From Amylostereum areolatum (taxonomy: Eukaryota > Basidiomycota > Agaricomycetes > Russulales > Stereaceae): a stretch of 64,000 bases of DNA. The notes under the pieces were generated by a model. It searched no databases. It saw nothing but the letters and a program-made list of their open reading frames with translations, and had not been told where the DNA came from. Where the stretch lies: positions 28,345 to 92,344 of the forward strand of contig SAXG01000116.1 of assembly GCA_012932865.1 (NCBI GenBank), written 5' to 3'. Positions 1-64,000 of the stretch are shown here, piece by piece (position 1 is the stretch's first letter; every line of letters starts with the position of its first letter). Position numbers and translations under genes: made by a program.

Positions 1-468
1 AAAAAAGGGGGCGCAGTGCGATGATAGAACTACATACCGTCGAGAGAGATTGAATCGGCCGCTTTTCCGAGTGCACCCTTGAAAATCTTGTCATGAACAT
101 TCTGAGTTGTTCTGGGTTGCTTCGGGGCGGGATTTTTGGGCTTGAAGAAATTGCTGACGGCCTCATTGTTCTTGATATACTTGATTTTGTCCGAGGGCTT
201 TGGTTTTCGACGTCTGCCGCCTGCGATGATGAGCGCGGGGTCGGGCTGGTCTCGCTCCCCTGCAACATGTGTTCAAGTGAGGAACTGCACAGACAGGAAG
301 TTGCTCACCACGCCCTCGGCGCGAGGTAGTTGCCTCTTTCGTTTGTGTTGATCCGGACGCCCGAGGAAGCGGATCTTCATCGCCTTCGGAATTATAAAAT
401 GTGATTTTGGAGGCGTCCTTCAGCTGCCCGTTGAGTCCTATGGCGCATCCGGCATCGTCGTCGGCCAT
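1..468 (-). CDS. hAT-like transposase, N-terminal exons (partial)
   Basis: Start ATG at 468. Exon 1 is 468-309, a 49-nt GT-AG intron is 260-308, exon 2 is 259-38, and a further donor (GTATGT) at 37 leads out of the window. The predicted start is MADDDAGCAIGLNG, followed by an acidic stretch (ITFYNSEGDEDPLP), a Ser/Thr/basic linker and GGRRRKPKPSDKIKYIKNNE. This layout of an acidic segment and then a basic linker before the zinc finger is what I associate with agaricomycete hAT transposases. The BED finger and catalytic core would lie beyond the window. Frame and splice sites are consistent. Family assignment is moderate. Confidence 0.5.
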
Positions 469-600
469 ACTGGGTGGGAGAGGATGGGAGGACGCGAAGC
501 AAGTGGTCTGATTTCTTTTTCTTGCATTTCCGGGAGGAGTAGGACAAGTTCCCACGCCTTCATAGCCACTCCTCGGACTTCAGATCTGCACGTGACTGAA

Positions 601-750
601 CACCGGTTCGGGCCGGTTCAGTCGGTTCTCCACCGGCCCAAACCTGAACCTGAACCAAGTGCCAAATACCAGAACCAGAACCAGAACCAAACTGAACTGG
701 CAGTTCAGTTCGGTCAGTTCGGTTCCGAACCATGGTTCTGAACTGAACTT
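601..750. repeat. GGTTC/GAACC subterminal repeat block
   Basis: Dense short repeats based on GGTTC and AACCAGAACCAGAACC, plus CAGTTCAGTTCGGTCAGTTC and a GGTTCCGAACCATGGTTC palindromic stretch. They lie just inside the predicted hAT terminus and upstream of the transposase start, where hAT transposases bind clustered short motifs. The block is AT-poor and not coding. Confidence 0.6.
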
Positions 751-761
751 TGGCAACACTA

Positions 762-1676
762 CAGCTCGCGTGTCCACATGTCCACCAAATATTCGTTTGT
801 GAGTCGACCAAACATCCGGAAACGGGGCTCACGAAGAAGGCGAGCACGATAATGCCATATCTGTGTAGATGGGGCATCACAGGCATCCGGCAAGTCCGCA
901 TTTCGCTGACGCCCATGGCGTATATCGTTGGCATCGCCGACTATGCCCCAGCCGAGGGTGCCATGGGGGAAGAAGAGTGGGTATGCGAGGGGTTCCCATA
1001 TGCGGCTGATAGTCGGTATTGTAATCTTGAGACCATTCTCTCTTGAGACGATGAGGCTGCGAGGTGCGAAATCTGCTGCACCTGTGTTGTCATATCGAAT
1101 GATGGCCGCGACTTCGGCGGTGCCAGGATCCTGAAGGATAACGTGTGCATCTGGGCAAGCATCGCGTGAGATGGAAGAGAGTGAAATGAGGGAGCGAACG
1201 AAAGGGTTGTCTCGGCGAAGAGCTGCTGTGACAGCATCTGTCCATGCCTGCAGAATGGCGGCCGCCCAGTTCTGTCCGTGAGGCATTTCCGAGCGCATGT
1301 AGCCGTCATATAGGACCCATCGCACACCGGAATTGGCATGGTCTGGTCGAAGTCGATGATAAACACGGCCCTGTATAGCAAGAAATCCCTGTGGACCGTA
1401 ATGCACAGGAAATGCACCTGTCGTTTCCATGGCGGCGAATGAATACAGTAAGTTGACCTTGCGGGATAAGGCGGAGGCATTCGGCTGTAACGCAAGCCAC
1501 TCGAGCTCGTTGGGAAGAGGTGGGAGGGGAAGAACGTCGTGTCGCCGAGAACCGCGAGGACCACAGCAGAACCCGGATGTTTCTCCGGTTAAAAGAGAGA
1601 TACCGCACCATCGGCAGGTGCGATTCCACCGCTGGTTTGGACGCGCAATAGGGCCTAGATCCCACGTAGCAGGCAT
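762..1676 (-). pseudogene. Helitron Rep/helicase protein, N-terminal (Helitron-like N) fragment
   Basis: About 305 residues recognisable as the Helitron-like N domain. A Cys motif (CRWCG...CCGPRG) is followed by LPPLPNELEWL, RVYHRLRPD, EPLAYPLFFPHGTLGWG and NEYLVDMW in the family order. The rolling-circle nuclease and helicase parts are missing. The frame stops at 762, exactly where the hAT-like end begins, so the stop codon is supplied by that insertion. Upstream, a GT-AG intron (GTGAGC...AATAATCAG, about 1690-1735) suggests an earlier exon. This is a disrupted fragment, not a working gene. Confidence 0.8.
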
Positions 1677-2050
1677 CCTGTCAAACTTGCCTGATTATTA
1701 GCAGAAATATAAATTTAGACATAACTGAGAGCTCACCTAGAGTATGTCCCAGCGTGCGATATATAAGTTGTGTTAGGGATGCACGTAGTATGTGAGTCAA
1801 CAGTTGCCCATGTCCAACAGATGGCGGGCTCCACTTTGGTGGTACGGTGATAGGAAGGTTAGCGCGTTGAGCACGCGGTGGGTAGTACACGGTGAGTACA
1901 CGGTGGTGACGTTGTCCGGGGGATTTAGGAGAGCGTCGGCGAGAGTTGTAGGCGGTATATAGTGCTGATCGAGCGGGAAAGAAAAATAGAAAGACATATT
2001 TATTGTGCATGGTAGCTTGTACACATAGTACTCCTACTGAAGCAAGGGGT
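1677..2050 (-). other. Probable upstream Helitron exon/intron sequence, undefined
   Basis: Contains the likely intron just upstream of the Helitron fragment. A minus-strand open stretch ends at the gypsy insertion site. I recognise no domain here. The gypsy element at 2056 separates it from whatever preceded it. Confidence 0.3.
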
Positions 2051-2055
2051 TAGAT

Positions 2056-2475
2056 TGTCACGGATCGCTCCATTTCTCTCTTCGTTTGCAGACCTCGTAC
2101 ACGCGACGCGTCACGGCACATGACTTTCCCTTGCATCACATGCTTCAACGACGTCATTGCCCGGACTTCCGAGCGGGGTTCCGCATCCTTATCTATGACA
2201 TCATCGCTCCGGACCTTCGTCCTCCACCCCATGACTCCTTTCTTATTGTTCCCCCCGCTCGCACCACTATTGCATCGCATCGCACCATCGTACCCACTTG
2301 TATATAAGGACAGTGTTTCTTTTCCCTTCTCCCTAGACTGTCCATCTCGTCATACGGTACTGTAGCACACGTTGCACTACCCTAGACCCCGGCACTCTCG
2401 AATCTATTCTCTTCCCGCTCCTCCCATCGTCGCGACTTAGGCGGTTCATCGGTCTCATAAACTGCGTTTCTGACA
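2056..2475 (+). repeat. gypsy-1 5' LTR
   Basis: 420 bp, TG...CA ends, identical by eye to 8733-9152. It carries TATATAAGG and the predicted transcript start. Confidence 0.95.
2301..2344 (+). promoter_or_regulatory. gypsy-1 LTR TATA box and predicted transcript start
   Basis: TATATAAGG starts at 2301. The 11-nt TAGACTGTCCA at 2334-2344 starts 33 nt downstream, the usual TATA-to-start distance. It is perfectly complementary to the sequence two bases after the LTR. The start site is inferred, not mapped. Confidence 0.7.
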
Positions 2476-2477
2476 CC

Positions 2478-2488
2478 TGGACAGTCTA
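2478..2488 (+). other. gypsy-1 primer-binding site, self-primer type
   Basis: TGGACAGTCTA lies two bases after the 5' LTR, where a tRNA-complementary site is usually found. It is the exact reverse complement of 2334-2344, the predicted 5' end of the element RNA. This is the arrangement known from Tf1 of fission yeast, where the first 11 nt of the RNA fold back and prime reverse transcription. Confidence 0.75.
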
Positions 2489-2534
2489 CCCCTACGCCTA
2501 CCTCGCACCCCTCTCTCCATCTACCTCTGCCGTC

Positions 2535-3683
2535 TCTACGACGTTAAAAACTCCCACCACGGACCTCCCGAACGCACCAGTTTTCCTCCCGTTCAACGGA
2601 AAGCCGATCACCCCCCGCGACGATGCACCACTCCCCTACCCTTGGTCCGACGCCGTCACCGTCAACTGCCTCGTCCCCGTACAGAACCTCTGCAAGAAAG
2701 ATCCCTGGACCGCGCACGGCCTCAACTTCCGCATCTTCGAGTGGAGGTGGCACAAGGATCACGGTACTGTCGTCCTCGCCCTATACGTCCGGATCACTAC
2801 GTGCATCAACGTAGATCTCGAACGCCTTGAATTCACCCTCCACGCCCCCACCTACCACACATACCTCATCCAGGACGCCCCCAACCCGATCCTCCAAACC
2901 AGTTTCACCTCCGTCTCCCAGTTTAACCGCCGGACCCCCGAATCCACCCCACCACCAGTCCTCCGTCCCACCATCAAGGGTAAGACCCTTCGTCGCCGCC
3001 ACCACGAACATAAGATCCGCCAGGCAGTAAAAGCCGGCTACCTCACCAAGAAACTCCTCGGCCGTCGCCCCATCGCGGCGGACTTCTTCTAGACCATCAT
3101 CACGTCCTCCACAGCCCCTCGTCCCCCCACTCCGAACCTCCCCCCAGGTGTTTTTCGAGACTACTGTCCCGAAGAATACTATATCCTCACCTCGCAGCAG
3201 ACTAAGGAATCCGTACGTTGGCTGCACGACGAACCAAACCGGCAACGTCGAGACTGGTACTTCGACGACCGTGACGAACAACCCTACGTCGAAGAATCAG
3301 ATTTTGCCACCGCTGCGGACGTTCTACAGCGCTTCCTGAACCCCCCTCCGACCAACTCGCCCCCACCCCGTCGACGTACTGTAATCGAAGTCCCAGAAGG
3401 GATCAACCACAACGACACAACTGGGAAGTGGTACGCCTATAGACGGAACAAGAACGGAACCCCAGGACGATCAGTAGTTGAGTGGCAGCCCACTTCGTTC
3501 AGTCCCGTCCAAGATCACTGGTCGTGGCATCATAACCAGCAATTCCTCACCCCCGCCGACTTCCTTGTCGCAAAACAAGTCGAGGACGAAGTTGAAGAAG
3601 CAGAAGAACGCCGACGAGAAACCCTACGCCGCCTTGATCAAGAACTCGCCCAATCCCTCACCGTCCCCCTCCCCTTCGACAAG
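2535..3683 (+). other. gypsy-1 open stretch upstream of and in frame with gag, one internal TAG, no ATG
   Basis: The gag frame is open from 2337 in the LTR to gag except for one TAG at 3090-3092, and contains no ATG before 3684. The translation is protein-like on both sides of the stop: ...CKKDPWTAHGLNFRIFEW... before it, ...WYFDDRDEQPYVEES... and an EEAEERRRETLRRL helix after it. Codon use is GC3-rich like gag. It may be a 5' extension of Gag, a separate leader ORF using a non-AUG start, or decaying coding sequence. The second gypsy element has a comparable upstream ORF. Confidence 0.4.
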
Positions 3684-4709
3684 ATGTCCGATGCCGAATC
3701 CAAACCTGCCGTCTCCAAGCGGGAGATCGGCCCCAAGCCAAAGCCATTCAAAGGCGATAGACGCGACACCCTCCGGTTCTCCCTCGAGCTCCGCATGTTC
3801 CTGCGCGTTAACAAGGATGTTTATGCCACAGATGACGCCAAGATGATGCTCCTCCTCAGCCTGATGGAGGACGACACGGCGAAAGCCTGGGCCACACATC
3901 GCCGCATGGAACTCTTCGCTGACGAAGACGAGAAGGAAGACGCCGACACCCTCGACCCCACGCCCCCAACACTCCACTATAGCTCCTACAAAGAGCTCTT
4001 CGAGAGGTTTGGCAAAGACTTCGTGCCCGTCGATCCGAAGATAGAGGCTCAGCGTAAGATCAACGAGCTCGCAATGACCACCCGGGACGTCACTGACTTT
4101 ATCACCGAGTTTGAGATGCTGGCAACCATGTCAGCGTATGACGACGAGGCGCTAATCCACTTTTTCAAAAAGGGACTTCAGCGTGACCTCGGCAAGCAGG
4201 TGGCCCGGTCGTACCCGTTCCCCACCAAGCTCGCGGAGTGGAAGGAGCGCGCCCGCCGCATCAACCACCAGTGGCTCGAAGAGAACCCGGAGAGGAAGAG
4301 CAGTCAGTCCAAGGGGGCTGTCGCGCTCACCTCAAACGGTTCGACCAACGACTCCTCGTCGCGCCGAGTTGGCGCCTTCACCAACACCTCGACCCGCCCT
4401 GCAAAGCTGACGGACGACGAGCGCGCAAAGATGATGCGTGAAGGCAAGTGCTTCATGTGTCGACAAGCCGGTCACGTCTCTCGCGACTGCCCCAACCGCA
4501 ATTCGAGCGCGCGACGAGTGGGCGCAGCAGAGACTGGGTCCAAGGCCCCTCCCCTGCCGACGAACACGGCTCCGTCCACTGCGAAAGCAGCTCCCGACCC
4601 GTCCAAAACCATCGCGGCAATCACCCGCCAGCTGAAGGACCTGGACGTGGAAGGTAAGGAACAGGCAGTGGCACTGTTGAAGGATATCCTGGAGTCGCAG
4701 GATTTTTGA
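3684..4709 (+). CDS. gag: gypsy-1 Gag polyprotein
   Basis: 341 aa from the first ATG in a frame that is also open upstream. The central region has the retrotransposon Gag capsid pattern (FKGDRRDTLRFSLELRMFL, LLLSLMEDDTAKAWA, FERFGKDFVPVDPK). The C-terminal part carries a CCHC knuckle, CFMCRQAGHVSRDC. It ends at TGA 4707-4709 in the context GATTTTTGA, with pol open in the -1 frame. It forms the cytoplasmic particle that packages element RNA. The frame is intact. Confidence 0.92.
   Translation: MSDAESKPAVSKREIGPKPKPFKGDRRDTLRFSLELRMFLRVNKDVYATDDAKMMLLLSLMEDDTAKAWATHRRMELFADEDEKEDADTLDPTPPTLHYSSYKELFERFGKDFVPVDPKIEAQRKINELAMTTRDVTDFITEFEMLATMSAYDDEALIHFFKKGLQRDLGKQVARSYPFPTKLAEWKERARRINHQWLEENPERKSSQSKGAVALTSNGSTNDSSSRRVGAFTNTSTRPAKLTDDERAKMMREGKCFMCRQAGHVSRDCPNRNSSARRVGAAETGSKAPPLPTNTAPSTAKAAPDPSKTIAAITRQLKDLDVEGKEQAVALLKDILESQDF
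4701..4709 (+). other. gag-pol -1 frameshift site
   Basis: Gag reads GAT TTT TGA. Slipping back one base on the T run (4703-4707) gives TTG AAA CAC and enters pol. The same TTTTTGA with the same register is present at the gag end of the unrelated-looking second gypsy element. Confidence 0.65.
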
Positions 4710-7700
4710 AACACCCCCCAGTCGCGTCGTCTGGCGGAGGCAAAGGACTTGTATCATCGGCATCGTACAATCGCTTTTCTGTATTATCATCTATGACCTC
4801 ATGTGAGCAATCGTATCCATCGTGTGTGCACCTCTCTACTGTCACGAAGAACAGGCAAACACCCTCGATAACGCTCAGAGTCAAGATGATTGGACGAGTG
4901 ACAGGCCGACAAATCGACGCAGATGCACTGCTTGACAGCGGTGCAGAAGGAATCATCATCAATCAAAGCTTTGCTGAACGCAAGAAGCTGACCACGAGAA
5001 AACTAGAAAACCCGTTCCCCGTGCGTAACGTGGATGGCACCGAGAACATCATGGGCTGGGTACGTGACACGACGACCCAGCGAATCCGGATATACTCGCA
5101 AGACTCAAAGGCATACCATGAGGAAGAAGCTGAGTTCTTCATCACCGACATCGGTGATCACGATATGATCCTTGGAACAGACTGGCTCGATGAGCATAAC
5201 CCCACCATAGACTGGCAGCAAGATCGTGTTGACATGCTCCGCTGCCCTCCCTCCTGCACCCTCTCCGAACCGACCGTGACAAACCTTGCAACAAAGCCGC
5301 GAACACCATTGTCGACCCGATCACAGCGAAAGGTTCGAGCTGATGCGCCCCCTAAGGTACCTCTAGTCCCGGACGACCCCTTCCCAGAACCAGTGTATGT
5401 CTCCTGGGCCCCTATCCCTACGTATGTCATCCCCGCGCGCAGGGTCCAAGGTGTTCGTATCCGCACATCCCATCTCTCACCTCTACCTGCCCGCCTTTTC
5501 ACTGAAGACGACGACGAACGACCCAGAGTCTTCCGAGACTGGGAGATCAATGGCCTGCGTCGTGCTGGGATTCTTCCTGAAGTTGACGGCCCTAACCCGG
5601 AGGCAGTACCAATCCGCGCGGGCTTCACCAAGGCGCAGGAGCTTGCAGAGCACTCAAAGGAAAATGCACGTCCGCAAACCTTTGAAGACTTGGTTCCCCC
5701 TCCATACCGCGACTTTGCACCCGTATTCGACAAGAAAACCTCTGAACGACTACCCAACCGACGACCATGGGATCATGCCATCGACATGAAGGACGGCTTC
5801 GAACCCAAGCCGTGCAAGATCTATCCGCTCTCCCCCTCCGAGCAGATCGAGCTCGATACCTTCCTCGACGACCACCTGAAGAAGGGCTACATTCGCCCAT
5901 CGAAGTCGCCGCAGGCAAGTCCGTTCTTTTTCGTCAAAAAGAAGGATGGGAAGCTGCGGCCTGTACAGGACTATCGAGAGCTAAACAAGGGTACCATCAA
6001 GAACGAGTATCCCTTGCCGCTGATCTCAGAAATTGTCGACCGCCTCAAAGGTGCAAAGATCTTCTCCAAGATGGACGTCCGCTGGGGGTACAACAACGTC
6101 CGCATCAAGGAAGGCGACGAGTGGAAGGCTGCGTTCAAGACGAATCGTGGCCTCTTTGAACCTACGGTGATGTTCTTCGGCCTTATGAACTCCCCCGCGA
6201 CGTTCCAGGCAATGATGAACGAACTTTTCAAGGACCTTATCGACTCGGGCAAAGTCATCATCTACATGGACGACATCCTCGTATTCACTCGAACTATGGA
6301 GGAACATCGTGCCATAGTGCGACAGGTTCTCCAACGCCTACAAGACAATGACCTGTTCCTTAAGCCAGAGAAATGTGTCTTCGAGCAGGACTCCGTTGAA
6401 TACCTCGGACTCATTATCTCGCACGACAAGATCGCCATGGACCCCGTCAAGGTAGCTGGTATCCAGGACTGGCCGACACCCCGGACGGTCAAGGATGTAC
6501 AATCCTTCCTCGGATTTGGTAATTTCTACCGACGCTTCATCAAGGATTTCTCCAAGATCGCACGACCTCTGTTCGACCTGACAAAGAAGGACTGCACATG
6601 GAATTGGTCGACGGAATGCCAGACGGCGTTTAACGCACTTAAAGCTGCGTTCACCTCCTCCCCTGTCTTAGTTATGCCTGATCCAAGGAAACCCTACCTC
6701 GTCGAAGTTGATGCCTCGGACTTTGCTACTGGAGGTATACTCTCGCAGAAAGGCAACGACGGTCACTGGCATCCAGTGGCGTATCTGTCCAAGGCCCTGT
6801 CCGAACCGGAACGCAACTACGACATCTACGACAAGGAGCTACTCGCGATCATCCGTGCGCTCGAAGCCTGGCGCCACTACCTTGAAGGCGCCCCCGACAC
6901 CGTCGAAATCTGGACAGACCACAAGAACCTGGAACACTTCAAGACGGCACAGAAGCTGAGCCGCCGACAGGCACGTTGGGCTCTATTCCTCACTCGATTT
7001 GACTTCGCGCTCGTTCACAAACCAGGAGTATCCCATCGCCCAGACCCAATGTCCCGACGACCTGATCACAAGCAGGGCGTTGAGAATGACAACAAGGAGC
7101 GTATCTTGCTCGACCCCAAGTACTTCCAGATACGTGCAACAAGGCCAGGAGCAGTAACCTCCCTCGGCGATGTTGAACTCCGACGACGTATCCGCGACTG
7201 CAAGACCAAGGACATCGAGGTTGTTCAAGCTCTGGATGCCATCTTACGAAATGGACCACGTACACTCGTCAAGAACCTTCAAGAGTGGAACTACGAAGAA
7301 GGCCTGGTCCTGTTTAGAGGAAAGGTATATGTCCCTGCAGATGACGAGTTGCGACGCGACATTGTCAAAATGTACCATGAATCGCCAATGGCTGGACACC
7401 CTGGTCGCTTCAAGACTTACGAACTTGTGAGTCGTGAATATTGGTGGCCTGGCATGTCTGTCTTCGTCCGCGACTTCGTAGCAGGATGCGCAACCTGCCA
7501 GTCGACAAAGACACAGAGCAGCCGACCCCACATCGACATGATCCCGAACGAAGTACCCGACCGACCATTTGGCGTCATCTCTACCGACTTCATTGTCGAG
7601 CTCCCTGACTGCGAAGGCTATAATGCCGTCAATGTCGTGGTTGATCGCCTCACCAAGATGGTGGTTACCACCCCATGTACAACGAAGATCACCAGTGATG

Positions 7701-8800
7701 GCACGGCCGACATTCTCTTCGACAAGGTATACCGACACTACGGCTTAGCAGACAAGATCATCTCGGATCGTGGACCCCAATTTGCTGGACAGGTGATGCG
7801 TACACTCAACGAGAAGCTCGGGATCAAGTCCGCCCTCAGCACAGCGTATCACCCACAGACAGACGGCCAAACCGAACGCGAGAACCAGAACCTTGAGCAG
7901 TTCCTGCGAGTATTCTGCAACTACCGTCAAGATGACTGGGTGAAGTGGCTGCCCTTCTTCGAGTTTTCTCACAACTCCCACACCCATGCAGCTACTGGAA
8001 AGGCCCCCTTTGAAGTCCTCTACGGCTTCCTCCCCAAGATGTACCCATCCGTAAACCCGTCCTCAAAGGTCCCTGCAGTTGAAGAACGCCTCCGTCAACT
8101 TGAAGAAGTCCGACAGGAGATTAAGGCCAGCCTTGCCCTCGCATCCGACTTAATGAAGCACTACAACGGTGACACGATCAGCAAATCGACACTGTTTGCC
8201 GTCGGAGACAAGGTCTGGCTCGAAGGCAAAAACCTGAAGACGACGAGGCCAAAAGCTAAGCTTGCTGCCAAACGATTTGGACCCTTCGAGATCGTTGACG
8301 TCATTAGCCCAGTGAACTACCGCCTGAAGCTGCCAAAGACGTGGAGAATCCACCCAGTCTTCCATGCTTCGCTGCTCACCGCGTACAAAGAGACAACGGC
8401 ACATGGTCCAAACTATGAACAACCGCCGCCTGACCTCGTTGATGACGAGGAAGAATATGACGTTGAAGACATCATCGACTCGAAGCCGACCCGCAACAAG
8501 AAAGGCATACAATACCTCGTCAAGTGGGCAGGCTATCCTGACTCCGAGAATACCTGGCTCCCTCGCTCCTCGCTCTCAAAAGTCACCGACATGATCGACG
8601 CCTTCCACAAACGCCATCCAAATGCGCCCCGCCCTGTGCGTTCCCTCGGCATCTCCTTTGACGATTTCCTCGCATCTACCCTTGCAGATGACATTGCGCT
8701 CCAGGCGAAAGCGCGTCTTAAAGGGGGGGTAATGTCACGGATCGCTCCATTTCTCTCTTCGTTTGCAGACCTCGTACACGCGACGCGTCACGGCACATGA
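4706..8800 (+). CDS. pol: gypsy-1 Pol polyprotein (protease, RT, RNase H, integrase, chromodomain)
   Basis: About 1,364 residues, entered by -1 frameshift; there is no ATG at the start. In order: aspartic protease LLDSGAEG (about 75-82), reverse transcriptase with IYMDDILVF (about 519-527), RNase H (EVDASDFATGG), integrase zinc domain (H-H-C-C, ending CATCQ), the integrase DDE core (STDFIVEL, SDRGPQFAG, HPQTDGQTERENQ) and a C-terminal chromodomain (VEDIIDSK...YLVKWAGYPDSENTW). All motifs look intact. The frame runs 68 bp into the 3' LTR. The chromodomain places it in the chromovirus clade, where it is thought to steer integration to particular chromatin. Confidence 0.95.
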   Translation: MKHPPVASSGGGKGLVSSASYNRFSVLSSMTSCEQSYPSCVHLSTVTKNRQTPSITLRVKMIGRVTGRQIDADALLDSGAEGIIINQSFAERKKLTTRKLENPFPVRNVDGTENIMGWVRDTTTQRIRIYSQDSKAYHEEEAEFFITDIGDHDMILGTDWLDEHNPTIDWQQDRVDMLRCPPSCTLSEPTVTNLATKPRTPLSTRSQRKVRADAPPKVPLVPDDPFPEPVYVSWAPIPTYVIPARRVQGVRIRTSHLSPLPARLFTEDDDERPRVFRDWEINGLRRAGILPEVDGPNPEAVPIRAGFTKAQELAEHSKENARPQTFEDLVPPPYRDFAPVFDKKTSERLPNRRPWDHAIDMKDGFEPKPCKIYPLSPSEQIELDTFLDDHLKKGYIRPSKSPQASPFFFVKKKDGKLRPVQDYRELNKGTIKNEYPLPLISEIVDRLKGAKIFSKMDVRWGYNNVRIKEGDEWKAAFKTNRGLFEPTVMFFGLMNSPATFQAMMNELFKDLIDSGKVIIYMDDILVFTRTMEEHRAIVRQVLQRLQDNDLFLKPEKCVFEQDSVEYLGLIISHDKIAMDPVKVAGIQDWPTPRTVKDVQSFLGFGNFYRRFIKDFSKIARPLFDLTKKDCTWNWSTECQTAFNALKAAFTSSPVLVMPDPRKPYLVEVDASDFATGGILSQKGNDGHWHPVAYLSKALSEPERNYDIYDKELLAIIRALEAWRHYLEGAPDTVEIWTDHKNLEHFKTAQKLSRRQARWALFLTRFDFALVHKPGVSHRPDPMSRRPDHKQGVENDNKERILLDPKYFQIRATRPGAVTSLGDVELRRRIRDCKTKDIEVVQALDAILRNGPRTLVKNLQEWNYEEGLVLFRGKVYVPADDELRRDIVKMYHESPMAGHPGRFKTYELVSREYWWPGMSVFVRDFVAGCATCQSTKTQSSRPHIDMIPNEVPDRPFGVISTDFIVELPDCEGYNAVNVVVDRLTKMVVTTPCTTKITSDGTADILFDKVYRHYGLADKIISDRGPQFAGQVMRTLNEKLGIKSALSTAYHPQTDGQTERENQNLEQFLRVFCNYRQDDWVKWLPFFEFSHNSHTHAATGKAPFEVLYGFLPKMYPSVNPSSKVPAVEERLRQLEEVRQEIKASLALASDLMKHYNGDTISKSTLFAVGDKVWLEGKNLKTTRPKAKLAAKRFGPFEIVDVISPVNYRLKLPKTWRIHPVFHASLLTAYKETTAHGPNYEQPPPDLVDDEEEYDVEDIIDSKPTRNKKGIQYLVKWAGYPDSENTWLPRSSLSKVTDMIDAFHKRHPNAPRPVRSLGISFDDFLASTLADDIALQAKARLKGGVMSRIAPFLSSFADLVHATRHGT
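8719..8732 (+). other. gypsy-1 polypurine tract
   Basis: AAAGGGGGGGTAA immediately precedes the 3' LTR (8733), the position of the plus-strand primer. Confidence 0.75.
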
Positions 8801-9152
8801 CTTTCCCTTGCATCACATGCTTCAACGACGTCATTGCCCGGACTTCCGAGCGGGGTTCCGCATCCTTATCTATGACATCATCGCTCCGGACCTTCGTCCT
8901 CCACCCCATGACTCCTTTCTTATTGTTCCCCCCGCTCGCACCACTATTGCATCGCATCGCACCATCGTACCCACTTGTATATAAGGACAGTGTTTCTTTT
9001 CCCTTCTCCCTAGACTGTCCATCTCGTCATACGGTACTGTAGCACACGTTGCACTACCCTAGACCCCGGCACTCTCGAATCTATTCTCTTCCCGCTCCTC
9101 CCATCGTCGCGACTTAGGCGGTTCATCGGTCTCATAAACTGCGTTTCTGACA
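8733..9152 (+). repeat. gypsy-1 3' LTR
   Basis: 420 bp, apparently identical to 2056-2475 and followed by the TAGAT duplication. Confidence 0.95.
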
Positions 9153-9157
9153 TAGAT

Positions 9158-9751
9158 GCAGTGAAGAGTAAGAGAACAAAGTGAATCACACCTTCTAAAT
9201 AGCAAACAGTACTCTACATACTTGTCACGGAGTAGGCAAAACACGCCATGGAACAGCCAGATACAACGAACAATGGTCGCTACGGCGGGATCTTGACGGG
9301 ATCGGCGGCGGCGTTGCAATGTGCACAGGCTTTTGTCTCGTTTTGACAGGGCAGGGATTGAAATTAGAAAGCCTGCACACCATGACGAAGGTGAGCGGCG
9401 AGTGCGAAAGAGCGGCGAGTGAAGGTAATGTCAAGCGTTCTCCAGCATGACGGAAGCTCAGAACACTGGCAGTACTGAAGCAACTTCAGAGCTGAATCCG
9501 AAATTTCAACGTCAACGCGATCACGTGCAATACTCGTAGTCTAAACCACTCTTCTAATGTTTATCTCACAGATATATATGTAGGCAGTTACGTTGAGCGG
9601 GTATATATTTCGAGGCGCCAGGCCCGAAGTTAACAAAAAAGACTACACAGATGGGTATGCTACACAGATGGGTATGATAGGGTATATAGGGAGTGTGCAC
9701 GCGCTCATCGAGGCCGCCGAGAAATGTACTACATATGGAAGGTGGAGAATA
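9158..9751. other. No gene recognised
   Basis: AT-richer spacer between gypsy-1 and the next gene. A short direct duplication TACACAGATGGGTATG is repeated near 9641-9675. I see no coding signal. Confidence 0.5.
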
Positions 9752-11242
9752 CTATTGAGTTACGGAGAGGGAACACTGCTCAACGTTCCAGATTCCGAAC
9801 GTGGAGCAGGAACTGCTGAAGTAACAGGCATAAGGGTAAAGAAAGACGGTAGTGTGAGAGTTCATACCAATAGTTGCGGCGGCTAAGACTGGAGAAGCAG
9901 GGATGGCACTGTCGACGTGCTGACGGCTTGCTGATACGACGGTGCTGCTAGGGCCAGCCTGAGCACGATCCTCGATGACACGCTTGTGCAAACGCTTTGG
10001 CGGTGACGACGATGCGGCCGTTTTGGTGGTTTTTCGTTTCTTGGTAGGTGATTGTACCTCTACTTCCGAGTTTGCGTTGTCGACACCGATAGCCGCGGTA
10101 ACGCGTGGGGGTTGGACAGAACCTGGGGCCAAGCGTGTAATGTCATCCAAGGCTGAGATGACTGCTGACATTCGGGGAGTCTTGGTGGGAGCAGATTGCT
10201 GCACAGGCTCGGGAGGCGCGTATAAATCCTCAATATCGTCGTCATTCCCTATAGATAAGGTCAGTGAATGATCGAACGACGATCGAGAGAATTCTCACCT
10301 CCTGATGGATTTACTAAAGTAGAAGGTTCTGCTTCCGTAGCACGGCCAGTCGCAAGGGCGGGCGAAGGCCGCGACGGTGACGCCAATATGGTATTTGAGG
10401 ACGTGTTCGAAGCTGGAGGTCGTGTCGGGGAGGCGCCTACGGTGAATTCGATGAGTGTATGATAGATATATACAAAATAACCGAGACGCACCATTCCCTG
10501 TGTTCGGGCGTCGTCCATAGCGGCTTTGAGGGGTGGAAGGCGAGCCGCTCGCAGATGTAGCGTTTCCAGGAGATGCCACTTGAGGGGCGCGCGTTCCAGG
10601 AGCGTATGTGATATCGTCCAAGAGGAGGACGACCATGCCGCCGTCTTGAATGGATCGCCGAACAGTGCCGCAGACGTGCACAGCCGCCTGCATACTTGGG
10701 ATCCGAGTATTGCGCCAGCGAGGGGTGTTGTCAACTTTGCATCTGCGAATATATGTCAAGCACGGGTGTTTTGGGGGGGGAGCAAAGAGAAGGACGAACC
10801 GAATGGAAAAAGATTGGGTCGTGCCTTCCACGTAGGCAGAGGTTGTCAATTGAAAACCTCTGACGGCAGTATTGTCGGGTGCAGGAGTGTCGGACTCGAC
10901 ATGGCCGATCAGCGTCACAGACGCCTTGAATTCGGGGATGATGGAGTAGGCGTCGTCGGAAGGAGAGCCGAGAAATGGTTCAATCGAGAACGCTTCGAGG
11001 ATAAAAAGCTTTCCGGCAGGAAAGATGGCACGCCCGCGCACCACAGCCGCCGTACCATCCTCGTGAAGTATCGATCCTGGTGGTGCGTACACACGGATCT
11101 TGCCTTCGACGTCGGTGCCGCCCAAAGTCACAATGCGCGTGTCGTAGAGATGCCATGTGAGCTTGGCTCCAGAGGGCGATGTGGTTTGAGATGAAGAGGG
11201 AGAGAGGAGGGGGAAAGTTCCCTGGAGAAGGCAGGTCGCCAT
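9752..11242 (-). CDS. Uncharacterised OB-fold-like nuclear protein, 442 aa
   Basis: Four exons: 11242-10800, 10742-10492, 10436-10299, 10248-9752. The three GT-AG introns are 57, 55 and 50 nt, and the exons total 1,329 nt (exactly 443 codons). An in-frame ATG at 11335 would add 31 residues. The N-terminal two thirds resembles a beta-rich agaricomycete family (VRGRAIFPAGKLFILEAF, CKVDNTPRWRNTRIPS, VHVCGTVRRSI, MVVLLLDDITY) that I read as OB-fold-like. The tail is disordered and basic (SPTKKRKTTKTAASSSPPKR), a likely nuclear signal. I cannot name a function; nucleic-acid binding is an inference from fold resemblance. Confidence 0.65.
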
Positions 11243-12602
11243 GGTGGGAGAGTGTTGCTCGCGTTTGGGGTGGGAACAGAAATTGAGGCGGAATATAAGT
11301 AAGGGCCAGACAATGCGATCTCGACGGTGTGCCATTGTGCATTGATAAGGAAGGAAAGTGGCTAAGTATATCGTCGTGGACGTCGGCTCTGTTGACTAAA
11401 CAGGGAAGACGGCTGCTCGAAAGCTCAGACACGTCACGTGATTTTATGAGGGATCCTCCTGAACTTTGCAGAATAACAGTGTACTGCATTGTCTGCAATG
11501 CACAGGCATCCCTTTGTTGAACTCCTTCTTTGACTTATGTACCGAACAGGATCATGTCGCAGACGTGAGGAGACAGAATAGAACTATGTATTAATATTTG
11601 CTACTGATACTGCCACGCGGTGTGTATGTACAGTATGATACGAAGGAGTTCTGAAGCCACGTCTGTGCGAGAAACATACATCGGAAATGCATGAGAAATG
11701 CATAAGAATATGCAGAAGGGATATCATCGATGTGTAACATGGCATGTCGGTGGGGCAGACCTCGAGCCTGGTACTCCACGTCTATACGGCGGTCGTGCAG
11801 AAGGAGTGGCGAGGGGGTGCATCCGTAGGTGATGGATATGACGATAGGAGGTCCCACGCCCGGCGTGGACAGGCAGAAAACCTGTGAGGCATTAACAAAG
11901 GCAATGCAAAGGGACAACACAAAGGTAACGCACCACAAACACAAGTCTCGTCCCGCGAGGTGGGAGAAGGAAACTTTGCGACATTGGAGACGAATTGGAC
12001 GATGGGCAGGTTGCAGAGGGGTTTAGTTCAGCGTTCTCGTGAGCGATGTCGATGGCAACGTACCGAGAGGGTTTTGAGCATGGGGAAGTATGGGGCGGCA
12101 GCGTTATTGTTCATCTTTGCGTACACAATAGAATGGCGATGAGCGAGGCGGGGAACAAATGGTCATTTCGTAGAGGGAAACACCCAAGCTAGAAGTGAGA
12201 CATAATGGGGAGGATGATACCATTTTGTGCGCGATTTGTGCGCGAGCCACATATGAAAGATATGAGGACAAAAGTCACTGAACGTGTTTGTTCGTGCAGA
12301 GTGCAAGGTTACAAAAGGATTGTGGGAGGTCGTGGATCGCATTCGTTGAGACGGAGGAGCCAAACATGTACAACGCCAAGCCCAAGAGATCTTTAACATA
12401 CGTTAGATTAATGTTCGAAATGCAATGTGGCATGTCCGTGAGCCAAAATGAAAGAAGATGGGAAGATGGGAAGGCAACGTCCAAGACAGGCGAGGCAGTA
12501 TTACAGTAAAAGTATAAAGCAACCGAAAGTCCACGATGAAACCCAAGACGAATACAGCGCGCGTATCCACCACCACCAAACGCGACAAACGCGATGTCTA
12601 TA
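11243..12602. other. Intergenic; one weak open stretch
   Basis: Minus-strand 11591-11902 is open and moderately GC3-rich (a GVGPPIVISITYG stretch). It follows a plausible GT-AG intron at 11903-11953, but I could not join it to an ATG exon in a consistent frame. No other coding signal. Confidence 0.3.
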
Positions 12603-13837
12603 TCATATGATCTGCACATACGGCGCCACCGAACTCTCGTCGTCGTCTAGCCTGCTCCCGCTCCCGCTCCCGCTGCCGCTAGCGCCCGTCCCAAGGTCCC
12701 GCACCCCCGCCATCCGCGCGAAGAACAACCGCCCCGCGAGGCGCGGAACGCACGCCTCGACGTCGACCTGGGAGCCCGAACGGTACTCCATCTGGTGGAG
12801 GCCCGTCGAGGAGGAGGACGGGCCCGGGCGGTGAGTGAATGGGTAGGGCATGCGGTACGGTTTGGGCTTGATTTTGGACTTGGACTCGGGGACGCTCGAG
12901 GTGGGTGGCGAGGTCGTGGTGGTGGTGCCGTAGCGAAAGGATTGCTCTTTGGCGTGAGAGAGCCGTCGGTGGAGGGCGTGGATGCCGAAGGCGATGAGGA
13001 GGAGAGTCAGGATGCCGACGGCGGTGCTGAGAGCGATGACGGCAGAGCGGTAAAGAGGATCGGGCCTTGGAAGAGTTGTTATCATTTGATCAGGATATAG
13101 AAGGGAGGACGCCTACCTGCTCGCACTGCTACCCATGAGGTTTGACGTTGACGTCGACCTTGACGAGAATGGGTTGAACGTAAGGTAGATGGTGGTGGAG
13201 GGCAAAGAACGTACGAAGCCCATGGTGGGGTCAAGCCCCAAGTAGGCGAGCTTGCGGGCGGGGCGGACCTGTCACTCGATCAGAAGGTCTGAAGGATGCG
13301 TCGAGGTAGGGAAGAGAAACGTACCCGGCGTCAGCCGTTGAGAAGGAAACGTAATCGAGGTCGAACCACGTTTGGTTATTGAGCGGTTGAACGACGACTG
13401 AAAGAAGGTGCGCAGTGCTGCTCGTGCTGTTGGCGAAGGTCGTCTGAAAGAGCAGCTGGCGGAAAGCGGTCTTCGGGGCTCGCGCGTTGAGGACTTCGGC
13501 CACGCCGTCGAAGTAGACCGTGAACTGAGCCTGTGGAGATATCATAAGATCAGAAAGGTAACGAAATCGAGTAAATGGCGACGTACATGGCGTGGTCCCT
13601 TCGAGCCGTACAAGCTGATGCCCGTGCCTGCAAGAAGAGCCTATGAGCGTCGATGCAGGTCGAATCATTGGATGGGAACGTACCGACGAAGGTCAGGTTG
13701 ACGGACGCTCCACCGGTGACCGTCGCATGGTAGGTGGATTCAAAGAATTCCGCCACGAGCGAGTCGTTGCTCCCCTGGACATCCCAACCGTCGGAGTACT
13801 GCAAGGCAGTCGAGGCATCGTCCAAGGTAAAGTCCAT
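12603..13837 (-). CDS. Single-pass membrane protein with N-terminal galactose-binding-like domain, 319 aa
   Basis: Six exons: 13837-13684, 13627-13587, 13530-13325, 13268-13215, 13158-13117, 13065-12603. They total 960 nt, with introns of 56, 56, 56, 56 and 51 nt. The ectodomain begins FTLDDASTALQYSDGWDVQG and continues through VNLTFVGTGISLYGSKGPRH, QFTVYFDG and TWFDLDYVSF, the pattern of a large agaricomycete surface-protein family with a jelly-roll carbohydrate-binding-like domain. A Ser/Pro/Thr linker leads to one membrane span (IALSTAVGILTLLLIAF) and a cytoplasmic tail. No signal peptide is seen from this ATG, so an upstream exon is possible. The ligand is unknown. Confidence 0.8.
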
Positions 13838-14519
13838 CTCGTTGCGCGTCCTCAGTGGAGGTCGAGGTCAAGGGAAGAGCATGGGCAGCGGAAGCGAATA
13901 GGACGGGGGGCGAGGAATACCGGCTGGCGGGGCTGAAGTGGTCGAGTCGTGGGATAGCCCGGTCTCAAGAGATGGCATTGAAGGAAGGTTTGATCTACGA
14001 AGACAGCCACCGTGTACGGATCTTTCAATTGATGATAGGGTACTTCATCCGATGAACTTGGAATGAGGTCACATTTTCGCGTTGGCGAACAAGAGCAGGT
14101 TGTTGAACCCAACACGGCGTAAGCGACAATGCTTGTTATTGCTTGGTCCAAGTTGACGGTCGAAGAGCACAAATTTGAACCAGCGGGCGGAAGCAAAAAA
14201 AAAAGCGCGTGTGTTTCAAAGAGTTCAGGTGAGAACGCCAGCATACGTAGAAGGAATTCTATCCAGCGGAACGGGAAAGGCAGAAGTTATAAAGTGGCGC
14301 CGACGCTCGCCGAGGTCGAAAGCTTGGGAAGAAGGGGAGGCGTGACGCAGGGTCACAGGCCCTTGGCTTGTGAACCCCGTCACGGAAGGTCACACTGCCT
14401 CCTTTTCTCCGAACGTTCAAGTCGACGAAAGCACACCACGGTGCGGCTTGCGTTTTCGTAGCACACATACATCAAAAGTATCATCATCCGAAGGTCTGTT
14501 AACTGCGGGGAAGAAAAAA
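13838..14519. other. Divergent intergenic region
   Basis: Separates the minus-strand membrane protein from plus-strand DBR1, so it should hold both promoters. I see no clear TATA box. A possible upstream exon of the membrane protein cannot be excluded. Confidence 0.4.
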
Positions 14520-16367
14520 ATGAAGGTGATGCCCGCGCGAACGATCCGCTAACCGTGGCATCTCCCTTGTGCTTATGCGCCATCTCCCGTATGCGTAGAT
14601 CGCCGTAGAGGGCTGTTGCCACGGAGAGCTGCCCGCGATTTATCGCAGAATAGCCCAACTGGAAACTCAGAACAACTACAAGGTCGATTTGCTCTTGGTC
14701 TGTGGCGACTTCCAAGCCATTCGGAACCACCGCGATCTGGAATGCATGGCCGTGCCGCCGAAATACAGGCAGCTGGGCGAGTTTTACAAGTGAGTGTCCA
14801 CTAAGATGGAGAGGCATGTTGTGTGCTCGTATCTCTGCTCCCCGGGCTTATCGCGCCCAAGATACTATACAGGCGAAGTGGCCGCCCCGGTTCCGACGAT
14901 CGTCATTGGCGGCAATCACGAAGCTTCCAACTATCTCTGGGAACTGTAGGTCTTCATCGCCTTTGTTTCTGTTACGATGATCGAACATTTTACACAGTTA
15001 TCATGGCGGATGGCTGGCCCCCAATATCTACTATCTGGGCCAGGCCGGATCTATCCTTGTGAACGGAATCAAAATCTCTGGCGCATCTGGTATATTCAAG
15101 CCAGGGGATTTCCGCATCGGTGAAGCCCATGTCGGTGCTCATGGTAAGAAATAAGATTGCTTATATCCTCGAAGGTCGGCTGGAGAAACTGCCCTACGAC
15201 AAGTCGTCTATTCGCAGCGTTTATCATGTCCGCGAATTCGACGTTCGGCGACTATCTCTGGTCAGTTGGTCGCATTTCTTGCATCGCATGCCGTCTGACT
15301 CAATACACCACTTTTTAAGCTTTCGTCGCCCCACATATTTCTCTCTCATGACTGGCCACAAGGCATCGAGCACCACGGCGATCTCAACGGTCTCCTGCGC
15401 CGCAAGCCTTTCTTCCGCGCCGACGTCCAGACAGGAAGCCTGGGTTCACCGCCGATGATGGAGCTGCTTCGCAATCTTCGACCTCAGTGGTGGTTCGCCG
15501 CACACTTGCACGTTCGCTTTGAGGCGACGGTGCTACACGACCCCGGTACCGGCGCTCCTGCCGAACCAGCGCCACCGCCCGCTCCCGTTCAAAATCCGGA
15601 GGAGATCACGATTGACGACGACGAGTTCGACACGCCAGCTCTTCCTACGCCTGTCGAAACTCCTGCAGAGCATGTCCAGCCTGCGGAAGTCCTTCGAAGC
15701 AATCCAGACGAGATTTTGTTGGATGACGAAGAGGAGGACGTCGCGCCACCACCACCGCCTCCGTCAAAAACTCGCTTTCTCGCCCTGGACAAGTGTCTGC
15801 CCAGTCGACAATTTCTTGAGGTTGAGATTCCCATCATCGTATACCACTGACTTGTTCACCTGACCTTCATCTGACTAGGTCGTCGACGTCCCGACCCCGC
15901 CCGACTTCGCCGACAGTGCCGAAACGGTGTTTTACTTCGACCCGGAGTGGCTCGCCATCTCGCGTGCATTCCACCCGCTGCTCTCGACGAAGCGCCTCCA
16001 ACCGCAATTCCCGGATCCGAAGGAGGCGTGGAACATGGTGAACAAGGAGTTCGACTGGGTGACGACCCACGTCGGGAAACATTTTACGCCGTCAGGGGAC
16101 GGTGCGGGGGACGCGCCAGCCTCGAGGCGGTGGAGGATCGACGAGGTTCAGAAATTCGCGATGACCGCGCCAGGGCCCGAGTCGCAGAATGGAGGGGACG
16201 CGAGCGGCCAACGTACGTCTGTCTCTTCGATCGCATTCTTGCGTCCCCCTGTTTCGAAGGAAAAGTGACGTGCTGATTCTCCCCTTGGGATCCCAGCGCC
16301 GTTTTACCCGAATCCACAGACGGAGGCGTTCGCCGCGCTGCTAAGCGTCGAGAATAAAATCAAGTAG
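14520..16367 (+). CDS. DBR1: RNA lariat debranching enzyme, 464 aa
   Basis: Hydrolyses the 2'-5' bond of excised intron lariats in the nucleus. Eight exons: 14520-14525, 14599-14789, 14862-14945, 14998-15119, 15175-15260, 15320-15820, 15879-16212, 16297-16367, exactly 465 codons with the stop. Exon 1 is only ATG AAG. Metallophosphoesterase motifs are complete: GCCHG (C8, H10), CGDFQ (D39), GGNHE (N84, H85), LSHDW (H173, D174) and AHLHV (H225, H227). An acidic, Pro-rich insert (DDDEFD...DDEEED) precedes the C-terminal DBR1 domain ([10 protein letters not shown]). The protein ends [18 protein letters not shown]. No defect is seen. Confidence 0.95.
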
Positions 16368-19300
16368 TCGCAGTCTCGCGCGTCGATGTCGGATGAGACA
16401 ATGCGGTCAATAACTACCTCGTTTAGCCACCTCATCCGCGTGCATGTCGCTTTACTCAGAACCGAAATCCACAATGGTCCCCACTGGTACATAACGGCGA
16501 GCACATGCACAGTGGGACGAGCACGAAGTACCTGGCCGTGTAGGAAGCTCGGGAGGTGCATTTTCTGGAAAGATAATCTCACGCCGTGCGCCGGTGCGCG
16601 TGTCGTCATGCCCGTTCAGAATTTTTGTTCATCCACAGCGAAGATCTGTGGGGCAAGGAACGAAGAACTTGACCGCAAACGCGGGGAAGGGACACAGGCA
16701 CGATGGCGGCGCCTTTGCAATGGACGAGGTACCGTGCCTGGATAACCTGCCTTCTCGCTTTCAAGCAAAGTTTACTCGTCCAGGGTTGCTGCACCATTTT
16801 CGAATTCGAGGCGATGCACGCACACAAGGTCCATGCCGTGTATGATTCTCAAACATGTTGGTATGACTCAGTCCGTGATCGCATTGCACGCTAGGATGAA
16901 TGCATACACATCTATCCACGGCCGGTCAGGTCAATTCGCTAAGAAGTCCACCCAGATATACTACGTACAAGATCTAGGGGGGGGCATACATATGCGCACA
17001 TTGTCCGGGATATCTCAGCGACCGATGCTCCCGCGCCTCGATCGACGACGCCAGTCAAACGATCGAACCACCGTCGGGATCCAATGTACCTTCGCCGGGC
17101 CATCACGCGTTTTCTACCAGATGGGCAGGCTCCTTCCACCGATTCGTTCTGTCGAGCGCCCTACACGTCACAGGACAAACACGACGTGCCTTCGTTCGAC
17201 GCCCGCCCGTTCTTGCAAAGGGTTCGACCAGCTGCACGACTCCACAGACGTGCATTCTCTGCGGGCAGGTACGACCTGTGCGCACCCTCAAACCTTCCAA
17301 AGACCTTAAATCTGTATATGGAACGGAATCACGCTGTGTTATATCCGCCGTTTCTGTGCAAGCGGCCCTGCCCCTGCTCCAATGCGCGATGCAGATTCCC
17401 AAAGGGCGGTCCTGAAGATGCAATGGTGATCCTGGCACACGAGGAACGCCCGACGCATCGTGGTGTCCCTCGTGTGACTCGCGCGCCCCGGCGCATCTGG
17501 CGCTAGCAATCTGGTTCCTTGAAAACCGAAAGGCTCGCGCGCGTACCTGCCTGCGCTCCACCCCCGCCTTCGTGGTGGTTCCAGGTTCAGTGGTTTGTTC
17601 CTTCCATCGACCGTGCTGCAGGCACCGCGCCCTCCCCGAAGCACATAGCGAGTCGGCCACCGCCCTCCAACAACCGCGCGAGAGTCGACGAGTCAAGTTC
17701 ATTGTCAAATTATTTCCAGTTGGAGGCGGCGTGCGTGCATGCGTACAAATGCGTACGTACACCATCGTTCGCGGACGCCGTACTTACATGTGCGAAGCCT
17801 ATAAATGAGCCCGGAACTGAGCATCCGTAGCAAGGCTTCGTACGCATATGTGGGAGGGACATCATGCGCATCAGACCCGTTTTACTTACACTCTGAGCTC
17901 GGACCGTTCGTCGCTTTTTGACGGCGAGCGGAACAGAACCCGACAGAACGCCGGAAGCTGGGAAGAGCCGCCACTCCCACCCTCGCGCGGGAAGACGAAT
18001 GGAAGGTCGACCACGGTGGGAGAAAAACCCGTGTTTTGGAGCCGGGTTGTTCTGGTCGGGGCTCCGTTTGCACGTCTAGCGCGGCCAGAACGTGTCGAGC
18101 GCGGGCATCCCTGTGGCGGTCTGAATAGGTGGGCGGCCGTATGTTTGTATACGGGGGGAAGGATTGAATGGAGTCTTCTAGCAATCTTTGAGCGTCACGG
18201 TCGTCGGAGTAGATACACTTATAGCCTTTTGCTACTGGCCTCTATGAACCAAAACGTCAGCGCAAACTTACGTTCTCGACCACGACGACCCACGCACCAT
18301 TCAAAGGCATCGCCAATCCATCCCTTGCATTCCCCGCAATGATCCATGCGTGGATAAGAGCAGAGAGCCCCGCGCAAGTTCGCGTACGTAACGTCCTCTG
18401 ATCATAGACAACTCGACCTCCCAACGCGGCTTACGCGCATGGACCGTCCTGCATCCTGAGCTTTGACGACGCCCGCCAGCTGAAAGCACGTAAAATAAAA
18501 ATCGATAGGCGATCGGGATACGTACACGCACACGGCGCCGGACGTCCCCCCGAAAATTGAGCATATCGATCCTTCGCGCGAAGAACGACCATCGCCACAA
18601 CTCCGCCTGCGCTCCTCGCCCTCGCCTCTGCGCCATCTGCCCGTCGCCGTCTTCCCATCGAAGCTTAGGCAGCATTCGAACGCCCCCTCCGCCGCACCGG
18701 GATCCTACCGCACCGAAGCGACCTGCACCACATGCATGCGTATTACGCGTCGCTGGTGAGCCACGCGGGCCGGGAGGCGATAGAGGGTTTCTGGATCGCA
18801 TCTTCCTGCGGCTCGCGCTAGGTCATCTATGGGCATTTCGCTGGGGCCCCTGCGTCGGAATCCGAGTCGGACCGTCTGCCCGAGGGAGGGGACAAGAGAA
18901 CGGCGTGAGTGGAGGTGGAGCGCGAGAGGGTGTGTAGAAAATGGCCAGTTGGATAGAAAGGTGGGATAGTTCGAGCGGGCGCAGGTTGTGAGCGCGGGCG
19001 CGGGGCGCGAGGCTGTTTATAAACCTGTGAAAGGTGAGAGGAACGAGGCGGTGCAAGTTTACTCGTCAACGAGGGCGAGGGCGAGGGCGAGAGCGAGGGC
19101 GAGGGCGCGAGCGGGAACAGGAGGATCACGGTAGGTAGGCGCAAATAGAACTGAGCAGGAGCAGGAGAAGGAACTTAGGGACGGACAATGTTATCGTGCC
19201 TGCCTGCCGCGCAGATCCGCAAGGATACAAGGGGGGAATTTTAAGACATGGTCGCGCGCGCGAGGAATCGTATTTGCGCGGTGGGAACGGGCGTACGAGT

Positions 19301-22300
19301 GGGAATCTGGAGGAAAACAAAACAAAACAAACAAGCCACGGCGTCGGCGTCCGTGCGGCGCATTGGGGGTATGCATGCACCCCAAAAGACAGACGGGGAG
19401 GGGGAGCTTCGACGTCTGCGGACACGTCAATTGACACGCTTGCGGCGATCAGACGAACACGAAAGATGAGATGGAGAGGGACGAGATGGGGGGGCGGGGC
19501 GAAAAGGGGGGCTTAGCCTCGGGACGAACGTCCCCAGAAACGTTGTTGCGAACTTTATCTCGAGGAAAAGTCCGCTCGTGGGCGGGGGAGAAAAGAACGG
19601 ATCCAGGGGGGCGGGACGATGGGGTTATCATCGAGAGGTTTGGTTTTGGGGGTCCTGAGGAGTCAGATAACGCGCACGTCGTCCTGCGTGGGGTTTACCC
19701 TTGGTCGCGGTGAGGATGTGTACGATGAGTCGATGTTTGGCGGCGGCGTGAACGCAACGCAGCGCAGCGGTCGCCGTAAACGATCGATAGCTCGGCGGCG
19801 ACAGAGCGACGCATGTCTTTCTTTCGCTGCGCACACAAGAGGGGGAAACTCGTCGTTCAAATTTCAAAGCCCGTCCGCGGACAATCGTGCACAAGGACCT
19901 GACAAAGCGCTCGCGGTCCAAGGACTTTCGTCAGGGCCGAGGCCGCACGAGAACGCCGGATTTCTCAGCGCGATTGAGAGAGATGACTGAGAGATGGGGC
20001 GCGAACCTCACGCGAAGGAACGACGTCTCGTCCTATTCCGCTGGGGGTTGTGGCCAGGGACAAAGCGAGTAAGTACATAGGTCTGTACAAGGCACGTTCC
20101 GTGAATATTATCGTTGAGCAAGAGGGAGAACGGGTGTGCGTACGGTGGAAGGCGTACAGGCGTGACGCGGTGTGGGCGCTTATCCTAACTTGCTGGCCAC
20201 GGCAAGAAACTCTTTTGGAGGGGCGGGTGTGGGGTGGTGCACGCTGCCTTACGACAAGATAAAAGACGGCAGCCCATACGTCGGGGCGTCCGTGGACGAG
20301 ATGGCGGTGGGGGGGAGTAGGAACGACCCGTTGCGCACGTGATGTGTGAAGCGGACGCGTCGCGGCCCCCGGTCGTCCTCGAGAGCTCGTTTCTCTTCCA
20401 TCCGTCGCTCATCATCTCCAGGAAAAAACGAAACCATGGTTATGCATGTATCTGCGGAGCGACGCGATCCGCAGCGACGCGCTACGGCGGATTACATACA
20501 GCGCACAAAATACCGCAACCTGCACGACGACACCCGGTCGTGCGCGTGCGTCGTGAGCATGATGGATGAAGCAGCACGCGCCGGGCGTGATCAGACGGAT
20601 CGTTGCGTCCGTTTCGACGCGAGAAGCCTCGTCGAGGGGTGAGGAGGCTGTTGTGGATGTCACCGTTACGTCTGGAGGACATTGAACAAATCATTTGTAT
20701 CCCGAGCAACGGCGGGGGTGTGCGTCTCGATGGAGACGCGCCGTTTTGTTGACCGGGGTCTCATCGCGAAGGGCGAGGATGCTTCCGTGCTGGTGCAGAC
20801 AGTAGTTAGTGGAGTGGCGCGTGGCCCGATGTCGCGCAATCTGCTTCCGCTGCTATCCAGTACCCGGTCGAACTTGAGCGCGAAGAAGGTGGCGGCGTAT
20901 GCACGGAGGGTTTCTGGCGCGAGCTAAGCTCAAAGGAGGATCCTCGGTCCAGCCACGCGTCTGCTCTTATTTTTCATCTTCTCGCTGACGGAAGCTGAAA
21001 GGAGGGGGGGGGGGCTTGTTCGGTTCTGGGAAGGAGGGATCCGGGGAGGAATGGGATGCCAGATGGGGAGTCCGACGCGTGGGTGGCTCAGGGTTCGTGC
21101 GTCGGAAGTCTAATGTCACGCGAATATCGGGATGGTGATGATATGTCGACGTCCGCGATGGATTGGCCCGTGATAGCACGCCTTTTCCGCCATCGACTGC
21201 CCGCGGGTGCCCGTCGCGGGTTGAACGTTGACTCTCGAGCGCTCGGGATGGGCAACGGCGCGTGTGGAGGGGCGCGACTTGGCCGTGGAGAGTTGCTCGG
21301 TGCACGATCGTACGTACTTGGTGGCACTCACGATCCGTTCGTTCTGGTCACACCGGCTCCCGCTCGCGTGGCAGATTAACCTTTGCGTGCGCCCTGGGGG
21401 GGTGGGACTCGCGAGAGGAACGAGGGGGGGAGGGAGGACAAGGACGATGATGGCATGAGCATCTGATTTGGGAGGCACGGCCGGCCGGGTTTCGATCGTG
21501 GTTTATTTTTTTATCGTTTGGGAGAAGCGCGAGGGACAGCTGATCATGATCAAGGGGGCAGCGCAGGATGGGCGATCGATCTGGGTTTATCTGGGGAGGG
21601 CAGAGCCGCCGGGGGGTGTTCGATTGTGCACGGATTGGGGGTGTGCGTTCGCACGCGGGCGATGGCGATCGCGCCCGGTGTCGGCGCGCACTTTTGAGAC
21701 ATGGGGGTGGCGCCGGGGAGCGGGCGTGGTGCGTGCTTGCGTGGTAAGACTGAGTGTGCGCGCGGGTAGGAGGAGGAGGACATGTGTGCGAGGCGAGAAG
21801 GGTGGACGGATGAAGCGGATCGTGGCGCGGGTTTGGCGGTGGCGGAGACAGAATGGAGCGGGTTCAACGGGGGCGCAGAAGATGATCATGATGGGAGGCG
21901 GGAGCGTGCGCGACCAAGGTTAGTACTGAGTACTGAGTAAATGGGCCATTTGTGATGCAAACGGGTGACATATGCATATCGTTTTGTCGTTGATGGGCGA
22001 TGGATTCAAATCACTCAACTCGAGTGCAGCGCTGGCGGGCGGGGGCCGGGGGCGAGAAGAGGGATAGAACTGAGGCTGGACGGGGCCGATATGATTGGAA
22101 GCGGAGGAGCGGAAGAAGAGGCGAAGGCCGTCGAAAGGCCGCTGTGCACACGCTCAAGCTCACGGCTAACCAAACGGGTTGCGCGCGGGAACAAAGCAAG
22201 ACAAAGACAAAAAGGCGACGTTTGGACTTGACCGCAGAAAGCAGTATGTTTGTTCGTAAGTACGTACGTCGCGACTTGGGAAGAGGAAGAGGCGGCGGGC

Positions 22301-23036
22301 GGGAGATAGCGTTGTGTTCGGCGCCAGTCGGATCAAGACACGAGGCGCGGGGACGGGAACCGGGACGGCGGCGTGATGGAAGAAAGCCGGATCGGCAAGA
22401 GGACGAGGGTGTGGAGCACGCGGGGACAGCCACCCAGGGGGAGGTTATGTTGTAAGAGGGGCGAAAATCAGATGGGGGAGACGGAGAAAAGCGGAGAAAG
22501 CGGGACGCATGGTTTGCGGGTGCGAAGACGGGAACAAAGGCGCGAGCGGGAGCATGTGTGCAGATGCCAGAAAGAAGGAAAGAAAGAAAAAACCCGGGCG
22601 GGGCCGTTGGTCATCCGACAAATTCGGAGAAACCCTGGCAGCGGGCGCGCGTGCGACTGGGTGCGCGCGCATCCGCCCGATTGGGGACGAGATCACGGAT
22701 CGGTGGTCCACCGCTGCTTATCGTGTCTGCTGGTCGTTCCTCGCCGTGGGTCGTCGACGTTCGACGTCGAGCGGTCCTGAGGGGGGAAGAAGCTGAGGAA
22801 CGCGAGCCGCGGGACCGAGCACGGGGACGGAGAGCGAAAGGTCTGTGCGTGGGAGAAGGGGCGCATCACGCATGTGAGCGGAGCGGGCCGGCGACTGGCC
22901 GAGAAAGAGTGGGAAAAGGGCCGGAAGGGTCCTGGCGCCGCGTCACCGGGTCCGATTGAGACTCCGACGTGCCTTAATGGACTCAGGCACGAAAAACTCT
23001 TATAGGCTGGTCCTGAGCTTTTTCTTTCCCTCCCTG
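16368..23036. other. 6.7 kb without a recognisable gene
   Basis: Very GC-rich. The open stretches on both strands are short, overlap one another and show no domain or consistent splice structure. It holds simple repeats (19071-19110), an AAAAC run near 19318, and many GTACGTACG-like motifs. It may contain the long 5' regulatory region or leader of the transcription factor at 23037, or unrecognised non-coding RNA. Confidence 0.5.
19071..19110. repeat. (GAGGGC)n microsatellite
   Basis: GAGGGC/GAGAGC hexamer repeated about six to seven times. Confidence 0.8.
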
Positions 23037-25203
23037 ATGGACCCTCCCGCCACCACCGCCAACGTCGACGACCCGATGGCTGCCGTCGTCTCCCACAACC
23101 CCCAGCCCATCGCCCCCGCCGTGGGTGCCGCCCCCGCCCCCGCCCCTCAAGGCGTCAACAAACGCTACCGTCCCGCCCCCGCCAAAACCTTCCAATGCAG
23201 AGGGTACGGCGACTGTCGAATGGTCTTCAGCAGGAGCGAACATTTGGCCAGGCACATACGGTGCGTTCCTCGCCCTCCCCCTCGTCGTCCAGCGCGTTCC
23301 TAACGTTTCCTTCCTCATCGTTCCCCTCGTCGTCCGCAGAAAACACACCGGCGAGCGTCCGTTCACCTGCCACTGTGGAAAGCAGTTCTCCCGCCTCGAC
23401 AACCTCCGCCAGCACGCTCAGACCGTTCACGCCGACAAGACGGAGCAAAACGAGCGCATGATGCGCGAGCTCACCTCCCTCCACGCCAGCATGGCCGCCG
23501 CCAACAAAGCCACCCAGCAGCGCGGCAAGCGCGCCCAAGGCTCCGCCAACCCCAACAGCATCTCCCCCACCGACTCCCACCCCGATATCGGCGCCTCCGT
23601 CAAGCAAGAGGACGTCCACATCTCCCTCCCCCTCCACCAGCGTCCGGGCACCAGCACCGGTTACGAAGGCGACACCGACGGTCTCATGTACCACCCCGCT
23701 CCCGCCGGTCATCGGCCGTGGCACATCCAAACGGCGGACATCGACCGCCCGAATCAGAGGCAGGTCTCGTCCAATTCCTTTCGTGACCCAACCCACCAGT
23801 CCTTTCGTGACCCAACCCAGTCCTTTCGTGCCCCAACCCAGTCCTTTCGTGCCCCACCCTCCCCCTCTACCGCATCCGCTTACCACCACTCGGACACAAC
23901 CCAGTCCTTTCTCGCCCCAGGAAAGTCCATCGACTTCGGCCTCGCCGATCTCCCAAGGAGCCGCGCAACAGCATCATCTGCAACAACCGCAACCTCCGCC
24001 GCGTCCGCCAACGGCAACTTCGTCTCGTCACCAGCACCATCACAACACCAGCAGCAGCAACAACAACACCAGCAGCAGCAGCAGCAGCAGCAGCCACCTC
24101 CACCATCATCAGCAGATCTCCGTGCACGACCTGACAGCCGCCCACCCACATCTCACGACGCTTCCGACCCATCTACACGACTCCCGCCCCTCGCAGCGGT
24201 CGTCTCCTCATTCCCCTCATCCCAATGGGGGATCCCCTCGCAATCCTTTTTTCCCTTATCCTCAGGCCCAGGACGACCGCCCACCGCACAACGCCCAGGG
24301 ACAGCTCCCGCATCGTACTACGCCGCCCACGCTCCTTTCGGTCCCGGTCCAGGATCTGGATTGGCACCTCACCCAGAGCTATCAACATCCTCAGCCTATG
24401 GACGCCCAGACTTGGTCGGAGACGGCCCAACGTCGCCCCTCGCAGGATCGTACGACTCTCCCTTTTCCTTCCACCCACCCGCGCTCTCCGACGCATCAAA
24501 CTCTCGCAAACGACCCTACCCAGGATCCGACGATGATCCCGCCGCCAACCCGGGCGCCGACCGCGAACGGGGAGCGTCATCCTATGGGTATGAATCAGAG
24601 TCACGACCTCAGTCTCGGCGGCTCACCGTCATGGAACTCTGCAATGAACCCGATGCAGATCCAGCAGCTCGACCATTTCTACCGTCTGCAGCAGGACCGG
24701 GAGCGGGAGCGTCAGGTGGCGCAGGCGCAGGCGGCGGCTCACGCCCGACAACCTCTTCCGGGCTCGTCGCATCCGCCGCGCAGCTCGCACTCTTCGATGG
24801 GCCAGCACTACTCCCAGGATCTGCGGCGGCAGCAGCAGGATCAGTTCCGGCATCTTCAGCAGCAGCAGCAGCAGCAGCAGCAGGCGCAGGTGGCGTACGA
24901 CACGGACGAGTATCTTCACCAGATCTACAACAATCCGTCCACAGCGCACACGCGACCGGCGCCGTTTTTCGCCATCGAGCAGGGTCTGGGTCAGGTGGGG
25001 GGTATGTATCCGCCGCCCCCGCCTCAGCAGCAGCAACAACAACACGCTCCCCACGGTCCCCACTCGGCGGCGGGGCGTACGCACGAGGATCAGGGGTTCC
25101 CGCCGTCGCGCGGGCAGGAGCGGCTCAGGCAGAGTCCCGTGGAGGCGATCAAGTTCGCCTCTCCGTCTCTCCTGTCCACTCCCCCCCTGCAATGAGGGTT
25201 TAG
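23037..25203 (+). CDS. C2H2 zinc-finger transcription factor, long disordered tail
   Basis: Exon 1 is 23037-23260, the intron is 23261-23339 (GTGCGT...CCGCAG), exon 2 is 23340-25203, 696 codons with the stop. Two tandem fingers span the intron: [20 protein letters not shown] and [21 protein letters not shown], joined by the TGERPF linker. [17 protein letters not shown] helix follows. The rest is low-complexity: SFRDPTQ repeats, a Gln run, and a short motif [15 protein letters not shown] that I recall from related agaricomycete factors. From about 23950 the GC3 signal moves to the next frame, so the C-terminal reading is uncertain. It is likely a nuclear DNA-binding regulator; its target is unknown. 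Confidence 0.75.
23783..25195 (+). other. Second open frame overlapping the transcription-factor tail
   Basis: This frame is open for 1.4 kb in the +1 register relative to the zinc-finger frame. It lacks an ATG at its start. Its product is Gln/His/Pro-rich and protein-like ([17 protein letters not shown], poly[15 protein letters not shown]). Third-position GC is high here, while the zinc-finger frame falls to roughly a third over the same stretch. It could be the true tail, reached through a missed intron or an indel near 23950, or a case of overlapping coding. Confidence 0.4.
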
Positions 25204-28200
25204 ATCGCGCCGCGGCGCGCGTGGATGGATGGCGACGGCGACGGTGGTGTAAATGGTGCTCTCGGCTTTGCGGCGGAGGTTCATGGACAACTTTTTTGGG
25301 TGTGCTGTCGTAGGGTTCTTCTTGGGTTCGTCGGTGATCGGTTGTATGTGTCGTTGATGCCTCGGACTCGCGGACTCTCTCTCTCTTTTCCCCCCCTCTC
25401 TCCTTTCCCCCCTCGCGCTCGTTTTTTATCTCTCCTTGCGGTTGTACCCGGTCGTCTAGTTCGCGGACTCGCCTTTCCACTCCTTTGCTCGGTCGTTGTC
25501 TCCTTAACCTAATCACTCTATCCACCTGCCCCTTTCAAAATCCGTCTCCTGTCTCTCTCTCTTTACTTATTTACTTGGTCTCCTCGCGTCGTCCCTGTTC
25601 CGTGTCCCTCGTGTCGTTTCGTACATAATTCCATCCGTACTCCTTTCCAAGTTCGTCGTCCCCTCCCCTTGTTTTCTTTCTCCTTTTCTTTGTTTGTTCG
25701 TTAATTGCTTGGTCCGTGGTCTCGCCCCCTCCCTTCCCTGTTTGTTAATAGCACCTCGCCTTGCCTTTGTTTCTCGCTCGCAAAATCACCTAGTTGCATA
25801 CCTTCGTCGCGGCCGTCCGCTGGATATCGATACTTAGATCTATTTAGCATACCCGCCGTCGGCGCCCGTGACGTATCTCTCCCTCTCTCCCCGCCCGTGC
25901 TCCCGCTTCGTATCGTAATCTTATTGCGTGGTGTTTTTGGCTCGAAGGAGCGCGTGCGCGTCAGTGTGATCAGATTGGCTCGCGGGTCGACGTTGGGCGT
26001 CGTTGGAATGGTGTGGGACGGTACCGCCAGCGTCGAAGGTGGGGTTTTCTGACGTACGTTCCGGGAAACTGACGATGGAGGTATTCATGCATGGGTCATA
26101 TAGATATAGGGGAAGCGGGTGGCGGGCGGGAGCTACCAGGACCACTGCCACCGACTCGACGTAATCGCAGGCCGCGAACGGGGATCGCCAACGCGTGCAC
26201 GTCCCCAGCGGTTTCTTTCCCCCCGCCGCCACCACCGCTGGACGAGGACTCGACCGTCGATCCCGCTCGGACATCCCGACCCGCGCGAGTCGTCGTGGAT
26301 CGCCCTCAGGCTGCGCCCCATGAGTCGAGTCATCGCGCCAACGCACCGATCGCCAGGCGTCCGGCGCCGTTGGGGCTATGATGAGACTCCAGTTCCAGCC
26401 TCCAGCCAGCGCGAGCTCCAACCGCTGGTCTGCTCGCAACTCAGCGGTTCGATTTTTTTTCCATCTCCGGGTCGTGTCTGGGGCCAGCTGGTCGACGTTG
26501 TCTGTGTTAGTAGCATCCGCTGGCGTTGTCGCGCTTGTACGCTGTTATTCGATGTCCGTGAGTCGTTCCTTTCCCCCCGTTGTTCTTTCTAAAGTAAGGA
26601 CGAAGGCTGGATGCTTATTTGACCCGTAGCGCGGTCAGGCTCGCTCATGCAGCCAGCGCTACTACTAGAGCGTGCACGACCGGACGCCCCGTGCCGTCTC
26701 GCTTCTGCCTGCCACTCTTTTTACTCTTACGACCAGGTCCTACGTGCTCGCCATCGACGCTCTCCCAGCGCAAACGACCTCTGAAGAATGAACTCTCTTT
26801 TGGAAGATTGTCACGCCAGCTGAGGGCCAGGGACGGCAGCGTAGTACTAAGTATGCGGTAGATCACAGCTTCGCGGCGCTGACGTCGACTCGGTTCGCTG
26901 GCGCATTCAATCCAGCTGTCGGATAACCTACTAAGTACGTGGTACGTACGTCGATAGGGCGGGCCCACCCCCGAGTCGCTGAGAAGATGGTGGCGCCGCC
27001 AGGCCCGGGCACGGTCCTCTTGAACCTCTTTCTGACAGTTCATCAGCAACTCGACACGCCGCGCTTTCAACTGTTGGCCGTCGGTCGAGAAAGAGGCGCG
27101 TCCGGGGGGATCCGAAGGTCGCTGATCTACTGACCAGCGACGGCATATAGCAGTGACATACGAGGCTGCTCTCACGCGAGCCTGCGACGACGAAATGGAG
27201 GCCCTACGAGTGGGATCGTCGCAAAAAAGCCCGCGGCGAACAGACTCGCAGGAGGATATGCGTCTTCGTCGCGGCGCTCGCCGACTCCCACGTCAGCCGC
27301 CCTCCTTGCATAGCTTAAATAAAAGGAGACGCTCACCCCAAGCGGAGACCGGGGCAATCATTATTATCGACACTGTCACTGATCACGCTCTTCCGTCCCT
27401 GAGGCCTGAGGCCTGATCCCTTCTGTCCGGTATGATCCCAATGCCACTTACCTCCGCTCGCTCACTTGCTGAGTTTACACGTTTGTAGTGTGAACGCTCG
27501 TCGGCCATTTCAGGACTGGCCTGGCGTCTCCGCGCACGAGTTGCGGAGGTGGAACGGACGCGTTCCCACCGATTGAACACGGCCACGCGTTGGCATCCGT
27601 GGAATTACGGCTTGGCGCTCTACCCGGGGGGGGCTCGCGTTCTGTTGGAAGGAGGAAGATCCTGTGCGCCCGTGGGTATGTTATTGTATATGTTTTGGCC
27701 CGGGGGCGATCTCTCGAGGGGCGATTCGAACTCAAGGTACGTACGTGGTTTTAGACATCGCACCGTCGCGCTGGATCCCGCGCAAACCCCTGCAAAGCGC
27801 CTGGCTTCTGGATTTCGCGGGGCCATAGACCAACACATACAAGGCGTGGAGCCTGCTAATTTTACCAGCTGGGCCGCTCATCCGTCATTCAAACGCGCTC
27901 GAAGGAAAGACTCCGCGCCGCTCTATCGCCCTTGATGCGTGATGTACTGCGATCGGGGTGGAGATGCGGGAGGCGTCGGGGCGTCACAGGTCCCGCTGTC
28001 GAGGACGGCCCCTCGATGCCCCAACGGAACGATCCCGAGCGACACTGTGGGCCTGAGGTGGGGGGTATTTATGGACCGCGTCGTGGCGTGCGTGGCTTCT
28101 GTTCCCGTTCGCGTTCAATTGCTTCGTTACCTGCGGCGGTGCGTAGCTCCGATCTGTCAACGTACGGGGGGTTCGTCGTCGGTGCGAGGTACGTTCGTCG

Positions 28201-29635
28201 CGTTCTGTTGGATCGGCGATGTCTCATTTCAACTTGAGGTGTATGCCCGATGTACGTCACTTCTATCCCTCTCCGGGGAAAGTTTGTCGACGCGACCCTG
28301 ACCCTTCGGCGGCAGTACAAGAGTATACTGCATCCCCAACTCTGAGTCTCTGACAGACAAGGGATTATTCAGAATTATATACATCCTCTTATCGCCTTTC
28401 CTAGACTGCCTCGCTGTATGTATGCTGTGAAGCTGACCGCCTTGATACAGTGGGTCAATAGGAGTAAGGGTCTACCGCACCTCACTTCATTCACAAAGCG
28501 AGAACGAAGGAGCGGGGACAACACTGGACCGAGTTGGTACGCCGCTCCCGGCTTCGTGGATCGCTGCACTTGCCCGAGATTGACCTCAGCTGTCGCTCCT
28601 GAAATTTAACTTTTAGGATCTCGAGTCCCAGATGCTCCCCGGAGTCTCACCAGGTGGGGCTATCCTTCGAATCAGTTCAAGTTTAAGTGGTACTGGTCGC
28701 ACTCGCGTCACATGTATCCTCCCGGTGCCACATACGCTCCTCAATGGCGGCCGTTCGGGGCAAACCCTCGCGAGAAGTAGGCCCGCATCGACTTTACCCA
28801 TCCCACACTCGTACCGCGACCCTCACGATCGCCGCTAGATTCTTACTTCGCACGGCCACGGGTTGGCTCTAAATATACCCCAAGTGACCCCCTCCCCCAA
28901 CGTCACCACTCGAACGTCCGACATCTTTGGTATGGCTTATTCGAGATGACGGTCCGTAGTCCAGTCATACTCTGTACAATGATCTATACGGTCTCGTTGA
29001 CCAATCCGTTCGAGATCAGCTCGCCATGCGGAGTAGCATCAGTTGACTAGTTGCATCCGGCTGTGTAACTGGTTGCATCTGATCTGTCTCCCTCCCCAGG
29101 CACATCAAACCCCTATTTCATTTCAGAGCTTCAAGCTTCAGTACTTATCATTTCACATTACGTTTCATTCAAGACCTGCACTACATATATCCCAAGTAAG
29201 TATAAGTCCAATTACTCCCCTTGTCCGTCGCCGCCCGTCGCGCGCCGCCCCCCAATTACTCCCCTTGTCCGTCGCCGCCCGTCGCGCGCCGCCCCTCTCG
29301 ACCCCGCCCCTCTCGACGCCCCTTCGTGCCCCTCCTCCTGCGCCGCCAGTCCCGCCCGCCTTCTCGCGCACCCCTCGTCGGCCCCCGCCGTCGTGCCGTT
29401 GCGTCTCGACCCCCGCTCGTCGCCCACGCCCCGTCGTCACATGCTCGCACTCGTCGTGCGCCGTGCGCCCCCTCCTCCCGCACCGTTGACGCCCCCACGT
29501 AGTACGCGGCCGCCACTGTCCCGCCGTGCGGCGCACACCGGGACCATGACGGCCGCGTGAGGGGACCGGCGGCATCCACAAGCAAGTCAGATGGTCGTGT
29601 GCCGTGCGCCGGTAGGGTACATGTAACATACTATA
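25204..29635. other. Non-coding region after the transcription factor
   Basis: 25200-25900 is strongly pyrimidine-rich (CTCTCTCTCTTTTCCCCCC and similar) and is probably the 3' UTR and terminator area. The rest has only short, unsupported open stretches. A GAGGCCT duplication lies near 27400 and a 44-bp tandem repeat at 29208. Confidence 0.5.
29208..29295. repeat. Two-copy 44-bp tandem repeat
   Basis: The unit begins CCAATTACTCCCCTTGTCCG. The second copy starts at 29252 and appears identical over its length. GC-rich CTCTCGAC(G/C)CC repeats follow. Confidence 0.85.
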
Positions 29636-31577
29636 TTACAAACGTCTATCGAACGGCGGCACTCCCGTCACATGCTCGTCGACCGCGAGTACGCCAAACC
29701 ATCCATGCCCGCCGGGGATCGACGGCGCGAAAAACTCCATGGGCGCGAGATCCCGGTCGAAGTTGGAGCGGCATGGGCAGAGCGTCTCCATCTCTCGCAG
29801 TTCCTCGGCGACGATGGGGAGCCTCTGTCGCCACCATCGATCGCCCAGAGTATGCGCACGTACCATGCCTGGCTCGGCACTCTCACTTGGATACGTCCAT
29901 AGCCCCTGCGCCTCAATTTCCTCTTGCGCGCCTCGAGGCCAAACCATATGGCCTAGCGTGCCGTCTCCGTCGCCCAGCAACTGGAAAGGCTCCCACAGCC
30001 AACGGTCGAACCCCCACGGGCGACGCGCGGGACCCTCGGGTTCCCGGTATTCGTCATGATCGCGAGGTATCGGCGGGCCCGACAGGAGCTTCAACCCCGA
30101 CACGAAGATGTGCGGCAGACACACGTCGTAGCCGCACTCAACAGCGTCCGACAACCCGTCTAACAAACGGTGCAGCAGGGAAGCGGTGTCGTCGTCTTCG
30201 AACTGCAGGCGCTTCGCCGGGTGAACCAACTCGACGCGGGAGAGCCTCGGGACTTGCCCCAGCGAGAGGAGCGACGGCAGGCCCTCGGCCAAATCGTCGG
30301 CTGCGCGATGGGCAGCAATGAGGGTCACAGGTGAGAAGCGGGCGGCGTAGAGGCGCCCCACGCGCGTGCTGCTCGCGGACGTTGCCTGGACCACCAGCGT
30401 GTCGACTTGACGCATATGAGGAGGAGGGTTGGCGAGGAGGACGTCAAAAGGGGGACTCGGGGGGGCGTCCCAGGTAGCATGGTGGGGAGGATGGACGGGC
30501 CCCCGTAGGGCGAGCTGTCGAGACCCCCAGCGTGCGTCTTGGTTCCCGACGTCGACGTCGATGTGCACATGATGGGCGAGGTGGGCGGGGACGCGTATCG
30601 ACGCGCGGTCGATATCGTGCGAGATGGCGACGGAGGGGATCGGGAGGGATGAGGGGAAGAGAAGGAGGAAGATGCCCTCCAAATGCATCATGTCACGGTG
30701 AGACCCGTCCACGGTCATTCGGTGCTGGCAGCTGGGGAGGACTTCGCAAACGAGGAGGGCGCGGTGGACGAGCGTTGTCTCGTCCGCAATTTCGAGGTGC
30801 TCCAAGCGAGGGAGGGCCACGCGCATGTTGGAAGGGGGGCACATGGCACCTCATACGAGCGGGAGGGCGTACGCCAACGTCAATTCGCGAAGCTGGGGGA
30901 GAGACGCGAGGGTGGCCACGAACTCGGAGGTGGTTGTCCATTGGCGAACACCGAGCAGATCCACGCGCGCCAGACCGGGGCTGAACCACGATGAAGTTGG
31001 AGACAATAAAATGCCTGAGAGTTTGAGGGATGCGAGCCCGGCAATGGCGTTGGGCGGCGGGTTGGGGAGGGTCGCGTCGTGCTCCGTCCAGACATTCTGG
31101 CCCCACCTGTCTCGATCCACGGCGGGAAGAGCCCAGGGAACGCGCTGGTCGGACGTGAGAGTGACGCAGCGTAAACAGGATGTGCATGCGGCGACGAGGC
31201 GATCCGGGGGGCAGTCGCGGACGGACGCTACGATGGACCGGAACGGACATTGAAGACCGAGGAGATGGACGATCCGGGCGTGCCAGCCAGCCGGAAAGAC
31301 ATCGCGGGCGACATCGTGCGGGGACTGCGGCACGCTCTGTAGGTCGGCGGGGTGGTTCCCTAGGCGTTCGACGAATAGGTCGAACCAAAATTGTGACGCG
31401 ATCGGGATTATGGACCAGAGAGCGCGGTCTGCGATGGCACATGCACGCCACCCGCCGACAGACGTGCGTGGCCGAAATCCATGGCCCTGGATGGACGAGG
31501 ATCCCTGTGCTGGTCGAGGTGTCGCGGAGATGGCGGAAGACCATTTGAAGCACTTCGGTGGGGAGGGCGTCAGACAT
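29636..31577 (-). pseudogene. F-box protein gene with a frameshift and an in-frame stop
   Basis: The start MSDALPTEVLQMVFRHLRD is a typical agaricomycete F-box, followed by WISATHVCRR. The expected W-R-x-x-A continuation is in the next frame (WRACAIADRALWSIIPIAS), so one G is extra in the CGGCGGGTGG run near 31448-31455. The frame then continues through LRR-like segments to an in-frame TGA at 30851-30853, after which the same frame stays open for about 400 codons to 29636. F-box proteins act as SCF ubiquitin-ligase substrate receptors. With two defects this copy is probably dead, unless the frameshift is an assembly error. Confidence 0.7.
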
Positions 31578-31837
31578 GTTGAGCTGGAGATCTGTTAGCG
31601 AGAAATGCAAGCGAATGGTGATCAACATACCCGGGCAATCGACGAATATGCCGGGAGGGGGTAGGTTACAGCGATTATCGTCGTTGCGCTTGGTGGACGA
31701 AGGGCAGAAAATGTTGAGGGACGGCGATTGGACCGGCCTCCATGGTTGACACCAGAAGCCGGGCCCGGACGAGGAACCGATTGCGCGCTGAGCGATCTAA
31801 TGAGACCAAGTCCCCCGGAGCCCTAGATCGGTTGGAC

Positions 31838-32070
31838 ACCGTTAACGCGTCCGCGCGAGGAATCCGTTAACGCGTCCGCCCAAGAAACCCGTTAACGCCT
31901 CTGCGCGAGGAATCCGTTAACGCGTCCGCCCAAGAAACCCGTTAACGCGTCCGCAAGAAGCCCGTTAACGCCTCTGCGCGAGAAGTCTGTTCACGCCGCG
32001 CAAGAAATCCGTTAACGCGTTCCCCCAAGAAACCCGTTAACGCATTTGCGCGAGAAGTCTGTTCAAGCGG
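31838..32070. repeat. Left GTTAAC repeat array (ATCCGTTAACGCGTC orientation)
   Basis: About eight intact and two degenerate copies of a 26-30 bp unit built on (A/C)CCCGTTAACGC(G/C)TC(C/T)GC, with alternating GCGAGGAATC and CCAAGAAACC spacers. It lies between the F-box pseudogene and gypsy-2. The 15-bp core is the reverse complement of the core at 59371-59661. Confidence 0.9.
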
Positions 32071-32325
32071 ATAAGACAACAATCATCCAATATCCATAGG
32101 CCAGACCGCCGCGAGTTGACACTCACGTGAATCCGGTGTCTTCGAAAAGAGTCGTCCCTCATTGTCACCCCACCCTCCCACTGTGTACTTTTTGTTCCCC
32201 ATAATAATACATCCATTCTGTGAAGGCAATCCATTGAGCGCGCTACGCCAAACCCCCCTGTATACAGAGCCCATGGCATACCTTTGCGTGGTTGAGTGTG
32301 CCGTGCTCGCCGCCATGGAGCAGGG

Positions 32326-32744
32326 TGTCAGCAACGACTAGTGCGACAGCACCAAGTTACGACAAAGCTGACAGAGGAAGAGGACGACAGAGGGGAGCCG
32401 ATCAGACACGGCGACAGACAAGGGAAAGCAAGCAAAGTCGGTAGAATTGACTAGCTCGAGATAAGGAATATGTACAGCGAGAGCGAGCCTTATATACACA
32501 AGAGGAGAGAGACTTAGGTAAGCAACCAATACACGGCGATCAGTAAGCAGACCAAGTATAAGTAAGCAGTCGTATGTAAAAGAGCACAGCATGAGTCAGA
32601 ATGGTACAGCAGTCACGTGGGTCCGGGCGGGATATAGATGAGCCGGGTCCGGGCCAAGGTGGAGCCGGACCGGTGATAAGTCGATAAGTCCTAAAGCGTG
32701 TAACCGATGTAAAGTAAAAAGAAAATTATAGACCGTTCATGACA
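32326..32744 (-). repeat. gypsy-2 3' LTR
   Basis: 419 bp. It lacks 38 bp present in the other LTR. The pol stop codon lies a few bases inside it. Confidence 0.93.
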
Positions 32745-35700
32745 TCACCCCTTCCTTAGATTCGACGTCCTCGTCGTAATCAGATCCAGTTTCTTCCTCC
32801 GACAGGAGTTTCCAACGATTAAGGCGTGCAGGTTTCGGGGCACCCGGATGTTCACGGTGGAAGTCGTCAATGCGTTTCTTGGCATTCTGGAGATTGGTGA
32901 GAGGCTCCCAAGTATTGTCATTGTCTGGGTAGCCTTTCCATTTGACGAGGTACTTGAAGCCGCGACCAACCTTCTTGGAGTCTATAATCTTTTCGACCTC
33001 ATAGACTTCCTCTCCTTGGACTAACTCTGGCGGTGGAGGTGTAGGTGCTTTCTGATTGTCAAAGGCGGGACCGTTGTGTGGAGATAGGAGGGACTCGTTG
33101 AAGACCGGATGTTTTCGTGACCAGGATGTAGGGAGGCGAAGCTTGTAAGCCGATGCTCCGACTTTTTCCAGGATTTCGAAAGGACCAAAGCGCTTGTCAT
33201 CTAGCTTTTGCATAGGACGTGCCGTTTTGATTACGGTTTGGCCATCTCTGGTCTTGGCTTCCAGCCAGACAAAGTCGCCAATTTTGTAATCTATTGGTTC
33301 GTCCTTCTTGCGATCGTAAAAGCGCTTTTGATCGTCCTGTGCTGCCTTTAGCGCAGAGCGGGCTTCCTCATAGATGTCTCGCATGCGTTGTGCAAACTCG
33401 TTCGCCGATGGGTTGTCTGTCTCACGTCGAGGGTTTGTCCCCAGGTAGAGTTCCCGACCATAGTTGGCAAAGTTGGGAGACATCCCAATCGAACTATGGA
33501 CCATGTTGTTGAGTGCAGTCATGGCAAGTGGGAGGTAACGTGTCCAATTGTCCTGTCGTTGATTGACGAAGATGCGAAGGTAGTTTTCCATGGTCATGTT
33601 GGAGCGTTCGGTCTGTCCGTCCGTCTGAGGGTGATACGCCGTGGACGGGTTCCCTTCAATGCCTAACAGTTGGAACAATGCTGTGGTGAATTTGGAGACA
33701 AACACGCTGCCACGGTCGCTGACGATCTTTCTAGGAATTCCATGATGGGGGACCACCTCGCGTAGGTACTCGAAGGCGAGTTCGTCCTCCGTTAGGTCTT
33801 TTGTCGTGGCCCAGAATACAACCTGCTTGGTACCCATGCAGTTCACATTGCAGATGGCGTCTTTTCCATCCGAGACTGGGAGCGGCATGACAAAGTCGAT
33901 GGATACATGCTCCCAAGGCGCTTGTGGCGGGTCATGTGGGTGGAGTGGAGCGGCAATGCGATCATGTCTAATCTTGGTACGTTGGCAGGTCTCACATCCT
34001 TCAACATATTTCCGGACATCGTCTCTAATGGCAGGCCACCAGTAGTTGCGCGTGATGAGCTCATGGGTCTTGTATCGTCCTGGGTGACCGACAAGCGGGC
34101 CGTCATGATGAGCTTGGATGATGTCTGCACGGAGTCCTTTGTCTCTTGGGACATAGAGTCTGTGTTGCCAGGTGATCGTTCCATCTGCGTGTTCCAGCCA
34201 TCCCTTCACTTTGAGTGCTAAGGCGCGTTCTACTGCATGGTCTCGGAGTAAGGTAGCCTCCTGAATCCGCTCAATGAAGACATTGTCAGGTCCATTGGTT
34301 ATAATTCCTGCATGGTTGAGGGCGCGAAAGAGTTCTGGTTTCAGGAGGACAATGTTTTCATTGTCTTTCTCCCCCTTCTCAAGGCCCGCTAGTCGGGAAA
34401 TAGCATCGGGTTTACCCATTGTTTTGCCAGGCTTGTGGAGTAGCGTACAATGATACTCTTGTAGCTCCGTTAACCATCGTGCTTGTCTCCGATTTAGCTT
34501 CTGCGCCTTGCGGAAGTACGTGAGATTGCGATGATCCGACCAGATTTCAAACTCCTGTCGTGCCCCCATGAGGTATTGTCTCCATTCCTCTAGCGCCGTC
34601 ATGATAGCCAGTAATTCCTTGTCATAAATCTCATAGTTCCTCTCAGCTTCGCTGAGGGACTTTGAGAGGAAGGCGACCGGGTGCCATTTGCCATTGTCCT
34701 GTTGTTGCGAAAGTACCGCGCCCGTGGCATAATCAGAGGAGTCCGCCTCGACACGGAACTGTCCATCGTCTGTAGGGATTGCTAGAACTGGCTGCGATGT
34801 TATACGTCGCTTGAGTTCCTCAAAAGCCTCCTGCTGTGGGGTGTCCCAGACCCATTCCGTCTTCCCAGTGAGTTTAGTCATTGGGTGAGCAATGCCACTG
34901 AAGTCCTTGATAAAGCGACGGTAGAAGTTGCAAAAGCCCAAAAATGATTGAAGTTGTTTCTTCGTTTTGGGGGCTGGCCAATTGGTGATTGCCGCGACCT
35001 TTGCTGGATCCATGCGAACCCTTCCTCCGCCGACAATCATGCCCAGGTATTCGATTTCTGCCTTCTCAAACTCGCACTTTTCTGGCTTTAGATAGAGTTT
35101 GTTTTCTCGCAGGATCCGAAGGACCTCCTTGACTATCCGACGATGTTCTTCTAGCGTATGTGTGAAGATGAGGATGTCGTCCAGATAGACGACCACGACT
35201 CCTTGGTGGATCAAGTCTTTGAACAGGTCATTCATCATGGCTTGGAACGTAGACGGGGAGTTGGTGAGTCCAAAGAACATGACCGTAGGCTCGTAGAGAC
35301 CTTTGTTTGTGCGGAACGCAGCTTTCCATTCGTCCCCTTCTTTAATCCGAACATTGTTGTATCCCCATCGGACATCGAGCTTGGTGAAGTGCCGTGCTCC
35401 CTTAAGCTTGTCAACCAACTCTTGGATGAGCGGGAGCGGGTAACGGTTCTTTATTGTCATCTCATTGAGCTTTCGATAGTCCTGCACCGGACGTAGCGAG
35501 CCGTCTTTTTTCTTGATGAAGAAGAATGGGGAGGCCATGGGTGATTTGGACGGTTGGATCCGGCCAGATCTTAGGTTCTCTTCCAAAAAGGCGTCCAGTT
35601 GCTTCTGCTCGTCCAATGTGAGGGGGTAAACTTTGCAATCGACCGGTTTGAAGTTAGGAGTGAGCTCAATGGCGTGGTCCCATGGGCGTCGCTCAGGGAG

Positions 35701-36912
35701 CTTGTCGAAGTCGTCTTTGTCAAAGATGTCCTTGAATTCGTGGTACGCCGTTGGGACTCGCTCAGAGAAGGTCTGTTCCTTTTTCTTAGCGTGCTCTTCA
35801 ATTGCAATGTCCGATGCATGGGTCCGGATGTGGTATGTCGCTTTGTAGCCATCCCAGTCGAAAGCAAACAGCTGCTCGTCCTTTTCCATGTGGACTGGCT
35901 CTTCCTCCTCCTCTTCATCCTCATCGATATTGAGGAGGGGAGGGGGACGAGAGCAGCTGATAGGGCATCGGTCAAATTCAATTGACCCGGATTTCCAGTC
36001 GATGTGAGGGTTGTGCTTCTTTAGCCACTCATGTCCAATGAAAAGGTCCGTATCTCCTAGATTGGAGACCGCCAGGTCAATGTTTTCTTCATGGTCTTGA
36101 ATATTTAGGCGAAGTGTGACATATTCCGTAATGGGACCTCCTGTGTTGAGAGTGCCGTCTGCATTTCGTACTGGGATTGGGAGAGCAGTCCGTCGCGTGG
36201 GGATGTGATTTTCCTGCACAAACTTCGTGTTGATACACGAGCCAGTGCAACCACTGTCCAGGAGTGCGAGAGCTTTGACAATGCGTTTGGAATCTACCAC
36301 CAGTTGTGTGGGAATGACCGTTTGTTCCTTGGCGCTGGCGGAGCGTATGAACTGCATAGGAGTGGCGAGCTCTAGTAGAGCTTGACATGCTAACTCGTCT
36401 CCCATGCCAGTTATTTCCTTGATGGCTTCATAAGTAGCCTCGTCACGGCGTCGGTGGTGTGTCCAGATGCGAAGGATTGCAATTGCACTTTCGGGTTTGT
36501 CTTCCCTTAAGCGACGAAGCGTCCATTGAGCCGTTCCAGGTGCCATATAACATGATTTGGGCGCCGTGCCCCTTCCATCGCACGGCGTTGTCCCTGACTT
36601 CACAGGGTCCATATCCAAAACCGAGTCCGTATCCAAAGCCGTATCCAAAACTGAAGCCGAAACCGAAGCCATATCCAAAGCCGAAGGCTCACAAATCGAG
36701 GCCTGAGTATCTAAAATAACAACGGGACGCGTGCCCGTACCGATAGAGTCCGTAAGAGAAGTCATAATGGGGATATCCCCCGTAGTAGTACAGTCCGAAT
36801 CAACAATGCGCATATGTAAACGAGAACCAGGCCACCGAGGCGCCACAAAACCAGACGAGCGAGAAACAGAAACTTGGGCTTCAGATGCCGTGTACATCGT
36901 CAGCCCCCTCAA
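32737..36912 (-). CDS. pol: gypsy-2 Pol polyprotein
   Basis: About 1,391 residues entered by -1 frameshift from gag (no ATG at the start). Protease LALLDSGCTGS (about 216-226), reverse transcriptase VVYLDDILIF (YLDD rather than the YMDD of gypsy-1), RNase H EADSSDYATGA, integrase zinc domain ending CETCQRTK, the DDE core (SIDFVMPL, VSDRGSVF, HPQTDGQTERSN) and a C-terminal chromodomain (VEKIIDSKK...YLVKWKGYPDNDNTW). It has an extra N-terminal segment before the protease compared with gypsy-1. It ends GVMS* a few bases inside the 3' LTR. No break is seen. Confidence 0.95.
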   Translation of the reverse strand: MRGLTMYTASEAQVSVSRSSGFVAPRWPGSRLHMRIVDSDCTTTGDIPIMTSLTDSIGTGTRPVVILDTQASICEPSALDMASVSASVLDTALDTDSVLDMDPVKSGTTPCDGRGTAPKSCYMAPGTAQWTLRRLREDKPESAIAILRIWTHHRRRDEATYEAIKEITGMGDELACQALLELATPMQFIRSASAKEQTVIPTQLVVDSKRIVKALALLDSGCTGSCINTKFVQENHIPTRRTALPIPVRNADGTLNTGGPITEYVTLRLNIQDHEENIDLAVSNLGDTDLFIGHEWLKKHNPHIDWKSGSIEFDRCPISCSRPPPLLNIDEDEEEEEEPVHMEKDEQLFAFDWDGYKATYHIRTHASDIAIEEHAKKKEQTFSERVPTAYHEFKDIFDKDDFDKLPERRPWDHAIELTPNFKPVDCKVYPLTLDEQKQLDAFLEENLRSGRIQPSKSPMASPFFFIKKKDGSLRPVQDYRKLNEMTIKNRYPLPLIQELVDKLKGARHFTKLDVRWGYNNVRIKEGDEWKAAFRTNKGLYEPTVMFFGLTNSPSTFQAMMNDLFKDLIHQGVVVVYLDDILIFTHTLEEHRRIVKEVLRILRENKLYLKPEKCEFEKAEIEYLGMIVGGGRVRMDPAKVAAITNWPAPKTKKQLQSFLGFCNFYRRFIKDFSGIAHPMTKLTGKTEWVWDTPQQEAFEELKRRITSQPVLAIPTDDGQFRVEADSSDYATGAVLSQQQDNGKWHPVAFLSKSLSEAERNYEIYDKELLAIMTALEEWRQYLMGARQEFEIWSDHRNLTYFRKAQKLNRRQARWLTELQEYHCTLLHKPGKTMGKPDAISRLAGLEKGEKDNENIVLLKPELFRALNHAGIITNGPDNVFIERIQEATLLRDHAVERALALKVKGWLEHADGTITWQHRLYVPRDKGLRADIIQAHHDGPLVGHPGRYKTHELITRNYWWPAIRDDVRKYVEGCETCQRTKIRHDRIAAPLHPHDPPQAPWEHVSIDFVMPLPVSDGKDAICNVNCMGTKQVVFWATTKDLTEDELAFEYLREVVPHHGIPRKIVSDRGSVFVSKFTTALFQLLGIEGNPSTAYHPQTDGQTERSNMTMENYLRIFVNQRQDNWTRYLPLAMTALNNMVHSSIGMSPNFANYGRELYLGTNPRRETDNPSANEFAQRMRDIYEEARSALKAAQDDQKRFYDRKKDEPIDYKIGDFVWLEAKTRDGQTVIKTARPMQKLDDKRFGPFEILEKVGASAYKLRLPTSWSRKHPVFNESLLSPHNGPAFDNQKAPTPPPPELVQGEEVYEVEKIIDSKKVGRGFKYLVKWKGYPDNDNTWEPLTNLQNAKKRIDDFHREHPGAPKPARLNRWKLLSEEETGSDYDEDVESKEGVMS

Positions 36913-38003
36913 AAACCCTCCTTCTTCTCCTCCACCTTCGGCTGAGCTTGAAGCGCGTCCATCACGCTTTTCCGATCTTCGGCCGACAGGCTCCTAGCCC
37001 AGGCGGTGGGCGTCTCGAACGTCTGTGCTCGAGCCTCCCGCTTTGGTGGTTCCGTGTACCGGTCCCTCCCCCACATGTCTCGGATGTTCTTTACGTCCAC
37101 CCTGCAGTCCCGCACCTGGTGGCCATTCTGTCCGCAGCGGAAGCATCGCCCCTTGATGTCGACACGGTTGACGTCCATCGGCTGACCTTTGCCACCGTGC
37201 ACCGTGCCGGTTCCATCGCGGCGCCATGGGACCTGCCCCCCTTGTTGCCCATTGGACGATCCTTGTCCTTTGGGTTTTTGGTTCTGCACGGGTCCACTGC
37301 GCTGGGTCTTAAGGTCCTCCCGCTCCTGTCGCAGACCGTCGATCAGGATGATGCGCTCTTTGAGGTCCTCATATTTCTGAGGAACGTGACCGCTGTCGTA
37401 GATGGAGTCGATGGTCCGATAGTAGACGTTGTGTTTGAGCAGCTGCATGAGGTGGATAGGGTCCTGCGCCGTGGAGTATCCTGCCTTCCTTGCGAGTTGC
37501 TCGAACTTGGCGAAGTATTCATGGGCAGTGGTACCCTTCGTCTGTTTGAACCCGTCCAGTTCGACTGCGGCACGGTGCTGCTCATTGACGTCGGTGAAGG
37601 CCCCTTTGAGTGCTTTGTGGAAGTCCACCCAGGCGACCATGGCTCCATTGGCCAAGTGTGCATCCTCATACTCGGCCTTCCAGGTGCGTGCTGCCTCCCC
37701 CGTCATGTAGGTGAGAATGAAGAGGACTTTGTCCTTGTCCGTCACGAGGTCATCCTCAGCGGCTCGCATGTATTCCTCGCACGACCGCATCCAGTCATTG
37801 AAGTCCTCTCGTTTCCCAGAGAAGCCTTCAGGAGTTTTTGCGTGGACTTTCTTTCGGGGGGGTCTGGCGGCGGCGGCGGCTGGGGCACTAACAGTGACCG
37901 CAGGGGGGTTGACGGTGATGGGGGGGGGCCGTGACGTTGACGGTGGGGGGTGGCAGGTTGAGGGCAGCAACAAGCACGGCAGGGATGGCGACCCATTGGC
38001 CAT
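36909..38003 (-). CDS. gag: gypsy-2 Gag polyprotein
   Basis: 364 aa. Capsid-like region (FSGKREDFNDWMRSCEEYM, LTYMTGEAARTW, FAKFEQLARKAG) and one CCHC knuckle, CFRCGQNGHQVRDC. It ends GGT TTT TGA with pol in the -1 frame, as in gypsy-1. The start at 38003 is the first ATG in this frame, but the first 30 residues are Pro/Ser-rich. An upstream open frame in another register (38472-37888) appears to be its natural N-terminal extension, separated by one base in a nine-C run (37920-37928). Confidence 0.88.
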   Translation of the reverse strand: MANGSPSLPCLLLPSTCHPPPSTSRPPPITVNPPAVTVSAPAAAAARPPRKKVHAKTPEGFSGKREDFNDWMRSCEEYMRAAEDDLVTDKDKVLFILTYMTGEAARTWKAEYEDAHLANGAMVAWVDFHKALKGAFTDVNEQHRAAVELDGFKQTKGTTAHEYFAKFEQLARKAGYSTAQDPIHLMQLLKHNVYYRTIDSIYDSGHVPQKYEDLKERIILIDGLRQEREDLKTQRSGPVQNQKPKGQGSSNGQQGGQVPWRRDGTGTVHGGKGQPMDVNRVDIKGRCFRCGQNGHQVRDCRVDVKNIRDMWGRDRYTEPPKREARAQTFETPTAWARSLSAEDRKSVMDALQAQPKVEEKKEGF

Positions 38004-38472
38004 TTACTTCCATGAGCCAGGCATCGTCGGTGCCGTTATTCATGTGTTGGATGGGAGAGCCAGTTTGGCCGATGACAATGTTCCATGTTCCACCGATTTC
38101 GGTGCAGTTGGCGAGTTCGGCGGGGAGAGGGGGTTGGGGGTCGGTGCGGATCCACTGGGCAGCCATGATTGGTTCGTCGAGGTCGGAGAAGTCTTCGTCG
38201 GTGACAGGCGGTAGGGCGGAGGCGGCGATGAGGTTGAAGTCGGCTTCAGTGAGGTCGTCTTGGCTTTCGTTGGCGAAGTACCAACTGATGCCACTTGTTT
38301 GGGTTGCTACGAAGGCGACTTCGACAGTGGTGTCTCCGAGTTGGACAAAGAAGTCGTTTCCTCGTTCAGTGAAGCCTAGAGGGAGGGGATATATGTAGCA
38401 GTTTTCGTCCTCAACGTCGGTGTCGGAGTCAGAACTGGAGTCGGAGCCGTTGAGTCCGAACGAGGGAATTGT
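37888..38472 (-). other. gypsy-2 open stretch upstream of gag, out of register by one base
   Basis: Open from just after the TAA of the upstream ORF (38473) through an ATG at 38166 (MAAQWIRTDPQPPLP) to 37888. Acidic and aromatic segments (SDSDTDVEDENCYIYP, GISWYFANESQDD) look like real protein. It reaches the C run at 37920-37928, where a one-base change joins it to gag (...NVTAPP to PPITVNPPAVTVSAP). Either gag was once longer and this copy has a slip, or the run is slippery during transcription or translation. Confidence 0.45.
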
Positions 38473-38874
38473 TTATAAGTGGGTGAGGTCGATGACCTCT
38501 GGCTGGGTGAGGTCGATGACCTCTGGCTCTGGTGTGGGGCTGGGGGTGTTGCCTGGTGTAAGGAGGCGGTGGGTGTGTCGAGTGTCTACTGGTATTTTCT
38601 CGTTGGGCGCGTAGAAGGATTTTGGGGGTTGCTCGAGTTTGTAGCGGTAGGTGACGTATGGGCAGGAGTAGACGTAGAGGTTTCCGTTTCCTTGTTCGCT
38701 TATTTTGAGGCGATAGAAGTGGATGTCTATGATGGAGTCTTCAAGTTCTTCTACGCCGAGGGCGACCTTCCAATTGTGCCAGGCCCAAGGGTCTTTAGAT
38801 TCGTTGATGAGGGAGATGATAGCGTCGTGGCTGATGGGGATGAATTCTTGTACTTGCGAGCGCCAATCTTCCAT
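38473..38874 (-). CDS. gypsy-2 leader ORF (ORF0), 133 aa
   Basis: ATG at 38874, TAA at 38473; the frame is open further upstream without ATG. It begins MEDWRSQVQEFIPISHDAI, has a SKDPWAWHNWKVALG core and a (PEVIDLTQ)-type tandem near the end. I recognise no family. The position and a shared K-D-P-W motif match the ATG-less stretch before gag in gypsy-1, which suggests a common pre-gag ORF in these elements, but similarity is weak. Confidence 0.45.
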   Translation of the reverse strand: MEDWRSQVQEFIPISHDAIISLINESKDPWAWHNWKVALGVEELEDSIIDIHFYRLKISEQGNGNLYVYSCPYVTYRYKLEQPPKSFYAPNEKIPVDTRHTHRLLTPGNTPSPTPEPEVIDLTQPEVIDLTHL

Positions 38875-39333
38875 GCACGAGCCCCCAGTCGAAATGGTTA
38901 CTCTGTGCGGCAAGGGAAGATTTTGTCGAGGGAAGGTGGTTCTGTTATGAGATCGCAAGACGGTCTGCCTCAGTCTTCTCGACCTGTTGGCTGTCTCTTC
39001 GTCTAGGGGACACGAGCCCAAAGACTTCCTAAACCGCTTTCCTTTCGCCGCTTTTACTCGTTTCCTACACCAAAGGTGCACCTTCTACTGTCACCTCTGA
39101 GCTTTCAACTCCTGGTATTGGAGAGTCTCGAGTAGGTGTAACGTTTCGAGGAAACGTCAAGCCGGCACCGGTATACGTGCGCACGACCACAATGTCAGGG
39201 TAACGAGTCGCGTACTCTGGGGGCAACGGTCTAGGGCGGCACGGGGGAAGAACAAGGTCAGTACCAGACGGGTACTACTACTACTACGCTACAGTACGTA
39301 GGGACGGTCGTAGGGTGGTGCAAGAGTAAACAG

Positions 39334-39343
39334 ATCTCGAGCT
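39334..39343 (-). other. gypsy-2 primer-binding site, self-primer type
   Basis: AGCTCGAGAT on the minus strand, two bases after the 5' LTR. It is the reverse complement of ATCTCGAGCT at 39482-39473 inside the LTR, at the predicted transcript start. Same geometry as gypsy-1. Confidence 0.7.
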
Positions 39344-39345
39344 TA

Positions 39346-39802
39346 TGTCAGCAACGACTAGTGCGACAGCACCAAGTTACGACAAAGCTGACAGAGGAAG
39401 AGGACGACAGAGGGGAGCCGATCAGACACGGCGACAGACAAGGGAAAGCAAGCAAAGTCGGTAGAATTGACTAGCTCGAGATAAGGAATATGTACAGCGA
39501 GAGCGAGCCTTATATACACAAGAGGAGAGAGACTTAGGTAAGCAACCAATACACGGCGATCAGTAAGCAGACCAAGTATAAGTAAGCAGTCGTATGTAAA
39601 AGAGCACAGCATGAGTCAGTATCGTACAGCATGAGTCAAGAGAAAGGAGTCAGACCCGGACCGAGATGAGTCACGTGGGTCCGGGCGGGATATAGATGAG
39701 CCGGGTCCGGGCCAAGGTGGAGCCGGACCGGTGATAAGTCGATAAGTCCTAAAGCGTGTAACCGATGTAAAGTAAAAAGAAAATTATAGACCGTTCATGA
39801 CA
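39346..39802 (-). repeat. gypsy-2 5' LTR
   Basis: 457 bp with TG...CA ends. It contains the 38 bp absent from the 3' copy, next to ATGAGTCA direct repeats. Confidence 0.93.
39473..39516 (-). promoter_or_regulatory. gypsy-2 LTR TATA box and predicted transcript start
   Basis: TATATAAGG on the minus strand begins at 39516. The primer-complementary 10-mer starts at 39482, 34 nt downstream. Confidence 0.68.
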
Positions 39803-39911
39803 CAGGGGCCATGGTCTGGAGTCCAATCCAAACCGCGCGAAAGCCACACGCATCCATATGAATAATAATATTTCTAATGTCATACACCCAGCACCCACTC
39901 CCTGACCACCC

Positions 39912-42900
39912 TTACCAGTCCGACACATCAACCACGCCCGCGAAATCCTTTAAACACTCTTCCAGAAGACTCCGATAGTTATGACTTTGTCTAGCGCGGG
40001 CGTCAGCCGGGGCACAACCAGTGTGGTACTCAGAGCTTACTTTCGACGATACGCCGCCTCGCCGGCCCTGTTGGCCACTACAGATTCTTTCGCCAGGCCA
40101 TACCATTGTTCTACCTTTGCGCGAAAGAAGCGCATGATACGGCGCATCTCCCGCTCTAGCAAGGCCTTTTCCTCGGTCCACCGGGCCTGCAGTGCCCGCG
40201 TCCGAAACCAGTGTACCTTCAGCACTAATAAAGAAGCCGGCATGAGCATGTAGGACTGAGTTTGGTCCACACAGCACGTACTTTCCCCGCAGTACTTCTT
40301 CACTTTGCCATCATCTTGGTTATGAACAAAGGTGAAGTCGCTCCAGACCCAGGAAGGGCTGGTCTTCCCCTCCCCGAGCGTGTCCTTGTCTGATGCCACC
40401 GCGAATGCCACAACGTCCTCTCGCGCCAAGGGCCGATACTTCTGGTCTTCTGGCTTCATGCCGAGGCGCAGAAGAGCCAGCCTTGCGCGACGATATCGGT
40501 CTGCAGCTAAGGCGACTGCCGCTCTCTTGCGTTCCTGCTTCGCAAACTCGCGCAAGTTCTTCTTGACACCGGAGACGTTGCGCGCTCCCCTGAGCAAGGC
40601 GTAAGATGTGATCAGTTGGACCCGAACGTCATCCAGAGCCTCGTTGGCTTCACCCTCCCGCAGCATCCGTTCTGCGTCCACCGCGCCCTTCGCCGCCGCT
40701 GCTGCTTTGAGTTCCTCCCCCCAATGGCAAGGAAGCTCCACCGTCGCTTCCGCCACATCCTTCCACAGAGCGCCGCGTACCCCGTCATCCCGATTTGTAC
40801 CGTCGTCCTCCTGCCTCCTCTTCCGCGTCTGGCCCGTTGCTTCCTTCCTGTCCCCGTATCCCTCCTCCAGCTTATCCTCCACCTCCTCGTAACCACCATC
40901 CGCCACATTTTCCACAGCCAACTCAGACGCCGCCACCTTCACGACGTCCAAGAATAAACGCCGCATTTCCGTCCAGTCTTCGAATCGTCGCCACCAGTTC
41001 TTCTTTGCCTCCTTCGTTGCTTTTGTGTCGGCTTCAGGGTCGTTCTCGAGCTTCTTCAGCAGCTGTGCCCTGCGCAGAACACTTTGAGCCGTCGTAGCGT
41101 CGCCAAGGATGCCACGTACCTAGCCTCCTCCAAAGCGATCCCCTCTGATATCGTTCCTGCCAATCCCGCCGTCACATCCTTACGACTGGCCGACTCGCTC
41201 AACATTTCCAAGGCATCCTTTTGAGTGAACCCTGGCCATTGGTCAGTCCAATGGCCCCGGAAGCATGCGCCTCAGCTCACCTTTCGTCGCGCTGGTGCTC
41301 GGCTCGTACGGATTGTTCAGCCCTTTGTGGTTCTTGAAGTCCGTAACCTTGCTGAGCCACTCCTTCTCCTCATCTCTCCATTTCACCACCGTCTCAGCCT
41401 CCAACCCGCCCTCGACATCCGCCACCACCGCGTTCACGACGCCAATTTGTTCCACAGCCTCCTTGTGCTTCCTCACGCACGCCTTTCCTACGAAACGTCA
41501 GTAAAAACTATATTGGACCATCACTTGCGATGCTCACCCACTCCCACCGTCCTACGCCAATTCATGTCGCCATGGTGGTCGTTGATTCTGTCGTGGCGGT
41601 GACCCGAAGTCATCTCCCGCGTGCTAGCCCCGAGCGCGTTCAGCGTCGCCCAAATCCGCTCTTGCCCTTCCCCATTTGTGCGCCCCAATCCAGGTAAGAA
41701 GTTGCAAGAGAAATTATACCTGCACCCCGGCTTGTGCCCCGGGAGGTGAAACTTCCCGATAACCCGGATAATCTTTGGCCAATCCAGATTTGCCAGGGAT
41801 TTGCACTCGGCGACCGCCTCTTTCAACTCGAGCATCCGCTTCTCGAAATTGATGCAGTATTGGCACCCGATGTCATATGCGAATATGTGCAGCGACAAGG
41901 TCATCCACGGCTACAGCCCTGAGGCCAGCGCGAAGTCGACGTTAACGAACCTGCACGAGTCCATTCCATCAACGAAAACGTCCATACATCGGAGTACGAT
42001 AGTTACCTTTCTCCTTTCTGGAGATCCACGCCTCCTGCTGGTAGGACGAACATATGGCGTGCGCAGGACAAGCCCAGGGTCCCGGCGACGCTCCCCCACC
42101 ATACCCCGTGCCCCATGGCGCGGAAAGGTTGACAGCTTGAAGGCTGAACGCGTGCGTCAGCGTCGACCAATGCATCCGCAGCGACCAACTCACCTCTGGC
42201 TCCATCGGGCCCAACGTCTTCTGATACTCCGTAAAGTCCTCCATGTTTGCAAAGTAGGCGCTGCCCTCCGTTAAAGCGACGTCGTTCGGGTCCAAGGGCT
42301 TGACCTTTTGATCTTGCTGGTAATTTCCATCCACAGTGTAAAACAACGCGTCCAAGTACCTGAAAGCGTTAAGTGTCAGCCAAGTGGCATTTTCCCACAC
42401 AGTAGGAGACCAATACCACTCCTCCTCGGGACGATCCATCCAATCCAGCTCCATGTTTAAGCCCGGCTGAGGACAAGCTGGGCACAGGATTGCCAGCTTA
42501 CCAGCCCCAAGGTGGGTCCCCGGCCTCGTTCCCGAACGCCTGACCATCATCAGGTAAGAGTGTTCTCGGTTGCTAGTCAACCATTCCCGATATCGATTCT
42601 AACACCAACGCGGTCAGTACCTAGATCGAGCCCTCGCCGATAGGTAACTCACCACCACTTTGGTGAACAAGACGCCCTCGCTCAACCGTTCCAGATACTT
42701 GACGTAGTCTTGGCAAGCGGTTTGAGACTGGCAGGACAGGAGGAGGAACTTATCGAGCAGGCGCGTGAAGAACGCCGTCTGAGGTTTCTCCCATGACCCG
42801 GGGAACAGACCGATCCTGAGCAATTGCAACGCCTCGGGCTCCTGGACGCCGGTCCCCTCCTGCGGGCAATAGCAATAGCTTATGTGTGCGGTCTGAAACC

Positions 42901-43847
42901 CCTCGTCAGTGCATATCGTCGTCTCCCTTGGCGGTCTCAAACTGAGCAAGCAACGCATCTGGTCGTGCCCGGTGTACACCACCATGTTCAGCTTGTCCAA
43001 CTCCGTGCGCGTCCAAAATCCAGTATCTTTGTCCCACACCTCGATCCGATGAAATGGCATGCGACGGTGGTCATTCATCGTACACGTCCCACATGCAGGC
43101 TTGGAGAAAAAACACTCCACGCATCGATAGAGGGGCATGGCCTCGGTACCCTCGCTCTTCTTGCAGATGGAGCACACGCTCAGCGTTGGCCCCGCCTCTC
43201 GCGCCAGCAATGTGTCATGCGCCGGGCCCGCTTGAGTGCTCAGGAATTGATTCATGCGCTTGGACGGAGCCTGCCAACCAACCTAAGCATGTGCGCGCGT
43301 TCCACCATGGCCAAGCAAAACTCACTATTGTGTTGTTCACCCTTGCCCTCTTGGGTGCAGGCCCGTCCTTCCCCAACGCCTTATGCCGCGCCTGCGCCGC
43401 CGCGTCTTTCTCTGCTTCCGCTTCCGCCTTCGCCGCTTCTTTCGCTGCCGCCTTCGCCTCCCTCGCCGCAGCCGCCGCATCGTCCTTCGCGGAATGAGGA
43501 CCCGTGAAAGGGTTTGTGGTCCATCCTCCGCGCACCGATCCACCACCCGCCTTGACCTTATGCGGCGTGCTCCCCCGGCCCTGACGCAGCCCCCCCGACA
43601 TGGTCTGAACAGGGGCGTGTCCCTTGGGCGTGACGCAGCCCTCGAAGGACGGAGCTTTCAGAGGTTGAGTCGGCGTGATCCATATTCTCTCCGACCGAGA
43701 ATAAGTCGTCACAGGGGTCTGCGGGCCCCCCACCCTGGCCCGTCGAGGCGTCCCAGGCAGTCGCTGAGTGTTCAGCGCCACGGACCCGGCCGCAAAGACG
43801 CCGGGAGATCTTCCTGGCTTGACGGGAGACTTGTCGTTTGACGCCAT
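39912..43847 (-). pseudogene. KDZ (Kyakuja-Dileera-Zisupton) transposase, nine exons, one in-frame TAG
   Basis: Exons: 43847-43326, 43270-42653, 42598-42194, 42143-42007, 41950-41538, 41487-41281, 41231-41120, 41069-40041, 39990-39912. They total 3,522 nt (1,174 codons); all introns are GT-AG, 49-56 nt. A basic N-terminus is followed by a CxC2-type Cys cluster at about residues 205-305 (CSICKK, CFFSKPACGTC, CYCPQEG). The KDZ core has GGVDLQKGER, FVNVDFAL, FAYDIGCQY, GKFHLPGHKPGC, GEGQERIWA and HHGDMNW. The C-terminal coil is ARWTEEKALLEREMRRIM. The only defect is TAG at 41911-41913 (codon 574, between the two halves of the core), plausibly from CAG. KDZ proteins are RNase H-fold DNA transposases. 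Confidence 0.88.
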
Positions 43848-45165
43848 GAGAGTCAGCGCATCTAGGCCCCACGGCGTTGATACTTAACGGCGATGGCACT
43901 TCGCAAGATCACCTCAACCTCATCATTTGAATTGCACATCCATAGCCAGGTCCACTTTCCAGACGCGCGTCTCGCGTTGCTAATGTCTCACTATTTGACA
44001 CTACTCCACGCACCCCCAACATAACCTCAAACGATCCCCCTGACCCCGCCGCTTTCCGTCTAAAAGGTATTCGGTCAGCCCGCCCCAAATTCCAGACCTC
44101 GATACTTAAGTACTTACCTCCCGATCCTCCAACGTAGCCCTCCACCTTCCTCACCTCCGCCCTACACATTTTGCTAGCCTCCGTGAGCAATGAAAACGTG
44201 ATGTCATTGCCTTTGCGCACTTTCCGATGAGATCCAAGTGCACTAAGGTAAATCTCCACGCACCAGATCGTCCGCCGATATTTGGCATCCGCGCGTCCAT
44301 GAGAGAAAGCCCATTGTTGGGCCCTGGAATCGGACGGTCGAGTCAGGACACCCGTGACAAAGACGGAGTGCGAACCCGACAAGCTTCTGCACAAAGGCAG
44401 AAGTCCACAATGCAAACGAGGCCGGGCCTTGGAGGATGGAGGACGGGCGGCACCGGGGAAAGGAAAGGACAGCCAGAGTAGTGCTGGTATGAGGGACGGT
44501 CTTGGTCGTGGCGTCGCGACTTCCGGTTTGAAAGCGAACAAGCAGACCACGTGCTACTGCCGCATTTGGTCTTAGGTACTTGATCCGGGGTATACTTAAA
44601 TGTATCTAAAAACCTAATTAATTCAAACGCAGACCACGTGCACTGTTTGAGCGCCAAAAGCTCTGACATAATTCCAACCCACGCGCGTCGCCTTGGGCGT
44701 CCCCTTTGGCAATTAAGCCCTTACCCACAGACGTCCACAGTCCCCCACGCGGTCCTACACCATATCCCCCTCCCGCTCTCCTGCCCGGGACCTTTGTGCA
44801 CCTTCTGCTCGCGCAGAAACTCAGACGCAATCTACTGCTTTTTAGCAGTGGCGCGTTCGTGTGGTGGCACATCCTCGACCTGGACACTCCTGCCGCCTTT
44901 TCCAGGCCTCCCCCGGGCCCTTCTTGTGCGTATATCACACTCTCCCCCCGACCCCCGACCCCTCGCCCCCTTCTGCTCGCGCAGAAAACGATCTCTTTCC
45001 TCCCGTACAGCTCCCCCGCTCTCCGGCCTGCCTCCTCCCGTCCTTCCCACCAAATATCAGATCACCTTCACGGATTCTGTGCGTATATCCATACCCATAT
45101 GATCTCCGGCCAACCTCGCTCATTGTCCGACTCGTACCACGCTCCCAGCCCTCAACATCGATACC
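43848..45165. other. Divergent spacer between KDZ and the next gene
   Basis: No gene supported. Contains a direct repeat GCAGACCACGTGC (about 44541 and 44630, each with an E-box) and repeated CTCGCGCAGAAA / GTGCGTATATC segments (44800-45090). It probably holds both promoters. Confidence 0.45.
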
Positions 45166-47614
45166 ATGTCCTCGCACTCTGCAGCCACGTCGACCACAAA
45201 TCCCCAGCCAGCATTCGGCAGCACCTCTGACCCGTCCATGTATGTCTTTTTGCTCGCTCGATGTCACCGTCGCTGAAGCCCTCCTCAGTGAGGCCCAGTC
45301 CCTGAACCTCCCCCCGCCCGAGCCCCTGAACCTCGCCGACCTCACCGTTTTGCAATCCGAGTCGTTCCCCAAGTTCGATCCCGCGAAGGTTCGCTTCCGA
45401 GCGACCGATTGCTTCGTGATCGGCGAGGCGCCCCACTCCCGCGGTCTGTTCTACATCACCTCGCCCAACGCGTTCTGGCTCCCCGAGCTGCCGTGGCATG
45501 CCCCCGGGGACATCTTCACATACTTCAGCGATGGCATGCTTGGCGTTCACGAGTACACCAAATGGCCCCAGATATGGGATATCAAAGAGCCCCACTTGGT
45601 TGTCGCACCTTTGCATCCTGCAGTGCGCCATGGCATTCCCCACCAGGCTCACCCCCGCGCGCCCCTTCCCCTCACCCCCACCCCCACCCCCACTTATTGC
45701 AAGCCCTTCGCCTCCTACATCCATCTCGAGGAAGACGTCGACTTCTTGTTCTGCGATTTCATGCCTCGATGGTGGGCAAAGGTCCTAGACACCGCCGCCG
45801 GACCTCTCGGCCGCGTCGACAAGGCGCTCTCAACACAAATCGACTCCATGGTCTCCGACAAGTCATTGTGGGCGCTTCAGTATGCGCAGGCCCTCTATCC
45901 ACAATCGGACGACCCCTCTCGCCGCTATGTTTATCAACAAATCGTTCGCGTGAGTCGCGTGGTGAACAAGCTATTGGACGGCTTGCTCTCACTCGTCGAT
46001 GCCATCATGTGGTTCCGGGAGATCCAGCGCCTCCTCATCGACATCGTAGCATGGGCGGATTACCAACGCTACCTGAAGCCCGTGTGGGAGCACGACAGCA
46101 TGCACGAGCCCTCCCTGCCCTGCTATCCCACGTATTCCCTCTGCGGCGCCATCACGTCGCAGCTTTCCGTCGTCGAGCGCCTGTACTCCCTTGGGATTCC
46201 TGTTTGGTGGGTCAGACCCCGAGACACGCTCACCACGGCCACCAAGTTCACCGCCTCGCCCTTGGCCCAACCCTGGAAAGCGGCGACCGTATTCAGCACC
46301 GCCCGCACAACCGTCATCGGTGAGATCTCCGTGCACGCGCCGACCTGGCTGGGCAGCGTCAACCTCGACTTCTCCATGGCGTCCCTTCGCGATCAGCTTC
46401 GTCGACACAGTTTGGCCAACCTCCCCTCCGTCGCCCCCTCTCGCCCCGCCATAGAAGAGGTATCTGAGGCGCCAGCACCCACCGCCTCCTCGTCCGCCGA
46501 GACTGCCCCCATGACACCTCCGATTGCGACCCCAGGACGGCGTACCTTCCGTCCCGAGCTTCCAGACCAACCGCAATGGGCGCCCGCGCTGGACCGCGTG
46601 TGGCAGGACGCATGGCTTTCCATCCCGGCGCTCAAGAACCCCAAGCTTCAGCGGGCGTCCACATACGCCCTTCCTCCCCCCTCCCTCTTCATGCGCATAC
46701 GCCAGGACGACATGAGTTGGATCCACAACTGGTTGCGCGTGCGCGAGTGGGTTCTTTTCACGGTCACGGGACAACAAGAAGGAGGGGCGCATAAATGGAC
46801 TGCCCAGCAGTGGAAGTGGGTCCTGGAAGGCAGCTTTACTCAGCTCGACCTCGATCCTCAAGGCCGTGTGCAACCCAAATCCTCTCTCAGAGACATCCTC
46901 CGATTGCCCACCTCGAATCTGTCCAGCCCTGCTGCCGCTGCCTCCCCCCTTGGTAAACGCCCTCCCGCCTCCCGCCCAGACCAAGAGCAGCCCGCCCCAA
47001 AAAGGAAGGGCAACGGCCAACGCCGCCAGCAGGTGAAGCGGAAGGACGGACGCCTTGCAGAAAGGTTGGACATTCACGTCTATTTTGGCGTGACCGGCGG
47101 ATTCGCACCGTACTCGCGCGAGGCAGTGGTCCACTGGCGAGGCCAGGACATCACCGCCGAAGAACTGAGTCGTGACCAATCAATCTGGGCCGAGGTAGTT
47201 TGGGAGCTTTCGGTGGACGAGTTCCGCCTGGAATTCATGCGCCTGGACCTTCAACTCCTGCCCAAATTGAACGCTTCCCCAAACCAGCGGCGTGCACGCC
47301 AGGATGCCATTCAGAAGGTATGGCGCTCTGAGGGCGACGTCCTAGTGAGCTTCCGCGATGGCGTGCACCCTCATGACGTCGCCATACGTCCGCAAGGGTA
47401 CGATCAGTGGGCACGCGTCATGAGCGCGTGGCCTCTGGCCGCGTCCAGCGGCGCCCTTTCTCCTCGGCCGACGCCCGCGTCCCCGGAAAGCGACGCTCGC
47501 TGGCACGTCGAGGTCATACGCCACTACTGTCTCCACTTTCACTCTGCCCTCGACCGCATGCCCACCATTCCCTTTGTATGTCCCCCGTCCCTTCCGCGGC
47601 TCAATCTAGTTTAG
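45166..47614 (+). CDS. Large uncharacterised agaricomycete protein, 799 aa
   Basis: Exon 1 is 45166-45239, the intron is 45240-45288 (49 nt), exon 2 is 45289-47614, exactly 800 codons. The second half of a long tract carries GAITSQLSVVERLYSLGIPVWWVR. The GIPVW(W/L)(V/L)R signature is one I associate with a repeated family of large agaricomycete proteins of unknown function, often with tryptophan-rich segments (MPRWWAKVL, LPDQPQWAPALDRVWQDAW). A basic segment (KRKGNGQRRQQVKRKDGR) lies near residues 600-620. No membrane or catalytic motif is seen. It lies next to the KDZ gene inside the proposed element; the role is unknown. Confidence 0.7.
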
Positions 47615-48218
47615 AACTTTGCATATTCCCCACGCGCACCTGTACGTAGATTACCTTGCTTATGTAATTTGTCGTAACCGACCACATCCGTCCAATCCCT
47701 CTCGCCCTGTTTTTTTCTTGGAATTATTGCAATTCTGTAGTCCGATCGCATTGTACATACGCCTCCACCGTTGAAATATACCTCGCCTTCTCCTCCCCCT
47801 GGCGTCGATCTCCGGATAACCCCCCGAACATCCGCCCAAGTGAGTCGATACCTGCCCTCCGTCCTTTTACGCCTCCCCAAGGTAAGCCGCTTCCGCGCCC
47901 ACTTTGCCCACGCCTTACTCACCCTCCCTGAATTTTTTGCCCCACACAGGAGACGATCAATCAAGCCAGAATTGGCGGAGCCCTGAGAGTCGACCACAGT
48001 GCACAGAACGTCTCGGCCACGCGGCTCGCGTACGTCTCCTGCCAGCTCCGCATCCCTCTCCTGACGAAATCCCTCCACCCACCGTATTCATTCGACCCTA
48101 AAATCCAGGGCCCCGGTTCGCAATCGTCGACACCGTCGTTTATGTTATTTACAAAATCTTCACGGCGCGACCCGCCCCGCCATGCTAGCTACAAAAATTG
48201 AGCGAAAGAATTCATGCG
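47615..48218. other. No gene recognised
   Basis: Short spacer between two same-strand genes. No consistent exon was found. It probably holds the terminator of one and the promoter of the next. Confidence 0.4.
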
Positions 48219-50447
48219 ATGCATTTGAGCTGTCCACCGCGCCCTGACGTAGCAGATCCCGGCGCCGATGATGCCCATCCACACGCCGGCCCCTACATAT
48301 GTCCCACCAAGTCGGTCGGTCTGCGCTTCCAACCACGTCCTATGGTGAGTTATTCCCGCCTCAACTCCCTCCTCGACCCATCCTCATTCCAATCAACCAC
48401 CCCCACGCCATCTCTAGTCCCCACCCGCTCTCGAGGCGTGCCGCCAAAAGCATTGGAACGAGTTGGAATGGCCCTGGCTTGCAGAGCAGTGGCAGAGTCA
48501 GAGCGTGGCGGCGTTCCTCGTCTTCGACCACAAAGGCCGCAGTCAGTTCTCCCTCCGCGCCCCCACCACTCTCCATGCTAACTCAACAACTTCGTCCAGT
48601 CGCTCACGGCAACTTGTCCAGGGCCGCCCAGGCCGTCGCGGCGGACTATCTCAAAACATTTCACGACCCGTTCCCAGAGGAGACTGACGCATCTTACGCC
48701 GCGCGCTGTGTCGGTAAGGCGGGGGTGACGCGTCGCCCGCCAGAGACTGCGGCAGAGTGCACCGCACGCCTTGAGCTGGTGACCTCGGTGCGTCGCGGTC
48801 CCACGTCTCGCGACCTTATTCCCTGACCGTACATTTCTACGCAGCGAATCCTTTCCTTGTTCAAACGACTGAGCCCCGGCAACGCTCGGCAGGGAGGCAA
48901 AGCCCTCGCCCCCATCGCCCCCATTGCCTCGCAACCCTCCCGCCGTAAGCGTCCCCGCAAGCCCAGCCCCTTTACCATCTTCCGCGGAGATCCCGAGCAG
49001 TGTCCTGCCCGCCTTCCAGGTGAGGACGTCGGCCCCTGGATGCACCGGGTCGGCCTGGCCTTCCAGGCTCTTCCTCCGGAACGCGTGGAGTTGCTTCAGC
49101 AGGAAGCAACTCTCGCCCACCAAGCTACTCTCGCCGCCACTGTCGTCGCGCCTGATAACGACGCCGCTGGACCTGTTGAAGAACCACCAGCCTCGAGCCC
49201 AGGCGCCCCGCCCCCGGCTCCACTCCAGGACGAAGGGGCGGCGGCTGTTCGCCAAAGTCAAGCATCCTTGCGGGAGTTCACTCGAGGCCTGTGAGCCGCC
49301 TTTCCCTATCTCGCACTTCGTCCTTCACTCACGGCGCCCTTGCAGCAAGGCGGCGGCCCTCCCGCAGGAGCTAAAAGATCGCTCTGCCCACTACGTGGCC
49401 GAGACCGATTGGGCCAACGTCATCTTCGCTGGGGGGCTGGATATACGCGGCAACGTCGACTGGGAAATGTTCGTATTTCATCGCCCTGGTTCGCCTTCAG
49501 ACTGGCCAGCTCACCATTTTGCAGAGTCTCCTCGGGGAAGACGCCCTCGGGCCACAACTTCATTCAATTCCTGGAGCACCGGCTCAAGCTCGAGGACGGC
49601 TACATTGGAACCTGCTGGGCCGACTTCATCAACGTATTGTTTCCCGGTGCGCCCCTCCTCCACCACCACCGTCTGATCCCCGCGGCCTGACGTACAACGA
49701 CCTTTAGACCTCAGCCAGCCTGACCTCGCGCCAGACCCTCTTGCCACACCCCTAGCAGCGTCGGAAGAGCCAGAAGAGCAAACGGGTACAATGGAACTCG
49801 CCGCGACAGAGTCCGTCGACCCCCCAATGCAGTCCGTCGACGCCGCAACAGAACCCTTCGACGCCCCAGAGGAATATGGGTTCTCCTGGTCCCCCATTCC
49901 TCCGCGCCGATCGCCGCCTATTTCCCCTCTCGGGCTACCAGACAAGGGCTGTGACATCCTGACGGCGTCTCCACCACCGGCCTCGCGCACACCCAGCCCG
50001 CCAGCCCCGTCCACCCGCCCGCCCTCTCCGTTTCTTGCTGAGGAGGTAGGAGGAGGAACCACCTCTCCTCCAGCGCCGCCAACGCCGTTGCAGCACGACG
50101 CTCCCGCCGCCAAGACAGTGCGCCCAGCCGCGAAGATTGCAAAGAGTCGCGGCGCCGCCAAGACGCCCCAGGCGCGCTTGACCTCCACTGCCGCCATTAC
50201 CCCGACCGTCCCCGCCCCACCCCAGGCGCCCGAGCGCGTGTCCCAAAGAGCGAAGAAGGGCAGCGCCCGTCAGCGCGGCGAAGATCCGTGAGTCCCCCTG
50301 CTGCATTCCCATTCATCCATTGACACACGCCCTCACTACAGACTTCACGCCTTTTTCTCGGACCCGGTCAAAGTCGCGGAAGCGGAGGCCCAGAAAGCTG
50401 CTCAGAGGAAAAAGAAAGCAGCCACCCCCAAAACGCAGAAGGCGTAG
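48219..50447 (+). CDS. Uncharacterised protein, 604 aa, basic C-terminus
   Basis: Eight exons: 48219-48344, 48418-48541, 48600-48787, 48845-49290, 49346-49468, 49525-49646, 49708-50287, 50342-50447, totalling 605 codons. An N-terminal globular part (HWNELEWPWLAEQWQSQSV, ADYLKTFHDPFPEETDASYA) is followed by a second one (FTIFRGDPEQCPARLPGED, MHRVGLAFQALPPERVE) and a third (DWANVIFAGGLDIRGNVDW, FLEHRLKLEDGYIGTCWAD). A Pro/Ser-rich linker and a Lys-rich tail (AQRKKKAATPKTQKA) end the protein. I do not recognise the family. The basic tail suggests a nuclear or DNA-bound protein. The intron at 49469 could instead use a donor at 49473. Confidence 0.65.
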
Positions 50448-50928
50448 CGCGTGGTGAATGTTTTCCGTCGCCGTTCCGTCGCCAGCTGGTTGGGTCATAG
50501 GCACTGGGAGCTTTGTTTCTACGAGCGTGCCCGCGTAGGGGCTGGGTCTTACAGTACAAATTTCATGTCAGAGAGGAATGGCGAGCGTCGGAGCCGAACC
50601 GTATCAACGGGGCGAATTGTCTCACCCACCCCCCTGCCAACTCTTCGTCCATCAGAAAATACCATTGCATAGTTCGGGCGCGATGGCCCCTCAGGCTGGC
50701 GCCCTCCCACCACCCGTCCGTTGCTCCACCAACATTTCAACATCCTTCGCCAACGCCTCGGCGTCGATCTTCCTCGATCGCCCTCAACCTGGGCAACGCG
50801 CGACGCGGGTGGACCCTCCAGAGCTCTCCCAAAGCCCTTCGATATATTGCAAGTCGCCTCCACCACCCACATGCAGGGGTCCACTCTCAACCGCCGCCCA
50901 TAATTCCCTCCGTCGCCCCCCTCTCCCC

Positions 50929-52548
50929 ATGGCTAATTACACAAAGGAACTCAAGGCTGCTTGCGCTCTGGGTTCTGAAAGTCGAAAGCCACCCCCTCCC
51001 TCCTTGCCCTGTCCCGGGTGTCGCGGTGCTGTCAAGCTGCAGCTTGCTTACCGAAAAGGGATCGCAGGTCGCTGGCTCTCCATGGTGTGTATCACCCCCC
51101 CCCCCCCTCACCGTCTCCCTCTCTCACCCTCTACCCGCTAGTGTGACGAAAGTTCCCGTTGTGAAACCACCCGCCAGCCAGTGCAGCCAGACGTTCCCAA
51201 ATACCTCACTGAGGGCATAGAAGGCATCCGCTCCGTGACCAGCGCCGCGGAGCGGGTAAGGTTGTTGCGGAAGCTGAGAAACGAGGTTGGGGTGGCGGAG
51301 GGCAAGGTGAGCCGCTTCCATGACCTTTTTATGACCCGCTGCGAGCTCAGTCAGCCCCCACGCCGTCCCCAGCGAACAGTGTCGGCCACTTTCGCCTCTT
51401 CCTCACAGTCGATATACTTGTTGTCCGACTGCAAGCTCCCCGCCGCCCAGCTCGCCGATTGCCCATCCCTCACGGCGCACCTCGGCGACGCACATCAAGC
51501 TTGAGCCACCAAGCCCTCCCCAGAGACAGACGCCGGTGAGTGCGCTCTGCAGCAGAAGGTCTCGCAGGCTTTCTGAACTTCGGAAACAGGCGTGGGCGAT
51601 TCTCCCATCTCGCAAGGCCCGCCAGCCCAGACATGACAAGGCGCGGGCGCTCAGCATACGTCAAACGCAGTCCAGCCCAGGGCCCGAACTCGTCGTGAGC
51701 TCTATTTCACCTACCCACCCACCATTGAATATTGACTCGTCCATCGCAGCATGAGATCAGTGACTCTTCGGAAGATGAGCTTCCCAAAAAAATTCCCAAG
51801 CCTAACTTTGTGCGTCGTGTCTTTTCCAACCTCTCAAGCGGATGTTCTGACCTCTTCTCCCTGGATCAGTTCGTTGAAACCCACCGCGGGTATGCGAGCA
51901 CATCGGCTGGGGGTTCCTCACCCATCTCCATTGATGACGCAAGTGGTTTTTATTTACCCGATGTTCGATTTTTGACCCATCGGCCAACGCAGGACGAAGA
52001 ACAAGAAGAAGAACCCGTGAGTTTAACCAAGGACATACGCATCCGGATTTTCCACCATAACGGGGTGCGTCTGCCATTCCTCCACCTCCGCGGCGGTGCA
52101 GTTCTCATGCAATCTCCTTCAGATCCCAGGGCCTGCCCTCAAAGACTACGCCGTCGACGTTGACCGACCCTTGGTCCTCTCGCAACATTCCCGCATCATG
52201 AAGAGGTTCGAACTCTCTCTTGCCAGTCGCTGGCAGAAGTGGCTGCCGGGACGCTCGGAGTGGGGGTCTTTCATTGGTGTGGGCGATCGGGTTTGGTTGG
52301 AAGAAGAGGAGACCACGGTTGTTGGCCGTGTCGAGGGCTGCACCTATTGCCCTGACCTCTGGGAGGAGCTGAAACTCATGGCCTCCCCACCTCGTCTTTC
52401 TGCGGGCAAGGCACTGTATGAGAAGGGTAAAAAACGCGCGGCGCCGGAGGTGGACTTTGCCCTCACGAAGCCGCGGCCAAACCCCGTCACATTTAGTGCT
52501 GTAATTACGTCATGCGTGCTTAGCAGTACCTTCCCGATGGATGCGTGA
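50929..52548 (+). CDS. Uncharacterised protein with N-terminal zinc-ribbon-like motif
   Basis: Exon 1 is 50929-51084, intron 51085-51141, exon 2 is 51142-51306; the last exon begins at 52123. The intervening exons (including HEISDSSEDELPKK from about 51750) are clear in part, but 51307-51740 is unresolved. Exons 1-2 give CPGC(24)C(6)C around GIAGRWLSMCDESSRCETT, resembling GRF-type or related zinc ribbons. Acidic SDSSEDE and EEQEEE segments follow, then a folded C-terminal part (SRWQKWLPGRSEWGSFIGVG). Zinc ribbons of this kind bind nucleic acid in other proteins. Function here is unknown. Confidence 0.55.
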
Positions 52549-52656
52549 GCTTCAGCGCTTGAACGCAGGCGAGGCAACGTGTCATGTGACCGCGTTCAGA
52601 CGAGCCATGCCCAAGTCCTTGCCAGGAGCGCCTTGCGAGACCGCCACCCTCGACCG

Positions 52657-54689
52657 ATGACACCCCCAGTCCCTAAGCGCAAGGCTCAAGGCCACGCGCC
52701 TTCTTCCTCCTCCTCCTCCTCCTCTTCCAAAAAGCCTCGCTTAACCATTGACCATTTCTTCTCGCCGAAGGTCAGCGTTGCGCGCACGGCGGGCATAGAG
52801 GATATCGCGCGAGGTTTCAAGGCTGGGACGACAGAGGTGGTTCTCGGCGAGGAGCAGAGGAAAATATTGGCAATGGTGCTTCAGGAGGGAAAGAATGTAT
52901 TTTTCACCGGGTCTGCAGGCGCGTGGTCCTCCCTCACGCACCTCTGCTCGTGGCTAACCAGTCTGGATTTTCAGGGACGGGAAAGTCGTTACTTCTCAAG
53001 GCGATTGTCAATGCGCTGCGGCGGCGGCATTCCTCCCAACCCGAGGCCGTCGCGGTGACAGCGAGCACAGGGATGGCTGCATCGAACATAGGAGGTCAGT
53101 ATTCTCTCCTTGGGTCCAGCCGTCCCTCCTGAACACCCTTGCGCGCACAGGCATGACTCTGCACTCCTGGGGAGGCATAAGCCCGAGCGTGGACAGCCTC
53201 GACAAACTGGCTCGGTACGTCCGCCGATCGAAGCCGGCCTTGCAACGCTGGAGGGCGGTCAAGGTCCTGATTATAGACGAAGGTATTGCCCTCCGTCGAA
53301 CTACGCTGCGCACAACTGACCGCCGCGTCCTCAGTGTCCATGGTCGACGGACGCTTGTTCGACACCCTAGGCGCTTTAGCAGTGAGGCTGCGAGACCCCA
53401 GCCCAAAACCGTTTGGCGGTATTCAAGTAAGTCGTCCTGCACCTGTGCGACCCCACGCCGTTGTTCACCCACCGCGCTGCCCTCAGCTCATCGTCACGGG
53501 CGACTTCTTCCAGCTGCCTCCCATCACCCAAAAGGGTCAGGCCACGCTGTTCGCTTTTGAGAGCGACTCCTGGCGCAAGTCCGTGGAGGTGACTCTGGTT
53601 TTTGACGCAGGTGTATAGGCAAAAAGACGGCAGTAAGCCTACCCTCTTCTCCATCTTCGCTTCCTGCCCTAAGTCCCTCCCAACCAGAATTCGTTCAAAT
53701 GCTTCAAGAGCTCCGGCAAGGCGTTCTGACGCCTGCGACGATCCATGCCTTCCAACGACTCTCAAGACCTCTCCCCCCTTCCCCACTGGCGAACTTCCCG
53801 CCGACCGACCTCTTCCCTCTCCGGCGTGAGGTCGTCAGCGCCAACGCCTCTCGACTGTCCAAAATCGCCAAACCCATTGTGCGGTTTCGAGCTCAGGACT
53901 CCGGCACTGTCCCACCGGAGAAACGCGAGCAACTGTTGGACGCCACGCCTGCAGTCGGCGTCCTGGACCTCAAGACGGGGGCGCAGGTCATGCTGGTGCG
54001 CAATGTAGACGAGGGGAGGGGGCTGGTGAACGGGGCGGTCGGCGTGGTTCGAGGGTTTTACGCGGCACAAGGGGGTCGCTCTTTCGGCGTGTTAAGGGAG
54101 GTGGAGTTTGACGCAGACGGGCGGCCGACGGCGGCGGGCCAGGCAGGGGAGAGTGGCGACGAAGTGGTCGAGGAAAAGGAGAATTTCCCGTCTTCCAGCC
54201 CTGGCGACGGCTTGCGACTGGGAGACAGCGATGGGTTTCCCTGGGTGGAGTTCTCCACGCACGAAGGCAAAATTCGCGTCCTCGTCACTCAGGATGAGTT
54301 CAAGGTCGAGGACGCGGAGAGAAAGGTGATCGTGTGGCGACTTCAGGTGAGCATTCGACGACGTGGCTGGCCTTTGGGCAGTCGCTTACCAGTACCCCCA
54401 GATTCCTCTCATTCTGGCGTGGGCAATATCCATCCACAAGAGCCAAGGGCAAACTATCCAGCGCGTGCACGTCGACTTGCGCAAGGTGTTTGAGAAGGGT
54501 GAGGAAACCAAGCCTCGACAGGTGCAGCCCGCTAATGACGACTCCCATCCAGGTCAAAGTTACGTGGCCCTCTCTCGCGCGGCCTCGCTGGAAGGCCTGC
54601 AGGTAGTTGGGTTCGACGCCCGCAAGGTCCTCGCCCACCCGAAGGTCATCGCCTGGAGTAAAACACTCCAAACCAGTAAGCGATGGTAA
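52657..54689 (+). pseudogene. PIF1-like: PIF1-family DNA helicase with a one-base frame break
   Basis: Eight exons: 52657-52918, 52975-53094, 53151-53282, 53335-53426, 53487-53632, 53688-54346, 54402-54498, 54553-54689. Superfamily 1B motifs are complete: GSAG/TGKS (Walker A, split by an intron), [34 protein letters not shown] and [13 protein letters not shown]. The N-terminus is short and Ser/Lys-rich (KKPRLTIDHFFSPK). In exon 5 a run of five T (53599-53603) shifts the frame; the model is open at 547 aa only if that run counts as four. Intron 1 begins GC rather than GT. PIF1 helicases unwind DNA 5'-3' and act at forks, telomeres and G-quadruplexes. Confidence 0.88.
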
Positions 54690-54941
54690 GTCAGGTTATC
54701 CTTGCTTTGGCCTCCTGCTTACGATCGTCCTTAGCGGAGATGGGGGCCGAGCACCTACGAGGAGAACGCGCCCCTGCGCTGCCCCGACCACCACGCACTA
54801 TTCCCACCCGGAGCTTGTAACTAGCAATCAGTGACCCGAGTTCGCAAGGCACGAGATTGGTATTTACATGAGTGAGATCTTCCGGGCAAAGAGCGAGCAA
54901 AGAAGGTAATTAGGAACATTTGCAATTGAGTTAGGCTAATT

Positions 54942-56379
54942 CTAAGGTGGCGTCAAAGTAGCCAGATAGGCGGCTAAACTTTGCATACCGAAGACTTTGG
55001 AAGCATCAGGGTCATTGAGGTAACCCCTGACCTCGCTATTCCAATCCCCGCGCTCGGCGACCAATGCAGCGGCCTTTTCGCAATTGAGGAGCCAGCTCGC
55101 GCTCTTCCCTAGCAAGCCCTGCAGATGCTTTCTCAAGATGCGCTTGAGCCTGGCCGGGCGATCCACGCTGACGGGGACGCGCCACCCGGCTTTGCACTTC
55201 TCCAAAAGCCCCTCCACCTTCCAGATCCACTCACGAAGGACGTGAATGGGCTGCCCGCGCCGACTGGCGTCGGACCGGATCTGCTGCACCACTTCATCAT
55301 TGGCGTATTCCTCCATCAGCCAGGCAACGATCGCGTTCCCGGTCGGGGTTTCTTCTTCTTCCTCGGGCTCCGGGGTATCTGATGACGCACTCGGTGGCAG
55401 CTCCGGCTGGGGCTAGGGCAAAGGAAAGGTCAGTGGGCATTAAGTCACCCAGACAACGGCTCACCCTGTCCAGGTACAGATCGACCTCCCATGCGTCGCC
55501 AGAGGGATTCAAGTATGGTACGAGCAGGACTCCCTGCACCGCGTCGGAGTCGACGTCCTCGATGCGGGGCCGCGCCAAGAGTCGACACCTGAGGTTGTTC
55601 GCCGCGCGAAGCATGAAGCCGAGCTCCAGCGGACCTAAGGCGCGTTTAGAACAGTGCACAGCGGTCTGATTGGGGACCTTACCGTTGACAGATGGCTGGT
55701 ACTGGAGCCATGCGTCGACAACCTTCTTCGCGCTAACGGTGGGCAAGTTGGACAGTTTTTCAAACCGTAGGTCAAGATCTGGAGACGAGGCGGGGTATCG
55801 ATCGATGGTACTGATCCCGCCATCAAGCCCGTTGTGGACGATGATGTCAACGTCAGTGGGAAATGGTCGGGGCTCGAGGCTTTGGACAGGGTGAGCATGC
55901 TCCGCGTCACTGTGCGCGTCGGGAAGGTCCAGCATGCTGACATTTTCGCCAGGAGCAGCCATTGAATGCCGTCGGCGGCGGGAGGTCTGGAGGTGCGGCC
56001 TGGTTGGAGGAGCAGTTTGTCCCGCCAATGTCACCTTCGCCGCGCGGTGGCGCCTAAGCAGGGAACAGGAGGTCAGTCCTTTCCCTTCACCGCACACGGG
56101 GGGGGGGGGGGGGGGGGGGGCACGCGCCTGATCTCTGGAGGCAGGCAAGTCGAGGAAACCTTGGAGGTGAAGCGCGCGCAGCACCTCATCCACGCGCTTT
56201 TGATCGTCCGGGAGTGGTTCGTCGCCTGGCGGGTAAGACCCAGACTCGACATATCCCCAGTGCGCTGTAATCCGCGCGTTGGTCACCCGAGCCTTCGCGT
56301 TGGACAGGTCGCGAGGGGCTGACTGCAGCTTGCGGACGTTGTAGTGGGCGCGGAGTATTGCCTGAAGGCGCTGTATTGA
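54942..56379 (-). CDS. Uncharacterised protein; 5' end unresolved
   Basis: The last exon 55412-54942 joins an upstream one ending at 55465 through a 52-nt intron. A good ATG at 55961 (MAAPGENVSMLDLPDAHSD) gives about 320 residues. The same frame stays open further up, through a 23-base C run, to a convincing exon (AILRAHYNVRKLQSAPRDL, AHWGYVESGSYPPGDEPLP), so the true start is probably upstream of 56379. A C-terminal all-helical part (IHVLREWIWKVEGLLEKCK) follows a Glu-rich linker. No known domain. It is convergent with the PIF1 gene. Confidence 0.55.
56098..56120. repeat. 23-base G homopolymer
   Basis: An uninterrupted G run on the plus strand. On the coding strand of the gene above it is C23, coding seven Pro or lying in or beside an intron. 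It is likely length-variable and hard to sequence. Confidence 0.85.
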
Positions 56380-56874
56380 GCATGGCTAAGGTGTGGAAGT
56401 GCGGGCTCGTACCGAGAGGGAGTTAACGGGTATTTTTTTGCTTAACGCATGTCTGTAAGTGACGATTCGATTTTGGCAGCGGGTATGACTCACAGATCCT
56501 CCCTAGTTAACAGAGTTAGCATGTTGGAGGAGGAGGGGGAGGAGGGGGGGGGGGCTGGCAGACTTGACAGGCGATGGGGAGGGGTGAGGGTGTCCTAAAC
56601 CCAAGCTTACAACTTTGTTCGCCCCTCGACCACGTGATAAGATTGTGTATTTGCTGCTTAGAAGGTGTGCTTGCGAACCCACAGCTTTGAAGGATGATCT
56701 CTCCCTTTAAAGATGAGTACGGAGGCTGGAATGGATAGCTTTTCTGGTGAGTTTGGGGTCGGGGAGCATGCGAAAAGACTAACTAATCCGTTAACAGATC
56801 AATGAGGGGGTGGGGCGCGTTAAGGACTTGCGCGCCTTTCCGCGCGCGTCCGCGTAAGCCGAGCCACCACCGTC

Positions 56875-57709
56875 ATGGTACAGACCTGGTCCTCCTCAAC
56901 TCATTTAAGTGGCCAGATGGTGCCCGCCGCCTCTGGAGCTGCCTCCCAGTCTCTCCCTCTGGCCTACGTGCTCCTAGAGCTGCCGACTAAGGTGAGCCTT
57001 GCCCCGGTCAGGGTACAAAGATTTTCCCACCAGTTTATCACAGGGCAGCGTGCGCGTCGTCCCAAACTTACCTCGCATGCGACCCAATTTCTGGACAGGA
57101 AAAGTTGGCGTTGAGATGAGGGCGCTTTACTACCGGCTGTTGGGGAACGGAGTTACGGACTGCTACGAGGCGGAGTGGGCGCGCGCTGTGAAGATGATAT
57201 TTGGCGTGTGCGCTGCTCAAGGGTTCCGGGTGCGTCGTCTGGAATTCCAGAGGCCTTAGATTCTGACCCTGAAACCACAGACCTATCGAGACCTACCACG
57301 GGCACCACTGCCATGGTTCTTAGTCAACTGGCAGCGGCGCCGATGCGTGCTCTCCCCCCTGCGGGACCTCAACAGCCCCAGCGACGGCTTCCAAGCCCTC
57401 TTTGAAGGGTATTATGCATCACAACAACCGGCCGACCGATCGCCTCTCCCCTGCGACTCCGCGTTCATGGTGCGACCATTGAAGTCCTTCGACTGGTCGC
57501 GAATGTTCAGGTTTGACCGCTCCTGCCTTGTATGTAACCTGGTCCTCCTTTATTACTGGGCGGAGGCGATGACGAATCGGCATTGGACAGAGAGGTACCA
57601 TGACTGGGAAGGGTGGAGGAAGGGGGTCCTGGACCTTATAGAGGTGGCGAGCGTGCTGCAGGGGCTGGGAATATCGGAGGTTCGAGGGCGTGTTGTAAGG
57701 GAAGAGTAG
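56875..57709 (+). CDS. Uncharacterised 243-aa protein
   Basis: Exons 56875-56991, 57044-57229, 57281-57709, introns 52 and 51 nt, exactly 244 codons. Hydrophobic and aromatic throughout (LPLAYVLLELPTK, TYRDLPRAPLPWFLVNWQ, SFDWSRMFRFDRSCLVCNLVLLYYWAEAM), ending in RYHDWEGWRKGVLDLIEVA. Looks like a compact all-helical protein without a signal peptide. Family not recognised. A GTTAAC copy (56792) lies in its upstream region. Confidence 0.65.
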
Positions 57710-57841
57710 CGCTGTGAAGCAACCGATGTATGCAATACGAGCGACTTCGAGGTGGTCGAACTTCCAAGCGGTCGAACTTCATGAAGCCAGGTAGATTTGT
57801 CCAATTCAACAACCAGAGCGTACGTGAGGATAACAGCGCGT

Positions 57842-58649
57842 CTACTCCGACCACCCTTCCTCTCCGCCCTCCAACCTCGGCTTCCTGGCCGCACTACCTT
57901 CCCCATCCCCACCTCGCCCATTCTCACCCGAGCTCCCGTCGTCGCCCGGTGTTGTCCTCTTTTTGCCACGCGGCGACACGGCTGGAAGCCCGAGCGGAGG
58001 CAGGCGATCCATGCCCTGCCAAAGGTTAGCTTGCCCTTCGGATCGGAACGCACCCAGTTGCTCACCTCCTCATCCTTGGCAAGGTCAGGCCTGTATCCTT
58101 AGACTTCAGTCCCCAATCTCCCCCACCGCGAAGTGAAGCGCCACTTACCTGGTGGCGTCCACAGGGCGCCTGGCAATCTCCGCCTCCAACTCCATCTCCC
58201 GAGCGCAAGCGGCCTCGAGGTGCAGCTCGGCCTGCGACAAGTGCTGGAGGGTTTTTCCCAGGTCCGCACGCAACAACTGGGCGTCCAGTTCCAGACAGGC
58301 GGACGTCCTTCCTCAGGGCGACCGCGTCCCGCTGATGGTCGTCCGACTGGCGCGCCATGGCCTCCTTCTCTTGACGCGCGACTTTCCAGCCGGCGTTCGC
58401 CTCCGTTCGCTGGCGGACGAGCTCGTTGACCTCGACCTGGTGCTTCGCGAGGACGTGGTTGAGCTCGTCGCGCAAGGCAGTGACCTCGTCTACAGCGTTG
58501 TCCCGGGCTTCAAGCGCGGCCCGCTCGCGCACCTCTGCGGCCTGGTGGTCGTTGGCGCGGCCGAGGATGTTCCTCTGCGCCTTCTCCAAGTCGTACTGGA
58601 GGCCGCGAATCTCCTTGAAGAGGTGGATCTCGCGGTCGGGTGGTGACAT
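57842..58649 (-). CDS. Coiled-coil protein, about 232 aa, possible one-base break
   Basis: Exons 58649-58149, 58090-58066, 58015-57842; introns 58 and 50 nt (the second has a GCTAACC branch). Starts MSPPDREIHLFKEIRGLQYD, then a continuous heptad-rich coil (LEKAQRNILGRANDHQAAEV ... LRDELNHVLAKHQVEVNEL). The tail is Gly/Lys-rich (PRGKKRTTPGDDGSSGENG). Near 58294-58297 one extra base breaks the coil frame (KDVRL to LELDAQLLRADLGKT). Alternatively a 61-nt intron with a weak GTCCGC donor removes it. It may be a structural or oligomerisation factor; function unknown. Confidence 0.6.
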
Positions 58650-58875
58650 ATTCTTGAGGAGGATGAGGAGGAGAGGGAGAGAGGGGTACGCCCGGGGAAG
58701 GAGGCCCGACGTTCCGCGGGGAGTCGACCCCAGGCTTCGGGCCGCGCTTCCGCTCCGCTCCTCGCTCGTACGGGACCGACGCGGCTGGTGCATGGGTCTC
58801 CATTGGCATATAAAACCCCAATTGGAGGCGAGTCTGCCCATCCTCATTCATCACCATCACCGGTCACCCCTAAAT
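58650..58875. promoter_or_regulatory. Divergent promoter with CCAAT and TATA boxes
   Basis: Short spacer between two divergently transcribed genes. Reading right, CATATAAAACCCCAATTGG places TATAAAA at about 58807, some 65 bp before the ATG at 58876. TGGCGTG-type and CCAAT motifs flank it. Confidence 0.5.
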
Positions 58876-59208
58876 ATGCCGAAAGACCCCATTGTCGCAG
58901 GTGAGGTTCGTCAGGGAGAAGTGACGACGCGCCTCAAACCTGGGTAAGTCGTCCCGTGTTCCTGGACTGACTGTCGACTGACATCGCCAACAGGGACAGA
59001 GGGCGCCAGCCCTGCGCGTTCGTGGTGCACACCCGGCGGTACCAGGTGTTCTCACCTAGCCTGCAACTCCCTGCCCCAGTGCAGATGTTTGATGGAGAGT
59101 CTGTTGAGAGGGTCTGGTATCTGCTGAATCAGGGTGAGTGCACTTACTTCGTGCACGACTTTCTACTGACTTCGAGAGGTAGGGGTAGAGAGGAAGTCTA
59201 GATTGTGA
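58876..59208 (+). CDS. Small uncharacterised protein (about 78 aa)
   Basis: ATG 58876 (MPKDPIVAGEVRQGEVTTRL). The first intron is GTAAGT...GCCAACAG (about 58945-58993). Then DRGRQPCAFVVHTRRYQVFSP, and a second likely intron (GTGAGTGC...TCGAGAG, with a CTGAC branch) leads to a short end (VGVERKSRL). If the second intron is not used the frame ends at the TAG near 59199. The compact beta-like pattern has no recognised family. TATA and CCAAT boxes upstream support a real gene. Confidence 0.5.
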
Positions 59209-59370
59209 GATGGGCAAATACAGTTGCACGGCTGTAATGTAGGGGGAAAAAATTCCAAATGAATATGTGTTTTGCGCCCAAGTTCGAACAAGGTGGTGTG
59301 TGAAACCGCGTCAACCTGGTGCGCAGGTGGGATGCTAGATGCGCGCGTTGCCGCATTGAAGTGAGAGAAT

Positions 59371-59661
59371 ACGTTAATGGGTCCCTCTGGGAAGCGTTAA
59401 CGCCCCCGGGTAGCTCGTTAACGCGTTCTCTCACTAGGATGCGTTAACGGTCGCGCACCGAGACGCGTTAACGGACGGTTAACGGACGCGCTACGAGACA
59501 GGTTAACGGCCCTTACACCGAGACACGTTAACGGATCTCGCTGTGCCCGCCGGCTACTCCAGGCCCTGGCACCGAGACGCGTTAACGGATCTCGCCCCAA
59601 GACGCGTTAACGGATCTCAGGACCAGATCCGTTAACGGATCGCGGGCGAGATTCGGTTAAG
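59371..59661. repeat. Right GTTAAC repeat array (GACGCGTTAACGGAT orientation)
   Basis: About ten GTTAACG copies plus two degenerate ones, typically GAGACGCGTTAACGGATCTCGC with 20-40 bp spacing. Opposite orientation to the left array at 31838-32070. Confidence 0.9.
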
Positions 59662-59789
59662 GCCCGAGATTTCTGACAGTGGCCTCGGATCGACGGAGGC
59701 AATCACGTGACACAAGGGCACGTGCTGGTTCGGGTAATGGCATTGATCAGGCCGCGCGCGTCTTTCTGCCTTCACACGCAGCTCCCTCT

Positions 59790-59837
59790 CCGCTCTTTGA
59801 GGCGGATGTCGTGCATGATCGTGCCGCCTTTTGGCGG
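59790..59837. repeat. Double-hairpin repeat, copy 1
   Basis: CCGCTCTTTGAGGCGG is followed about 18 bp later by the perfect hairpin CCGCCTTTTGGCGG (59824-59837). A near copy with the same spacing is at 61906-61953. Confidence 0.75.
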
Positions 59838-60123
59838 CGCCGTGCGCGGGCGGTCGCTTGCGTCAGCGTGGGTCTGCCCGTTCATCCCACCAAACCTGTT
59901 TCGCACATTCTGGTCCCCGGCCTCGTGGTGCGTCTTCGGTCTGTAACTCGGGTTGCTTCAGGGCGTGGGAGAGGGGCCCTTGGCGCTATGCTGATGTCTT
60001 TGGCATATTGTTCTCAAATCGCCGATGGCGCTGATTGGTGACTTCACCGTGAAGAGGTGTATATAATCTACCTTACCCCGTCGCCCCTCCGCCCACGCTC
60101 CAACTTCCGCCTCTTCCCTCACC

Positions 60124-61025
60124 ATGGCCTTCCCCAACTCCTTGAAACACGCCCCCCTCCCGGATTGTTTGTGCCCGCCCGAGGCAGGAGTACAACCCAA
60201 AGTCGAAGTGCGATTTGTGGAAAAAATGGGATGCGAGATGCTGGGGTGTAAGAAGTATAGGACGCAGGGGTGGATCGACTGCGGTGTATACGGTGCGCCG
60301 CCTCCTAACTCCTGGAGGGTCTGTGGTATTGACCTGTTCACAGTGCCGCAGGATACCTACGACACCAGGTACGAAGGCTCGCGGTCGACAGGGTTCGGAG
60401 TGCCGGATGATGTGATCCTCCAATGGAACAAAGAGGACCTGAACCCGCGCTGGAACAGAGAACAGGTGAAAGCACAGGCTGCGCAGGGGCCTTCCAGCCA
60501 TTGACAAAGCGCACTCGGGGGTTGCTCTACAAGTCCACGACCACCCAAGGGAAGCGACCCGATCGGAGAAGTGGAGGACGGTGCGACCCAGCCGGCCAGA
60601 GTAACCCCTTTCTCCTCTCCGACGCGCGCGCCCGAGGCCGCCTCATCTCACCACCCACCGCTCGGCCCTTTCGCGACAGCCTCTTCACCCCAGGCTTCAC
60701 CATCCGGCGCCAATAAGCGCCAGGCCGCGCTCCAAATGCTGGAAGAAGCAGACGTCGAAGAAAGGTTCGGCGAAATCCAGACCGCGAGGCTCAACAAGGT
60801 TGTTCAGGAGCAAGGTGTCACGATCCAGAAGCTCAAGGTGGACCCTCGACGGTCCAGCTGCAAGGCTGTGAAGGGGCGCGAACGATCGCATCATCAAGAA
60901 GAGCGAGGAAAACAGCGAGCTGTCGAAGAAGGTGCGGGAGCTGCAGGCAGCGCGTCGAGGACTTGGAGGAGAAGTTGAGGGACGCAGAGATGTACGTGGG
61001 CACGCTCCCAGAGGCCGACGCTTGA
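60124..61025 (+). CDS. Coiled-coil protein, about 251 aa, one-base break near the end
   Basis: Exons 60124-60465, 60550-60837, 60899-61025. A TATATAA box lies about 65 bp upstream and the ATG context is CTCACCATGG. The N-terminal part has paired cysteines and tryptophans (MGCEMLGCKKYRTQGWIDCG, DVILQWNKEDLNPRWNREQ). A Ser/Pro linker follows, then a heptad coil (ALQMLEEADVEERFGEIQTA, KSEENSELSKKVRELQA). The coil's end (VEDLEEKLRDAEMYVGTLPE) is in the next frame after a GCAGCGCGTC stretch (about 60947-60956), so one base is in excess or the gene ends 8 bp later in another frame. Not recognised. Confidence 0.55.
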
Positions 61026-61063
61026 GGCCTTGAGGCATGGGGTGAAACATTGGCTGGTACTTT

Positions 61064-61471
61064 TACGCTTCAGGTTGTTGCAGGCAGTGTGCGCGTGGTC
61101 GAAGGCCCTCTCGGGGTGTTGGCGCGGGGGCGGGGGGGTGGCGGTCGCGATTGGGGAGCGGGTTGATATATTGCGTACTACATCACGGAGTGCAAGCATG
61201 AGTTGTTTTTTCCATGGCATGCGTGAGGACTGGTGCAAGTTGAATTAAATTGAACGCGTGAACGGACCTGGCGGCGCGACACGACACGTTAATGGAATCT
61301 GGCACGCAGGCGCGTTAACGGGTCAGGGGGCGTGAGAACGAATCGGCTCAGTACTGCGGGCTGTTTAAAAAGGGACGCTACCCAATCGCGACCGCCACCC
61401 CGCCCCCGCGCCAACACCCCGAGAGGGCCTTCGACCACGCGCACACTGCCTGCAAACGACCTGAAGCGTAC
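61064..61471. repeat. Long near-perfect inverted repeat
   Basis: The left arm about 61064-61160 and right arm about 61376-61471 are reverse complements over about 95 bp with only a few mismatches and short indels (mainly in a G run). The roughly 215-bp loop contains two GTTAA(C/T)G copies in the right-array orientation. It begins about 40 bp after the coiled-coil gene. Confidence 0.9.
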
Positions 61472-62248
61472 GGTGACCCATGGGTGAGTCCTCGCCTGGT
61501 TTATTTTATTTTCCACTGCGCCAGCCGCCCAAGTGGGAGCATGGGGGCTGCGTGAGCCGCGACTACGGCACATACATTGTTTTTCTCTTTCACATCCCCA
61601 CATCGTCCACCGTGTCACTTTGCGCGGTGGGTTCTGAATATAAGCCATGGGAAGCCGCGTGATTATACCGGCACCCTGCGACGAGGACGAACCCTCGCCA
61701 GAACCACATTTCTTGTTGCGCAGACCCTTTGTTGTGTTATCATTGGCAGCGTCTGACAGCGACACGTCCCATCCACGTGCCTTCTTATCAGTGCACGTGC
61801 GTGTTGGTCAGCCCGCAGAGGTGCCAGGCGGACGAACTCCTCTTCTTGCTTCCCCGCCCCAACCACCCCAACCCCCGTGGACACCTTGTCCTCCCACCGC
61901 AGCGGTCCGCCCTTTGAGGCGGACCTACGCATGCTTGTGCCGCCTTTTGGCGGGTCTCATGTGCAGGCCAGTGCGATCCCCCACCCCCCGCCCCTTCTCC
62001 CCCTTCCTCCCCCCACATGCTCGGATGCCTTACGTAATTATTTTGCTCTATCGCTTGGGCGTCATCTGGAGGCCGATGGCGACGTGCTGACCTTTGCGCA
62101 AGAAATCAGACAGAGGACACTCTTTACTGGGGGCCGTGATGAAGACCCATCCGACTTCTCTTCCCAGTGTGAGGTGGTAGTGGGCGGGGCCGACGGGCGC
62201 GGTGCCCCCTGGACGCGGTCCCCAGCAGGGTTGAAAAGCCTTGGAGCA
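61472..62248. other. No supported gene
   Basis: GC-rich spacer with CACGTG-like motifs and the second double-hairpin repeat. Open stretches here show no domain or splice structure. Confidence 0.4.
61906..61953. repeat. Double-hairpin repeat, copy 2
   Basis: TCCGCCCTTTGAGGCGGA is followed about 16 bp later by CCGCCTTTTGGCGG (61940-61953). It matches 59790-59837 in order, orientation and spacing. Confidence 0.75.
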
Positions 62249-63175
62249 ATGTTCGTTGCAGACCAGCCGCCGCCTTGGTGAGAATTGCTTCTCCCTCTAC
62301 TTCTCCTGCCGACTGACCGCCCCGAAGCGACGCCCGCCGCGACCTCCCCGCGAAGTTCGACGGGGTGCCGCCACAAGGCCATCGTATCTGGGCAAGCGTT
62401 TGTCAGCTGGCCGCGCTCGACTACGCGCGCGCGACATGTCAAACCTGGCGCTGGTTTGTCGTCATTTCTGGGAGGTCTGCAAGCGACCTCCTGCGGTTTT
62501 CTGGGCGGAGGACACGGAGAAGCTCGGGAGTTTTTTTGACGACGTTGTGGGCTATTATGCCGCCATGGAAGGGCTCGCGCCGACTCGCGCGGCAAGCTTC
62601 CTGGGCGTGGAGGAGCTGGCAGTTTCGCTTCCACGGGGGGGTGGCCGCGAGGGGTTCGCGAGGCGGCGGCGCGGGCGATTCCTCTCGTCGGAGGGCTGGG
62701 TCGAGTTTGTTTGGCGTGGGAATGCGCTGGAGGAGGGGAGGCGGAGGCGCTGGCTGCTGTCGCCAGGTGCTGGCCTGAGGAGGGTGGCGGTGCGACGGCT
62801 CTGGAGCTATGGGAGCGGGCGCCGCGCCGTGCGAGAATGGCTGGCGCAAGGCGGGCGCCTTGGGACGACGAGCGGTTTATGGAGGTTGCCTGCCGGTTTG
62901 GAAGGGTGGAGGAGCTATGCATTGTCACAGCGGGGCATGGGTGGGGTGATGGCGTCGCTGGTGGCGGGTTTGAGCCTCGGCGGGCGTTGCACATGCTGCG
63001 TCGCATGCGCGAGCGCCTGCCGGGCTTGGAGAAGGTTCGACTCGTGCTCGGCGCCCACTTCGACAAGATGTCTCCGCCCTGCATGGGCGTGTGGGCGGGC
63101 GCAGAGGCTGACGTAGTTTGGCGGCTGGAGGCGGGCGCGTGGCAAGTGTATACATCCTCGTTTTCTCAAATTTGA
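62249..63175 (+). pseudogene. F-box/LRR-like gene remnant with frame breaks
   Basis: The best-supported start is at 62436 (MSNLALVCRHFWEVCKRPPA), an F-box-type C-R-H-F pattern. An earlier ATG at 62249 with a GTGAGA intron is possible, but joins only after a slip in a (CG)n run. The frame LGVEELAVSLPRGG breaks at a seven-G run (62635-62641) and resumes in another register through VEELCIVTAGHGWGDG and MLRRMRERLPGLEKVRLVLG to the stop at 63175. Probably a decayed or mis-assembled F-box gene. Confidence 0.45.
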
Positions 63176-64000
63176 TGCATACTGTCTCCTCATGCCACGG
63201 CCTGCGGCACGCAGGGAGACGGGAGGCGGGGCTTTTATGAGAGAGCACGAAGGGGTGCGCGCCTGCAACGCAACGCACCCCAAACTCACCCCACACGCCA
63301 GTGAACAATTCAATTCGACCCTTCGACCCCGGCCTCCCTCCCCGGCCTTCAAACGCAATTTTCCTCTCCGGCCTTCAAACCCGCCCGGAAAGGTGGCGGC
63401 AAAGACGTCGGACCCTTACAACGACGGCCTTCACCGCCCGGGCGAAGGGGGGACGGCGGGTGGTGGCGGGGACGGCGACGGCGGCGTCCGTGGGGGTGGT
63501 CGAGGGTGAAACGGCCGAGGCGCCGTCGTCGACGGGCAGCTGCACGGCGCTGGTAGGGGTGGGGCACGCAGAGCGTGCTCTAAACAAGGTGAGATACTTA
63601 ACATTGTATTAGCAACCAGCACTCACCCGAGGGCAGACGCGGAGGGCGAGAAGCGAGAGGTAGGTGGGTCGTGGAGGCAGCGTGGGAGCGGGGCCATGAG
63701 GTCGGACGTGGAGGGCTGAGGTGGAAGGTAGAGGTGGAGGGCGGGAGGTGTCGAGGTGGTAGAGGAGGGTGAAGGACTGAAGGGACGCGCTGGGTGGAGC
63801 GGACGCGGCGGACAGGTTCGACCGGGATCAACGCAGGATCAACGCGGGATCAACGCAGGATCGACGGGGAATCAACGCAGGATCGACGCGGGATCGACGC
63901 AGGACCCCACCCGTTTCCGCCGGTTCCTCGCCCGTCCTTTCCATAGCGCGGTTGTCCGCTCCCACCTCCGACGAACTCCTGCTGGGAGCACGGTTGCCCC
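63176..64000. other. No gene recognised; contains an 11-bp tandem repeat
   Basis: GC-rich sequence with short open stretches on all frames and no domain. Confidence 0.4.
63825..63901. repeat. 11-bp tandem repeat
   Basis: About seven copies of GGATC(A/G)ACGC(A/G), with minor variation. Confidence 0.85.

Follow-up and report, generated by a model that had tools for sequence, protein, structure and literature searches.

The 64,000-nucleotide stretch of Amylostereum areolatum DNA analysed here (the window) in all likelihood holds a KDZ-superfamily DNA transposon of the cut-and-paste type, about 30 kb in length, which carries a module of KDZ transposase, a protein referred to as GIPVW, the uncharacterised protein g4 and a Pif1 helicase in an agaricomycete-like host. 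We put the probability of this reading at about 85%. Comparison across the 57-Mb genome identifies 13 copies of the element, including that of the window. The original prediction, that a KDZ transposase and PIF1 travel with further genes in a single mobile unit, is thus borne out: the copies are multiple and share their left edges, their termini are inverted, and both 7-bp target duplications and empty sites were observed.

The extent of the unit differs from what had been proposed, namely about 20 kb bounded by two inverted arrays of GTTAAC repeats. In the same genome the left end was found 13 times and the right-array region 10 times, and comparison of the copies provided the common edges, inverted termini and target duplications. 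Similarity between copies continues beyond both arrays, which rules them out as element edges: on the left it extends to position 29031 exactly, the 12 other copies starting at 29025-29031, and on the right it reaches the contig end at 64000. The right end is missing from the window copy and is estimated to lie about 2.4-3 kb farther on. An intact copy, free of the LTR retrotransposon that is nested in the window copy and missing from the others, measures 30,237 bp. The genes at 45-59 kb are multicopy and lie inside the element, and this excludes that they are syntenic single-copy host genes.

Table 1. Features of the element and its surroundings, in window coordinates
Feature	Position	Strand	Evidence or remark
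Giant KDZ element	29031..64000	.	Shared left edge; matches to contig end
Left copy of 7-bp target CCATGCG	29024..29030	.	Similarity to the C154 flank ends precisely at 29030
Left terminus with imperfect inverted repeat	29031..29104	+	Recurs inverted at 13 far ends; aligned
F-box-like gene	29636..31577	-	PF12937, E 1.6e-8 for the 663-aa C2a frame
Left GTTAAC array, 25-bp period	31838..32070	-	261 bp upstream of F-box start
Nested LTR retrotransposon	32326..39802	-	CAGGG duplication; 32325 and 39803 adjacent in other copies
KDZ transposase gene with CxC2 cysteine cluster	39912..43939	-	PF18803, PF18758; gene model
GIPVW protein, single frame of 790 aa	45242..47614	+	No known domain
g4, uncharacterised protein, ~547 aa	48342..50447	+	Gene model only; C176 match, E 3.6e-13
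Pif1 helicase	52549..54689	+	PF05970 9.1e-40, PF21530 1.5e-10; N-terminal RLTIDHFF motif
h6, uncharacterised protein, ~440 aa	54990..56376	-	Frame match at C20:83334-84720
h7, possible coiled-coil protein	57553..58649	-	Weak model
h8, short weak model	58876..59208	+	Gene-finder score 2
Right GTTAAC array	59371..59661	+	463 bp upstream of h9 start
h9, uncharacterised protein, 264 aa in C2a	60124..61025	+	Gene model
Third cluster, three degenerate motif copies	61253..61323	+	Counterpart in C2a at 24176-24245
h10, weak model	62438..63175	+	No domain found

The element termini read GAG..TAC, with an imperfect inverted repeat of about 67 bp that begins 8 bp inside the element end. Exact 7-bp target duplications flank five of the 11 copies for which both ends were read. 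When all left ends are compared with all right ends, 15 of 169 pairs are identical at 7 bases, against about 0.01 expected, and these comprise eight distinct targets. An uninterrupted counterpart was found for seven of the eight target sites, two of them being 98.8-100% identical over about 1.2 kb. The right partner of the window copy's CCATGCG is absent from the assembly.

With the nested retrotransposon left out of account, the distance between the left array and the end of the transposase gene is about 0.36 kb, in keeping with the predicted 0.4 kb. The CxC2 cluster of the gene is matched with E-values of 3.1e-20 in the window and 5.1e-14 in the C2a gene model, where the KDZ domain scores 122 bits (E 3.2e-35) against a cut-off of 26.6. 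The window copy of the gene has one in-frame TAG; the matched KDZ part is free of stops in 12 of the 13 copies. The motifs VDGNYQ, AYDIGCQ and GEGQERIW occur in the C2a model and are candidates for the acidic catalytic triad of the KDZ core. The 7-bp duplication falls within the 7-8 bp range of the KDZ superfamily, and we file the element as a giant multi-gene variant of that superfamily. Our literature search found no comparable giant multi-gene KDZ element.

Gene models were obtained with a gene finder run on the element alone, which introduced a false intron into GIPVW and missed the Walker A exon of Pif1; this exon was read by eye against a diverged locus, C176. The PIF1 helicase of the original prediction is confirmed by two Pfam domains. 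Its Walker A is divided by an intron, and a piece upstream, from 51082, may belong to the same gene. The protein is closest to PDB chains named PIF1 (8.2e-100), with Helraiser far off (1.7e-14), and is of cellular type. RLTIDHFF, a PCNA-box-like motif, is retained in three diverged genes. GIPVW gave a single match in a single-sequence search, a homolog with 47% identity in Amylostereum chailletii, and none at 1e-5 in an alignment search; as the latter returned fewer matches than the former, the spread of the family across fungi is poorly sampled. No PDB relative was found at E up to 1, and a structure prediction made from three sequences has a mean pLDDT of 32. The F-box gene forms one 663-aa frame in C2a; in the window copy a frame change divides it in two (29636-30850 and 30693-31796). 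TET/JBP genes, which KDZ elements are known to carry, are ruled out as cargo of the giant element, none of the genome's 27 TET/JBP matches lying inside a copy. A Pfam scan of 20 frames and 10 gene models, covering a subset of the element's frames, gave no match to a tyrosine recombinase.

Among the giant copies, 86 of 96 changes are C>T or G>A, and 78 of these 86 fall in CpG, a pattern that is indicative of CpG-methylation decay. Compact KDZ copies in the same genome (seven copies, 2 kb) gave 77 of 100 and 64 of 77, respectively. In five of these seven, a TET match below the cut-off lies at a distance of about 3 kb, and shielding of TET-bearing KDZ copies from CpG decay was not seen in this comparison. 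Between two copies, pN/pS is 1.12 for GIPVW and 0.72 for KDZ, and it is 0.53 for the F-box gene (12 copies) and 0.33 for h9 (10 copies); selection on element genes among copies looks weak. Several copies have stops or frame changes that disrupt GIPVW, and no Pif1 match was found in C48, C99, C127 and C150. Weak selection, GIPVW breakage and the four copies lacking a Pif1 match count against the transposon as we describe it.

Two other histories were weighed against transposition of a multi-gene unit. Segmental duplication or chimeric assembly could have produced the copies: left and right flanks are permuted between them, some flanks being common to two or three copies, and copy-to-copy differences are gap-rich (153 mismatches and 98 gap openings in 22,996 columns), as expected from a noisy assembly. 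We consider this highly improbable, because unrelated flanks carry exact 7-bp duplications and uninterrupted sites exist for all but one of the targets, including three cross-copy pairs with 99%, 90% and 88% identity. In six of the 11 copies no matching duplication is seen on the copy's own two sides, ends being exchanged between copies, and this counts against our preferred explanation.

Alternatively, a compact KDZ transposon may have trapped host genes once by chance and then amplified, the extra genes being passive passengers. Such an origin would fit the weak selection, a Pif1 that looks derived from a cellular gene, and the deleted copies C48 and C150, which lack Pif1 yet have exact duplications. 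It is nevertheless unlikely given the diverged locus C176, which repeats the order KDZ-GIPVW-g4-Pif1 in the same orientation with 28-63% protein identity, and given the GIPVW homolog in another fungus. The conserved gene order therefore favours a module over trapped host DNA. The module argument rests on this one diverged locus. A candidate for its KDZ-side end matches at 21 of 27 bases, a score equalled by 1 of 100 shuffles, and its far end was sought and not found.

The two GTTAAC arrays, predicted as inverted and of about 8-10 copies each, are as described: eight motifs fall within 31841-32041 and another ten within 59396-59636. The window contains 27 GTTAAC in total against 7.6 (sd 2.8) in shuffles, none of 100 shuffles reaching 27. 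The 15-mer ATCCGTTAACGCGTC, with up to three mismatches, occurs 24 times against 1.5 expected, its occurrences in one array being mainly on the strand opposite to those in the other. Tandem Repeats Finder resolves the left array into 8.4 copies of a 25-bp unit and reports shorter 12-35-bp runs for the right one. The repeats are not a dispersed satellite unrelated to KDZ: in a genome motif search all array loci were element copies, bar one one-mismatch match (C172:103280). In some plant and animal elements the transposase complex binds to subterminal repeats, and such a role, rather than that of promoters, would suit the presence of two inverted arrays in eight copies (motif search) and a motif that is family-specific and fast-changing. 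We rank it behind a regulatory role and hold it to be doubtful, since the distance from the element ends is 2.8 kb for one array and 7.3 kb for the other, each array being just upstream of an outward-facing gene, since a third cluster exists, and since C150, in which the right array has no match, is flanked by an exact duplication and has an empty site of near-identical sequence (loss after insertion is possible). Because the arrays are internal, precede outward-facing genes and have no counterpart in the 40 kb examined at C176, they are better explained as protein-binding sites regulating these genes, a role that we consider somewhat better than an even bet.

In the transposon as we picture it, the KDZ transposase would cut at both termini and insert with a 7-bp stagger. 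Pif1 would have been acquired from a cellular-type Pif1, retaining its PCNA-box-like motif, and is a putative helper in copying or repair of long DNA around transposition. GIPVW and g4 would act as partner proteins in the reaction, and the F-box protein may counter host silencing. As selection among copies looks weak, any present function of the individual genes is putative. More speculatively, and with the odds slightly against it, the element could represent an undescribed giant DDE-type transposon lineage of mushroom-forming fungi, with a conserved mobilisation module of KDZ, GIPVW, g4 and a PCNA-docking Pif1, GIPVW being a new family of transposition-complex proteins and the lineage a basidiomycete counterpart of Starships. 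If so, possession of its own replication-repair helper would let at least 30 kb move by cut and paste. A KDZ element of 30 kb that has several additional genes, clean 7-bp duplications and near-identical empty sites indicates that, in this fungal group, elements of giant size can be driven by a cut-and-paste transposase. It opens the part played by an element-borne Pif1 in moving long DNA to experimental test and offers GIPVW as a protein handle for finding such elements in other genomes.

Helitrons encode a Pif1-family helicase of Helitron type and insert without target duplication; the giant element shares a Pif1-family helicase with them but has a cellular-type Pif1 and 7-bp duplications. 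Compact KDZ elements of the same genome, in which KDZ and TET/JBP matches lie about 2-3 kb apart (e.g. C14, C164 and C128), share the KDZ domain and, in the one compact family examined, the same CpG decay; unlike the giant element, these three carry a TET/JBP match and have no Pif1 or GIPVW match nearby. Kyakuja-1_LB and -2_LB of Laccaria, as described in the accessible part of their report, have a KDZ transposase and 7-bp duplications as well, but are reported to end in 5'-CA..TG-3', to lack terminal inverted repeats and to carry a TET/JBP gene, whereas the giant element has GAG..TAC termini, inverted repeats of about 67 bp and no TET/JBP match (PMC12730594). KDZ1-3 of Cryptococcus neoformans (about 9.2-11 kb, with CxC1, 139-241-bp inverted repeats and 4-8-bp duplications) resemble it in their cysteine-cluster KDZ transposase, terminal inverted repeats, short duplications and recent mobility; the giant element differs in its CxC2, its several additional genes and its length of about 30 kb, some three times that of the KDZ elements with sizes in the literature consulted, which measure about 9-11 kb (PMC12810828). 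Starships, considered here from the available part of a report on Tremella, are mobile units of fungi that are likewise giant and rich in genes but depend on a tyrosine recombinase; the KDZ element is multicopy, has inverted repeats and carries a DDE-type KDZ transposase (PMC13066641).

The original prediction of one mobile unit carrying a KDZ transposase was borne out by a search for copies in the genome from which the window comes (57.1 Mb in 182 contigs; window coordinates C20:28345-92344, with the contig end at window position 64000), which revealed a common left edge, inverted termini, 7-bp duplications and empty sites. Only the best candidates were scored in these searches, so that counts are lower bounds. 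The GTTAAC arrays are present at the positions originally given; the left one holds 8 copies of the hexamer and the right one 10, out of 27 in the window against 7.6 expected. They had been proposed as the borders of the unit, but copy similarity extends beyond both. Queries with DNA around the left and right arrays match at least 13 loci, one of them the window itself (16 rows), and at least 10 loci (27 rows), respectively, and because similarity continues through the outer ends of both queries, the arrays are internal to the element. With window positions 24001-31600 as query, 12 other copies start at 29025-29031, and 29039-29104 is found again, inverted, at 13 far ends (31 rows); with 59700-64000, similarity continues to the contig end (69 rows). 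The left terminus reads GAGTAGCATCAGTTG and the right GAACATCTAC, with a terminal inverted repeat of ~67 bp beginning 8 bp inside the ends. The predicted size of ~20 kb was too small, as seen in copy C2a, which is without the LTR retrotransposon nested between CAGGG duplications in the window copy (table).

Features of the element, its copies and related loci
Feature	Locus	Position	Exact span or remark
Left array	window	31838-32070
Right array	window	59371-59661
Third motif cluster	window	61253-61323
Nested LTR retrotransposon	window	32326-39802
Five-exon reading	window	2195-8800	2112 aa
Copy	C2a		30,237 bp
Copy	C142a		31,102 bp
Copy	C141		36,590 bp
Copy	C76		36,778 bp
Copy	C2b		36,917 bp
Copy	C142b		37,725 bp
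Copy	C120		48,240 bp
Shorter copy	C127		23,413 bp
Shorter copy	C150		19,265 bp
Shorter copy	C48		15,862 bp
Shorter copy	C99		15,823 bp
KDZ	C176	86.9-90.2 kb
GIPVW	C176	67.0-76.8 kb	two pieces, a pair of 457-bp direct repeats between
g4	C176	65.9-66.6 kb
Pif1	C176	57.0-61.8 kb
F-box	C176	54.7-56.7 kb
Candidate KDZ-side end	C176	92208
GC-rich repeats	C176	52.6-53.2 kb
GC-rich repeats	C2a	27.0-28.9 kb	right 3 kb
Pif1 gene	C126	164477-166492	49-79% identical to element Pif1
GIPVW relative	C150	1237078-1256007	61-72% identity

An exact 7-bp target duplication flanks 5 of the 11 copies with both ends read (C48, C150, C2b, C76 and C142b), and a matching one is absent from the other six. When 13 left flanks were paired with 13 right flanks, all 7 bases agreed in 15 of 169 pairings, versus ~0.01 expected. 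This defines 8 target sites whose two flanks are both known, and in three of them the flanks belong to different copies (C141 left with C120 right, C127 left with C141 right, C2a left with C30 right); moreover, one right flank is common to C48, C99 and C127, and one left flank to C99, C142a and C142b. Since flanks and duplications are thus permuted among copies (C48, C99, C127, C141, C120, C2, C30, C142 and C121), ends have been exchanged between them, either through recombination or through chimeric assembly, and the number of copies overstates that of independent insertions.

To look for empty sites in the same genome, each of the eight flank pairs was fused around one copy of its target sequence and used as a query, with 40 of 87 candidates scored. 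For seven, a counterpart runs through the junction without a break; for the CGCATGC target none was found among the candidates scored. The C150 site is matched by C124 (two stretches of 580 bp, 99.0% and 100% identical) and the C127-left/C141-right site by C181 (stretches of 580 bp, 98.8% identical, and 601 bp, 99.2%), which we infer to be alleles of a second nucleus. The remaining five lie in repeats, at 88-99% identity, with the C2b counterparts (C13, C56 and C132, 99%) inside Pif1-type helicase genes. For the window copy, the left flank is 82-88% identical to C154, a similarity that ends exactly at 29030.

What the arrays do is a separate question. The longer array motif lies mainly on opposite strands in the two arrays. 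Allowing at most one mismatch, its 16-bp form has at least 83 matches in the genome (reversed control, 0), including at least 8 array pairs on opposite strands spaced 20-38 kb apart and at least 7 loci with a single array, all copies of the same element by array-flank matches; one further hit stands alone, on C172. Inverted arrays had been read as transposase sites. Their placement fits that role less well: the arrays are set back 2.8 and 7.3 kb from the element ends, each upstream of a gene, the left 261 bp from the F-box start and the right 463 bp from that of the gene model h9, with the same motif orientation towards the adjacent gene. At C150 a right-array match was not found, yet the duplication of this copy is exact and its empty site nearly identical. 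We favour a putative role of the arrays as regulatory sites.

Among 13 left ends (1,169 columns), mean identity is 98.8%. Changes from the majority are C>T or G>A in 86 of 96 cases, 78 of these 86 in CpG context, where sites change 10-22 times as often as in other contexts, and 57 of 70 CpG-type changed sites are altered in a single copy only. This pattern is consistent with a recent burst and subsequent CpG-methylation decay, and similar decay is seen in a compact KDZ family of the same genome. The ratio pN/pS is 0.53 for the F-box gene (12 copies), 0.72 for h7 and 0.33 for h9 (10 copies each); between the window and C2a, where changes are few, it is 0.72 for KDZ, 1.12 for GIPVW, 0.87 for the g4 model and 0.38 for the Pif1 model. 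For several genes, purifying selection among copies thus looks weak or cannot be seen. Other KDZ matches in the genome amount to 155 rows and TET/JBP matches to 27, several of the latter ~2-3 kb from a KDZ match; contigs with matches include C14, C164, C128, C158 and C9.

Gene models came from a purpose-written simple gene finder and were compared with C2a by reading. Calls are firm for the KDZ transposase with CxC2, GIPVW (one open frame, without a match in the domain search), Pif1 and the F-box-like protein, fair for g4, h6 and h9, and weak for h7, h8 and h10. Among 13 copies, only the window's has a stop in the matched KDZ-domain part, a CAG to TAG change. The closest database KDZ proteins (7 proteins) are from Artomyces pyxidatus (37-38%), Gelatoporia (35%) and Heterobasidion (40%), with further ones from Hermanssonia (42% over a third) and Armillaria (23%). 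GIPVW has one homolog, in Amylostereum chailletii (47% over 76%). The host is likely a member of the Russulales. A further GIPVW relative on C150 has no KDZ match nearby among the matches listed. Left of the element, a high-scoring five-exon reading is probably a retrotransposon polyprotein.

The closest PDB chains to the element Pif1, both named PIF1, are 8xak (8.2e-100) and 5o6b (9.3e-100), which we take to be the yeast enzyme, whereas the Helitron protein Helraiser is distant (1.7e-14). Near its N-terminus stands KKPRLTIDHFFSPK, corresponding to KRPRLTIDSFFSPK at C176 and, with the same FF motif, to KQPRLTLDAFFSPK at C126; this motif is similar to a PCNA-interacting box. Compared by eye, the Walker A loop is split by an intron at an identical position in all three. 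The C126 gene may be a cellular relative of the element helicase; array, GIPVW, h6 and terminus matches were all absent there in the own-genome searches.

At the diverged locus C176, KDZ, GIPVW, g4 and Pif1, read from KDZ, have the order and strands of the window, at 28-63% protein identity to the element. The F-box gene differs in position, two weaker F-box-like matches lie close by, and h6 to h10 have no match at this locus. In its first-fetched 40 kb the array is absent and GTTAAC occurs once. A suggestive candidate for the KDZ-side end shares 21 of 27 bases with the right terminus of the element, equalled in 1 of 100 shuffles of 52 kb; the far end was looked for and not found. GC-rich degenerate tandem repeats occur in both C2a and C176, near the KDZ-distal side.

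The founding KDZ paper is reportedly that of Iyer et al. in 2014. By the features tested, the element is a KDZ superfamily member of a giant multi-gene kind. Assignment to Kyakuja is withheld, because the element's termini differ from those reported for that group. In PMC12730594, Kyakuja duplications are 7 bp and those of Dileera and Zisupton 8 bp. No giant multi-gene KDZ element was found in the open literature, provisionally, as preprints and most subscription papers lay outside the scope (PMC8290104, PMC7473861 and PMC13066641 were also drawn upon). CxC2 precedes intact KDZ genes in Pleurotus (PMC7641404), KDZ1-3 measure ~9.2-11 kb (PMC12810828), and a KDZ of ~11 kb is termed large (PMC12510652).
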